Shown piece after piece: positions 1 to 44,718 of a stretch of DNA of 44,718 nucleotides. A program made the position numbers and the translations under genes. Numbering within the stretch: position 1 is the first letter of the stretch; every line of letters begins with the position of its first letter. Source of the DNA: Pseudomonadota bacterium (GTDB taxonomy: Bacteria; Pseudomonadota; Gammaproteobacteria; Burkholderiales; Burkholderiaceae_C). The stretch spans positions 1 to 44,718 of the forward strand of contig JAIUOM010000021.1 in NCBI GenBank assembly GCA_020161215.1, read 5' to 3'. Below the pieces are notes generated by a model that was given only the letters and a program-made list of their open reading frames with translations, ran no database searches and was not told the DNA's origin.

Positions 1-104
1 GGCCAATACACGCTGGAGGAGGAGGTCTGCGATCTCGCCGTCGTGCTGAGCGCCGTCGGCGCCGCGATCAAGAGCATTACACACAGGGCATGCATGCGTT
101 TCAT
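1..104 (-). CDS. Amino-terminal fragment of an exported protein
   Basis: This is the first 34 codons of a minus-strand gene that runs off the left window edge. The start ATG (104-102) is preceded by AAGGAG (116-111) at six-base spacing, a strong ribosome binding site. The translation starts MKRMHALCVMLLIAAPTAL and continues into a Ser/Thr-rich stretch: a positively charged N-terminus, a hydrophobic core and a polar region, i.e. a Sec signal peptide. Nothing of the mature domain is visible, so no function can be given. The gene is divergent from thiC. Confidence 0.6.
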   Translation of the reverse strand, partial: MKRMHALCVMLLIAAPTALSTTARSQTSSSSVYW

Positions 105-655
105 GACGAACTCCTTATCTGTCTGTGGGTGTTTCCCTTCGCAGGGCGCGCATGTGGTTCCATTCGCCCTGCGAGCACGACCTTAGGAGCGACGTGCCGG
201 ATGGTCAATCGTCGCGGCCTGCGCGGCCCGCGCATGCGCGGGCGTGGATGGCGATGCGAACGTGGATGCGCGTGCGATGGCGATGGCCGGAATCTTCATT
301 CGCCTGGCGTCGGTGCGCGACGCGGTCGATAGCCGTCGTCATTCGCGGGCGATGCCGTTGCGGCGTCTCGCGCGCGATTCGTGAACATGGCATCGGCAAA
401 AGAAAAGCGTTCCCGTATCGCATCGCGATCGCGTCGTTCCGATCCGGAAGCGATCGCGACGCCGGCGAGACGCCGTATCGACGACGTTCGACGGATGCCC
501 CGTTCGTCGCCGGACTTCGCGCATTGAGAGTGCATTCAGTCTTGTGCCGCGGGCGACCGTCCCGGGCGCACCGTACCGAACGGCGGGCGCCGGCGGTGGC
601 GTCCGCCGGGGGCGCTGGCGGCGGAGGGGGAAAGAATGGTTCAATGCCGGTTCGA
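105..655. other. Non-coding interval between divergent genes
   Basis: About 550 bases separate the divergent exported-protein gene from the thiC leader. The sequence is very GC-rich with many GCGATCGCG-like runs. Open frames on both strands here lack ribosome binding sites and recognisable protein sequence. It must hold promoters for both flanking genes, but no convincing -35/-10 pair was found. Confidence 0.4.
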
Positions 656-2759
<2,104 letters not shown>

Positions 2760-2797
2760 GCGACGGGTGGAGTCCCGGCTGGCGCCTGCAAAAAAGA

Positions 2798-2815
2798 GGG
2801 CGCCCGCAGGCGCCC
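2798..2815. terminator. GC hairpin flanked by an A-run, downstream of thiC
   Basis: A perfect 7-bp stem GGGCGCC/GGCGCCC with a CGCA loop lies 38 bases after the thiC stop and is preceded by AAAAAAG on the plus strand. Read on the minus strand it is a classical hairpin plus T-run; for thiC it gives hairpin termination without a good U-tract. The rest of the 302-base gap (2760-3061) before the lipoprotein gene shows no gene. Confidence 0.55.
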
Positions 2816-3061
2816 AGGGGATCGGATCGGAGAGAGAGTCGATTCGATGCGTGGCACGTGTTTCGAGTCGTGCCGCCAGTCTGGACGCGGCCGCGACCGG
2901 GCGTGATGCGGCATCCGGGGGCTGGCTTTGCCGGCCTTGCCGGTCGACGGACCGGCCGCCGCCCGTCGGTCCTGGGTGGCCGCTGGTAAGGGTCGGGCCG
3001 GCATTCAGTCAACGTCATGGCCCGCGTGCTAGCGTCCCGCGGACGACAGGAGGGATTCGCC

Positions 3062-3652
3062 ATGAAAGCATTCCGCATCACGGCCTGGACTTGCGGGCTG
3101 TTCATGCTCGCGCTGCTCGCAGGCTGCGCGACCGGCCCGCGCATCAGCACCGAGGCCGACCCCGAGGCCGACTTCGCCCGCTACCGCACCTTCGCCTTCT
3201 ACTCGCCGCTGGCGATCGAGAAGGACGGCTATTCCTCGGCCGCCAGCGAGCGCATGAAGGCGTCAGCCCGCGCGCAGATGGAAGCGCTGGGCTACCAGTA
3301 CAGCGACAAGCCCGACCTGTGGCTGAACATCAACGCCTATACCGAGCGTCGCACCGACGTCAGCAGCTATCCGACGGTCGACTACGCCTACTACTACAGC
3401 TATCGCGCCCGCGGCTACTTCGTGATGCCCTACTGGCGCGACCGCACCGACGTCTACCGCTACACCGAGGGCACGATCAACGTCGACCTGGTCGACGTGG
3501 CCCGCAACCGGCTGGTCTGGGAAGGCGTGGCCGTGGGCCGCGTGTCCAATTCGAAGGATCCCTCGCAGCGCGATGCGCGCATCGATGGCGCCATCGCCGG
3601 GATCTTCGCCAAGTACCCGTACCGCGCGGGCTCGGTGCCGGCCCCGCAGTAA
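3062..3652 (+). CDS. DUF4136-type outer-membrane lipoprotein
   Basis: A 196-residue protein begins with MKAFRITAWTC and has a type II signal peptide with the lipobox LLAGC, giving lipidated Cys22. The body, rich in Tyr and beta-forming residues (YRTFAFYSPL near 40, YAYYYSYRARGYF near 105), with the ending pattern VWEG...IFAKYPYR, fits the DUF4136 lipoprotein family of gammaproteobacteria, whose function is unknown. ATG 3062 is chosen over upstream in-frame starts because AGGAGG (3048-3053) sits eight bases before it and because the signal peptide then begins directly. It is monocistronic, with a strong convergent hairpin just after the stop. Confidence 0.85.
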   Translation: MKAFRITAWTCGLFMLALLAGCATGPRISTEADPEADFARYRTFAFYSPLAIEKDGYSSAASERMKASARAQMEALGYQYSDKPDLWLNINAYTERRTDVSSYPTVDYAYYYSYRARGYFVMPYWRDRTDVYRYTEGTINVDLVDVARNRLVWEGVAVGRVSNSKDPSQRDARIDGAIAGIFAKYPYRAGSVPAPQ

Positions 3653-3662
3653 TCCGGCGTGG

Positions 3663-3694
3663 CCGGAGACGGGATGCGGCCGTCCCGTCTCCGG
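3663..3694. terminator. Bidirectional terminator hairpin between convergent genes
   Basis: A perfect 12-bp inverted repeat CCGGAGACGGGA/TCCCGTCTCCGG with an 8-base loop lies between the lipoprotein stop (3652) and the stop of the convergent small exported protein (3708). There is no T-run, so it is inferred as a shared terminator from its position and stem strength. Confidence 0.65.
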
Positions 3695-3707
3695 AGGCTG
3701 CGGCCCG

Positions 3708-4073
3708 TCAGCGGCGGTTGCGGCGCGCGACCCGTGCATACTCGTCGGCGTCGATCGTTTCCACCGAGCGCACCGGGCAGAAGTCGGTCCGCGAACTGAC
3801 GTTGCTGCCCTTCGCGCAAAGCTTGTTCTTCTCGCGGCCGGTGGCGACCTGCACGATCGAACTGCGCGCGAGCGCGTCGCAGGAGCCGCCGAAGCCGACC
3901 CGGTAATGCGTGTCTCCGTCCTTCAGCAGCAGGTACTGGGTGCCCGAGCGCGTGCCCTCATGGGCATTGGAGAGTTGCACGCAGTTGGCGAGCGGTTGTG
4001 ATGCCTTCGCATCCACCGGCAGCAGGTGTCCGGCGAGGATCAGTCCGGCAAGCAGGATCGTGGTCTTGTTCAT
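3708..4073 (-). CDS. Small exported four-cysteine protein (DUF6491-like)
   Basis: The 121-residue product starts MNKTTILLAGLILAGHLL and ends its signal peptide at about VDAKA (residue 24). The mature part has four cysteines (NCVQ, GSC, KLC, DFC), a central LLLKDGDTHYRVGF strand segment and a C-terminal CPVRSVETIDADEY motif. This layout resembles the DUF6491 proteins common in Xanthomonadaceae, which have no established function; the match is by eye. An upstream in-frame start at 4229 would put an Arg-rich tail before the signal peptide, so the ATG at 4073 is preferred. The gene converges on the DUF4136 lipoprotein and shares its terminator hairpin. Confidence 0.7.
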   Translation of the reverse strand: MNKTTILLAGLILAGHLLPVDAKASQPLANCVQLSNAHEGTRSGTQYLLLKDGDTHYRVGFGGSCDALARSSIVQVATGREKNKLCAKGSNVSSRTDFCPVRSVETIDADEYARVARRNRR

Positions 4074-4242
4074 GGCAGGGCCTCGTGACTTCGGGGTGGG
4101 GTCGATCCCCGGAGTCAGGCTAGGCAACGACGCGCGCCTGCGAATCTGCTTGAAGTGCCGGTGACGCTCGTCACGGCGTCGCGCCAGATCGCGCAACGTC
4201 GCGGGCGCGTCCCGCCGCCGTCGCGACATGCCCCGGAAACGA

Positions 4243-4268
4243 ACGGGCCCGGCTTGCGCCGGGCCCGT
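4243..4268 (-). terminator. Terminator of the first TonB receptor gene
   Basis: A perfect 11-bp stem ACGGGCCCGGC/GCCGGGCCCGT with loop TTGC lies 30 bases past the receptor stop codon in the direction of its transcription. On the minus strand it is followed by TTCGTTT, a moderate U-tract. Confidence 0.75.
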
Positions 4269-4298
4269 CGATCCCGCGTTTCGACGCTTGATCCGGGT

Positions 4299-7079
4299 TT
4301 AATCGAAGCGGTATTCCACCTGCGCGAACACCTCGCGCCCGATCGGGTCGTAGGCGTAGAAGAAGAACGGGTAGTCCTCGAAGGTCTGGTCATTCGGCGG
4401 CTTCTTGTCGAGCAGGTTGTTGACGAAAAAGCCCAGCGTCAGCTTGTCGGTCACCTTCCTGGTCACGTTCGCGTTGTAGAGCATGTACGGGCCCATGCGC
4501 GCGGTCTCGCCCCAGTTCGGCAGCGAGCCCCAGCGGGTGCCGAACAGCGCCACGTTCCAGTCGTCCTTCGACCAGGCCGCGGTCGCCGCGATGCGGCTGC
4601 GGAAATCGTAGTTGAACAGCGAGTCGCGCGTTTCAACCACGCCGTCCTGCACGTACTGGGTCCGCTCGTACTTGAGCGTATGCGACCAGGCGAGGTTGAA
4701 GTCGAAGTCGCCGAGGCGGTCGGTGTCGAGCTTGTAGCGGATCGAGGCATCGATGCCCGAGGTGCGTTCCAGCGCGCTGTTGATCGGCACGCGGCGGGTG
4801 CTGGCCACCTGCTCGTCGATGGTCGTGCCCGGGGCGTCGATGCGGTTCACGCGCGCCAGGTAGTCCACGCACAGGTCGGAGCCGGTGTCGACCGCGTTAC
4901 CGTCGCGGTCGGTGCCCAGCCGGCAGCCGGCCTCGATCCGCAGCAGGCGTCCCGCCGACAGGTCGTTGACGCCGTTCTCGATCTCGATCTCGTAGTAGTC
5001 GGCCTGCAGCGACAGGGCGTCGGTGATGTCCCAGACGAAGCCCGCGGTCCACGAATTGCCGGTTTCCTCCTCCAGGCCGGGGTTGCCACGACGGAAGTTC
5101 TGCACCTGGTAGTTGTAGCGGTCGTCGTTGAGGCAATCCGCGTCGGTGATCGACAGGCCGTCGAGGCGGCACAGGTACTCGTCGCGGATGCTGCTGTAGG
5201 ACGCGCTTTCGTCGGCGAACACGTAGTGCATGTCCGGCGCGCGGAAGCTGGTGGCGTAGGACGTGCGCAGCAGCAGCCGGTCGACCGGGCGCCATTCGAG
5301 GCCGGCGTTCCAGGTCACCGCATCGTCGACGGCGGTGATGTCGTCGTACTTGTCGTAGCGCGCGGCCACGCTGCCCTTCAGGCTGTCCAGCAGCGGCAGG
5401 CTGAACTCGACGCCGAGCGCATAGCGATCGCGGCTGCCACCGCCCCCGGTGTCGGAATAGTTGTAGGTGATCTCCTCCGCCGGCGCGTTGGGCAGGCTGG
5501 CCGGATCGGGACTCAGGCGGTACTCCTGGGTGGCGCCTTCGAGCACCGCCGCGAAGCCGACCGGTCCGGCCGGCAGCTCGAACAGGTCGCCCGACAGCGT
5601 GAACGACAGCTGGTCGGCCGAGGATTCCGCGGTGGAGACGAGGCGGCGGCTGATGCCGGCGAACTGCTGCGGCGTCATCGGCGTGACGAAGCGGTCAAAA
5701 TCCAGCGCGTACGAGGGGAACGCGCCGAAGTACGGGTCCGGGCCGAGGTCCTCGCCGAGGAAGTAGCGCGTCAGCGGCGCATTGATCAGGCGCACGTTGG
5801 AGACATCGGTGGTGTAGCGCGAATGGCTGTAGGCCGCCTCGTAGTCGAAGCGGTTGTCGAACAGGCCGCCGCGGATGCCGGCGGTCGCGCTCCATGCCTG
5901 CTCGCGGCTGCGGATCTCCAGCGCATCGCGCCCGGTCTCCTCGACCTGGAACAGGCGCAGCGTCGACACGATGGTGTCGTAGTTCGGGTCGTAGAACGGC
6001 GTGCCGATGGTGGACCAGCCGAGGATGCCGCTGGCGTAGACGGACTTCGACCGCCACGCGCCGACGTCGGCGAACAGCTGCGCGCCGTTGCCGAGCTGGT
6101 AGTTGGCCGACAGGTACGCCGACACGTTGTCGTCGGAGCTGCGCACGGACTGGAACGCGGGCGCGTCGAACTGCGCGCAGCGGCGCCCGGCGCCCGTCTG
6201 GCGGACGACGAAATGGCCGAAGAAGCGGTCACAGGTGCCGTTGGCGGTGGTATCGAAGTAGGTGTTGCCGGCGAGCCGGTCGATCACGCCGAGGCCGAGG
6301 CTGGGCAGGCGCGCGGCGTCGGTGGGGCCATCCAGCCAGGAGTCCATGAAGTCGCGCTGGTAGGCGTACACCGGCTCGCGGTTGAGGTACTCCAGCGCGT
6401 AGGTGACGTTCCAGTTGTCGCCGGAGCGGCCGCCGACCCACTGCAGGTTGCCGGTGTCGCCGCCGCCCTGGGTGGTGGTGCCGGCGCGCAGCCGCACCAG
6501 GTCGCCCTCGAAGTTGGTCTTGGTGATGATGTTGACCACGCCGGCGACGGCATCGGAGCCGTAGATCGCCGACGCGCCGCCCGACAGCACCTCGATGCGC
6601 TCGACCGCCGAGGCGGGGATCGAGGTCAGGTTCACGAAGTTGCTCTGCGCGTTGTAAGGCAGCGGGTACTCGGCGACGCGGCGACCGTTGACCAGGACCA
6701 GCGTCCGCCCCGGGCCGAGGCTGCGCAGGTTGATGATGTTGGCGTTGGGCGTGAAGCCGTTGGTGATCAGCTCGTTCTGCACGAAGCCGGTGGACTGGGT
6801 GAGCGTGCCCAGCGCCTCGTGGATGGTGACGAAGCCCTGCTTCTGCAGGTCCTCGCTGGTGATGATGGTGACCGGCGACGGGCCTTCGACCTGGTTGCGC
6901 TTGATGCGCGAACCGGTGACGACCACGCCATCGAGTTCGACCGCCTCGTCGTTGGCGGCTGGCGCGGGTCCCTGCGGTGCCTGCGCCTGCGCGACGCCGG
7001 CAAGCGCAGCGGCGAGCGCGATGGCAAGCGTCGTCACCTGGGCGCCTGCACGGGCGCGCGAGTTGTTGCGAGTCTTCAT
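4299..7079 (-). CDS. TonB-dependent outer-membrane receptor (GSRIKR type)
   Basis: A 926-residue receptor starts with a signal peptide (residues 1-32, ending VAQAQA). A TonB-box-like ELDGVVVTGSRIKR follows at about 48, then the plug domain with NLRSLGPGRTLVLVNGRR and IERIEVLSGGASAIYGSDAVAGVVNI-type motifs, and a 22-strand barrel ending FAQVEYRFD. Such receptors import oligopeptides, glycans or siderophores with energy from TonB-ExbBD; the substrate cannot be read from the sequence. The penultimate residue is Phe with a final Asp, slightly off the usual terminal aromatic. It lies 145 bases downstream of, and co-directional with, an S9 peptidase, so peptide uptake is a reasonable guess. A strong terminator follows. 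Confidence 0.93.
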   Translation of the reverse strand: MKTRNNSRARAGAQVTTLAIALAAALAGVAQAQAPQGPAPAANDEAVELDGVVVTGSRIKRNQVEGPSPVTIITSEDLQKQGFVTIHEALGTLTQSTGFVQNELITNGFTPNANIINLRSLGPGRTLVLVNGRRVAEYPLPYNAQSNFVNLTSIPASAVERIEVLSGGASAIYGSDAVAGVVNIITKTNFEGDLVRLRAGTTTQGGGDTGNLQWVGGRSGDNWNVTYALEYLNREPVYAYQRDFMDSWLDGPTDAARLPSLGLGVIDRLAGNTYFDTTANGTCDRFFGHFVVRQTGAGRRCAQFDAPAFQSVRSSDDNVSAYLSANYQLGNGAQLFADVGAWRSKSVYASGILGWSTIGTPFYDPNYDTIVSTLRLFQVEETGRDALEIRSREQAWSATAGIRGGLFDNRFDYEAAYSHSRYTTDVSNVRLINAPLTRYFLGEDLGPDPYFGAFPSYALDFDRFVTPMTPQQFAGISRRLVSTAESSADQLSFTLSGDLFELPAGPVGFAAVLEGATQEYRLSPDPASLPNAPAEEITYNYSDTGGGGSRDRYALGVEFSLPLLDSLKGSVAARYDKYDDITAVDDAVTWNAGLEWRPVDRLLLRTSYATSFRAPDMHYVFADESASYSSIRDEYLCRLDGLSITDADCLNDDRYNYQVQNFRRGNPGLEEETGNSWTAGFVWDITDALSLQADYYEIEIENGVNDLSAGRLLRIEAGCRLGTDRDGNAVDTGSDLCVDYLARVNRIDAPGTTIDEQVASTRRVPINSALERTSGIDASIRYKLDTDRLGDFDFNLAWSHTLKYERTQYVQDGVVETRDSLFNYDFRSRIAATAAWSKDDWNVALFGTRWGSLPNWGETARMGPYMLYNANVTRKVTDKLTLGFFVNNLLDKKPPNDQTFEDYPFFFYAYDPIGREVFAQVEYRFD

Positions 7080-7224
7080 GGAGTCTCCGTGTTGAAGCGT
7101 TGCTGCGTGAGTCCGGATGCCGGGACAACCGGGTTTCGATCGACGCTAACACGCGCTTAACAACACGGATCACGACATGAAAAAGCCGCCAGAACGCGCA
7201 AACAATGGCGACAGGACGCGTCGA

Positions 7225-9228
7225 TCAACGCACCTGCGCGGGATCGCCGACGTCGACGTTGCCGCCGATGTTCCGCTGCAGGAACGAAAGGATCTTCGTG
7301 TACAGCGCCTCGCGGTGGGCAGGATCGTAGAAGCCGTGCATCTCGCCTGACTGGATGATCGTTTCGTCCGGCGGGTTGCCGGCCTTCACCAGTGCATCGC
7401 GCATCGCCTCGGTGTGCTCGGGCGCGGCGCGGAAGTCGCGCGCACCGGCCGCGAGCAGTACCGGGATCCCGATCCGGTCGGCCTGGCGCGCGGGCGAGAT
7501 CGCGTCAAGTGACGCGCGGCCGCTGCCGATGGTGTGGCGCAGGAAGCGCAGGCCGCCGCTGCTGTCCTCGACGTCGCCCTTCTCGTACATCAGGGCCATG
7601 TCGTAGACGCCGACGTAGCCGATCGCGCACTTGTACAGGCCGGGGCTGCGGATCGGTGCCATCAGCGCCGAGTAGCCGCCGAAGCTGCCGCCGAAGATGC
7701 AGATGCGATCGGGATCGGCGAAGCCCTGCGCCACCGCCCAGCGCGCCGCATCGTTGATGTCGTCCTGGATGCGCGTGCCCCAGGCGCCGTGGCCGGCGTC
7801 CTCGAACGCCTGGCCGTAGCCGCCGGAGCCGCGGAAGTTCACCTGCAGCACCAGGTAGCCGCGGCTGGCCAGCAGCTGCGTGGACCAGTCGTAGCTCCAG
7901 CGGTCGCGCGGGCCGATCGGGCCGCCGTGCGGGTTGACGACCATCGGCAGGCGCTTGCCGGTGCCGTCGCCGGGCACGGTGAGGTAGCCGTGCAGGCGCG
8001 TGCCGTCGCTGGCGGTGAACGAGAACGGGCGCACCTGCGCCAGCCGCGAGCGGTCGATCCAGTCGACGTTGCGCATCAGGAAGCGCGCCTGCCCGCTGGC
8101 GCGATCATAGAGGTACAGCTCGCCGGGATTGCGCGCGCCGGACACGCCGACCACGATCCGGCTGCCGTCGCGCGTGGCGCTGGTGAACGCGATGTTCTGC
8201 CCGGGGAAGGCACGCGACATCTCCAGGTAGACGTCGGCATCGGGATGCGCCGGTTCGATGATCTCCACCCGCGGCACGCCGGCTTCGGTGGCGACCGCGA
8301 TCACCGTGCGCTCGTCCGCCGAACGCACCAGCGACGACACGTCCGCAACCTCGTCGCGGAACAGTTCGCTGAAGCGCTTGCCGGACCCGTCGACGCGACC
8401 GAACGCGGCCGGCGCCTTGCCGTCGCTGGCGCGTGCGTACGCGTCGTCGCCGCCATCGCCCCCGATCACCTCGAGATGGCGGCCGCTGTCGCGCGAGTCG
8501 TTGACCAGCGCCCATTTGCGGCCGTCGTCGAGCCGGAACAGCAGGCTGCGTGTCTCGAACCCGCCATCCTCGGCCTTGCTCGTGCCGCAGTTGGCGAAGC
8601 GCGGGCGGTGCGCCGCATCGAGCGCGATCGTGCAGTTCTCGCGCGGCGCGCGCGCCAGCGACTGCCGGCGGCCGCTGTAGACGTCCAGCAGCACCACCTC
8701 GGTGCCCGCGCCTTCGCTGGAGCGCGGGGTGTTCACCTGCATCACCACGTTGCGATCGTCGTCGGTCAGCGTGTCCAGCAGCGAGAACACCGCGTTGCCC
8801 ACCGCCTTGCCGCGCTGGGTGGCGTCGCGCGTGCCGTAGGCAACGAGGGTGCGCGGCATGGTGCCGTCGGCGTTCACCGCGAACCACTCGCCGGTGGCGA
8901 AGGGCTGGGTGTAGCTGCCGATCTTGCGGATGGCGTTGAACACGAGGCGGTCCGGTGCCGCCCATTCGAACTGGCCGACGCTCTTGCCGTCGGGCAGCTG
9001 GTTCACGCGCACCAGCGACAGGTCGGCGGTGCGCAGCACGGTCAGCACGTCCTGGTCGCCACGGTCGACGGTCATCGCGAGGTAGGTGCCATCCGGCGAG
9101 ATCTTCACCGTGCTGTAGGTGGGATGGCGCACGAAGTCGGCGACCGGGATCGGCGCCTGCGCGGGCCTGGCCAGCGCCGTCGGCGTGCAGGCCAGCATCA
9201 GGGACAACAGGAAGCAGCGGAGGGTCAT
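7225..9228 (-). CDS. S9 family prolyl-oligopeptidase-type serine peptidase
   Basis: The 667-residue exported peptidase starts MTLRCFLLSLMLACTPTALA, a signal peptide; in-frame sequence upstream of 9228 is atypical and would bury it. An N-terminal beta-propeller (about residues 30-380, with VKISPDGTYLAM blades) precedes an alpha/beta-hydrolase domain. The nucleophile lies in GGSFGGYS (Ser515), with acid Asp598 in GARDFRA and His631 in MHGFYD. The oxyanion region NPHGGP is present. The family (S9A/S9C, dipeptidyl or acylaminoacyl peptidases) cleaves short peptides in the periplasm. The downstream TonB receptor and the divergent propeller-bearing regulator suggest a peptide acquisition locus. Confidence 0.9.
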   Translation of the reverse strand: MTLRCFLLSLMLACTPTALARPAQAPIPVADFVRHPTYSTVKISPDGTYLAMTVDRGDQDVLTVLRTADLSLVRVNQLPDGKSVGQFEWAAPDRLVFNAIRKIGSYTQPFATGEWFAVNADGTMPRTLVAYGTRDATQRGKAVGNAVFSLLDTLTDDDRNVVMQVNTPRSSEGAGTEVVLLDVYSGRRQSLARAPRENCTIALDAAHRPRFANCGTSKAEDGGFETRSLLFRLDDGRKWALVNDSRDSGRHLEVIGGDGGDDAYARASDGKAPAAFGRVDGSGKRFSELFRDEVADVSSLVRSADERTVIAVATEAGVPRVEIIEPAHPDADVYLEMSRAFPGQNIAFTSATRDGSRIVVGVSGARNPGELYLYDRASGQARFLMRNVDWIDRSRLAQVRPFSFTASDGTRLHGYLTVPGDGTGKRLPMVVNPHGGPIGPRDRWSYDWSTQLLASRGYLVLQVNFRGSGGYGQAFEDAGHGAWGTRIQDDINDAARWAVAQGFADPDRICIFGGSFGGYSALMAPIRSPGLYKCAIGYVGVYDMALMYEKGDVEDSSGGLRFLRHTIGSGRASLDAISPARQADRIGIPVLLAAGARDFRAAPEHTEAMRDALVKAGNPPDETIIQSGEMHGFYDPAHREALYTKILSFLQRNIGGNVDVGDPAQVR

Positions 9229-9556
9229 GGCAGCCCGGCGTGTGGACGTGGAGGTGCGCGAACCTAGCATCGGTGCATTGCGCGTCACCCGTGCGCCGCG
9301 CAACGCGCCAGATCGTGCAAACCCTTGGCGCAGGGCCTGCGTGCGCGCATGGCGGCGTCGACGTCGCAGGCGTGCCTGAATGGCGAATTCGGGCCGTCTC
9401 CGGCAAGACCAAAGGCACATGCCGGGCGCTTGCGGCGATGCAATCCTGCGCCGGCAGGGCGAGGCGCCGGCGGCGCCTTCCGGACCACCAGGGATAGCGA
9501 ATGCGAACGAGGGCACAGGAGGACCGCGCTCCCGGCGGTCGCGGAGGCGTGCGGCG
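9229..9556. other. Divergent intergenic region between the peptidase and its presumed regulator
   Basis: This 328-base interval separates two divergently transcribed genes and so should carry both promoters. The only coding-like signal is the in-frame extension of the regulator upstream of 9557, which reads as non-conserved Arg/Gly-rich sequence. No clear -35/-10 pair or long operator palindrome was found by eye. Confidence 0.35.
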
Positions 9557-11863
9557 GTGTCCGCGCGCGCAACCGTGATCACGCCGCGGTCGCCTGTGCT
9601 GCGTGTACGCGATTGCGAGGTCGACACCGTGCGCCGTGTCGTGGTGCGCGCGGATGGTGCCTCGCTGCGGATCACGGTCAAGGCGATGCAGGTGCTGCTG
9701 GTGCTGGTCGCGGAGCGCGGCCAGGTGGTGAGCCGCGACGTGCTGTTCGCGCGCGTGTGGCCCGACACCATGCCCACCGACGACGTGCTCACCCAGGCCA
9801 TCGCCCAGCTGCGCAAGGCGTTCAGTGACGATCGCGACGCGCCGCGCTACATCGAAACGATCGCCAAGGCGGGCTATCGCCTGCTGGCCGACGTGGCCTG
9901 GGGCGACGATGGCCGCTCGCCGATGCCGGTGGGCGGTCCGGCCGCGGCGGACGATGCGATCGTCGCGGCCAGCCCGTCGCGCGATGACGCCGACGCGAAG
10001 ACCATTGCCCCGCCGCGCGCCATGCCCGCGCACACGCGGCGCCCGTGGCGCTGGGCGATGGTGCTGGCGACCGCCGCGCTGGCCGTGGCTTTGCTCGTGG
10101 CCACGCGTCCGTGGGCGCCCTCGGCGCCGGCCGCCGCGGCCGGGGAGCCCGCGCCCGGAGCGCCGCCCCCGATCGTGCTCAACTACCGCGCGCTCACCTC
10201 GCTGCCGGGGCAGGAGCGGCAGCCGTCGCTCTCGCCGGACGGATCGACGATCGCATTCACCGCCCTGTCGGCAGGGGTGGACCGCGCCGGCATCCAACTG
10301 CAGGACGTACGTCATGCGTCCGCGCGGGTGCTCACCGCGCCGCCGCGCGGCTACGACCAGTTGCCCGTGTGGTCGCGCGACGGCACGCGCATCGCGTTCG
10401 TGCGCGTAGCCGGTCCGCGCTGCGAGCTGATGGTGGTGGCCGCCAGCGGCGGCGAGCCGCGCAAGGTCGGCGACTGCTTCCGGGGCGCATTCTCCGCCTT
10501 CGACTGGACGCCCGATGGCCGTGGCCTGGTGATGGGCGTGCTGCGCGAGCAGGTCAATGCCAGCGGCTCGCTGCGGGTGCTCGACCTCGCGAGCGGGGAA
10601 TGGCGCGCGCTGGCATACGGCATCGACGACGACGATACCGACCTGATCCCGCGCTACTCGCCCGACGGACGCTGGCTGGCGTTCCGCCGCAACACCTCGC
10701 TTGCCGACCTGTGGATGATGCCCGCCGCTGGCGGCGAGCCGCGGCGGCTGACCGAGCTCAAGGGCGACATCCGCGGCTGGGACTGGCTGCCCGACAGCAG
10801 CGGCCTCGTCTTCAGCCACGTCACCACCGAGGCCAGCCTGTTCCTGTACACGCTCGCCGACGGCGCGATCCGGCCCTTGCCTTCGCTCTCCAGCGGCAAT
10901 GCCACCTATCCGGACATCGCGCTCAAGGACTGGTCGATGGTGTTCGAGATCGACCAGTCGCGCAGCGGTTTGTTCCGGCTGCTGCCGGGCGCGGACGGCG
11001 CGCCGCCGCTGCGCGAGGCGGTGTTTCCCTCCAGCGGCGTCGACCTGCTGCCGGCGCTGTCGCCCGACGGCGATACGCTCGCGTTCTTCTCCGATCGTTC
11101 GATGGCCGTGCAGCTGTGGATCGGCGAGGTCGGCCATCCGGACACCTTGCGCGCGATCGAAGGACTGACGCCGGTACCGCGCCATCCGGCGGCGTGGTCG
11201 CCGGCAGGCGACACCCTGCTGGTCGTCGGCAAGACCGCGGGCGGCGATCGCCTGTTCGAGGTGGAAGCCGGCAGCGGCCGCGTGCGCACGCTGGCCGTGC
11301 CCGACGGCGTCCCCGCGTTCGCCAGCTATGCCGGCGCCCGCGACCGCCTGCTGGTCGGCGTGGACAGCGGCCAGGGGCGGCTGCGCCTGGTGCTGTATGC
11401 GCTGCCGGACTGGCGCGTGCTGGGCAGCGAGGACGACGTGGCCGTGGCCCGCCACGACGACGCCGGCGGCGCGATCTACTTCACCCGGCCCTCGCGCGTC
11501 GGCCTGTGGCGCGCGGACGCGATGCTGCGCAACGTGGTCGAGGCCTCCAACGCCTATCCCGCGCCGCAGCTGTACCGGCACTGGGGGCTCGTCGACGGCA
11601 TGCCCTACTACGTCGGTTCGAGCGGGGGCTGCGCCGCGGTGTGGCGGCCGCTGCCGGCCAGCGCCGGCGCGGCGGTCGATGCGCCGCGTCCGCCGTGCCT
11701 GTCGCGCGACGGCGGCGTGATCGCGGGTTCGCCCGCGGTGGATCGTCGGGCAGGCTGGATCTACCTCGGCCTGCCCGTGGCCGAAAACATCGACGTGGGC
11801 TGGACCGCGCTGCCGCCGTCGATGCAGGCGCCGCAGGCCGTGCCGCGCGTCGCGCGACCATGA
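9557..11863 (+). CDS. CadC-like membrane-bound regulator with TolB-type propeller
   Basis: Starting at GTG 9557 the product has 768 residues. Residues about 10-105 form an OmpR/PhoB-type winged helix (QVVSRDVLFARVWPD, LTQAIAQLRKAFSDD, YIETIAKAGYRLL). One membrane helix follows at about 164-186 (WAMVLATAALAVALLVA), then a periplasmic domain of WD40/TolB-like blades (PSLSPDGSTIAFTAL, PRYSPDGRWLAFRR, ALSPDGDTLAFFSD). The architecture is that of ToxR/CadC one-component sensors whose periplasmic domain senses a ligand while the N-terminus binds DNA. GGAGG at 9543-9547 supports the GTG start; GTG 9575 is an alternative. It is divergent from the S9 peptidase, its likely target. Confidence 0.85.
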   Translation: MSARATVITPRSPVLRVRDCEVDTVRRVVVRADGASLRITVKAMQVLLVLVAERGQVVSRDVLFARVWPDTMPTDDVLTQAIAQLRKAFSDDRDAPRYIETIAKAGYRLLADVAWGDDGRSPMPVGGPAAADDAIVAASPSRDDADAKTIAPPRAMPAHTRRPWRWAMVLATAALAVALLVATRPWAPSAPAAAAGEPAPGAPPPIVLNYRALTSLPGQERQPSLSPDGSTIAFTALSAGVDRAGIQLQDVRHASARVLTAPPRGYDQLPVWSRDGTRIAFVRVAGPRCELMVVAASGGEPRKVGDCFRGAFSAFDWTPDGRGLVMGVLREQVNASGSLRVLDLASGEWRALAYGIDDDDTDLIPRYSPDGRWLAFRRNTSLADLWMMPAAGGEPRRLTELKGDIRGWDWLPDSSGLVFSHVTTEASLFLYTLADGAIRPLPSLSSGNATYPDIALKDWSMVFEIDQSRSGLFRLLPGADGAPPLREAVFPSSGVDLLPALSPDGDTLAFFSDRSMAVQLWIGEVGHPDTLRAIEGLTPVPRHPAAWSPAGDTLLVVGKTAGGDRLFEVEAGSGRVRTLAVPDGVPAFASYAGARDRLLVGVDSGQGRLRLVLYALPDWRVLGSEDDVAVARHDDAGGAIYFTRPSRVGLWRADAMLRNVVEASNAYPAPQLYRHWGLVDGMPYYVGSSGGCAAVWRPLPASAGAAVDAPRPPCLSRDGGVIAGSPAVDRRAGWIYLGLPVAENIDVGWTALPPSMQAPQAVPRVARP

Positions 11864-11970
11864 CTTTCGGAAGCGCGACGGCGCAATTTCGGCAAGATTT
11901 CGCCACGCATTCCTGAGTTTCGGACGCGATTGCGTCAAACCGATGGCCACATTCCCCCAAGGAGATGGCC

Positions 11971-12900
11971 ATGGAGATGCAGGTGGTGTGGGCCGATCGT
12001 GGCAACCCGCTGGGCGTGGAACCCGGGCCCGGTCGAGAAGAATCGACGGCGCTGGTGGCGCTCAGCCGCGGTGGCAGCGTGTCCATGGCGACGCCGGTGG
12101 CGTCGCTGTGGCTGGTGCTGCGCGGCGACGCCGAGATCGAATGTCGCGAGGGCCGCTTCGTGCTCGGCGCGGGCCAGTGGCTGCTGCTCGAGCGCGATGC
12201 ATGCCCCGCGGTGTATGCCGGCGCCGGCGCGCTGGTGCTCGGCGTCGCGCTGGGCGCGGACCTGCAGGCGCAGTTGCAGCAGTCGGCGCAGGTCGCGGTG
12301 TTCCCCGGCCGCGGCGAGGCCGGGCGGGGCGTGCGGCCGCTGGCGTTCGCGCTGTGGCGACGCTGCGCCGCCTTCAGCCGCAACGAGGCGCGCCTGCGCG
12401 AGGTCGATCGCCAGGCGTTCGCGCCGGTGCTGCGCCTGCTCGCCGGCCTGCAGTCCGGCTATCGCGGGCTGGTGGACCGCTGCCCGGGTCGCTCGCTGCG
12501 GCGCAAGCGCCAGGTGTTCAGCCGCATGCAGCGCGCGCGGCTGTACCTGGAGGGCAACCTCGGGCGCGCGGTGCGCATCACCGAACTGGCGCAGATCAGC
12601 AACGTCTCGGTCTGGTACTTCACCAAGACCTTCCACGCGCTGTACGGCGAGGGCCCGCAGGCGGCATCGGCGCGGCTGCGCCTGCAGCACGCCTCGCGGC
12701 TGCTGCGGCACACCCGGCAGTCGGTGAGCGAAGTCGGCGCCGCCTGCGGCTTCGAGAACAACTGCAGCTTCTCGCGGGCGTTCCGCGCACAGTTCGGCGT
12801 GCCGCCGTCGCTGTACCGGCTGCGCGATGCAATCCTGCCGACAGGCGCGGCAAACCGAGTCGACATGCAGCGCCAAGCGGTCGCGGGACGCGCTCCGTAA
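11971..12900 (+). CDS. AraC-family transcriptional regulator
   Basis: The 309-residue protein has an N-terminal beta-rich sensing region (residues 1-110, VASLWLVLRGDAEIECREG) and a C-terminal AraC double helix-turn-helix (about 190-290): IRITELAQ-like ITELAQISNVSVWYFTKTF for the first and VSEVGAACGFENNCSFSRAF for the second, ending FGVPPSLYR. ATG 11971 is chosen because AAGGAG (11959-11964) is six bases upstream; the ATG at 11965 abuts that site. It reads toward a TonB-receptor gene starting 47 bases after its stop, so it may regulate or be co-transcribed with that receptor. The inducer is not evident. Confidence 0.88.
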   Translation: MEMQVVWADRGNPLGVEPGPGREESTALVALSRGGSVSMATPVASLWLVLRGDAEIECREGRFVLGAGQWLLLERDACPAVYAGAGALVLGVALGADLQAQLQQSAQVAVFPGRGEAGRGVRPLAFALWRRCAAFSRNEARLREVDRQAFAPVLRLLAGLQSGYRGLVDRCPGRSLRRKRQVFSRMQRARLYLEGNLGRAVRITELAQISNVSVWYFTKTFHALYGEGPQAASARLRLQHASRLLRHTRQSVSEVGAACGFENNCSFSRAFRAQFGVPPSLYRLRDAILPTGAANRVDMQRQAVAGRAP

Positions 12901-12906
12901 CGTCAC

Positions 12907-12925
12907 CGGGTGTTTAACGCACCCG
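12907..12925. promoter_or_regulatory. Small hairpin between the AraC gene and the TonB receptor
   Basis: The 47-base gap contains a 6-bp inverted repeat CGGGTG/CACCCG with a TTTAACG loop, immediately upstream of the receptor ribosome binding site (GGAG at about 12937). It could be a weak terminator, an mRNA stabiliser or an operator half-site pair. The call is positional only. Confidence 0.25.
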
Positions 12926-12947
12926 TAACGGCTTTCGGAGAGAACCC

Positions 12948-15736
12948 ATGATTTCCAGTTGTTCCCCCAACCGCACACGCGTGGCCGTGCTGCCGGCCTG
13001 CATCGCCACCGCGCTGGCCCCGGCGCTGCTGTTCGCGCAGGAGGCCGCGCCCGACGGCGCGCCGCAGACGCTCGACCGCATCGAGGTGACCGGCTCGCGC
13101 ATCAAGCGCGCCGACGTCGAGACCTCGCAGCCGGTGCTGCTGATGCAGCGCCAGGACATCGAGAAGCAGGGCCTGGTCTCGGTCGCGGACGTGCTGCAGC
13201 GCATCTCCACCAACGGCGCGGCGCTCAACACCACCTACAACAACGGCGGCGACGGCTCGGCCAGCATCAGCCTGCGCAACCTCGAGTCCGGCCGCACCCT
13301 GGTGCTGTTCAACGGGCGCCGCTGGAGCAGCCAGATCACCGGCGACGTCGACCTCAACACCATCCCGGCCTCGATCATCGAGCGCGTGGAAGTGCTCAAG
13401 GACGGTGCGTCGACGATCTACGGTTCGGACGCCATCGCCGGCGTGGTCAACATCATCACCCGCAAGGACTTCGAGGGCGCCGAGGCCGGCGCGTACTTCG
13501 GCCAGTACGGCCAGTCGACGGTTCACGCCAGTCCTACGACTTCACCATCGGCGCGCGCGGCGAGCGCAGCTCGGCGATGCTCGGCCTGTCCTACACCAAG
13601 GAAGACGCGGTGATGGCCGGCGCGCGCGCGATCTCCGCCGGCGGCCCGCCGTTCTTCACCGGGCAGAGCGGCACCGGTTTCCCGGGTTCGTTCGTCGCCG
13701 ACACCGGCCAGCGCATGATCTACATCGACGGCGTGCTCACGCCGTACGTGTCGGCCGTGCATGGCTACAACACCTCGCCCGACAACTACCTGCTGACGCC
13801 GCAGGAGCGCACGGCGCTGTACGCGCAGGGCAGCTTCGACATCACCGACCGCGTCAGCTTCCGCACCGAGGCGCTGTACAACGAACGCGTCTCCGAACAG
13901 CTGCTCGCGGCGATGCCGGTCACCGGCATGGTGCTCAGCGCCGACAGCCTGTACAACCCGCTTGGCTACGACCTGATCGGCGTCAACCGCCGCTTCATCG
14001 AGACCGGCGGCCGCTCGTTCAACCAGAACGCCAAGACCTGGCATTTCTACGGCGGCTTCGAGGGCTACTTCGACGTCGGCACGCGCACCTTCGACTGGGA
14101 CGTGGGCTTCCGCTACGACCGCACCGACCAGAACGACCTGACCTACGGCCTGTTCAACACCGCCAACCTCGACCTCGCCTACGGCCCGTCGGAGCTTCGC
14201 GACGGCGTGCCGGTGTGCGTCGACGCCCCGGGTGGCAACATCATCGCCGGCTGCGTGCCGCTCAACCCGCTTGGTCCCAACGGCTCGATCACGCAGGACG
14301 CGCTGGACTACACCTCGTTCACCGCGCACGACTCCTCGCGGCTGATGTCGCGCGGCGGCATGGCCAACCTGTCCGGCGAACTGTTCGACCTGCCCGCTGG
14401 CCCGCTCGCCTTCGCCGCCGGCCTGGAACGGCGCACCGAAAGCGGCCAGTTCGACCCCGACGCCTTCATCGCCGCCGGGCTGAGCACCGGCAACGCCACC
14501 CAGCCGACGAGGGGCTCGTACACGCTGGACGAGGCCTACCTGGAACTGTCGATCCCGATCCTGGCCGACGCGCCGCTGGCGAAGCTGCTCGATGTCAGCA
14601 TCGCCACGCGCTATTCCGACTACAGCAACTTCGGCAACACCACCAACAGCAAGTTCGGCTTCCGCTGGAAGCCCGTCGACGACCTGCTGGTGCGCGGCAA
14701 CTACAGCCAGGGCTTCCGCGCGCCGAGCATCAACAGCCTGTTCGCCGGCGACACCGACTCGTACGAGACCTACGCCGACCCGTGCTCGGTGCACAACCCG
14801 CAGAGCGCGGTCCCGCAGGTGGCGGCGCGCTGCGCGGCCGAAGGGGTGCCGGTGGGCTTCGAACAGCCGGGCGACGGCTCCTCGCGGCAGACGCTGGAGC
14901 CCTTCATCTGGAAGTCGAACGACGAACTCCAGCCGGAGACGGCCACCACCCGCACCCTCGGCGTGGTCTTCAACCCGACGTGGCTGCCGGGCTTCGACAT
15001 CTCCGTCGACTGGTGGCGGATCAAGATCGAGAACGCGTTCACGCGTCCGGAGGCGCAGTTCATCCTGGACAAGTGCTACCTCGGCACGCCCGGCGAGCAG
15101 GCCGTGTACTGCGCGCTGTTCTCGCGCGATCCGGCCTACCCCGGCGACAACTACATCATCACCCAGATGGACATGCCGTTGCTCAACCTGGCGTCGTACG
15201 ACGTCGAGGGCTACGACGTGACCCTCAACTACCGCTTGCCGGAGACGCGCTTCGGCCAGTTCCGGATCTCGTGGGACAGCACCTACACCAGCAACTGGGC
15301 GGTGAAGGCCACCGAGGACTCGGCGCCCGAGCAGCGCCAGGGCCTGTACTTCGACCGCGATCCGTACTGGCGCATCAAGTCGAACCTGTTCCTGGACTGG
15401 TCGCTCGGCGACTGGGCGGCGACCTGGGGCATGCGCTACAAGTCGGGCATCGACGAGGCCTGCCCGTTCGACGGCCAGGATGCGCAGGACTACTGCTCCG
15501 ACCCCGGACGCGTCACCGCCGAGGGCCCGTCGCCGCGCAACCGCATGGGCGCCACGCTCTACAACGACGTGCAGCTGCGCTGGAACGCACCCTGGAACGC
15601 GACCGTGGCGATCGGCGCGAACAACGTCTTCGACCGCGATCCGCCGCGCTCGCTGACCACGGCCTACAATCTGTTCGACCCGCAGTACGACCTGCCGGGA
15701 CGCTTCCTCTACCTGCAGTACCGCCAGCGGTTCTGA
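12948..15736 (+). pseudogene. TonB-dependent receptor interrupted by a frameshift
   Basis: The coding sequence starts at ATG 12948 with a signal peptide, DRIEVTGSRIKR, and a complete plug (ISLRNLESGRTLVLFNGRRW, IIERVEVLKDGASTIYGSD). Near 13530 (after GQYGQS) the receptor sequence continues in the -1 frame with DGSRQSYDFTIGARGE and runs through a normal barrel to the C-terminal YLQYRQRF. One missing base (or four) explains the shift. Without it the protein would have about 930 residues and the expected terminal Phe. Flanking sequence is otherwise intact, so the lesion is either recent or a sequencing error. Substrate is unknown; the AraC-type gene upstream is the probable regulator. Confidence 0.85.
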
Positions 15737-15758
15737 GCCGCGGCGGGGGGCGTCCCCG

Positions 15759-15784
15759 GGAAGGCAGGCCTCGGCCTGCCTTCC
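15759..15784 (+). terminator. Terminator of the second TonB receptor
   Basis: A perfect 11-bp stem GGAAGGCAGGC/GCCTGCCTTCC with loop CTCG starts 22 bases after the receptor stop. A real T-run is missing, so it is called from stem strength and position. Confidence 0.6.
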
Positions 15785-15886
15785 TGCCGTCCGCAAGCCG
15801 GCGCCGGCATCGACCCGACGCCCTTGGATCCGGGCCCCGATCGCCCGGGGTGCCGCCAAGGCGCCCCCGGTGGTGACTGCAACGTA

Positions 15887-15906
15887 TTGATTTTGATAAA
15901 ATTCAA
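15887..15906. promoter_or_regulatory. AT-rich imperfect palindrome in the left flank
   Basis: TTGATTTTGATAAAATTCAA stands out in GC-rich surroundings and contains ATTTT-GAT-AAAAT. Before the transposon inserted it lay roughly 150-165 bases upstream of the rpoH start, so it may be a displaced regulatory element of rpoH. TTGATT could act as a -35 and TAAAAT as part of a -10, but the spacing is poor; a Fur-like site is another possibility. Confidence 0.3.
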
Positions 15907-15951
15907 CGGCCTGCGATGGGCTCCTGCGGCAGCCGGGGCGACGGGGGCGGG

Positions 15952-15956
15952 GGCGT
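15952..15956. repeat. Left copy of the 5-bp target site duplication
   Basis: GGCGT directly abuts the left terminal TGT of the transposon and is repeated exactly at 44181-44185. A 5-bp duplication is the hallmark of Tn7/Tn402/Mu-type transposition. Confidence 0.9.
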
Positions 15957-15981
15957 TGTCGAGTGCAGCTAACCGTGTCAG
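15957..15981 (-). repeat. Left terminal inverted repeat of the Tn7-like element
   Basis: The 25-bp end begins TGTCGAGTGCAGC and contains, read inward on the minus strand, the transposase-site core CTGACACGGTTA (15970-15981). It matches the right end at 23 of 25 positions (the differences are T/A at base 8 and G/C at base 19). Confidence 0.92.
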
Positions 15982-16069
15982 TTCGGTTGCTTGATCTCGT
16001 AAGGCTTTGATTTCTATATTGGGTCTTACCGTGCCTGCAGTCTGGGAGCGTGATTCGACAAAGGCGTGG

Positions 16070-16145
16070 CTGACAGGGTTACGAGCCTACTTGCCAGCAA
16101 CTGACGGGGCTACGCTTCCTGGGCAAATCCCTACTGACATGGTTA
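16070..16145 (+). repeat. Left-end cluster of three transposase-site repeats
   Basis: CTGACAGGGTTA (16070-16081), CTGACGGGGCTA (16101-16112) and CTGACATGGTTA (16134-16145) are direct copies spaced 31 and 33 bases. They are probable TnsB binding sites. All three point opposite to the site embedded in the left terminal repeat, and the last overlaps the stop codon of the XRE-type gene. Confidence 0.8.
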
Positions 16146-16430
16146 TCTAACCGCCCGCTTCGACCTGCCGCGACCTGTCCTTGACAACTTTGCGATCCGA
16201 GCTTCCCACTGGCCGACCAGTTCTCCGAGGCTGATACCTAGGCCTGCGCAGTAGTCCCGTAGTTCAACAAGGTCCAACCGCCGGATCCCCAACTCCACGT
16301 TGCTGACGAACGTCTGGGTGCGCCCGAGCCGCTTCGCCAGTGCGGTCTGCACCATGCCGCCGCCTTCGCGGAGGTCCCGCAGCAGAGCGGCGAGTTCCAG
16401 GTTCTCGATCCGGTACAGGCTCTTGGCCAC
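16143..16430 (-). CDS. Small XRE-family helix-turn-helix regulator
   Basis: From GTG 16430 the product is 95 residues. It contains a Cro/C1-type HTH (LAKRLGRTQTFVSNVELGIR, about 31-50) followed by DLVELRDYCAGLGIS, typical XRE packing. A basic tail (GRGRSKRAVR) ends the protein. The start is uncertain: longer in-frame extensions exist, but their sequence is unlike the family and overlaps the divergent lipoprotein gene. Such small XRE proteins often repress transposition or cargo genes. Its stop codon overlaps the innermost left-end transposase site, so TnsB binding and this gene are physically linked. Target genes are not known. Confidence 0.75.
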   Translation of the reverse strand: MAKSLYRIENLELAALLRDLREGGGMVQTALAKRLGRTQTFVSNVELGIRRLDLVELRDYCAGLGISLGELVGQWEARIAKLSRTGRGRSKRAVR

Positions 16431-16490
16431 AGGCACGAGGCCTCGCGAAACAGGTGGTGCACACGCTAGGGCCCGGACCCGGATACGCAG

Positions 16491-16520
16491 ATACCGTGTT
16501 TTCGAATATTTGGGTATGCT
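16491..16520. promoter_or_regulatory. Putative operator/promoter between the XRE-type and lipoprotein genes
   Basis: Inverted half-sites ATACC (16491-16495) and GGTAT (16513-16517) flank TTTTCGAATATTTG, whose core TTCGAA is palindromic. TATGCT (16515-16520) could be a -10 for the lipoprotein gene 32 bases downstream. An upstream XRE-type gene makes autoregulation plausible; this is inference from position and symmetry. Confidence 0.35.
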
Positions 16521-16551
16521 CCCGGTCACCCACTGCAGGCTGGAGGCCGGA

Positions 16552-17358
16552 ATGCGCATAAGGAAGGGAGTATCGGTAGCGTCCAGAATGCGGTGCCAGC
16601 CCCTCCTGACTCTTCTACTGGCCGGATGGGTTCTCGTGGCCTGTACGCAACCGGCTGATGAGGGGCTGGTGACCGGAGGGACGGAGCAGGAGTTCTTCGC
16701 CTCGCTAGAGGCCATGACACCGAAGATGTCGCAGCACGAACGGGAAGGCTTGGCGTGGGCTGCATCCGATCTCGACCTCGCCGCCATCCACGCCCGGTAT
16801 CCAGGTGGAAGTCCGCGGCAGATCATCCGCGGCGAGGTTAAGGATGTTCTGGACACGTATCCCGCCAAGATCGAAGCTCTGCAGAAGCAGGCGGACGTGG
16901 ACGCTCCCATGCGTGTGGAGTTGGGCAAGATCGTGGCCCGTGAAGCACGTTTCAGCATCGAGAAGAACTTTTTCGGCCTGCAGCCAGAAATCAAGGCCGT
17001 CGTGACCAATGGATCAAGCCACCCAGTGAGTCGATTGAGGTGGCGAGCATTGCTTTACATCAATGGCGCCGATACACCTGTAGCGGAATCGATTTTGGCC
17101 GACGACTATCGAGAACAGGGGGGATTCAATCCAGGCGAGCGATTCCGGACAACGTTACGGGTCGGCTTCGTACGAGGCGACGAGTCATGGAGCACACTAG
17201 AGATCCGCAACGCGTCAGACCGTCGCGTGGTCCTCGAGCCTGTGCTCGACAGCATTCTGGATCACGGCGAACGACCCTATCTTGCCGAGGATCCGGCCCC
17301 CCATATCGAGCGGATGAAAGCTGCGATTGAGGCTGCAAAGGTGTATTCGGATATCTGA
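16552..17358 (+). CDS. Predicted lipoprotein, transposon cargo
   Basis: A 268-residue protein starts at ATG 16552, nine bases after GGAGG (16542-16546). The signal peptide ends in LVAC, giving lipidated Cys31. Residues about 45-110 (EFFASLEAMTPKMSQHERE, followed by RQIIRGEVKDVLD) resemble the helical start of DUF6694-type lipoproteins, while the C-terminal half contains IKAVVTNGSSHPVSRLRWRA and a GERFRTTLRVGF segment, suggesting an immunoglobulin-like FxLyD/DUF4352-style beta domain. These assignments are by eye. It sits between the XRE-type gene and the RHS toxin, both mobile cargo, and might assist or protect against the toxin. Codon use is less GC-biased than in the chromosomal genes. Confidence 0.65.
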   Translation: MRIRKGVSVASRMRCQPLLTLLLAGWVLVACTQPADEGLVTGGTEQEFFASLEAMTPKMSQHEREGLAWAASDLDLAAIHARYPGGSPRQIIRGEVKDVLDTYPAKIEALQKQADVDAPMRVELGKIVAREARFSIEKNFFGLQPEIKAVVTNGSSHPVSRLRWRALLYINGADTPVAESILADDYREQGGFNPGERFRTTLRVGFVRGDESWSTLEIRNASDRRVVLEPVLDSILDHGERPYLAEDPAPHIERMKAAIEAAKVYSDI

Positions 17359-17417
17359 CGATATCGTGTCGTGTCCACGAGATCCTGGTAACTCCAATCT
17401 CCACTTATCGGAATGAC

Positions 17418-17446
17418 TTGACTCCGGCATGATTTTGGCGTAGGAA
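17418..17446 (+). promoter_or_regulatory. Possible promoter of the RHS toxin gene
   Basis: TTGACT (17418-17423) and TAGGAA (17441-17446) are separated by 17 bases in the 182-base gap before the RHS gene. The -35 is good and the -10 weak, so this is a candidate only. Confidence 0.3.
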
Positions 17447-17540
17447 AGTGCCAACGGAGTGGCCGCCTTCTTGGAAGCGTGGCTTGGCCTGGATGCGGGG
17501 GCATCTGATGGCTCACAAGGACGTCAATCTGGGGGACAAC

Positions 17541-20500
17541 ATGACTCACGTCGAGATCCGGACGTCGCGGACGGCCGCGGCGTTGTTTCTGCTTGTTTTG
17601 GCGATCCTGCTCGCTCCCGTTGGGATCATCTTCTCCCAAGTATGGGCACAGATGACGGCCTACTCCGGGCCGGGCGTTCTGGTGATCTCTCCTGATCCCA
17701 TTTCCGACGCCGTCGCCGCGACGCCGGCGGAATTCCGCGTCGACGAATCCGGCGCGGCCACCTACTCGGTTCCGATTTTCGTGGTTCCAGGCACCGCCGG
17801 TGTAGCGCCGCAGCTGTCGCTGAACTACTCCAGCCAGGGTGGTTACGGCCCGATGGGCCGCGGCTGGTCCGTAAGCGGCCTGTCGGCGATCTCACGCTGC
17901 CGCGCCACACGCGAGGCGGGCGACTTCCTTGCAGCAGCAACGCCCGACGGAAATCCGAGACCCATCAACTTCAGCGCATCCGATAGGTTCTGCTTGGACG
18001 GTCAGCGGCTCGTGCCCTCGGTAGCGACTTGTCCGAACGTGGGCGGCATGTCCGCATCCCCCCTGGCCACAGAGATCGAGTCCTTTCAGCGCGTGTGCGC
18101 CTACACGCCCGCGGGTAGCGAAAACGGCCCCGCCTTCTTCACCGCCGAACGAAAGGATGGCTCGATCAGTTGGTACGGCGATCGTGATCAAAATGCTTCC
18201 TCAAATCGACCTGACGGCTACTTCGAATCCACCGCGCCCGGCCAGACGGGCAAGGCGCTGTCTTGGGCGCAGACCCGATTCCAGGACTCTACGGGCAACT
18301 ACATCGACTACCTGTACCTGGAAAATTCGGGAGGTGCGGTTGGCGAACACCTGATCAGCGAGGTGCGCTACACCGGCAAGGTGGCCCTCGCGGGACAAAG
18401 TGCACCGGCCTCGGGACCCTTCGCGCGCGTGGTATTCAACTATTCGGCACGGGCAACTCAGTTATGGGGAAAGGGCTATGTTTCTGGCGGCCTGCTGACG
18501 CAAAGCCGCAAGCTCGACAGCATCACCTCCTGCGCGACGATCGCGTGCGAGACCTTTTCTCAAGTCCGCCACTACGTACTTGGATATCTGAACAGCCCGT
18601 CTGGTAGCGGGCTTGAGACACTGGTCAGCCTGAGGGAATGTCGAGACAACCGCACGGATGCCGTGTGCGCATCGGCGACGACATTCGAGTGGAGTACCGC
18701 GCCTCACAATTTTGCCAGCAGCGAGTCGCCCAGTAGCTCCACGCTCACGACGGATCCGTATCACGATTTCAAACTGGCTGACATCAATGGGGATGGCCGG
18801 CAGGATCTAGCGCTGTTGTACACGGCGGGTAGCGGTTGTGTCGGCGGGTCCTGGGTCGTCAGCATGCTGGGCACGTTCGATGGCGCAGGACGGCCAACGT
18901 TCGCCAGCACTATCTACAACTGCGTTCCGACGAACATCGTCAATCGGGGCTCAGGGGCATGGCATCTGTTTGACTACAATGGCGACGGATTGGATGACCT
19001 GTTCGTCTCAGGTGCGAACGGCGCCGGATGGCGCATGCACCCATCCAATGGCACGCACTTCGACATGACCACAAACCTGATATCCGGTCTGTCGATTCCT
19101 TCGCGAACTGACAGGCTTGATCAGGTTCAGTTGGCGGACCTCAATGGCGATGGTCTTACTGACATCGTCTATCCGACCGGAGCGGGGCTGAAAGCGCGGC
19201 TCATGGTCCGGCAAAGCGGCGGGGCCTTTGCCTGGGACGCCGCAGAAAGAAGCGTCGTGATTGACGAGGCCTCATTGCCTCCGATGCCCATGGGGTGTGG
19301 CGACCAGTGGAATCCGGACGTGCGGAACTGCCAACGCGTCATATCGGGTATGCCGACGACCAAGGCAGGCTTCACGCAACTCGCAGATCTCAATGGCGAC
19401 GCTGCGTCGGACCTGCTTCTACGAATCACCACAAGCGCAGATTATCGTCAGCCAGGAGTGCCTGGTTGCACCAACGAACCTCTTGGTGCCCCGTCATATC
19501 CTGGCGGTGCCGACGGCGTGGTGGAGGGCTACTGGAATGACGACTCGTGGGTGACCATTGGCGCGCCATTCGACCCGTGCTGGACGACCGTTACGAATGA
19601 TGCGCTCCATGCTCTGGTGGTGGCGGGATTGACATCCACGTCGGTCAATCTCTCCAACCATGGGACATTCAGTGTCGGAAACCCTGAGAGCGTCGTGTTC
19701 GGGGACGTGAATGGTGATGGCCTCACCGACGCGTTCCTCCGCAATACGGCGAGCAGTGACTGGTATTCGGTCGTGAATACGGGAACGGGCTTCGTAGCGG
19801 GGACAAGCCTCCCGTTGAGCAGCTATCGCGACCAAGTCCGTTTTGCGGACGTCAATGGTGATGGCAGAACGGACATGCTCCATGTGGTGAATGGGGCCAA
19901 CAAGGTCTACTACGTCCGATATGCATTGCCGAGTGGCGGATATGGACCATCAACCCCGTTGCCTGGCGGGAATGCGAGGATCTGCCAAGGCAGCGGCTGC
20001 AACGAACAGGCGCGCGTTCCGATCTTCGCGGATTTTGATGGCGACGGAAATCTGGACTTCCTGTCGTTCAATGCTTCATCGAGCAATCTAGGCCTGTATT
20101 TCTCGCGGGGCAGTCAACGCTTCGTGCCGAGGGACACCATCGTCAGCTTCACCAATGGCCTTGGATCGAGGACTGAGCTGGCGTATGCCACGCTGACCAA
20201 TACGGCGGCCTACCGGCGCTCGAATACTTCCCGAAACGGTACGAACTGGGGCCGTGGCGCTCCCGTATCTGACTTGCTGGCCCCGATGTACGTCGTCGTT
20301 CGCGCCTCTAGCAGTTCGCCGCAGGCAGGCAATCCAAACGCCATGGCCTCCGTCCACTACCGCTATGCCAACGGCCGCGTTCAGGCCGGCGGCCGCGGGT
20401 TCTTGGGCTTTGGCACGATCGAGACGATCGACCCGAATCAAAGCGGCGGCTACGTTGTCACCAAGACAACGTATTCCCAAAACTTCCCGTTCATCGGCAT

Positions 20501-23500
20501 GCCAATGCAGACGACCAAGCGGGTGGTGAACGGCACGTACAGTGCGCTGCCATGCGTGACTAGTACGATCAATAACACTTGCTTTGGCGTGCCAGGTCAG
20601 GCGCATACCGACCTCGGTGGCAGTTGGTTCTCTGACAATTGGCAATCTTGGGAAGTGGCGCCGGCCAGCTTGGCGTCGCTGGAGCCCCTGCACGTGCGCA
20701 CGATCGGGTCTGAGGAGCGCCTGCGCGATCCGTTCACCGGAGAGCAGACCAGCCGTGTTGTGACCGCTTTCAATTACGGCAGCCACGGCAATGTCATACA
20801 AACGGCAGTCGATACCTATACCCGATCGGAGACTACGCCGAGTTCGACAGTCATTACTGTCAACAGCTATGCCGACGATGTCGGCAAGTGGCGTCTGGGT
20901 CGCCTGACCTCAAGTACCGTGACCCACCGCCGCCCGAGCCAGGCGGATGTCGTACGCACCACCGGCTTCAGCTACGAGATGAGCGGCGCTACGACCGGAC
21001 TGCTGACCGAGGAGCGCGTGCAACCAGGCGGCGCTGCAAATCTGGCTTCCACCAAGACGTACCAACTTGACGACTACGGCAACCGCCTGCAGACCACCAC
21101 CTGTGCGGGACCGGCGACGCCATGCTCGACTAGCGGCTTCCAGTTCCGCCCCGTCACGGCCACTCAGGTCAGGCGCTACGCACGGGTGACCTACGATGAG
21201 CGAGGTCGGTTCCCGACGGGCACCTGGGAACCGTTCTGGACCGAGACCGGAGGGGAGGAGCGCCAGACCAGCCGCATCTACGAGCGCAATGTCTTCGGCG
21301 ATCCGACAAGCGTCTACGACGCCAACAACGTCCACAGCTACGCCGTGGAAGGCCTGCTAGGTCGCCCGTACTACGCTTGGCGACAGACCGTTCAGTTCAC
21401 GTCGCCGGGTCAGGGTGGCCTGCGCACGCTGACGACCTACCGCACCTGCGCCCAGGTGGACTGCCCCACCGGCGCAGCCTTCCGCCAGCAGGTCGAGACA
21501 ACGGCGGCGCCGCGCCAGTGGACGTATTTCGATGTACTGGGCCGTCCGGTGATGCAGGCGGCGGAGACATTCAACGCCGGTGTCACTGGCGAGGACATGG
21601 CGGCCACTTGTACCGATTACACCGTTGCCGGGCAGCCTCGTCGAGTTTCGAATCCATTCTTCCTGACGGGCACCGCGGGTCTTAGTGGTCCTGCCAGCAT
21701 CGCTAATGTTTGCACCGCCGCGGCCCGGAAGTGGACGACCACCACTTACGACGCGCTGGGTCGTCCGACTCAGGTGGTTGGACCGGACAGTAGTCAGGCG
21801 AGCGTGGCCTACGTCGGCCTCGCCACGACGAAGACGGATCCACGCAACAATCAGACCATAGAGCGCCGCAATGGCCTGGGCGAATTGGTGTCAGTGACCG
21901 ATGCGGCCGGCCTGACGATGATCTACAACTACTTTGCAGACGGTACCGTTGGCAGCGTCATGCGCGACGCGGGTGCCGGCACGATCGCCAACTACTTCTC
22001 CTACGACGTGCTGGGCCGGAAAGCACAGCAGCAGGATCCCGACACGGGGCTGACCACGTTTGAGTACAACGCGCTGGGCGAGCTGACCGCACAGGTCGAC
22101 GCGGCGGGCAACCGCATCGAACACGCCCTCGACGCGCGCGGCCGGATCTGGCGCACGGTGGTCAAGGACGCGAACGGCCTGACCGAGACCGAATCGACCT
22201 TCACGTTCGACCTAGGCACCGGCGCGCTAGGCCAGCGGACCGCGGAGACCATCACCGGCACCTATGTCGGCTGGTCGGGCCAGCCGGGCACAGCCCACGA
22301 TTACCGACGCGACTATAACTTCGATGTCATGGGCCGACCCACGAGCAGCGTGGTCCAGGTCGATGGGCAAGTCTTCGGCGACGGCGTAGCCTACGACATC
22401 CTGGGGCGCCCTTGGCAGGCTATGGATGCTTCGGGAAAAGGGGTTAAGACCGAGTTCGGTCCGCGCGGGCACGCGCGAGCGCTGTGCTCCATATCCGTCT
22501 TCAATGAGGATCCGATCTGTCCCGGCGCGGACACGGTCCAGCGCACCCTTCAGGTGGATGCCTGGGGCAACGTCGCACGAGAACGGCGCGGCGACAGTGC
22601 GGCCCTGGAGGTGGCGCGCACGGTGTGGGCCGATACCGGACGAATCGCGTCGATCTGTGCGGGCAACAGCAGCTGCAACCTGGTCAACGAACAATACGGA
22701 TGGGACGCGGCGGGCAACTTGACCTCGCACCTCAAGGAACAGCGCTATCTGGAGGGCTTCACGTACGACAGCCTGAACCGACTGTCGACGGGCGCCCTGC
22801 TGATGCGCGACGGCGTGACGGTGAACCAAGAGACGGTTTCACTGGGATACGACGGTTTGGGAAATATCTGCAGCCGGGGCAACAGCGAGTATACGTATGG
22901 GGGTGCGGCTGGCTGTCTCCGCTCCGGTTCGGGTGGGTCGCATGCAGTCAAACAATTGACTTTGGGCGACAACACAACCTTCTATACCTATGACCAGCGT
23001 GGGAACCAGATCCACAGGGAAGCAAGAGGAACCGAGCGGGATCGCACGATCCATTACTCGTTCGACGACAAGGCTCACGAGATCCTGATGGGATCTGGCC
23101 AGCGGGTTAGGTTCTGGTACGGGCCGGATGGCCAACGCTACAAGCGCGAGGAGGGGGGCAAGGTCACCTACTACTTCGGTAGCGTGGAGGTCGTTGTCCT
23201 GGGCGGTGTTACTACGTTCAAGCGCTACGTTGGCGGAATTGCCTTGCAGGCGGTCGTCAATGGCGTAGTGCAGAGTACGAAGTATCTGTTCCACGACCAC
23301 TTAGGTAGTTTGGTGCGGATTACCAATGCTGACGGCAGCGTGGCCGAGCGACTGGACTATCAAGCTTTTGGAGCACGTCGCAACCCAAGTGATCCCCACG
23401 ATGCATTCGCGCTCGCCTCCGTTTACACACCACGCGGTTACACAGGCCATGAATACGTCGATGACACTGACGTGATTCATATGAACGGGCGAATCTACGA

Positions 23501-24617
23501 CAGCGAACTGGGGCGGTTCCTGCAGGCCGATCCGCTGATCCAGGCGCCGAACAACACACAGAGTTGGAACGCGTACACCTACGTGTTCAACAACCCGTTC
23601 GCGTATACAGATCCGACGGGGATGTTCTCGTTCCGGCAACTCTTTGCCGTGGTATTTGCCGCGGTTTACGCATATTTCACATGGGACCTGACCGGCGCTA
23701 CTGCCATCTATGCCGCCATGATTGGGGGTGCGATTACAGGTGCCATTGCTACTGGGACATGGAAAGGGGCCATCATGGGCGCCTTTACCGGCGCCGTGAC
23801 GGCAGGCATCGGATGGGCGGCCAACACCTACGAATGGGGCAACATGGCTCGCATTGCTGCGCAGGCAACGTCGGGCGGCATCATGGAATCGCTGCAAGGC
23901 GGGAACTTTGGCAACGGATTCTTTGCTGCGGGGCTAACAGCAGCGGTCATGCCGAACCTGAAGGGCATTCGGAGTGATGTCGCACGGGCAGCCACTGGCG
24001 CGTTGATTGGCGGCACAATCAGTAAAGCAACTGGCGGAAAGTTCGCAAACGGGGCGATCAGTGGCGCCATCCAGGCGGCGATGGCGGGGCGGTCGTCTGA
24101 AGGCGAAGACCGAGCTGGAGATCGCCAAAGAGGCGCTAAATGGTCAGCTGGAAAGGTAAAGGATCTGCTTAGTGAGTCTGAAGTGGGCAGTGCATTCCTG
24201 GCTGAACTGCAGGCAAGTGAGGTTGAACTCATGAGTTTCGAGGGCGCAAGCGATACTTTTCCAAAGCCAGGTGGCAAGGCAGTCGTTAGAGATCTCAGCG
24301 AAACACTTCAAGGCAACTACAAGGATGGCGTAATTCGACTCAATGCGGGTCTGACGAACAGACAAGCGGCGCTATCGCTGTATCACGAGTACCAACATCA
24401 CTTAGGGTTCAATGAAGTTGATGCTCGAATTCGAACAGAGCAGTTCGCGATAGATGCTGGCTTCAGTGCATCTTCGCCCGGTTATCGAACTTCGGCCGGC
24501 ACGGTAAACGTACAATTCATTCGCAGTGAGCTACAGCCTGGGGGCTCCTTATCGAGCCACTACAATGCTGGGCCTAGAATCAGGAAATACTGGGGAGAGA
24601 GAAGTGTGCCGTTCTAA
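17541..24617 (+). CDS. Exported SpvB/RHS polymorphic toxin with C-terminal HExxH domain
   Basis: Starting at ATG 17541 (GGGGG at 17531-17535) the protein has 2358 residues. A signal peptide ending VWAQ (residues 1-37) is followed by an SpvB-like domain (YSVPIFVVPGTAGVAPQLSL), seven or so VCBS/FG-GAP calcium motifs (DINGDGRQDL, DLNGDGLTDI, DVNGDGRTDM) over about 410-850, a long YD/RHS repeat region, and the RHS core end YDSELGRFLQADP...DPTG near 2005-2028. After it come a Gly-zipper hydrophobic stretch (2030-2185) and a variable C-terminus with YHEYQHHLGFNEVDAR, an HExxH zinc-peptidase signature (H2282, E2283, H2286). RHS shells encapsulate toxins used against competitors. The next gene is the probable immunity protein. 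Confidence 0.9.
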   Translation: MTHVEIRTSRTAAALFLLVLAILLAPVGIIFSQVWAQMTAYSGPGVLVISPDPISDAVAATPAEFRVDESGAATYSVPIFVVPGTAGVAPQLSLNYSSQGGYGPMGRGWSVSGLSAISRCRATREAGDFLAAATPDGNPRPINFSASDRFCLDGQRLVPSVATCPNVGGMSASPLATEIESFQRVCAYTPAGSENGPAFFTAERKDGSISWYGDRDQNASSNRPDGYFESTAPGQTGKALSWAQTRFQDSTGNYIDYLYLENSGGAVGEHLISEVRYTGKVALAGQSAPASGPFARVVFNYSARATQLWGKGYVSGGLLTQSRKLDSITSCATIACETFSQVRHYVLGYLNSPSGSGLETLVSLRECRDNRTDAVCASATTFEWSTAPHNFASSESPSSSTLTTDPYHDFKLADINGDGRQDLALLYTAGSGCVGGSWVVSMLGTFDGAGRPTFASTIYNCVPTNIVNRGSGAWHLFDYNGDGLDDLFVSGANGAGWRMHPSNGTHFDMTTNLISGLSIPSRTDRLDQVQLADLNGDGLTDIVYPTGAGLKARLMVRQSGGAFAWDAAERSVVIDEASLPPMPMGCGDQWNPDVRNCQRVISGMPTTKAGFTQLADLNGDAASDLLLRITTSADYRQPGVPGCTNEPLGAPSYPGGADGVVEGYWNDDSWVTIGAPFDPCWTTVTNDALHALVVAGLTSTSVNLSNHGTFSVGNPESVVFGDVNGDGLTDAFLRNTASSDWYSVVNTGTGFVAGTSLPLSSYRDQVRFADVNGDGRTDMLHVVNGANKVYYVRYALPSGGYGPSTPLPGGNARICQGSGCNEQARVPIFADFDGDGNLDFLSFNASSSNLGLYFSRGSQRFVPRDTIVSFTNGLGSRTELAYATLTNTAAYRRSNTSRNGTNWGRGAPVSDLLAPMYVVVRASSSSPQAGNPNAMASVHYRYANGRVQAGGRGFLGFGTIETIDPNQSGGYVVTKTTYSQNFPFIGMPMQTTKRVVNGTYSALPCVTSTINNTCFGVPGQAHTDLGGSWFSDNWQSWEVAPASLASLEPLHVRTIGSEERLRDPFTGEQTSRVVTAFNYGSHGNVIQTAVDTYTRSETTPSSTVITVNSYADDVGKWRLGRLTSSTVTHRRPSQADVVRTTGFSYEMSGATTGLLTEERVQPGGAANLASTKTYQLDDYGNRLQTTTCAGPATPCSTSGFQFRPVTATQVRRYARVTYDERGRFPTGTWEPFWTETGGEERQTSRIYERNVFGDPTSVYDANNVHSYAVEGLLGRPYYAWRQTVQFTSPGQGGLRTLTTYRTCAQVDCPTGAAFRQQVETTAAPRQWTYFDVLGRPVMQAAETFNAGVTGEDMAATCTDYTVAGQPRRVSNPFFLTGTAGLSGPASIANVCTAAARKWTTTTYDALGRPTQVVGPDSSQASVAYVGLATTKTDPRNNQTIERRNGLGELVSVTDAAGLTMIYNYFADGTVGSVMRDAGAGTIANYFSYDVLGRKAQQQDPDTGLTTFEYNALGELTAQVDAAGNRIEHALDARGRIWRTVVKDANGLTETESTFTFDLGTGALGQRTAETITGTYVGWSGQPGTAHDYRRDYNFDVMGRPTSSVVQVDGQVFGDGVAYDILGRPWQAMDASGKGVKTEFGPRGHARALCSISVFNEDPICPGADTVQRTLQVDAWGNVARERRGDSAALEVARTVWADTGRIASICAGNSSCNLVNEQYGWDAAGNLTSHLKEQRYLEGFTYDSLNRLSTGALLMRDGVTVNQETVSLGYDGLGNICSRGNSEYTYGGAAGCLRSGSGGSHAVKQLTLGDNTTFYTYDQRGNQIHREARGTERDRTIHYSFDDKAHEILMGSGQRVRFWYGPDGQRYKREEGGKVTYYFGSVEVVVLGGVTTFKRYVGGIALQAVVNGVVQSTKYLFHDHLGSLVRITNADGSVAERLDYQAFGARRNPSDPHDAFALASVYTPRGYTGHEYVDDTDVIHMNGRIYDSELGRFLQADPLIQAPNNTQSWNAYTYVFNNPFAYTDPTGMFSFRQLFAVVFAAVYAYFTWDLTGATAIYAAMIGGAITGAIATGTWKGAIMGAFTGAVTAGIGWAANTYEWGNMARIAAQATSGGIMESLQGGNFGNGFFAAGLTAAVMPNLKGIRSDVARAATGALIGGTISKATGGKFANGAISGAIQAAMAGRSSEGEDRAGDRQRGAKWSAGKVKDLLSESEVGSAFLAELQASEVELMSFEGASDTFPKPGGKAVVRDLSETLQGNYKDGVIRLNAGLTNRQAALSLYHEYQHHLGFNEVDARIRTEQFAIDAGFSASSPGYRTSAGTVNVQFIRSELQPGGSLSSHYNAGPRIRKYWGERSVPF

Positions 24618-25038
24618 CTTTCGCCAGTCAAAGGATCGGTTGATCGTATCGGTCATTCTGTATCTCACACTCGGCTTACAGTTTGGTTGCGATGATCGCA
24701 TCAAATTTTCGGAAGCCGCAGGAGCAGTGAAGAGCGAGGGTGCCGTGAGCAACGAGTTATCGCTAAGTGTCGAAATATCATCATTTCAATCGCAAGCTAT
24801 ACACGATGACTTCGAAGGCGGAGTTTCACGCTCTTACGATCTAACGGTGCTTAAAGTGCTTGAGTCAGGCGTTCACCACGGCGCAAAAATGCAAATTGTG
24901 CATCCAGGCGATTCCGCATCTGGGCCATGGACGTTCGTCGGGCAGCGCTGCGTGGTGAAGGTAGATGATTGGTTGTTGGGTGATCCCGAGACCCTCATTC
25001 CGGCTGGAAGTGTTGAGATGAACTGCAACACCGAATAG
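24604..25038 (+). CDS. Putative immunity lipoprotein of the RHS toxin
   Basis: A 144-residue product starts at GTG 24604, preceded by GGGGAGAGAA, and overlaps the toxin stop by 14 bases, indicating translational coupling. The N-terminus LIVSVILYLTLGLQFGC gives a signal peptide with a lipobox-like ending at Cys29. The mature domain is small and mixed (VEISSFQSQAIHDDFEGG, SYDLTVLKVLESGVHHG, FVGQRCVVKVDDWL) and was not recognised as a family. The tight overlap with an RHS C-terminal toxin, the small size and an envelope location suit an immunity protein against a toxin acting in the periplasm. An ATG upstream at 24526 is possible but would remove the signal. A terminator hairpin follows. Confidence 0.65.
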   Translation: MCRSNFRQSKDRLIVSVILYLTLGLQFGCDDRIKFSEAAGAVKSEGAVSNELSLSVEISSFQSQAIHDDFEGGVSRSYDLTVLKVLESGVHHGAKMQIVHPGDSASGPWTFVGQRCVVKVDDWLLGDPETLIPAGSVEMNCNTE

Positions 25039-25048
25039 CCAGATACCA

Positions 25049-25071
25049 AAGCCCGCCCCCTGAACGGGCTT
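25049..25071 (+). terminator. Terminator after the toxin-immunity pair
   Basis: AAGCCCG (25049-25055) and CGGGCTT (25065-25071) form a 7-bp stem with a nine-base loop 10 bases after the immunity stop, followed by CGTCGTTCT, a short U-rich tail. Confidence 0.7.
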
Positions 25072-25078
25072 CGTCGTT

Positions 25079-25149
25079 CTAGCGCGCGGCCTGTGCAAGT
25101 ACCGAGTCGAGCATCTGGCTGACGAAGCGCGGTTTGGCCTTGGGCAGAG
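25079..25149 (-). pseudogene. Orphan C-terminal gene fragment cut by the IS21 end
   Basis: Directly outside the IS21 left end, a minus-strand frame reads LPKAKPRFVSQMLDSV and then a few residues to a TAG stop at 25081-25079. It looks like the end of a real protein, but its upstream part is missing: the sequence beyond the other IS end (27694 onward) does not obviously continue it. Function cannot be stated. It suggests that the IS insertion was accompanied by a deletion. Confidence 0.3.
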
Positions 25150-25222
25150 TGTTGGCGCGCATCCAGAACTGACCCACTTTCGACAGTGATGCGCGGGTAA
25201 AACTGACCCACCTGAAGCCCAC
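25150..25222 (+). repeat. Left inverted repeat of the IS21 element
   Basis: 73 bp starting TGTTGGCGCGC and ending CTGAAGCCCAC. It matches the right end at about 68 of 73 positions and carries two AACTGACCCAC copies; a third and fourth related motif (ACTGACCC at about 25240 and TTTGACCCACCC at about 25265) follow inside. Confidence 0.88.
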
Positions 25223-25296
25223 TGTTGGCGCGCACTTAAAACTGACCCGGCGTGCGCGTTGAACTTTGACCCACCCGGTGGACGGGGTTGAGGGTA

Positions 25297-26088
25297 TCAG
25301 TTGGCGGTCTGGGTGGTGGCCTCCTTCGCCTTGTTTCGAGATCTGGCCTTGGCCGTGGCGGTGCTGTTGCGCAGTCGCCAGGAGTCGTTGCCGGTCTCGA
25401 GGATGTGGCAGTGATGGGTGATGCGGTCGAGCAGCGCGGTGGTCATCTTGGCGTCGCCGAACACTTGCGCCCACTCGGAGAAGGTCAGGTTGGTGGTGAT
25501 GACGAGGCTGGTGCGCTCGTAGAGTTTGCTGATCAGGTGGAACAGCAGCGCGCCGCCTGACGGGGTGAACGGCAGGTAGCCCAGTTCGTCGAGGATGACT
25601 AGGTCGGCATAGGTCAGGCGCAGGGCGATCTGCCCGGCCTTGCCCTGTGCCTGTTCCTTCTCCAGGGCGTTGACCAGTTCGACGGTGAAGAAGAAGCGCA
25701 CGCGCAGGCGATGTTGTCGCACGGCCTGAATGCCGATGGCGGTGGCCAGGTGGGTCTTGCCGGTGCCGGGCCCGCCGACCAGGACGAGGTTCTCGGCGGT
25801 GTGGATGAAGTCGCCCTGGTGCAGACGCTCGAGCCGTGCGCGATCCACGGGGCTGGCGGTGAAGTCGAACCCGAGCAGGTCGCGGTGGATCGGGAAGCGT
25901 GCGGCCTTCATCTGGTTGGCCTGGGCGCGGACCTGTCGTTCCGCGGACTCGGCCTGCAGCAGTTCGGCCATCCAGTGTTCGGGGTCCATCGCGTGCAGGC
26001 GCATCTTGGCCAGCAGCTCGGGCCATTGGCTGGGCATGCCGTGAAGCTTGAGCTGCTGCATGCGCAGCGGCAGGTCAGGCGTCGACAT
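25297..26088 (-). CDS. istB: IS21 AAA+ helper ATPase IstB
   Basis: IstB is the AAA+ partner that assists IstA in target capture, comparable to MuB/TnsC. The 263-residue product has the Walker [12 protein letters not shown] at about residue 108, Walker [12 protein letters not shown] near 170, and ends in a basic [14 protein letters not shown] tail. ATG 26088 is preferred because GGGAGG lies six bases upstream and [17 protein letters not shown] is the usual IstB beginning. It overlaps the istA stop by 14 bases, so the two are translated together. Confidence 0.93.
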
Positions 26089-27586
26089 GGTCGACCTCCC
26101 GGCGCAGGGCATCGTAGCGGGCCGGATCCGACACAGGCGGCAGGCGTAGCGTCACGCGGGAGGCAACCGCCTGGATCGTGCGGTCGGGATGCTGCAACCG
26201 GCCCAGCACGTTGAGCACGTGCTCGGCGCGGACCAGGCCGGACTCCAGTGCCAGTTCGACCGCCACCAGCACCGCTTCGAGCCCATGGATCGGCACGGCG
26301 GCCAGCACCTGGGCCATGGCGCGGTCGCCGTGCGGTTGTCGCAACAGCCGTTGCTGCAACTGGCGCAGTGGATCGGGCATGGACAGGAACGGAGCGCCGT
26401 CGCGCAACGCCCCGGGCTTGCGCTGGACCAGCGCGATGTAGTGCTGCCAGTCGTAGTGGACGCGGTCGCGTTCGAAGCTGCGTCGCCAGCGGGCCACCAC
26501 GGTCTCGCCCACGACCACGGCCAGTTCGAACGCATACACGCGCAGGCTGGCGACGGCATGGGCGTGTTCGCACGGCACGCTGTAGCGGTTGCGCTGGAAG
26601 CACACGAGCGAGGTCGAACTGACCCGCACCGGTCGCTCGATGTAGCCATCGAAGTGCGCCGGCATCGGCATCAGGTGGGGCTGTTCGTCCTCGAGTGCCT
26701 CGGCCACGGTGATGCCCGGGGCATCGGGGTGTGACTGCATCGGCCACGCGGCGTGGCACTCGCTGGCGAGCCAGGCGTTGAGGGTGTCGAGGTCCGGCCA
26801 GTGACGGGCGCCAGCCTCGATCCAGATCTGCCGGCGCCGATCCTGCACGTTCTTCTCCACGCGCCCCTTCTCCCAGCCCGCGGCCCGGTTACAGAACTCG
26901 GCCGCGAACAGATAGTGGCTGGCCATGGCGTGGAAGCGGGCGTTGACCCGCCGGTCGCGGCCGCGCTCGACCTTGTCCACGGCGGTCTTCATGTTGTCGT
27001 AGATGCCGCGGCGGGGCACGCCGCCGAAGGCATCGAACGCCCGGGTGTGGGCATCGAACAACATCTCGTGGCTCTGCGCTGGATAGGCCACCAGCCAGAA
27101 CACGCGACTGCAGGCCAGCTTCACGTGGGCCACCTCCAGCGGCATCTTCGCGTGGCTGCCGACGAAGGCGTACTCGCGGCTCCAGTCGAACTGGAACGCT
27201 TCGCCCTGCACAAAGTGCAGCGGCACGAAGGCCGGGCGGCGGCTGGCGCCCCCGGCGGCCTTCCACTGGCGGATGAAGGCGGCGACACGGGTGTAGGTGC
27301 CGGGATAGCCGATCGCCTGCAACTGCGAGAACAGCACCTTGGCGGTGCGTTGTTCGCGTCGGGGACGATGGCTGTCGGCGCGCAGCCAGGTCTCCAGTTG
27401 CGCGCGATAGGGGTCAAGCCGAGTCGGCGTGGTGCGCCTGGGATAGACCGGCTCGGACTGGCCGCTGCGCAGCCAGCGCCGAATGGTGTTGCGGGACAGG
27501 CCGGTGCGCTTGGCGATCTCGCGCAGCGGCAGGCCATCGCGGATGTGCATCCGCCGGATCTTGGCCAACATGACCATGGTGATCAC
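26075..27586 (-). CDS. istA: IS21 DDE transposase IstA
   Basis: The 503-residue transposase has an N-terminal HTH ([19 protein letters not shown], residues 21-39) and the retroviral-integrase fold catalytic triad: D134 ([11 protein letters not shown]), D197 ([12 protein letters not shown]) and E244 (GRVEKNVQ), within the usual IS21 layout. A C-terminal Mu-C-like region follows ([20 protein letters not shown] near 333). It appears full length and undamaged. The start could be M1 or M5 (27586 or 27574). With istB it forms the whole coding content of the insertion. Confidence 0.93.
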
Positions 27587-27620
27587 TCCTGAAATCCCCC
27601 GAGCAAAAGATGCTCAGGAT

Positions 27621-27693
27621 GTGGGCTTCAGGTGGGTCAGTTTTATCCGCGCATCACCGCTGAAACTGGGTCAGTTCTGGATGCGCGCCAACA
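27621..27693 (-). repeat. Right inverted repeat of the IS21 element
   Basis: 73 bp whose reverse complement begins TGTTGGCGCGCATCC and ends GAAGCCCAC, differing from the left end at about five positions. The bases outside it (27694-27914) hold no gene that can be supported. Confidence 0.88.
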
Positions 27694-27914
27694 ATCCCAG
27701 TTACGTGAAACGCGTATCCGCCACTACGGGATCGCCGGCGATAGTTCAGCAGCTTCGACATCATCGGCGACGCTTTAAGGGACTTATGGAGGAGTAGCGT
27801 CAGCAGGTGCAAGCGCCGGCGATGTTGAACATTCTGGCCAGCAGGGCGTGATCATTGGACCGATCTGGTCAACGAGAATGAGGAGCAACGGTTTCCGACC
27901 AGGATCAGAGATCT

Positions 27915-28088
27915 TCAGTCCAAGCCGCCAGATCGATCAAACAAGGAGTTCGCCCATTTCACCATCTCCTCGTGGGAGATCGTTCTGCCCGCATCCACGT
28001 CAGCAAGACCAGCCAAGGTGCGCTGATGCTTCTCTTCATCCGACAGCTCTGGCAAACCCGCTAGTAAATCGTGGTCAGACCCTTTCAT
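27915..28088 (-). CDS. Small ParD-like antitoxin, apparently orphan
   Basis: A 57-residue protein starts at ATG 28088 with GGAG about ten bases upstream. It contains TLAGLADVDAGRTISHEE (residues 25-42) followed by MVKWANSL. The ADxDAGRxxxHEExxxW pattern is the C-terminal toxin-binding segment of ParD/CopG/RelB-type antitoxins. The usual ribbon-helix-helix at the start is very short here, so the gene may be a truncated relative. A ParE/RelE toxin would be expected just downstream (27694-27914), but none can be read there on either strand; the IS21 insertion may have removed it. Confidence 0.6.
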   Translation of the reverse strand: MKGSDHDLLAGLPELSDEEKHQRTLAGLADVDAGRTISHEEMVKWANSLFDRSGGLD

Positions 28089-28220
28089 GCTTGGTACTCC
28101 GCCGAGTCCGCGACAGTTCTACACAATCGGCGACCTAATCATCCGGGATCGGTCTTCTGAGGCATTTTCCCCGGCGTACTCGAGCAGGGAAGCAGAAGGT
28201 CAGTGAGGCGCAAAGGGCGG

Positions 28221-28769
28221 TCATTCCTGATCAGCGTTCTTTCGAGGCTTCTCGGCAGAGCCAAGGCCGCGGAGGCCATTCATCGTGTTGACATGGGTGA
28301 CCTCTCTGTCGGCCTGACTCTTCAATTGGTCGGCAGGGATCAAGGTCAGCACTACAGTCCATACTTGCCACAGCGTAAGTCCTGTCAGCACCGAGAATGA
28401 AAAAGCTCTCAGCAGTCCGATATGCGACATTAATGCAGGAATTTGTCGGACGATAGGCACAAGTACGCCAATGATCAGCACCAAGCACAGAATGACGGTC
28501 GAGTTGGCAATAGGCGTGAACAGGCTGCTGAATCTTTGGCCGGCGGGTGAATTACGGTCACCATTGCCGAGGGATAGGCGAAGCCGATCCGGGTAGACGA
28601 TAGCAAGCCATGCGCCGACAACAGCAAAAATGATGGCGGCAGTAGTGCGGAGTGCTTCGTATAGCGGCCACTGCTCAGAAAAAGGAATGCGAGAGCCAAT
28701 GGAAAAGGCTATGGCCACCAGTGCGACGGAGCCAATCCAAGCGACCACCTTGATGAGCTTGGCGGTCAT
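28221..28769 (-). CDS. Four-helix membrane protein of an unknown two-gene module
   Basis: A 182-residue protein has four hydrophobic segments: about 5-25 (VVAWIGSVALVAIAFSIG), 40-60 (TTAAIIFAVVGAWLAIVY), 90-112 (STVILCLVLIIGVLVPIV) and 122-145 (LLRAFSFSVLTGLTLWQVW), and a charged C-terminal tail rich in Lys/Glu. Its ATG overlaps the stop of the 345-residue gene in an ATGA arrangement, so the two are translationally coupled. Four-helix membrane partners of a soluble sensor are common in anti-phage systems. Its position next to a type I restriction operon supports such a role, but no family was recognised, so this is inference. Confidence 0.6.
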   Translation of the reverse strand: MTAKLIKVVAWIGSVALVAIAFSIGSRIPFSEQWPLYEALRTTAAIIFAVVGAWLAIVYPDRLRLSLGNGDRNSPAGQRFSSLFTPIANSTVILCLVLIIGVLVPIVRQIPALMSHIGLLRAFSFSVLTGLTLWQVWTVVLTLIPADQLKSQADREVTHVNTMNGLRGLGSAEKPRKNADQE

Positions 28770-29803
28770 GCCAGTAGTTTGAGCAAAGTGTTCTTCATGT
28801 TCATCACCTGAGTCAGGAGATGTCGGCCATCGATCTGTCCGGTGGCACCATCACGCATCACTTCAATCATGAATTCGCCCGCTGCACGGCTTCCGGCAAG
28901 CCAGTGGATTGTGCTGTCTCCCGTGAATCGAAATCCAAAATCGTCGTGCTCCGATCCACCATTATCATCCCATTCTTTGATGATGGCCTTCACTTCCCTT
29001 TGTGTCAGCGTCATGGACAAGCTGGAGCGCAATTTGGCGACTTTCGGTGGGGCGTTTGGCACACCGAGACTCATCCACGTAAGCGCCTTCTGCCAAGAGG
29101 CTCGCTTTTCTTTAACCTTCAATTCGAGATCTACACGGCGATGTACATGCCGGATCTCATCGGCCCGCTTGATGATGTCGGCATGCATGCCGGGCTTAAA
29201 GAAGAGGCTGGTTCGGAAGCGTGGGTGAACATTCGTGCTAGGGGCTTGGTTCTGCTTTTCCCTGTAGCCATAAACAGTAATAGTGTCTTCATCATCTTCA
29301 TCGTCCTTGGGAAGTTGAACGGCATATTTGGACTGTGTGGTTAGAAAATGCTCACAGTATTCCTGGAAGCCTGTTTGCCCCGTGGCTACCTGGCCGAAGC
29401 GAAGGGTGGCGATGACATCTTTGTTGGGGATGGCCCAGAAGTACGTGGGATAACCTGGAATGGTGCCTTGCTTCACATTGTTGAGCACCACTTGTGCGTG
29501 GCCTACCTGTGCGCTAGCGGCAACCGATGAAATTTTTCCGCCCTTTGTGGCAGGAACTTCGTTCCATGTGGTGATCAACGAGCATCCATCCTGCTTGTTG
29601 ATGCCAAACAAATAGACGGGCGGCAGCTCACCGCCGTTGGACGCTTCTGCTAACTTGGTGTCACCCAATAGTTTTCCATTTGACCATTGCTGGAGTTGGT
29701 CGAGTAGGTCGGTTGTTGATCCGAATGAAGGCTGCTTGGCCCCGTGCGTGTAGTAACCGCATCGGTTAATCCGATGGAACGTGATCAGCATTTTTTCCTG
29801 CAT
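28766..29803 (-). CDS. Uncharacterised 345-residue protein, partner of the membrane protein
   Basis: The product begins MQEKMLITFHRINRCGYY; M5 (29791) is an alternative start. Two parts can be seen. Residues about 1-165 form a compact mixed domain with LITTWNEVPA and YPTYFWAIPNKDVIATLRFG segments. After an acidic linker (DDEDDEDT near 170) a helical, basic region follows, with DIIKRADEIRHVHRRVDLEL (about 215) and LTQREVKAIIKEWDD (about 275). No catalytic motif was recognised. It lies 81 bases downstream of hsdR on the same strand and is coupled by ATGA to the four-helix protein. This looks like a sensor/effector pair, possibly anti-phage; nothing in the sequence proves that. Confidence 0.6.
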   Translation of the reverse strand: MQEKMLITFHRINRCGYYTHGAKQPSFGSTTDLLDQLQQWSNGKLLGDTKLAEASNGGELPPVYLFGINKQDGCSLITTWNEVPATKGGKISSVAASAQVGHAQVVLNNVKQGTIPGYPTYFWAIPNKDVIATLRFGQVATGQTGFQEYCEHFLTTQSKYAVQLPKDDEDDEDTITVYGYREKQNQAPSTNVHPRFRTSLFFKPGMHADIIKRADEIRHVHRRVDLELKVKEKRASWQKALTWMSLGVPNAPPKVAKLRSSLSMTLTQREVKAIIKEWDDNGGSEHDDFGFRFTGDSTIHWLAGSRAAGEFMIEVMRDGATGQIDGRHLLTQVMNMKNTLLKLLA

Positions 29804-29884
29804 ACGAACAACCCCCTGATGATGAACTTCCCGCTTTAGGATCGGTTAACTAGATGATAAGCCGCTCCGCTTGGGGTTTGCGAA

Positions 29885-32800
29885 TTACACGCCCAGCTCC
29901 CTGCGGTCAATATTCTGCTCAGCCTTGACCAACTCGTAGAGCAACCCGACCAGTGGCGTCATCGCTTGCTTGTCGTTCTTCAAGACATGGGTCACCAGGT
30001 CCGTGTGCGACCCCAAGGCCCGCACTAGCGCCGATTGGACCGAACCCTTGATGTTGCCGTTCATGGCTACGTCGCGGGGATTGTTCTTGATCTGGGCTAC
30101 GGTGTTGGCGTCCTCGCGCACGATGTCGGCCAAGTGGTTCACCAAGGCCACCTTGTCGGTCAGGGGTGTGGCCTCGCCAAAGATCGAGTTCAGGCGCGCG
30201 ATCACTTGGCGCAAGTACACGGGAAGCTCAGCTTGGCCACCGCCACCGGGGCCCACTGGCTTGAGGATGTCGGCATCTTCCTTAGGCGGTTCGTCGGTGT
30301 TGGGCATGTCCTCAGGCTTGATGTCGAAGCCGGTCAGGACCAGGGCGGATACGTCGACTTGCTCAGGCGGAACGCCATTGAGACGCTTGGCCAACAGGCG
30401 CGCGAAGCTGGCAAACGCTTCCAAGCCAGGATCACCTAGGTCGATCGTCTGGGCGATGTAGGTGTACAGCGATCCGAACCGGGTCAGGCCGGACTTGAAG
30501 TCCAGCAGTCGCTGCAAGACTTCGGCGCGCGCTGTCCGGGTGGCGTCGGCCTGCTTCATGCCGGCCTCATTGCCCTGGGTCTTGGCGATCTCGTATGCGG
30601 CTTCGGCCGCCAGGATTGCTGCGCGCTCCTTCTTGACCTGGTCGTTGAAGCGTTCGGTGGGCGCGCTGGTGGCCGCGTACAGCTCCTTGTGCTGTGCTTG
30701 CTCGCCTGCAGCAAACGCGGCGGCCGACTTGAAGCGCACGGCTGCGTAGGCGTCTACCTCGCCTTGCGTGTAGATATCGGCCTTGTCCAGGTCAGCCTGT
30801 AGGTCGTAGATGACATTAGGATTCTGGACATCATTGATCCGGGCGCCTTTGTCGTACTTGGCGAACGCATCTAGGATGACCTGCGGGTCGTTGACGAAGT
30901 CGACCACGAAGGTGGTGTCCTTGCCGGGCGCAATCCGGTTGAGCCGGGACAAGGTCTGGACGATCTCCACAGGGTTGGCGATCTTCTTGTCCAGGTACAT
31001 CGCACACAGCTTGGGCTGGTCGAAGCCGGTCTGGAACTTGTTGGCCACGATCATGACCCGGAACTCGGGCCGGTCGAACACCTTGCGCAGGTCGGTGCCG
31101 TACTGGCGCGGATTCATGTTGCTTTCGGTGAACTGCTCGTCGTCTTGGGCAGCGAACGGATCGTCCTTCAACTGCTCGTCGGAGCTATGGACGACTTCCT
31201 TGCCCGTGAGAGAGCCTGAGAACGCCACCAAGGCCTGGAACGCCTTGTGCTGGGGGTGGGTGTCGATATACGCATCGAAGGCGCGCTTGTAGCGCACTGC
31301 GGACGCGCGCGAGGAGGTCACGATCATGGCCTTGGCCGTTCCGCCCAGAAGTGGGGCGACGTTCGCTGCGAAGTGCTCGACGATGAACTCGACCTTCTGG
31401 GTGACGTTGGTCGCATGCAGGTTCAGCCACTTGGCCAGGGCACGCTTGGCCACCTTTTGGGAGACCCGCTTGCCATCCTTGATGGGCTCTGCCAGGTTGA
31501 AAGCTGTCTTGTAAGGCAGGTAGCCCTTCATGACATCGAGGATGAAGCCCTCGTCGATGGCCTGGCGCATGGGGTACTTGTGGAACGACTCTGGCTTGTT
31601 CTCCTTGCTTGCCGGCTTGGTCGGATCAGCAGGGCGTCCGAACAGCGTGAGGGTGGCGTGCTTGGGCGTGGCCGTGAAGGCGAAGTAGGAGACGTTTTTC
31701 GGGCGCACGCGCGAGGACTGGATCTTCTCCAGCAACTCTTCGACCGTGAGGCCTTCCATTTCCTTGGCATCGCGCAGGGAGAGTGTGGCCTGCAGCTTGG
31801 AGGCGGCCGAGCCCGTCTGGCTGGTGTGGGCTTCGTCGATGATGACCGCGAAGTTGCGATCACGCAGCTTGCCATTGGTCAGCACTTGCTCCATGGCGTA
31901 GGGGAAGGTCTGGAGCGTGACCACGATGATGGGCGTGCCGCGTTCCATTTCCTTGGCCAGTTCCTTGGACTTGCTCTCGCCGGTGTCCTTGTCGCCGATG
32001 GCGGCGATCAGGTCGTGCTGGTGGTCGATCTGCTGGACGGCGTCCTGGAGTTGCTTGTCCAGCACCGTGCGGTCGGTGACCACGATCACCGAGTGGAAGT
32101 AGGGGGCGCCCTTATCGCTGCGCAGGCGGATCAAGTCGTGCGCGGTCCAGGCGATGGTGCTGGTCTTGCCCGAGCCTGCCGAGTGCTCGCACAGGTACGT
32201 CATGCCGGGGCCATTGGCCTTGGCATCGGCAATCATCCGGGTGACCGCATCCCACTGGTGGAAGCGCGGGAAGATCTGCGTTTCCTTGCGGGTGTGATTG
32301 CCCGCCAGAACTACCACGTCCTTTTTCTCCGTGTACACGAAGCTGTGGAAGATCCGCAGCCAGTTATCGCGCTGGCAGACCTGCTCCCAGAAGTGTGAGA
32401 CTGGGTACTCTCCGTCCTCGCGGATGGGGTTGCCCGTCCAGACGCCATTGCTGCCGTCCCGCCCCTGGTTGAAGGGCAGGAAGTAGCTGTTCTTGCCGTC
32501 CAGCTTGGTGCACATCTGGATGTCGCTGTCGGACATGGCGAAGTGAACAACCGCGCCGCGCTGGAAGGTCAGTAGCGGTTCCTTGCGTCGCGTGGCCGGC
32601 TCCATCGGAAGTCGATCGTTCTTGTACTGCTCAACGGCGGCCTCGGCCGACTGGGTGAAATCTGTCTTGATCTCGACGGTGGCCACGGCCAGGCCATTGA
32701 TGAAGAACACCAGATCGATGGCCAGCTTGCTGCCAGGGCGATACATGAGCTGCGGCACCACACGCAGAATGTTGGCGTTGTAGCGCTCCCAGGCCTTCGG

Positions 32801-33145
32801 GTCGCGCTCGTCTTCGGGCAGGCCTTCGCTCAGCGCAATCTCGCCTGCGCCGGCCACCTTGATCCCCTTGCGTAGCACGTTGACCGTGCCCTCGCGCTCC
32901 AGCGACTGGGCCAATCGATCCATGAGGGTGGCGGTGGCCTTCTCGCCATTGCTCGCGACCAGCTTGTCCCACTTGTCCGGCTGCGTGGTCTGTACCCACT
33001 TGGCCAGATCTTCGGGGTACAGCGCGAAGTTCTGGTTGTAGCCAGCGGTAGTTCCCACCTTCCAGTCGCGAGCAGCCAGTTGCTTGACGACGTACTCCTC
33101 GAAGTAGCGTTCGCGATGGGCGGTGTCGGTGAAGGCGGAGTGCAT
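29885..33145 (-). CDS. hsdR: Type I restriction endonuclease subunit R
   Basis: HsdR is the translocase-nuclease of type I systems: it pumps DNA with ATP and cuts when blocked. The 1086-residue protein has the N-terminal PD-(D/E)xK nuclease (IDLVFFINGL... then VEIKTDF near 158), Walker A AGSGKTSTIAW at about 323, the DEAH-type box IIDEAHTSQTG at about 436, and the helicase motif QTGFDQPKL later. Length is normal. It is the last hsd gene, nine bases after the embedded membrane-protein gene. The order hsdM-hsdS-(membrane protein)-hsdR on one strand fits a single transcript. No frameshift was seen, so restriction is probably active. Confidence 0.94.
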   Translation of the reverse strand: MHSAFTDTAHRERYFEEYVVKQLAARDWKVGTTAGYNQNFALYPEDLAKWVQTTQPDKWDKLVASNGEKATATLMDRLAQSLEREGTVNVLRKGIKVAGAGEIALSEGLPEDERDPKAWERYNANILRVVPQLMYRPGSKLAIDLVFFINGLAVATVEIKTDFTQSAEAAVEQYKNDRLPMEPATRRKEPLLTFQRGAVVHFAMSDSDIQMCTKLDGKNSYFLPFNQGRDGSNGVWTGNPIREDGEYPVSHFWEQVCQRDNWLRIFHSFVYTEKKDVVVLAGNHTRKETQIFPRFHQWDAVTRMIADAKANGPGMTYLCEHSAGSGKTSTIAWTAHDLIRLRSDKGAPYFHSVIVVTDRTVLDKQLQDAVQQIDHQHDLIAAIGDKDTGESKSKELAKEMERGTPIIVVTLQTFPYAMEQVLTNGKLRDRNFAVIIDEAHTSQTGSAASKLQATLSLRDAKEMEGLTVEELLEKIQSSRVRPKNVSYFAFTATPKHATLTLFGRPADPTKPASKENKPESFHKYPMRQAIDEGFILDVMKGYLPYKTAFNLAEPIKDGKRVSQKVAKRALAKWLNLHATNVTQKVEFIVEHFAANVAPLLGGTAKAMIVTSSRASAVRYKRAFDAYIDTHPQHKAFQALVAFSGSLTGKEVVHSSDEQLKDDPFAAQDDEQFTESNMNPRQYGTDLRKVFDRPEFRVMIVANKFQTGFDQPKLCAMYLDKKIANPVEIVQTLSRLNRIAPGKDTTFVVDFVNDPQVILDAFAKYDKGARINDVQNPNVIYDLQADLDKADIYTQGEVDAYAAVRFKSAAAFAAGEQAQHKELYAATSAPTERFNDQVKKERAAILAAEAAYEIAKTQGNEAGMKQADATRTARAEVLQRLLDFKSGLTRFGSLYTYIAQTIDLGDPGLEAFASFARLLAKRLNGVPPEQVDVSALVLTGFDIKPEDMPNTDEPPKEDADILKPVGPGGGGQAELPVYLRQVIARLNSIFGEATPLTDKVALVNHLADIVREDANTVAQIKNNPRDVAMNGNIKGSVQSALVRALGSHTDLVTHVLKNDKQAMTPLVGLLYELVKAEQNIDRRELGV

Positions 33146-33154
33146 GGTGTGTCC

Positions 33155-33568
33155 TTACGTGGAAACGCCCAGGTGTGCGATGAGGAAGCCAGCGATGCAA
33201 GCATAGGCGGCGATGATCAGAGCCAGCTTGGACCAGTAGAAGAAGATCCCCGGCCAGTTGAACCAGCGGGCAGCAGCAACGTTGGCATCGGCTGTGATCG
33301 ACTTGGCCGCCAACTCCTTCTCCTTGATCCGGTGAAAATACCCCCAGATCGCCGATGAAGTCGCGTACTGCAACAAGTCGCAGGCCAAGGAGAAGCAAAG
33401 CAAGATCATGGCCCAGGTCAGTATCGGTGGGAGAGCGATCCCAGGCTGTGCTTGAGGCTGGTTGAACACCCACACGGCGGCGATGCCGGCGAATGCCAGC
33501 TGCCGCGCCGCGGAACTTGCCGCAGCGGAGTGACAGTAGTAGTTCTCTCTGGCCTCTGACAGCTTCAT
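33155..33568 (-). CDS. Small membrane protein embedded in the hsd operon
   Basis: A 137-residue protein overlaps the hsdS stop by four bases (ATGA) and ends nine bases before hsdR, so it is fully locked into the operon. Hydrophobic segments lie at about 22-37 (QLAFAGIAAVWVF), 45-70 (LPPILTWAMILLCFSLACDLL) and 108-132 (FFYWSKLALIIAAYACIAGFLIA), giving two or three membrane helices with a basic HRIKEKELAAK loop between. It is not a known restriction subunit. A membrane protein at this place could anchor the complex or add an envelope-linked defence function; the family was not recognised. Confidence 0.65.
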   Translation of the reverse strand: MKLSEARENYYCHSAAASSAARQLAFAGIAAVWVFNQPQAQPGIALPPILTWAMILLCFSLACDLLQYATSSAIWGYFHRIKEKELAAKSITADANVAAARWFNWPGIFFYWSKLALIIAAYACIAGFLIAHLGVST

Positions 33569-35082
33569 TTGGACTTATGGCCACCGGGCGGATTACGCGG
33601 GCCGCCGCTGTTGGTATTGCCACTACGGTTGCCGCCGCCAGTGGGGGTGCTCGTTCCAGGGCCAGTCCCCTTGTTGCCCGAGCCGCCAGTGCCGGGGGAG
33701 AAGGGCTTGTTGTTGCCGCCAGATGAGCCGCCGCGATTGGAAGAGGTCATGGTCGTAATGGTGAGAGGGTGGTGGAGTGGTTGGTTACGCAGGTCGATCT
33801 TGCCGGTTACAGCGGCCGTGATCAGGGCGATGCGGTGTTCTCGAAGAAGCTCGATAGAGCGCTCAGTCTTGGCAATCAGGGTGTCAATGCGGGAGGTGCC
33901 GCGATCGAGGTGGGCGACGATCGCTTCCTGTTCAGGGCGTGACGGGATGGCTACTTTCTGTGCCTTCATCCAATCATCCTGTACGCGTTTCTGACCCGCC
34001 GAACCTTCCATGTGGCCCTCAGCAAACCGACGAAATCCAGTTGCAGCGAACAGCCACCAAGAATACTGCTGGGTCACTGATTGAAACGGCCGCAATACGA
34101 TCAGCTCGGTTGTTCCGAAGCCAACCCCACCAATCAGGTCATCGACGGCCGCGCCCTTGCCGTTCTCGAAGCATGGTGTGATTTTTGCGACAACGACGTC
34201 GCCGTTTGCGAAGTACGAATACCCCGTTTCCACTTCCTGGATCTGGCGAGTCCGCGTCAGGTCGAGGGTCCCAGTTTCTCCAATAGCTTCCATGGGCAGA
34301 AACGAAACCTCCTCGCAGCGAGGGCGGTTGGATATTTCTCGCTTTGAAGGGTTAAATGAATAGAGCCGGCGAGTGGCGCCGACACTCCAATGCGCCGGCA
34401 CCTTCCCCAGCCACTCCACGCCGCTGTCCTTCATCTGCGCACCCGGATCCAGCCCCTTTGTCACGGCATGCGTAATCAGGGCTTGGCGCTTCTCGCGCAG
34501 CAGCTCGATGAAGCGGGTCTTCTTGGCGATCAGGGTGTCGATGCGGGTGGTGGCGCGGTCGAGGTAGGAGGCGATGGCATCCATCTCAGCCTCAGGTGGA
34601 ACCACAACAGGTAGGCGTTTGAGGTCGTCGAATTTCATTGACTGACGGATGCCACCACCGATGCCGTAGAACACCTTGGTAGTGTCGTAAGAGCGCATGA
34701 GGTACTCAAAGAAGCGTGGACTCGCCTCTGGACGTACGGTCACGTAGGCAGAAGTGATGATCCCGCGCTCCAGCGAACGAGCTGATCGAAGGCTGTTCTT
34801 GTCGTTCTGTAGATCCGTGAGACGAAAGACGATGTCGTTGGCCTCAATGATGTTGTATCCCTCAAAGCTGGCTGGGGTCAGACCTTCCAAACGATCCATG
34901 TCCTTCCGAACAAGGCGACCATAGCTTAGCGAGAGAAGGTTTTTCTCTTTCAATCCGGTGTTTGGCTGATCTACCTCGGCTGCAAACGAGTAGAAAGGGC
35001 GAACCGACCAGTGAGAAGGAACCTGGCCAACCCATTCGATGCCGGAGTCTTTCATCGCGCGGCTGGAGGGCAAGGGCGTCAT
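33565..35082 (-). CDS. hsdS: Type I specificity subunit S with low-complexity tail
   Basis: HsdS chooses the bipartite DNA target for methylation and cleavage. The 505-residue protein contains two target recognition domains: the first after MKDSGIEWVGQVPSHW (residues 10-25), ending in LDRATTRIDTLIAKK (about 172-186), and the second after MKDSGVEWLGKVPAHW (about 217), ending LDRGTSRIDTLIAKTERSIELL. The repeat of these central helical segments is the normal twofold layout. Unusually, after AAVTGKIDLR, where HsdS normally stops, some 70 residues continue, rich in Gly, Ser, Asn and Pro (GGSSGGNNKPFSPGTGG, TPTGGGNRSGNTNSGG). It overlaps hsdM and the membrane gene by ATGA at both ends. Confidence 0.93.
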   Translation of the reverse strand: MTPLPSSRAMKDSGIEWVGQVPSHWSVRPFYSFAAEVDQPNTGLKEKNLLSLSYGRLVRKDMDRLEGLTPASFEGYNIIEANDIVFRLTDLQNDKNSLRSARSLERGIITSAYVTVRPEASPRFFEYLMRSYDTTKVFYGIGGGIRQSMKFDDLKRLPVVVPPEAEMDAIASYLDRATTRIDTLIAKKTRFIELLREKRQALITHAVTKGLDPGAQMKDSGVEWLGKVPAHWSVGATRRLYSFNPSKREISNRPRCEEVSFLPMEAIGETGTLDLTRTRQIQEVETGYSYFANGDVVVAKITPCFENGKGAAVDDLIGGVGFGTTELIVLRPFQSVTQQYSWWLFAATGFRRFAEGHMEGSAGQKRVQDDWMKAQKVAIPSRPEQEAIVAHLDRGTSRIDTLIAKTERSIELLREHRIALITAAVTGKIDLRNQPLHHPLTITTMTSSNRGGSSGGNNKPFSPGTGGSGNKGTGPGTSTPTGGGNRSGNTNSGGPRNPPGGHKSK

Positions 35083-37148
35083 TCCGCCACCTCATCCAAG
35101 AGAGATGCGATTTCCTTCTCAACCGCTTTCAATTCGGCATCAATCTCGTGCAGGCCGCGCGGTGGCACGTATTTGTAAAAGTAGCGGTTGAAGTTAATCT
35201 CATAGCCGACCTTGCCCACCTTGCCGTCGCGATCGTCGGTGTACTCGACATCCACCCAAGCGTCAGGGACATGCGGAAGTACCTCTGCGCTCATATAGTC
35301 GTGGATCGATTGTTCCAGTGGCATGGTCTCGTAGTCTTCTAGCTCCTTGTCTGGCCACGGCTCCCCGTCTTCGTCGACAATGATTGGAGCGTCATTATCG
35401 CGCACGCCAAAAGCAGCTTCCAATGCGACATACAGAGGATTTCCAACCTTGCCAACTTTGGCCTTCTTGGCGGCTTCAACGAGGGTGTCCAGCCATTCGT
35501 AGGGGTGCGTGGCGTCATCTTGCTTGACGAGGAAGGCCAACCAGGCCTTCTGGTCCTTGGCGTCCAGCTTGGTGAAAGGTTTGCTAGCCTTAAATGCTTC
35601 GATGGCCTCTTTGGTAACGCGGATGACGAGCCGCAGCGGGCGCTGGACCTTGATCCGCCGATAGCCGAAATCGCGATAGTCCACAATCCGCACGTTCTCG
35701 CTCGGCGTGAAGTCAGCATAGAGACGGGCGATGTCCTGAATTTGACTGTCGCTGACATAGCGGCGCTTGTTACCCTCAGCCTTGCGCATGGGGCTGTGCA
35801 TGTCGGTCGCATTGATCAACTGGATCTTGCCGCGGCGATCTTGCGGCTTGTTGTTGGTCAGCAGCCAAATGTAAGTGCCGATGCCCGTGCGGAAGAAGAT
35901 GTCGTTGGGTAGGGCGACGATAGTCTCTACGTAGTCCTTTTCCAGCAGCCATCGGCGGATCTGCGACTCGCTGTGGCCATGACCGCCTGCGGTTCCGGTG
36001 AAAAGTGGTGAGCCCGACAGGATGATCGCCGCGCGGCCACCGCCCTTGTTGGGGTGTTCAAGTTTGGAAATCAGGTGCTGGATGAAGAGCATGGAGCCGT
36101 CGGTAACCTTCGGGGTGCCGGCACCGAAGCGGCCCTCGAACCCCTTCTCCTTAGCTTCGCGCTCGACGAACGCCTGGTCCTTCTCCCACTTCTTGCCGAA
36201 AGGAGGATTGGAGAGGCAGTAGTGAAAGCGCTGGCCCGCAAAGGCGTCTTGGGACAGCGTAGACTTCGGGCCGGCGATGTTGGTCGACAGGTCGCGTGCG
36301 GGCTCGGTTTCCAGACGGCGCAGCAGCATGTTGGCGAGCGCCACCGCGTGGGTCTCCGGCTCCAGTTCTTGCCCGAAAGGGAGTAGTACAGGCGGAGCCT
36401 TGCCTCTGGCAGCGAAGCCATCGATGTGGTTCATGGCGTCGATGAGGAAGCCGCCGGTGCCGCAGGTGGGGTCGTAGAGCGTACGGATCAGGCCCGGGTT
36501 GTTGCGGAACAGCGCATCGTCCGGATCTAGCAGCAGAGTAGTGGCCAGGTGGACCACGTCGCGCGGCGTCATGAAGTCTTCGGCCGCCTCGTTGACCTCA
36601 GAGCCGAACCTACGGATCAGGTGCTCGTAGATGTTGGACATCACTCGGTCGGGCACGACATCCGGGTGCAGGTCGGTGTTGGCGAAGTTCTGGCAGATCT
36701 TGAACAGGATGTCGGCACGGGCGAGGCGGGCGATCGTGTCGACGAAATTGAATTGATCGAAGATGACGCGGGCATTGTCCGAGAAGCCCGCCACGTAGGC
36801 CTCCAGGTTCGACTTGGTCTTGGTGGCGCCCAGGGTGGCCAGCGAATACTGCGAGGTGTTGTAGAAGGGCAGGCCTGCGGTCTGACGCAGGATCATGTCG
36901 GTATCCAGGCCCTTGGTCTTGAACTTGGTATGCGCATCACGGACGTTGTCGCGGGTGGGTTCAAGCACGCATTCCAAGCGACGCAGCAGCGTGAACGGCA
37001 GGATGATCTTGCCGAAGTCGGTGTGTCTGAAGTCGCCCCAGAGATCCTCGGCGTTCTTCCAGATGAAGTTGGCCAGGACTGTGTCGTTGGCCTTGGGGGC
37101 TTCGGCGACAGTCTGAGGGGCTGGTTTGGCTTGCTTGGTCTTGGTCAT
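35079..37148 (-). CDS. hsdM: Type I DNA methyltransferase subunit M
   Basis: HsdM methylates adenine in the target chosen by HsdS and protects host DNA. From ATG 37148 the product has 689 residues. The N-terminal helical region (FIWKNAEDLWGDFRHTDFGK) precedes the SAM-binding motif I DPTCGTGGF (about 228) and catalytic motif IV NPPFGKKW (about 314). The C-terminal extension carries WPDKELEDYETMPL, as in N6-adenine type I M subunits. In-frame sequence upstream of 37148 is not protein-like. The stop overlaps hsdS by four bases. A small basic protein gene is the next gene upstream, 153 bases away. Confidence 0.95.
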   Translation of the reverse strand: MTKTKQAKPAPQTVAEAPKANDTVLANFIWKNAEDLWGDFRHTDFGKIILPFTLLRRLECVLEPTRDNVRDAHTKFKTKGLDTDMILRQTAGLPFYNTSQYSLATLGATKTKSNLEAYVAGFSDNARVIFDQFNFVDTIARLARADILFKICQNFANTDLHPDVVPDRVMSNIYEHLIRRFGSEVNEAAEDFMTPRDVVHLATTLLLDPDDALFRNNPGLIRTLYDPTCGTGGFLIDAMNHIDGFAARGKAPPVLLPFGQELEPETHAVALANMLLRRLETEPARDLSTNIAGPKSTLSQDAFAGQRFHYCLSNPPFGKKWEKDQAFVEREAKEKGFEGRFGAGTPKVTDGSMLFIQHLISKLEHPNKGGGRAAIILSGSPLFTGTAGGHGHSESQIRRWLLEKDYVETIVALPNDIFFRTGIGTYIWLLTNNKPQDRRGKIQLINATDMHSPMRKAEGNKRRYVSDSQIQDIARLYADFTPSENVRIVDYRDFGYRRIKVQRPLRLVIRVTKEAIEAFKASKPFTKLDAKDQKAWLAFLVKQDDATHPYEWLDTLVEAAKKAKVGKVGNPLYVALEAAFGVRDNDAPIIVDEDGEPWPDKELEDYETMPLEQSIHDYMSAEVLPHVPDAWVDVEYTDDRDGKVGKVGYEINFNRYFYKYVPPRGLHEIDAELKAVEKEIASLLDEVAE

Positions 37149-37301
37149 GGAGCCTGCGTCAGTGTCGAAAAGTGGATGGCCGCGCCCGCCAACTAGTGGG
37201 CAGGGTGGTGGATTGCTTGATGGATGTCCCCAGCACATCCCAACAGGGCAGCGTCCACAGGGCTGAGATCGCAGCGCACGATGCTGGATATGGAAAGGCT
37301 C

Positions 37302-37607
37302 TTAGCCAAGGGGATACCTCCGCGCGAACTCGGCCACGATCTGGGCGGCGCGTTCCTTGGGGCGCTTGCGGGTGGGGTGACGTCGTGTCTCGGTCAGGGC
37401 TTGGCGCAGCGCCTCCTGAAGCTCGGCGTCGGTGTGCTCCTGGATGAGATCGGCGGCCGTGGACTTGGGGGCAGCTACGGCTTTCGCTGCTGCGAGCCGC
37501 TTGCGCTCGCGATAGGCGCGGCCACGCTCCGCATCACTCATGGGCCCCGCTACGGGGTCCTTGCAGGGGCGGCCAGTTGGTTTGGCGATGGTGGTCGTGT
37601 GTTGCAT
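37302..37607 (-). CDS. Small basic protein upstream of hsdM
   Basis: A 101-residue protein, from ATG 37607 (37604 is not in frame; a GTG lies one codon earlier). It begins MQHTTTIAKPTGRPCKDP and has SDAERGRAYRERKRLAAAKA (about 24-43), a basic helix like those of small mobile-element proteins of the GRP...RARAYRARK type, then an acidic/basic helix ALRQALTETRRHPTRKRPKE. This kind of protein is common near plasmid and integrated-element genes and may bind nucleic acid, but no function is established. It could be the first gene of the restriction operon or a controller of it. Confidence 0.5.
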   Translation of the reverse strand: MQHTTTIAKPTGRPCKDPVAGPMSDAERGRAYRERKRLAAAKAVAAPKSTAADLIQEHTDAELQEALRQALTETRRHPTRKRPKERAAQIVAEFARRYPLG

Positions 37608-37875
37608 CACGGAAGGCGAGGTCAGGGGGGATCCCGTAACCTAGTTGCGATGCAAGACAAAGGCAAGATGGCGTCGTGCCATTGACGGAAGGAAGTCCTG
37701 ACTTCAATTGGAACGAGGCGACCTCCCTGATTGAGGAAGGAGTGAACCCCCGATGGATGTGGCAGACGATCTGCTCATCGCACAGGAGTAGGGGCCACAG
37801 TGCGTCATCGTTGAGCGGGGAAAAGGGATCTAGTGAGAGGGAGCTCTGCTGCGGATACTTGTGTTGTCGGTGCGG
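37608..37875. other. Gene-free interval upstream of the small basic protein gene
   Basis: This stretch lies between the stop of the 404-residue gene and the start of the small basic gene. It contains short open frames without ribosome binding sites. It should hold the promoter for the downstream minus-strand genes; no clear promoter was found. Confidence 0.3.
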
Positions 37876-39090
37876 CTAACTCTTCTTTACCGGAATGATG
37901 TCGTATGGAAGATACTGGCCGAAATGAAATCTGGTTTGCTCGTCAGCCACCGGCCTCCTTCTCCGCTTGAAAAGGGATTCCGGCATGGCGATCGTGGGAT
38001 GTGCATTCCATGGGATTCCTTCCTCCACGAAAGTCGTCGGATCTTCGTCCATCAAGAACGTGATGGACAGGTCGTGGTGCAGGGATATGAGTTCCCGGTT
38101 GTCGATGAGCCACTGCCCAAGTTCTGCAGGGACGTAGTGATGATCAGGTGGGACAGGGTCTTCGGACTCGCCCTGCTCTTCGAGAGTCAGCCGGCAGGCG
38201 CGTGCCCAGATGGATCTGCGCCATCTCCGTTCCGCGCGCCCTTTCGTGTATGTCTTCGGATCTGCACGGCTTCGCTTTCCAGGCTTCCTTGGGGTGGATT
38301 TGTATTCCTCGTACAGGGCGTCTTCGGCAAGTTTGATGTATCGGGGGGGCGGTTCGAATCCGGGATTCCAACTTAGCATCCGGGTAGCGAGAAGATATTT
38401 CCATGTGTCCGACTGCTCACCCGAGTAATGATGATCCTCGGCAAACTGCTCGGCGAGCATGCACAACCTGCGTCTTAGGCGCCCTGCAAGATCCTCATCA
38501 GCGAGATCCTGTGCCTCACGGTACAGCAGAAGCAGGAGATGGAGGCTGTCGAGGGTTGCCTGTTGGGTGACCTCAGCGAGCCTGGGCGGGATCGCCTCCG
38601 GATACTCTTCGCCGTATCCGAGCTCGAAGCGGGAATCCGAGATCAAGCCGAGTGCCATGGCATTGGATTGGTCCACCGAGTTAAGCCGCGCAAGGCCATG
38701 CTGTTCTAGCAGCGCCTCGATTTCACGGTTGCCACTGGCATCCGTGGAGGAACGACGTGTCAAGGATTTCCAGAAGGCATGGTCGTAGATCGCGAGTGTG
38801 GGTTCGTAGCCGTGTCGGCTCGCCACGTGTTTGACCAAGGACGTATTTCCCTTCGCGACGATCCCGTTCGGGTCGTAACCGTCGTCTTTGACGCTTTCGA
38901 AGCGTCGCCCCTGCTGCAGGCCCTTTGCCAAGCGGTGACTGGGATGGTCGATCTGAGTCGGTTCGTCCGCGCCCGCCCTGGCCATGACCAAGCTGAGCCA
39001 ATGCCAGGCGCGAGTTCGATAGATCGCCTCTCCGAAGGTGTTCGGCGGTCGGCCAGCTCCTTTAGAGCGTAATTCGATTTTCTGTGGCAT
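37876..39090 (-). CDS. Uncharacterised 404-residue transposon cargo protein
   Basis: The protein starts MPQKIELRSKGAGRPPNTFG and was not recognised. It is soluble and mostly helical, with an N-terminal HTH-like stretch (AIYRTRAWHWLSLVMARAGA), an acidic middle, and a C-terminal part rich in Arg/Lys (RKPGKRSRADPKTYTKGRAERRWRRS, about 270-295) that could bind nucleic acid. There is no signal peptide or obvious catalytic motif. It sits next to the transposition genes but points away from them, a usual place for late cargo. No known defence family is evident. Confidence 0.55.
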   Translation of the reverse strand: MPQKIELRSKGAGRPPNTFGEAIYRTRAWHWLSLVMARAGADEPTQIDHPSHRLAKGLQQGRRFESVKDDGYDPNGIVAKGNTSLVKHVASRHGYEPTLAIYDHAFWKSLTRRSSTDASGNREIEALLEQHGLARLNSVDQSNAMALGLISDSRFELGYGEEYPEAIPPRLAEVTQQATLDSLHLLLLLYREAQDLADEDLAGRLRRRLCMLAEQFAEDHHYSGEQSDTWKYLLATRMLSWNPGFEPPPRYIKLAEDALYEEYKSTPRKPGKRSRADPKTYTKGRAERRWRRSIWARACRLTLEEQGESEDPVPPDHHYVPAELGQWLIDNRELISLHHDLSITFLMDEDPTTFVEEGIPWNAHPTIAMPESLFKRRRRPVADEQTRFHFGQYLPYDIIPVKKS

Positions 39091-39154
39091 CCGGAGGGCC
39101 TTTGGGCGTGTTCAACTGCTCCCAATGGCCAATTCTGACCGGAAATGACCGCAA

Positions 39155-39454
39155 ATGAACAGAATTCCTGAGGATCGCCCTTCAGGCGACCGAAAACCCG
39201 CTCAGCAGGATTTTTTGGAGCGTTATGGCGAATTGATGCCAGGATCGGCGATCCGGACGTTCCTGCACTTCACCAGCGACCGGTCGTTCCGGCGTGCGGC
39301 GGCCAAGCAGGCGCTGCCTGTCGCCGTCTTTCGCGTGCCGGGGCGGCGGGGATGGTTCGCCCGTACCCGGGATGTCTCCGCTTGGCTGGATGCGGCCGCA
39401 AATGGAGGCTTGCCTCATGTCTCCCCGATGCAGCCACGGGAGGACGAGCCATGA
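39155..39454 (+). CDS. Small putative DNA-binding protein upstream of tnsA
   Basis: A 99-residue protein of which residues about 20-80 read as a winged helix or MerR/AlpA-like fold: ERYGELMPGSAIRTFLHF, then a basic helix FRRAAAKQALPVAVF and the wing RVPGRRGWFARTRDVSAWLD. The layout resembles excisionase, AlpA or pyocin-activator-type proteins, by eye only. No strong ribosome binding site precedes the start, so the start is provisional. It is co-directional with the tns genes, 255 bases upstream, with a hairpin terminator in between, suggesting a separate regulator of transposition rather than part of that operon. Confidence 0.5.
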   Translation: MNRIPEDRPSGDRKPAQQDFLERYGELMPGSAIRTFLHFTSDRSFRRAAAKQALPVAVFRVPGRRGWFARTRDVSAWLDAAANGGLPHVSPMQPREDEP

Positions 39455-39501
39455 CGTAGCCAGACATAGTTCTAAAACGAACCGAGGCTAGAAACGACAA
39501 A

Positions 39502-39527
39502 GGCCCAAGCGTCCTACGGCTTGGGCC
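39502..39527 (+). terminator. Terminator hairpin between the small DNA-binding gene and tnsA
   Basis: GGCCCAAGC (39502-39510) and GCTTGGGCC (39519-39527) form a perfect 9-bp stem with an eight-base loop, preceded by an A-rich segment. It isolates the tns operon from upstream transcription; the tns promoter should lie in 39528-39709, where no clear one was found. Confidence 0.6.
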
Positions 39528-39709
39528 CTGTCGAATCGCGTTGCCCGAGGGCGCTCGCGGTTTGTCGCTTGGAACCGACATCCGCACGATGCCATCGCCG
39601 CCGCCGTGCGTCAATACTACTTGCGCGCGGTTGCATGTCTCCCGAGGGCAAAGCCTCAGCTGATCCGTATGGCCACCGAGGGCGTGGCCAATCACTCTGA
39701 GGAACTCCC

Positions 39710-40228
39710 ATGAGTTGCTTCGCAGAGGCGCAAAGCCTCCGCGGCCGGCTGGCCGCACCCGAAAAACCGCTCGATATCGAGATTTTGCGCGTACAGGAGG
39801 GCGTGCGAGTCATCCCGATCTCGCGTTCGCGACACGTCCGCGGATGGCATCCCGTTCGGCCTGATCATCCGAGCATCGCCTTCGAGTCGAAGGTCGAGGC
39901 GAGGTTGATCACATGGATGGCACGTTTGCCTGAACTCGTTGCGATCCGATCGCAACCGGTCACTGTGGACTACAGGTTCGTTGGTACGCGTGGCCGTTAT
40001 ACGCCCGACTTCTTCGTGGAACTGTCGGAGATTCCTGACGAGCTGAAACAGCTTGGCTTTGCCAGGGAGACTTATGTCGAAATCAAACCTCTCAAGCGTG
40101 CATTGAGCGCTGAATCAAAACTCTCCAGAAAGTTCGCCGCGGTTCGCAAGGCATGCAAATGTCCGGTTGTCCTCCTGACCGACTGCGATCTCTCTCAGAC
40201 TTCCAGGGAGGTGCGCCATGCTGCTTGA
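39710..40228 (+). CDS. tnsA: Tn7-like transposase endonuclease TnsA
   Basis: TnsA cuts the 5' ends of the element so that it moves by cut-and-paste rather than by replication. The 172-residue protein carries the restriction-like nuclease: E59 or E63 in FESKVEARLITW, D100 in GRYTPDFFVE and the ExK pair at 124-126 (YVEIKP). The C-terminal domain is short compared with Tn7 TnsA (273 aa). The start follows GAGGAACTCCC. The last 11 bases (ATGCTGCTTGA) are also the start of tnsB, so the two are coupled. Its presence separates this element from Tn402/Tn5053-type transposons, which lack TnsA. Confidence 0.88.
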   Translation: MSCFAEAQSLRGRLAAPEKPLDIEILRVQEGVRVIPISRSRHVRGWHPVRPDHPSIAFESKVEARLITWMARLPELVAIRSQPVTVDYRFVGTRGRYTPDFFVELSEIPDELKQLGFARETYVEIKPLKRALSAESKLSRKFAAVRKACKCPVVLLTDCDLSQTSREVRHAA

Positions 40229-41516
40229 ACTGAGGCCGGGATGCGGTGTCGTGTATGAGGGCTTGGTCGGGAAAGTCGAAGAGTTCGTCGGGCACGATAG
40301 CGCTGTAGTTCGTCTGGATGTCGATAACAGCATTATCGAGGTGCTTCGCTCAGCATTGATTCCTTTGGCGCCCGCCAGCAAAGCGTTGGAGAAGACCAGT
40401 CTTGCCAAGATCGACGATGCGATCTGGGAAAGAGCAAATGCGCGCGCCAACGCTGTCCGAGAGGTAGTCGCGATGGCGGTGGGTAGAACGGAAGCTGCAC
40501 GTAAGTTCGCACACCAACTGAACATCAGTGAACGACAGTTCTGGAGGCTTGCTGCCGATTTCGAAAGGCACGGCTTGGTCAAAGCCATGATCGCCCGTGT
40601 CGGAGGAAGGCCTGCTGGAACGACGGTGCTCGATCCCGAGGTGGAAAAGATCATCGCGTTCCGCTTCGAGAACGATTATCTGCAGAAGGAGCGACCGACG
40701 AAGAGGGCGATCTACGAGTTGGTCGCCGCAGATTGTCGTGTAGCTGGGTTAAATCCCCCTGCCGAGGCCACTGTGCGGAGGCGAATCGACGCGCTGATGG
40801 GAAGGGAAGCCACGCTGCGGCGGGAAGGGTCGAAGAAGACCAAGTTCATTTTCGATGCCATGCCCGGCCATGTAGAAGCGGAAGCGCCGCTGGATCGAGT
40901 GGAAATCGATCACACGCCCTTAGATGTTTTTGCGCGTTCGGATGATCCGGCATGCAAGTTCATCGGACGGCCCTGGCTTACCGTAGCAATCGATGTGTGT
41001 ACACGGTGCGTACTCGGTATCCACATTGGGTTCGAGCCACCGAGTTCTCTTTCAGTGGCGTTGTGCCTGACGCACGCCGCTCTTCCGAAGCTTCCTGCCT
41101 CCGAGTTCGGTGTTCCGCTGGATTGGCCCATGCATGGGTTGCCGAAGGAGATCGTCGTCGACAATGGCAAGGATTTCCAGTCGATTGCTTTCGTCCGGGG
41201 CTGCGACCACTATCGCATCAAGCTCAGCTATCGGCCGGTGGGATCCCCGCACTACGGAGGCACGATCGAGCGTCTGATCGGGACGATGGTGGGGCAATGC
41301 CATCTGTTGCCGGGGACGACCAAGAACTCGGTGAAGGCCAAGGGCGACTACGATTCACAGAAGCATGCCACGCTGACCCTGAGCGAAGTTCGCCGGTGGT
41401 TCGTCGAGCAATTGCTTGGCCGCTATCACCTTCGCCCACACCGGATGCTGCGCATTCCACCGCTGGTGGCTTGGCAGCAGGCGATGAATGCCGAGGCGGT
41501 GTGCGATGCAGCCTGA
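40218..41516 (+). CDS. tnsB: TnsB catalytic subunit (DDE integrase-fold), lacking its C-terminal domain
   Basis: A 432-residue DDE transposase: an HTH region (AARKFAHQLNISERQFWRLA, about 93-112), and the integrase core with D231 (VEIDHTPLDVF), D315 (IVVDNGKDFQ) and E351 (GGTIERLIG), a D-35-E spacing. It joins the 3' ends to target DNA. The protein stops right after RIPPLVAWQQAM, where family members continue into the Mu-C-type beta-barrel; that domain is encoded by the next gene in another frame. It starts with ATGCTGCTTGA shared with tnsA, and ends in ATGCAGCCTGA shared with the next gene. GGAGG lies at 40207-40211. Confidence 0.9.
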   Translation: MLLELRPGCGVVYEGLVGKVEEFVGHDSAVVRLDVDNSIIEVLRSALIPLAPASKALEKTSLAKIDDAIWERANARANAVREVVAMAVGRTEAARKFAHQLNISERQFWRLAADFERHGLVKAMIARVGGRPAGTTVLDPEVEKIIAFRFENDYLQKERPTKRAIYELVAADCRVAGLNPPAEATVRRRIDALMGREATLRREGSKKTKFIFDAMPGHVEAEAPLDRVEIDHTPLDVFARSDDPACKFIGRPWLTVAIDVCTRCVLGIHIGFEPPSSLSVALCLTHAALPKLPASEFGVPLDWPMHGLPKEIVVDNGKDFQSIAFVRGCDHYRIKLSYRPVGSPHYGGTIERLIGTMVGQCHLLPGTTKNSVKAKGDYDSQKHATLTLSEVRRWFVEQLLGRYHLRPHRMLRIPPLVAWQQAMNAEAVCDAA

Positions 41517-42054
41517 CGATGCTCAGGAGTTCATGGTTGCATTTCTTCCTGGAGAGGATCGCGTACTGACGCGGACGGGTGTGGAGATCCATTGCCTGCA
41601 GTACTGGGGCGATGAGCTAGAACCTTGGGTAGGGCAGAGGCTCAAGGTGCTGGTGCACTACGACCCGCGCGACATTACCTATGTGTACGTGCGCACCCCG
41701 GGTGGTGTTCTCGTCAAGGCACCGGTGACCACTCCAGGGATATCAGCGATCTCACTCGCCGAATGGTCGGCGCGCCGTCAGCACGAGATTTCGGTCAGCC
41801 GTGATCCTGATCTGGTGAAGCAGGCGGATGAAAGCCTGCTCAGGAACAACGCCACGGTCAAACAGGCCAAGGCAACGCGCAAGCAGAAGCGAAGGAAGGC
41901 AACGGCGGCGGCGGGAGACAAGTACCGCTCCGAGTCTTGCCCGAGCCCTCCTGTTGAACAAAGCGGCGTCGACGAGATTCCGGTCAACGACGTGCCCGAC
42001 AACGATTTTGATCTTCAACCCTTTGCCATCGAGGATTTCGATTATGAATTTTGA
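41506..42054 (+). CDS. Separate C-terminal half of TnsB (Mu-C-like beta-barrel and TnsC-binding tail)
   Basis: A 182-residue protein beginning MQPDDAQEFMVAFLPGED. It continues the TnsB reading with VEIHCLQYWGDELEPWVGQR and VLVHYDPRDITYVYVRTP (about 25-65), the Mu transposase C-terminal barrel that normally follows the DDE core in one chain. A basic patch (KQAKATRKQKRRKAT, about 118-132) and an acidic tail ending EDFDYEF follow; tails of TnsB and MuA contact the AAA+ partner, so this tail may bind TnsC. The gene overlaps tnsB and tnsC by exactly 11 bases each. The ATG inside the upstream stop region argues for reinitiation and a true split gene rather than sequencing error. Confidence 0.85.
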   Translation: MQPDDAQEFMVAFLPGEDRVLTRTGVEIHCLQYWGDELEPWVGQRLKVLVHYDPRDITYVYVRTPGGVLVKAPVTTPGISAISLAEWSARRQHEISVSRDPDLVKQADESLLRNNATVKQAKATRKQKRRKATAAAGDKYRSESCPSPPVEQSGVDEIPVNDVPDNDFDLQPFAIEDFDYEF

Positions 42055-42994
42055 TACGAACAGCCAGATTCCGGCATCGTCCGACAGTGCTTCCGATTCT
42101 CTCCAGCAGGCGCAGCCTGAAGGCCGGTTGCATCCAATTGCGGAACGCGCTTTGGAGGCGTGCGATTCCGACCGGACGAAAATGATCATTCAGGATCACA
42201 TGATCCACTACCCGAGCATGAAGCAGGTGATGTCGGAGGCAGACTGGATGGTGCACGAGCCTCGTCAGGTGCGCGCGAGAGGGCTGATCGTCTGTTCGGG
42301 GCGTGGCAATGGTAAGACTAGCCTGGCTGATCTCATTCACCGCCGTTATTCGGCTTACCACGACCCGGACTTGCACAGTGCTGTGCGCGTGTCCATCAGC
42401 GGTGTTCGGGATCCTCGAGCCCTGTATGGGCGAATCCTCGAGGAATTGGGTAGTCCGGCAAGGATCTCGCATCGCCTGAGTGACCGTGAGTTGCTGGTGC
42501 AGCGGCTGCTGCTCGATGTGGATTGCCGCTTGCTGATTCTGGACGAGGTTCAGGACGTGTTGTTGGGTAGTGAACGCGAACAGCAGCGGGCATTGGAGGG
42601 GATAAAATTGTTGATGAACGAGGTACGACTCCCTGTTCTTGCGTTCGGCACGGAGAGTGCCGGGAAGGCCTTCATCGCGGATCCCCACCTGCAGGCGCGG
42701 TTTGTCCAGATCAGCTTGCCGGCCTGGAAGGCCGACAACACGCTGGCGAACTTCCTTGCGGCTTACGAACGAGTTCTTCCGTTGAAGAAGCCGTCCAATC
42801 TGGCTGCGCCGGACAACCTGAAGTACCTGTCCAAGGCAAGCGAAGGCATCTTGGGGAGGATCGTCGAACGTGTGAAGAACGCGGCCTTGGCCGCAATCGC
42901 GGATGGCACCGAGCAAATCACGCTGGATGGGCTCAAGCAGGCGATTACTCGGCCGCCAGTCTGCGGACTCCTGCCCGGCAATTCGGCGCAGTAG
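42044..42994 (+). CDS. tnsC: Tn7-like AAA+ target-selection ATPase TnsC (TniB-like)
   Basis: A 316-residue AAA+ protein. Walker A is CSGRGNGKTSL (K91) and Walker B RLLILDEVQDVLL at about 161-173, followed by a sensor region LPVLAFGTESAGKAF. TnsC filaments link the transposase to TniQ and license insertion. The size is closer to TniB than to Tn7 TnsC (555 aa). ATG 42044 is chosen because ATGAATTTTGA overlaps the preceding stop by 11 bases, the same pattern as the two upstream junctions. An upstream in-frame reading is not protein-like. tniQ starts two bases after its stop. Confidence 0.9.
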   Translation: MNFDTNSQIPASSDSASDSLQQAQPEGRLHPIAERALEACDSDRTKMIIQDHMIHYPSMKQVMSEADWMVHEPRQVRARGLIVCSGRGNGKTSLADLIHRRYSAYHDPDLHSAVRVSISGVRDPRALYGRILEELGSPARISHRLSDRELLVQRLLLDVDCRLLILDEVQDVLLGSEREQQRALEGIKLLMNEVRLPVLAFGTESAGKAFIADPHLQARFVQISLPAWKADNTLANFLAAYERVLPLKKPSNLAAPDNLKYLSKASEGILGRIVERVKNAALAAIADGTEQITLDGLKQAITRPPVCGLLPGNSAQ

Positions 42995-42996
42995 CC

Positions 42997-44058
42997 ATGG
43001 CCGAGAAGGTACTTTGCATTCGCGTCGACTCACCCTATCCGGGTGAGTCGATGTCGTCCTTCCTGTCCCGAGCAGCGCAGTTCTATGCGATGCCGGTTCC
43101 CAATTTGCTGAAGTCCTTGCTGGGGGATTCCAAACAGTCCCTCTATGAACGTAAGGAAGTTGATTTCGAAACTGGGCCGGTACTGGAAAGTCGATTGTCG
43201 GAGACGGTCAGGAACTGGCGATCGCCGGCGGAAGACCACAAGGGCTTTCTAGGCTGGAAGCTGGCCCAGCAAAGTCGTTCGGCTTATTGTCCGGCCTGCT
43301 TCATGCAGGATTTGGCGGAAGGACGGACGCCGTATTTCCGCAACGACTGGATCCCGGTGCTGGTGACGACTTGCTGGCGGCATAAGACGCCCCTGTTTCA
43401 CTGGGAGATGACGTACACGGGAGGCTGGCGTCGTTGGCCTCGGGAGTGGCTGTACGGGAAGGGGAACCCGGTCGATCACCTGCCAGCGTTTATGCAGCGC
43501 GATCTCGGCCAACTGGAGGGTCTGCATTCCGGCGGGGAAGCCGATACCGATGTGGGTGACGGAATCGCGGCATCTCAGGCCTTTGGGTATCTGAATCGAT
43601 TGCAGGTCCTCATGGAGAAGCCGTCTGCGGCGCCGATGCCGGAGCGGCCGGGCTTCCGATCGGATCTGGATGACTTCCGCAGCCTTGTTCGCCAATTGGT
43701 TCAGCTGGCGGCCTGGTACTGGGCCGATCATCGGGAACTGCCCGTTGCCACCGTGATCTCCGTCGAGGGGAAAGGAGGTTGGTTCGGCTCATTGCCCGAG
43801 CGGGCGGTTCCCCGGAGCTGGGAGTACCTCGATGCCGGTCTGCGCAGGGATGCTTGCATCCGGTGGCGCCGCCACTACTTGATGTTCGTGGTCAGGACAT
43901 TGCTCCGGATGGGCCGGTTCTCCAGCCTGTTCCGGTTGGAAAGTCCGGCCTTGTCCAGTCCTGACTGGCGGGAGTGGTGGTCGGGCGGGATTTGCCAGTA
44001 CCTTGGGCCGCGTCAGCGGCAATCGATGGCTCGATTCATGGACACCAAGTTGGCCTGA
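42997..44058 (+). CDS. tniQ: TniQ/TnsD-type target-site selector
   Basis: The 353-residue protein has an N-terminal PYPGESMSSFLSRAAQFYAM (the TniQ start), then a zinc-binding segment SAYCPACFMQDLAE...CWRH, with CxxC and CxxH ligands at about residues 92-131. The family picks the insertion site, either by binding a fixed att sequence (TnsD) or through other partners. Only one TniQ is present and there are no Cas genes, so a fixed chromosomal site is likely; the right end lies 122 bases past its stop and close to rpoH. The size is intermediate between TniQ (about 400) and short CAST TniQ. Confidence 0.88.
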   Translation: MAEKVLCIRVDSPYPGESMSSFLSRAAQFYAMPVPNLLKSLLGDSKQSLYERKEVDFETGPVLESRLSETVRNWRSPAEDHKGFLGWKLAQQSRSAYCPACFMQDLAEGRTPYFRNDWIPVLVTTCWRHKTPLFHWEMTYTGGWRRWPREWLYGKGNPVDHLPAFMQRDLGQLEGLHSGGEADTDVGDGIAASQAFGYLNRLQVLMEKPSAAPMPERPGFRSDLDDFRSLVRQLVQLAAWYWADHRELPVATVISVEGKGGWFGSLPERAVPRSWEYLDAGLRRDACIRWRRHYLMFVVRTLLRMGRFSSLFRLESPALSSPDWREWWSGGICQYLGPRQRQSMARFMDTKLA

Positions 44059-44114
44059 GGTTAGCTGGATCGTAAGTTGTTGATTTAGACTCTGTCTGAG
44101 CCGTAGGTCTACTA

Positions 44115-44167
44115 CTGACAGGGCTACCGGACTACTGACATGGTTTCCTGCTTTGCTGACAGGGTTA
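44115..44167 (+). repeat. Right-end cluster of transposase-site repeats
   Basis: CTGACAGGGCTA (44115-44126), CTGACATGGTTT (44135-44146) and CTGACAGGGTTA (44156-44167) repeat in the same direction at 20-21 base spacing; the last belongs to the terminal repeat. A degenerate copy CTGAGCCGTA lies at 44096-44105. The right end is therefore denser than the left, as in Tn7. Confidence 0.85.
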
Positions 44168-44180
44168 GCTGCTCTCGACA
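44156..44180 (+). repeat. Right terminal inverted repeat of the Tn7-like element
   Basis: The 25-bp end reads CTGACAGGGTTAGC and finishes in TCTCGACA. Its reverse complement begins TGTCGAGAGCAGC, matching the left end at 23 of 25 bases. Confidence 0.92.
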
Positions 44181-44185
44181 GGCGT
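44181..44185. repeat. Right copy of the 5-bp target site duplication
   Basis: GGCGT directly follows the terminal ACA and equals 15952-15956. Confidence 0.9.
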
Positions 44186-44196
44186 GGTCCCGTGTT

Positions 44197-44214
44197 CCAC
44201 TGTTGCAACACTGG
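44197..44214. promoter_or_regulatory. Palindrome next to the insertion site, upstream of rpoH
   Basis: CCACTGTTGCAACACTGG contains the perfect 10-base palindrome TGTTGCAACA, with near-symmetric flanks (CCAC/CTGG). It lies 12 bases past the target duplication and 55 bases before rpoH. It may be an operator of rpoH or part of the attachment site read by TniQ. Confidence 0.4.
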
Positions 44215-44230
44215 GGAACTTTCCGATGAC

Positions 44231-44260
44231 TTAGCAGTCATAGATGCCGACTGCTAGACT
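44231..44260 (+). promoter_or_regulatory. Candidate rpoH promoter with an internal inverted repeat
   Basis: TTAGCA (44231-44236) and TAGACT (44255-44260) are 18 bases apart; TGC directly before TAGACT makes an extended -10. Transcription would begin at about 44266-44268, leaving almost no leader before ATG 44269. An 8-bp inverted repeat TAGCAGTC/GACTGCTA (44232-44239, 44249-44256) overlaps both promoter hexamers. Confidence 0.45.
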
Positions 44261-44268
44261 CCCTCCCC

Positions 44269-44718
44269 ATGAAGACCACCATGTCCCAAGCCCTCGTTGC
44301 CAACAACTTGCCGGTTCCTGCCTTCACCGGGCTGACTCCGCTCGGTTCGCTGGAGGCCTACATCGGCGCGGTCCACCAGATTCCCGTGCTCTCGGTCGAG
44401 GACGAGCAGTCGCTCGCCCGTCGTTTCCGCGATGCCGAAGACCTCGATGCCGCGCGCGAGCTGGTGCATTCGCACCTGCGCTTCGTCGTGCACGTGGCCC
44501 GTGGCTACAGCGGCTACGGCCTGCAGCTGGGCGACCTCATCCAGGAAGGGAACATCGGCCTGATGAAGGCGGTGAAGCGCTTCGACCCCGAGGTCGGCGT
44601 GCGCCTGGTCAGTTTCGCCGTGCACTGGATCCGTGCCGAGATGCACGAGTTCATCCTCAAGAACTGGCGCATCGTCAAGGTCGCCACCACCAAGGCGCAG
44701 CGCAAGCTGTTCTTCAAC
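44269..44718 (+). CDS. rpoH: RNA polymerase sigma-32 factor RpoH (truncated by the window edge)
   Basis: RpoH directs RNA polymerase to heat-shock promoters. The visible 150 residues include region 1.2 ([20 protein letters not shown]), region 2.1-2.4 ([60 protein letters not shown]) and the RpoH-box start QRKLFFN, which is diagnostic. The gene continues past the window. ATG 44269 or ATG 44281 (MSQALV) may be the start; neither has a good ribosome binding site, consistent with a leaderless or near-leaderless message. The Tn7-like element ends 88 bases upstream of ATG 44269. Confidence 0.95.

Follow-up and report, generated by a model that had tools for sequence, protein, structure and literature searches.

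A Tn7-like transposon with TnsB in two open reading frames and a recurrent insertion upstream of rpoH

Tn7 makes a 5-bp target duplication, as does Tn5053, whose ends are 25 bp long and begin with TGTC. Tn7-like transposons are characterised, in the text consulted of PMC11406308, by TnsB and TnsC together with TnsA and/or TniQ. One described element, Tn6022, encodes TnsA, TnsB, TnsC, a 369-aa TniQ, TnsF, and TnsE, according to the corresponding part of PMC10293859. The element considered here spans positions 15957-44180 (ca. 28 kb) of a contig, of which 44,718 nucleotides were analysed (hereafter the window; Table 1). It is Tn7-like in that it carries homologues of TnsB (in two ORFs) and TnsC, plus TnsA, TniQ, a target duplication, and an array of ~20-bp sites at either end. 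What stands out is a two-gene TnsB where most related elements have one ORF, along with a recurrent insertion upstream of rpoH. Neither the split TnsB nor an attachment site upstream of rpoH was found in the literature searched or by term finds in two surveys.

Table 1. Features of the transposon and its right flank (positions in the window)
Feature	Position	Strand	Remarks
Left 25-bp terminal repeat	15957..15981	+	preceded by GGCGT 15952-15956
Left end: terminal site and three internal TnsB-site-like repeats	15957..16150	+	internal repeats in opposite orientation (about 16069, 16100, 16133)
HTH_31/HTH_3 regulator, cargo	16143..16430	-	
RHS-repeat / TcdB-mid / SpvB-like ORF, 2389 aa, cargo	17448..24617	+	
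IS21-like insertion with terminal inverted repeats, within cargo	25150..27693	-	istA 26075-27586, istB about 25297-26112
Candidate defence pair, cargo	28221..29803	-	PDC-M18B 28221-28769, PDC-M18A 28766-29803
Type I restriction-modification, cargo	29885..37238	-	hsdR 29885-33145, hsdS 33565-35082, hsdM 35079-37238
404-aa ORF	37876..39090	-	no Pfam match; no homologue in searched stretches of two lineage relatives
Small HTH/excisionase-like ORF upstream of tnsA	39155..39454	+	in both lineage relatives and some one-ORF relatives
tnsA, 172 aa	39710..40228	+	E59, D100, E124, K126 invariant in 3/3
tnsB1, DNA-binding and DDE catalytic part, 432 aa	40218..41516	+	D231, D315, E351 invariant in 3/3
tnsB2, beta-barrel, helix and C-terminal tail, 182 aa	41506..42054	+	predicted ATG overlaps tnsB1 stop (ATGCAGCCTGA)
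tnsC, TniB-type AAA+, about 316 aa	42044..42994	+	predicted start overlaps tnsB2 stop
tniQ, 353 aa	42997..44058	+	sole TniQ found
Right end: 25-bp terminal repeat (44156-44180) and three TnsB-site-like repeats in tandem, spaced about 20 bp	44114..44180	-	followed by GGCGT
CIRCE-like palindrome TTAGCAGTC-N9-GACTGCTAG upstream of rpoH	44231..44257	+	50 bp from element end
rpoH, 5' part (contig ends), candidate attachment gene	44269..44718	+	

The two ends are inverted and identical at 23 of 25 bp, and GGCGT borders the element on both sides (right copy at 44181-44185). A sequence-only reading of this DNA had described a complete, exactly delimited transposon with such termini, a perfect duplication, and internal site repeats at each end. 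Termini and duplication were found again, and the delimitation is borne out by them, by homologous ends in a relative, and by empty loci in related genomes. The internal repeats reappeared too, in tandem at 12, 33, and 53 in the right end and at 12, with inverted copies at 113, 144, and 177, in the left; by chance about 0.24 matches per 230 bp are expected for the TnsB-site consensus, which was drawn by eye from these same ends. A scan of the window for ends starting with TGT, permitting either base found in three ends, returned both element ends (25) and one other place at 18/25. The best non-self match of the left 25-mer in the window was 23, against 16-17 in 6 shuffles. In Lysobacter chinensis the layout equals that of the window (right 12, 33, 53; left 12 and inverted 111, 142), and the conservation of termini in homologous elements, which the reading had named as a check, is thereby seen; the ends of L. 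ruishenii are more diverged (19/25 and 21/25).

The proposed tnsA-tnsB-tnsC-tniQ set is present, with tnsB as two ORFs: domain searches found TnsA (PF08722, 6.8e-07), the transposase domains rve, HTH_Tnp_Mu_2, and Mu-transpos_C, TniB, and TniQ (PF06527, 1.2e-13). The tniQ gene is the last ahead of the right end, with no gene between; the structure model of its product had a mean pLDDT of 34 and was unusable. The 19 element proteins scanned contained no Cas and no resolvase domain, and TnsE was likewise absent among the element proteins scanned. No CRISPR array was seen in the element, where the one direct repeat, of two copies, lies at the IS21-like end. Judging from the conserved acidic and lysine residues of TnsA, the element would move by cut-and-paste. 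Its TnsA, TniB-sized TnsC, and single short TniQ, without Cas genes, had been read as matching no named Tn7-like element. As a sign of novelty this combination is weak: TnsA and a TniB-type TnsC recur together among relatives, and Tn6022 likewise joins TnsA, TnsB, and TnsC with a short TniQ. Of the 32 loci L004-L035, 10 have both a TnsA-like and a TnsC-like match beside TnsB (a count of TnsA and TnsC matches only), and a TnsA-like match occurs in 33 of 87 TnsB loci.

Among 369 genomes of the class, the TniQ query (at 1e-10) hit none but the window's own; it hit nothing among plasmids, the TnsC query matched no viral contig, and TnsB1 found nothing besides the window itself above 49% identity around the assembly's bulk family. 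The flanking rpoH pointed to family f14, where two close relatives were found with TnsB1; a contig scan with two peptide patterns gave 2 loci and is no census.

That tnsB consists of two ORFs had escaped the earlier reading. TnsB is also split in L. chinensis and L. ruishenii, at the same break point in all three members, which form one clade (support 1.0). Identity to the window is 68 and 63%, respectively, for TnsB1, and 65 and 50% for TnsB2. In every member tnsB2 starts no later than the tnsB1 stop, in differing relative frames; the start codons, including those of tnsB2 at the junction, are predicted. Residues 34-374 of ShCAST TnsB align to TnsB1 and residues 412-576 of the same protein to TnsB2, while TnsB of Tn6677 (type I-F) matches TnsB1 slightly better than ShTnsB does. 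The TnsB2 model had 12 PDB matches with E <= 0.001, every one a TnsB or Tn7/CAST transpososome entry, with low TM-scores (0.34-0.40 by query). The 87 related TnsB loci comprise 75 single-ORF, 7 truncated, and 5 split cases, the latter being the two of the window's clade and three broken ones without TnsA (L030, L033, L062). The N-terminal part is absent from L030 and L062. The Polaromonas locus L033 was set aside as a split case: its TnsB has an in-frame stop, and TnsA and TniQ were neither annotated nor found in the stretch.

All three elements lie directly upstream of rpoH, ending 50, 58, and 65 bp ahead of the palindrome; they carry three different genus labels, and their target duplications, cargo, and left flanks differ. 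Insertion at glmS by Tn7 is more tightly fixed than this spacing. The L. chinensis element (353173-378250) has both ends and rpoH, right behind tniQ, on one 611,630-bp contig, with a flank repeat of 8 bp (GCCGAACC) rather than 5 bp. In L. ruishenii CCCGT is common to both ends and the right end is upstream of rpoH; the ends are on different contigs because of a contig break at an IS3-like element that splits tniQ, the second part of which is some 18.6 kb away from the right end. A decayed copy, a tniQ piece plus right end, remains at rpoH in G1379, probably a congener. The known set is three elements and one relic. The 3/3 at rpoH counts located elements; for the sister element in G1335 no target could be assigned. 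The palindrome conservation profile (32 of 44 loci) used loci chosen by the palindrome itself; the rpoH survey, no census, inspected 35 loci, with an rpoH match in 169 of 227 f14 genomes. G1195 has rpoH and a TnsB match within a single 20-kb stretch but does not count as an instance of the site, since its tnsB begins about 5 kb beyond rpoH and other ORFs intervene. This recurrent position, too, the earlier reading had missed.

That reading had further suggested looking for empty sites running straight across the junction with a single GGCGT. By gene order G1333 and G1201 are syntenic empty loci for the window, but the joined window flanks match relatives from the junction rightwards only. A near-exact empty site for the L. 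ruishenii element exists in G1178, where the sequence changes to a different one some 40 bp to the left of the site and matching flank resumes only after about 11.6 kb; G1312 is an empty site for the L. chinensis element on the right side and duplication only.

We consider it likely that the element belongs to a Tn7-like lineage that moves by cut-and-paste, has a TnsB of two subunits, and homes through TniQ to the regulatory region of rpoH, site recognition and activity being deduced. TnsB would act as two coupled polypeptides, TnsB1 for end binding and catalysis and TnsB2 with the beta-barrel, a helix for assembly, and a tail thought of as contacting TnsC; we infer that both form one active transposase. 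TnsA would cut the 5' ends, TnsB1 and TnsB2 would join the element to its target, and TniQ would pick the site by way of the TniB-type TnsC. Presumably TniQ, possibly helped by the small HTH protein, recognises either the palindrome or the 5' portion of rpoH. Insertion takes place in the regulatory stretch immediately ahead of rpoH, with the tns genes reading towards rpoH, and leaves the rpoH promoter region and palindrome intact. A bolder version, with an obligate two-subunit DDE transposase whose catalysis and TnsC coupling reside in separate proteins, and a single short TniQ reading the regulatory palindrome of this heat-shock sigma factor gene for homing, possibly occupancy-responsive, to a stress-control site, is rather doubtful.

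Were the TnsB break an inactivating frameshift, the element would be dead, as the other broken TnsB loci might suggest; the common break point, with a possible start at or before each stop in differing frames, the invariant DDE residues, and the 50-65% conservation of TnsB2 make this improbable. Programmed frameshifting towards a single fused TnsB draws on the overlap of the ORFs in 3/3 members, yet the window and L. ruishenii would need a shift of +1 and L. chinensis one of +2/-1, the junction DNA differs, and each tnsB2 has its own predicted start codon there, so that we give this little credence. Both mutation and frameshifting are unlikely because the split recurs with tnsB2 starts overlapping tnsB1 in differing frames.

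The rpoH position might also be coincidence, or a place that simply tolerates insertion of an element with weak targeting, given that the distance of the insertion points from the palindrome varies by as much as 15 bp and few elements are known. Since 3/3 located elements are there, under three genus labels and with left flanks and duplications that differ, and a fourth genome has a relic, this seems a poor explanation. The assembly has rpoH and thiC a second time, on other contigs, which could speak for a chimeric window with a false rpoH junction. We regard this as highly improbable: G1333 and G1201 show the same order thiC-orf9380-araC-TonB-rpoH, the duplication has no mismatch, and in L. 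chinensis both ends and rpoH share one contig. For these reasons a misbinned genuine contig fits better, and since the flanks are Lysobacter-like the contig is probably just that. A TnsB split by nature would uncouple catalysis from the assembly step that involves TnsC, which would help in studying how Tn7-like transpososomes become activated and would provide a transposase in two parts for engineering; the region upstream of rpoH would be an attachment site of a regulatory kind, unnamed in the consulted portions of reviews.

Among known systems, Tn6022 (AbaR-type) resembles the element in its TnsA with TnsB, TnsC, a short TniQ, and a fixed chromosomal site (in the part of PMC10293859 consulted). 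By gene order and site the element lies outside that family, which has a TnsF operon with tniQ and inserts in comM: here tniQ is the last gene, no TnsE domain was found, the site is upstream of rpoH, and TnsB is split. Tn5053/Tn402 shares the TniB-type TnsC, TniQ, 25-bp ends starting with TGTC, and the 5-bp duplication; whereas those elements lack TnsA, have a resolvase gene, and use plasmid res sites, the element has TnsA and a chromosomal rpoH site, and its scanned proteins show no resolvase domain. Parts of ShTnsB from the type V-K CAST (ShCAST) align to both TnsB1 and TnsB2, but TnsA, the two-gene TnsB, and the lack of any Cas gene or CRISPR array seen set the element apart from CRISPR-associated transposons, which are defined by Cas effector genes or an array. 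Tn7 inserts downstream of glmS, unlike the window element with its position upstream of rpoH, TniB-type TnsC, two-gene TnsB, and no TnsE seen; the two share the TnsA/TnsB/TnsC logic, a TniQ-family selector, the 5-bp duplication, and a conserved neighbour gene left undisrupted.

The window element lies just upstream of rpoH with its TnsB divided over two ORFs, and the elements of Lysobacter chinensis and L. ruishenii share both the split and the site. The sequence-only reading had delimited a Tn7-like element at 15957-44180, and this is borne out: it measures 28,224 bp, its ends are identical at 23 of 25 positions, and GGCGT stands on both sides. When shuffled (6 shuffles), the left 25-mer gave best scores of 16-17 of 25. 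The right end has three tandem site-like repeats in steps of about 20 bp; the left end has the terminal site and three internal site-like repeats in opposite orientation. G+C content per kilobase is 52-69% in the element (the 69% block being the IS21-like part) and 66-73% in the left flank. The tnsA-tnsB-tnsC-tniQ set, also claimed, is recovered by Pfam, with tnsB as two ORFs (tnsB1 and tnsB2), and the five genes overlap or abut. The cargo includes PDC-M18A/B candidate defence genes and a type I restriction-modification system.

Features of the window element
Feature	Coordinates	Remarks
RHS/TcdB-mid/SpvB-like cargo ORF	17448-24617	2389 aa
IS21-like element among the cargo	25150-27693	76-nt ends, 92% complementary
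Small HTH ORF	39155-39454	upstream of tnsA; weak matches to PrtN and an excisionase family
TnsA_N domain (Pfam)	39710-40228	
rve and Mu I-gamma domains (Pfam), tnsB1	40218-41516	
Mu-transpos_C (Pfam), tnsB2	41488-42054	ORF; predicted start 41506
TniB (Pfam)	ends 42994	
TniQ (Pfam)	42997-44058	

A search with TnsB1 (threshold 1e-20) matched 25 of 227 genomes of family f14, the best two (69 and 65%) being L. chinensis TLK-CK17 (G1331, genus label g576) and L. ruishenii CGMCC 1.10136 (G1229, g563). Identities to the window proteins are 66% (TnsA), 68% (TnsB1), 65% (TnsB2), 70% (TnsC) and 58% (TniQ) in the former, and 52, 63, 50 and 64% (TnsA to TnsC) in the latter. In a TnsB tree of 87 sequences including the window, the three form one clade (support 1.0), and the next branch (G1335, support 0.969) has a one-ORF TnsB. 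The cargo differs: when the whole element is compared by blastn with the relatives' stretches, the tns region alone aligns, save for a 177-bp match in L. ruishenii. The L. chinensis cargo has two HATPase proteins, a Vsr endonuclease and a C5 DNA methylase (L163:11573-17833), a group unlike the window's cargo and defence-like, with a NAMPT-like gene further on. Near the L. ruishenii right end is a 1686-aa ORF (L166:2725-7782). Outside its left end, on contig C18, a 591-aa ORF (L165:18183-19955) weakly matches the TnsB2 barrel and may encode another TnsB-type transposase close by, this one in a single ORF.

TnsB1 ends just after the catalytic part in all three elements. Because a possible TnsB2 start lies at or before the TnsB1 stop in each (window, ATGCAGCCTGA; L. 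chinensis, TAATG; L. ruishenii, a GTG ahead of TGA), and in differing relative frames (+2 in L. chinensis, +1 in the other two), the pattern argues for two coupled genes. Against ShCAST TnsB, TnsB1 aligns to residues 34-374 and TnsB2 to 412-576. The predicted model of TnsB2 has a small barrel, a long helix and a disordered tail (mean pLDDT 62.5, pTM 0.37); all 12 of its PDB matches at E <= 0.001 are TnsB or Tn7/CAST transpososome entries, but their TM-scores are low (0.34-0.40). Among 87 TnsB1-like loci (L004-L063 and L136-L162), TnsB is one ORF in 75, truncated in 7 and split in 5, namely the two Lysobacter relatives and three loci without TnsA.

The L. chinensis element (353173-378250) has tniQ adjoining rpoH and tns genes pointing at it, the orientation found in the window; of its two ends, the right scores 25/25, having itself contributed to the making of the score, and the left 21. 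Its flank repeat is 8 bp (GCCGAACC, L163:3173 to L164:8250), not 5 bp, reflecting either a different stagger or three extra bases matching by chance. In L. ruishenii the left end is on C18 and the right end, upstream of rpoH, on C16, with CCCGT common to both; an IS3-like element at the contig break divides tniQ into residues 5-44 (C18) and 47-344 (C16), and the second piece lies about 18.6 kb from the right end. Among 35 rpoH loci (L101-L135), one has this L. ruishenii end and one, in G1379 (g585), a relic: a C-terminal tniQ remnant and a decayed right end. Since duplications, positions and left flanks differ, separate insertions upstream of rpoH are indicated. In the three elements the end lies 13, 22 and 27 bp from the motif GTTCCA and 50, 58 and 65 bp from a palindrome, TTAGCAGTC-N9-GACTGCTA. 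When 32 of 44 loci, chosen by the palindrome itself, are profiled, conservation between insertion point and start codon peaks at this block. As TTAGCAGTC-N9-GACTGCTAA it stands at 44231-44257 of the window and upstream of rpoH in 32 of the 44 loci examined. We take it to resemble CIRCE, the HrcA operator, one position per arm off the canonical form; the GGAACTT element before it resembles a sigma-E promoter.

The empty site looked for after the sequence-only reading exists as synteny: the loci of G1333 and G1201 share the order thiC-orf9380-araC-TonB-rpoH with the window and have no element, but neither crosses the window junction base by base, and a joined-flank search found such a read-through in no genome. 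The joined L. ruishenii flanks run uninterrupted in G1178 (same genus label) over about 40 similar left bases, with CCCGA vs CCCGT; further left is other sequence, the L. ruishenii flank picking up about 11.6 kb away. G1312, with the genus label of L. chinensis, has GGCCGAACCTGAACGG at the L. chinensis junction, the octamer occurring once in 4,501 bases fetched; left of it the L. chinensis flank is not conserved.

The assembly from which the window is taken consists of 250 contigs, with 98.13% completeness and 2.95% contamination. Another rpoH lies on C61, adjoining SCO1- and ctaB-like genes as read from sequence, and C216 carries another thiC. The window's rpoH region scores highest in f14, not in the assembly's own family f1; the top five f14 genomes (G1294, G1379, G1333, G1201, G1242) are all g585, and two of other genera match at 92% over a shorter stretch. 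Compared with G1333 and G1201, thiC is 87% identical and the TonB proteins only about 25%. These scores, the shared gene order and the duplicate rpoH and thiC therefore make the contig probably genuine but misbinned and of Lysobacter type, with g585 as the most likely source genus.

TnsA with TnsB1 and TnsB2 would cut and paste the element, TniQ would work via TnsC, and the target would be recognised within the rpoH regulatory region. The word rpoH appears neither in the main text of PMC10293859 or PMC8649781 nor in the portion of Table 1 of PMC11406308 available to us, and titles and abstracts gave nothing relevant on rpoH with Tn7-like elements, split TnsB or transposase, or Lysobacter Tn7-like elements. 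An earlier mention of the split TnsB or the rpoH site is possible, because the search reached few subscription papers and no supplementary tables. PMC10293859 suggests that elements using a further target selector have as a hallmark a small TniQ that lacks a large C-terminal extension. The sole other conserved gene noticed, the small HTH ORF, is also present in both lineage relatives and some relatives with a one-ORF TnsB; it may instead be a regulator, because it also occurs at two loci (L170, L172) whose fetched 20 kb contain no rpoH. Under the working definition of PMC11406308, the window element is a Tn7-like transposon.
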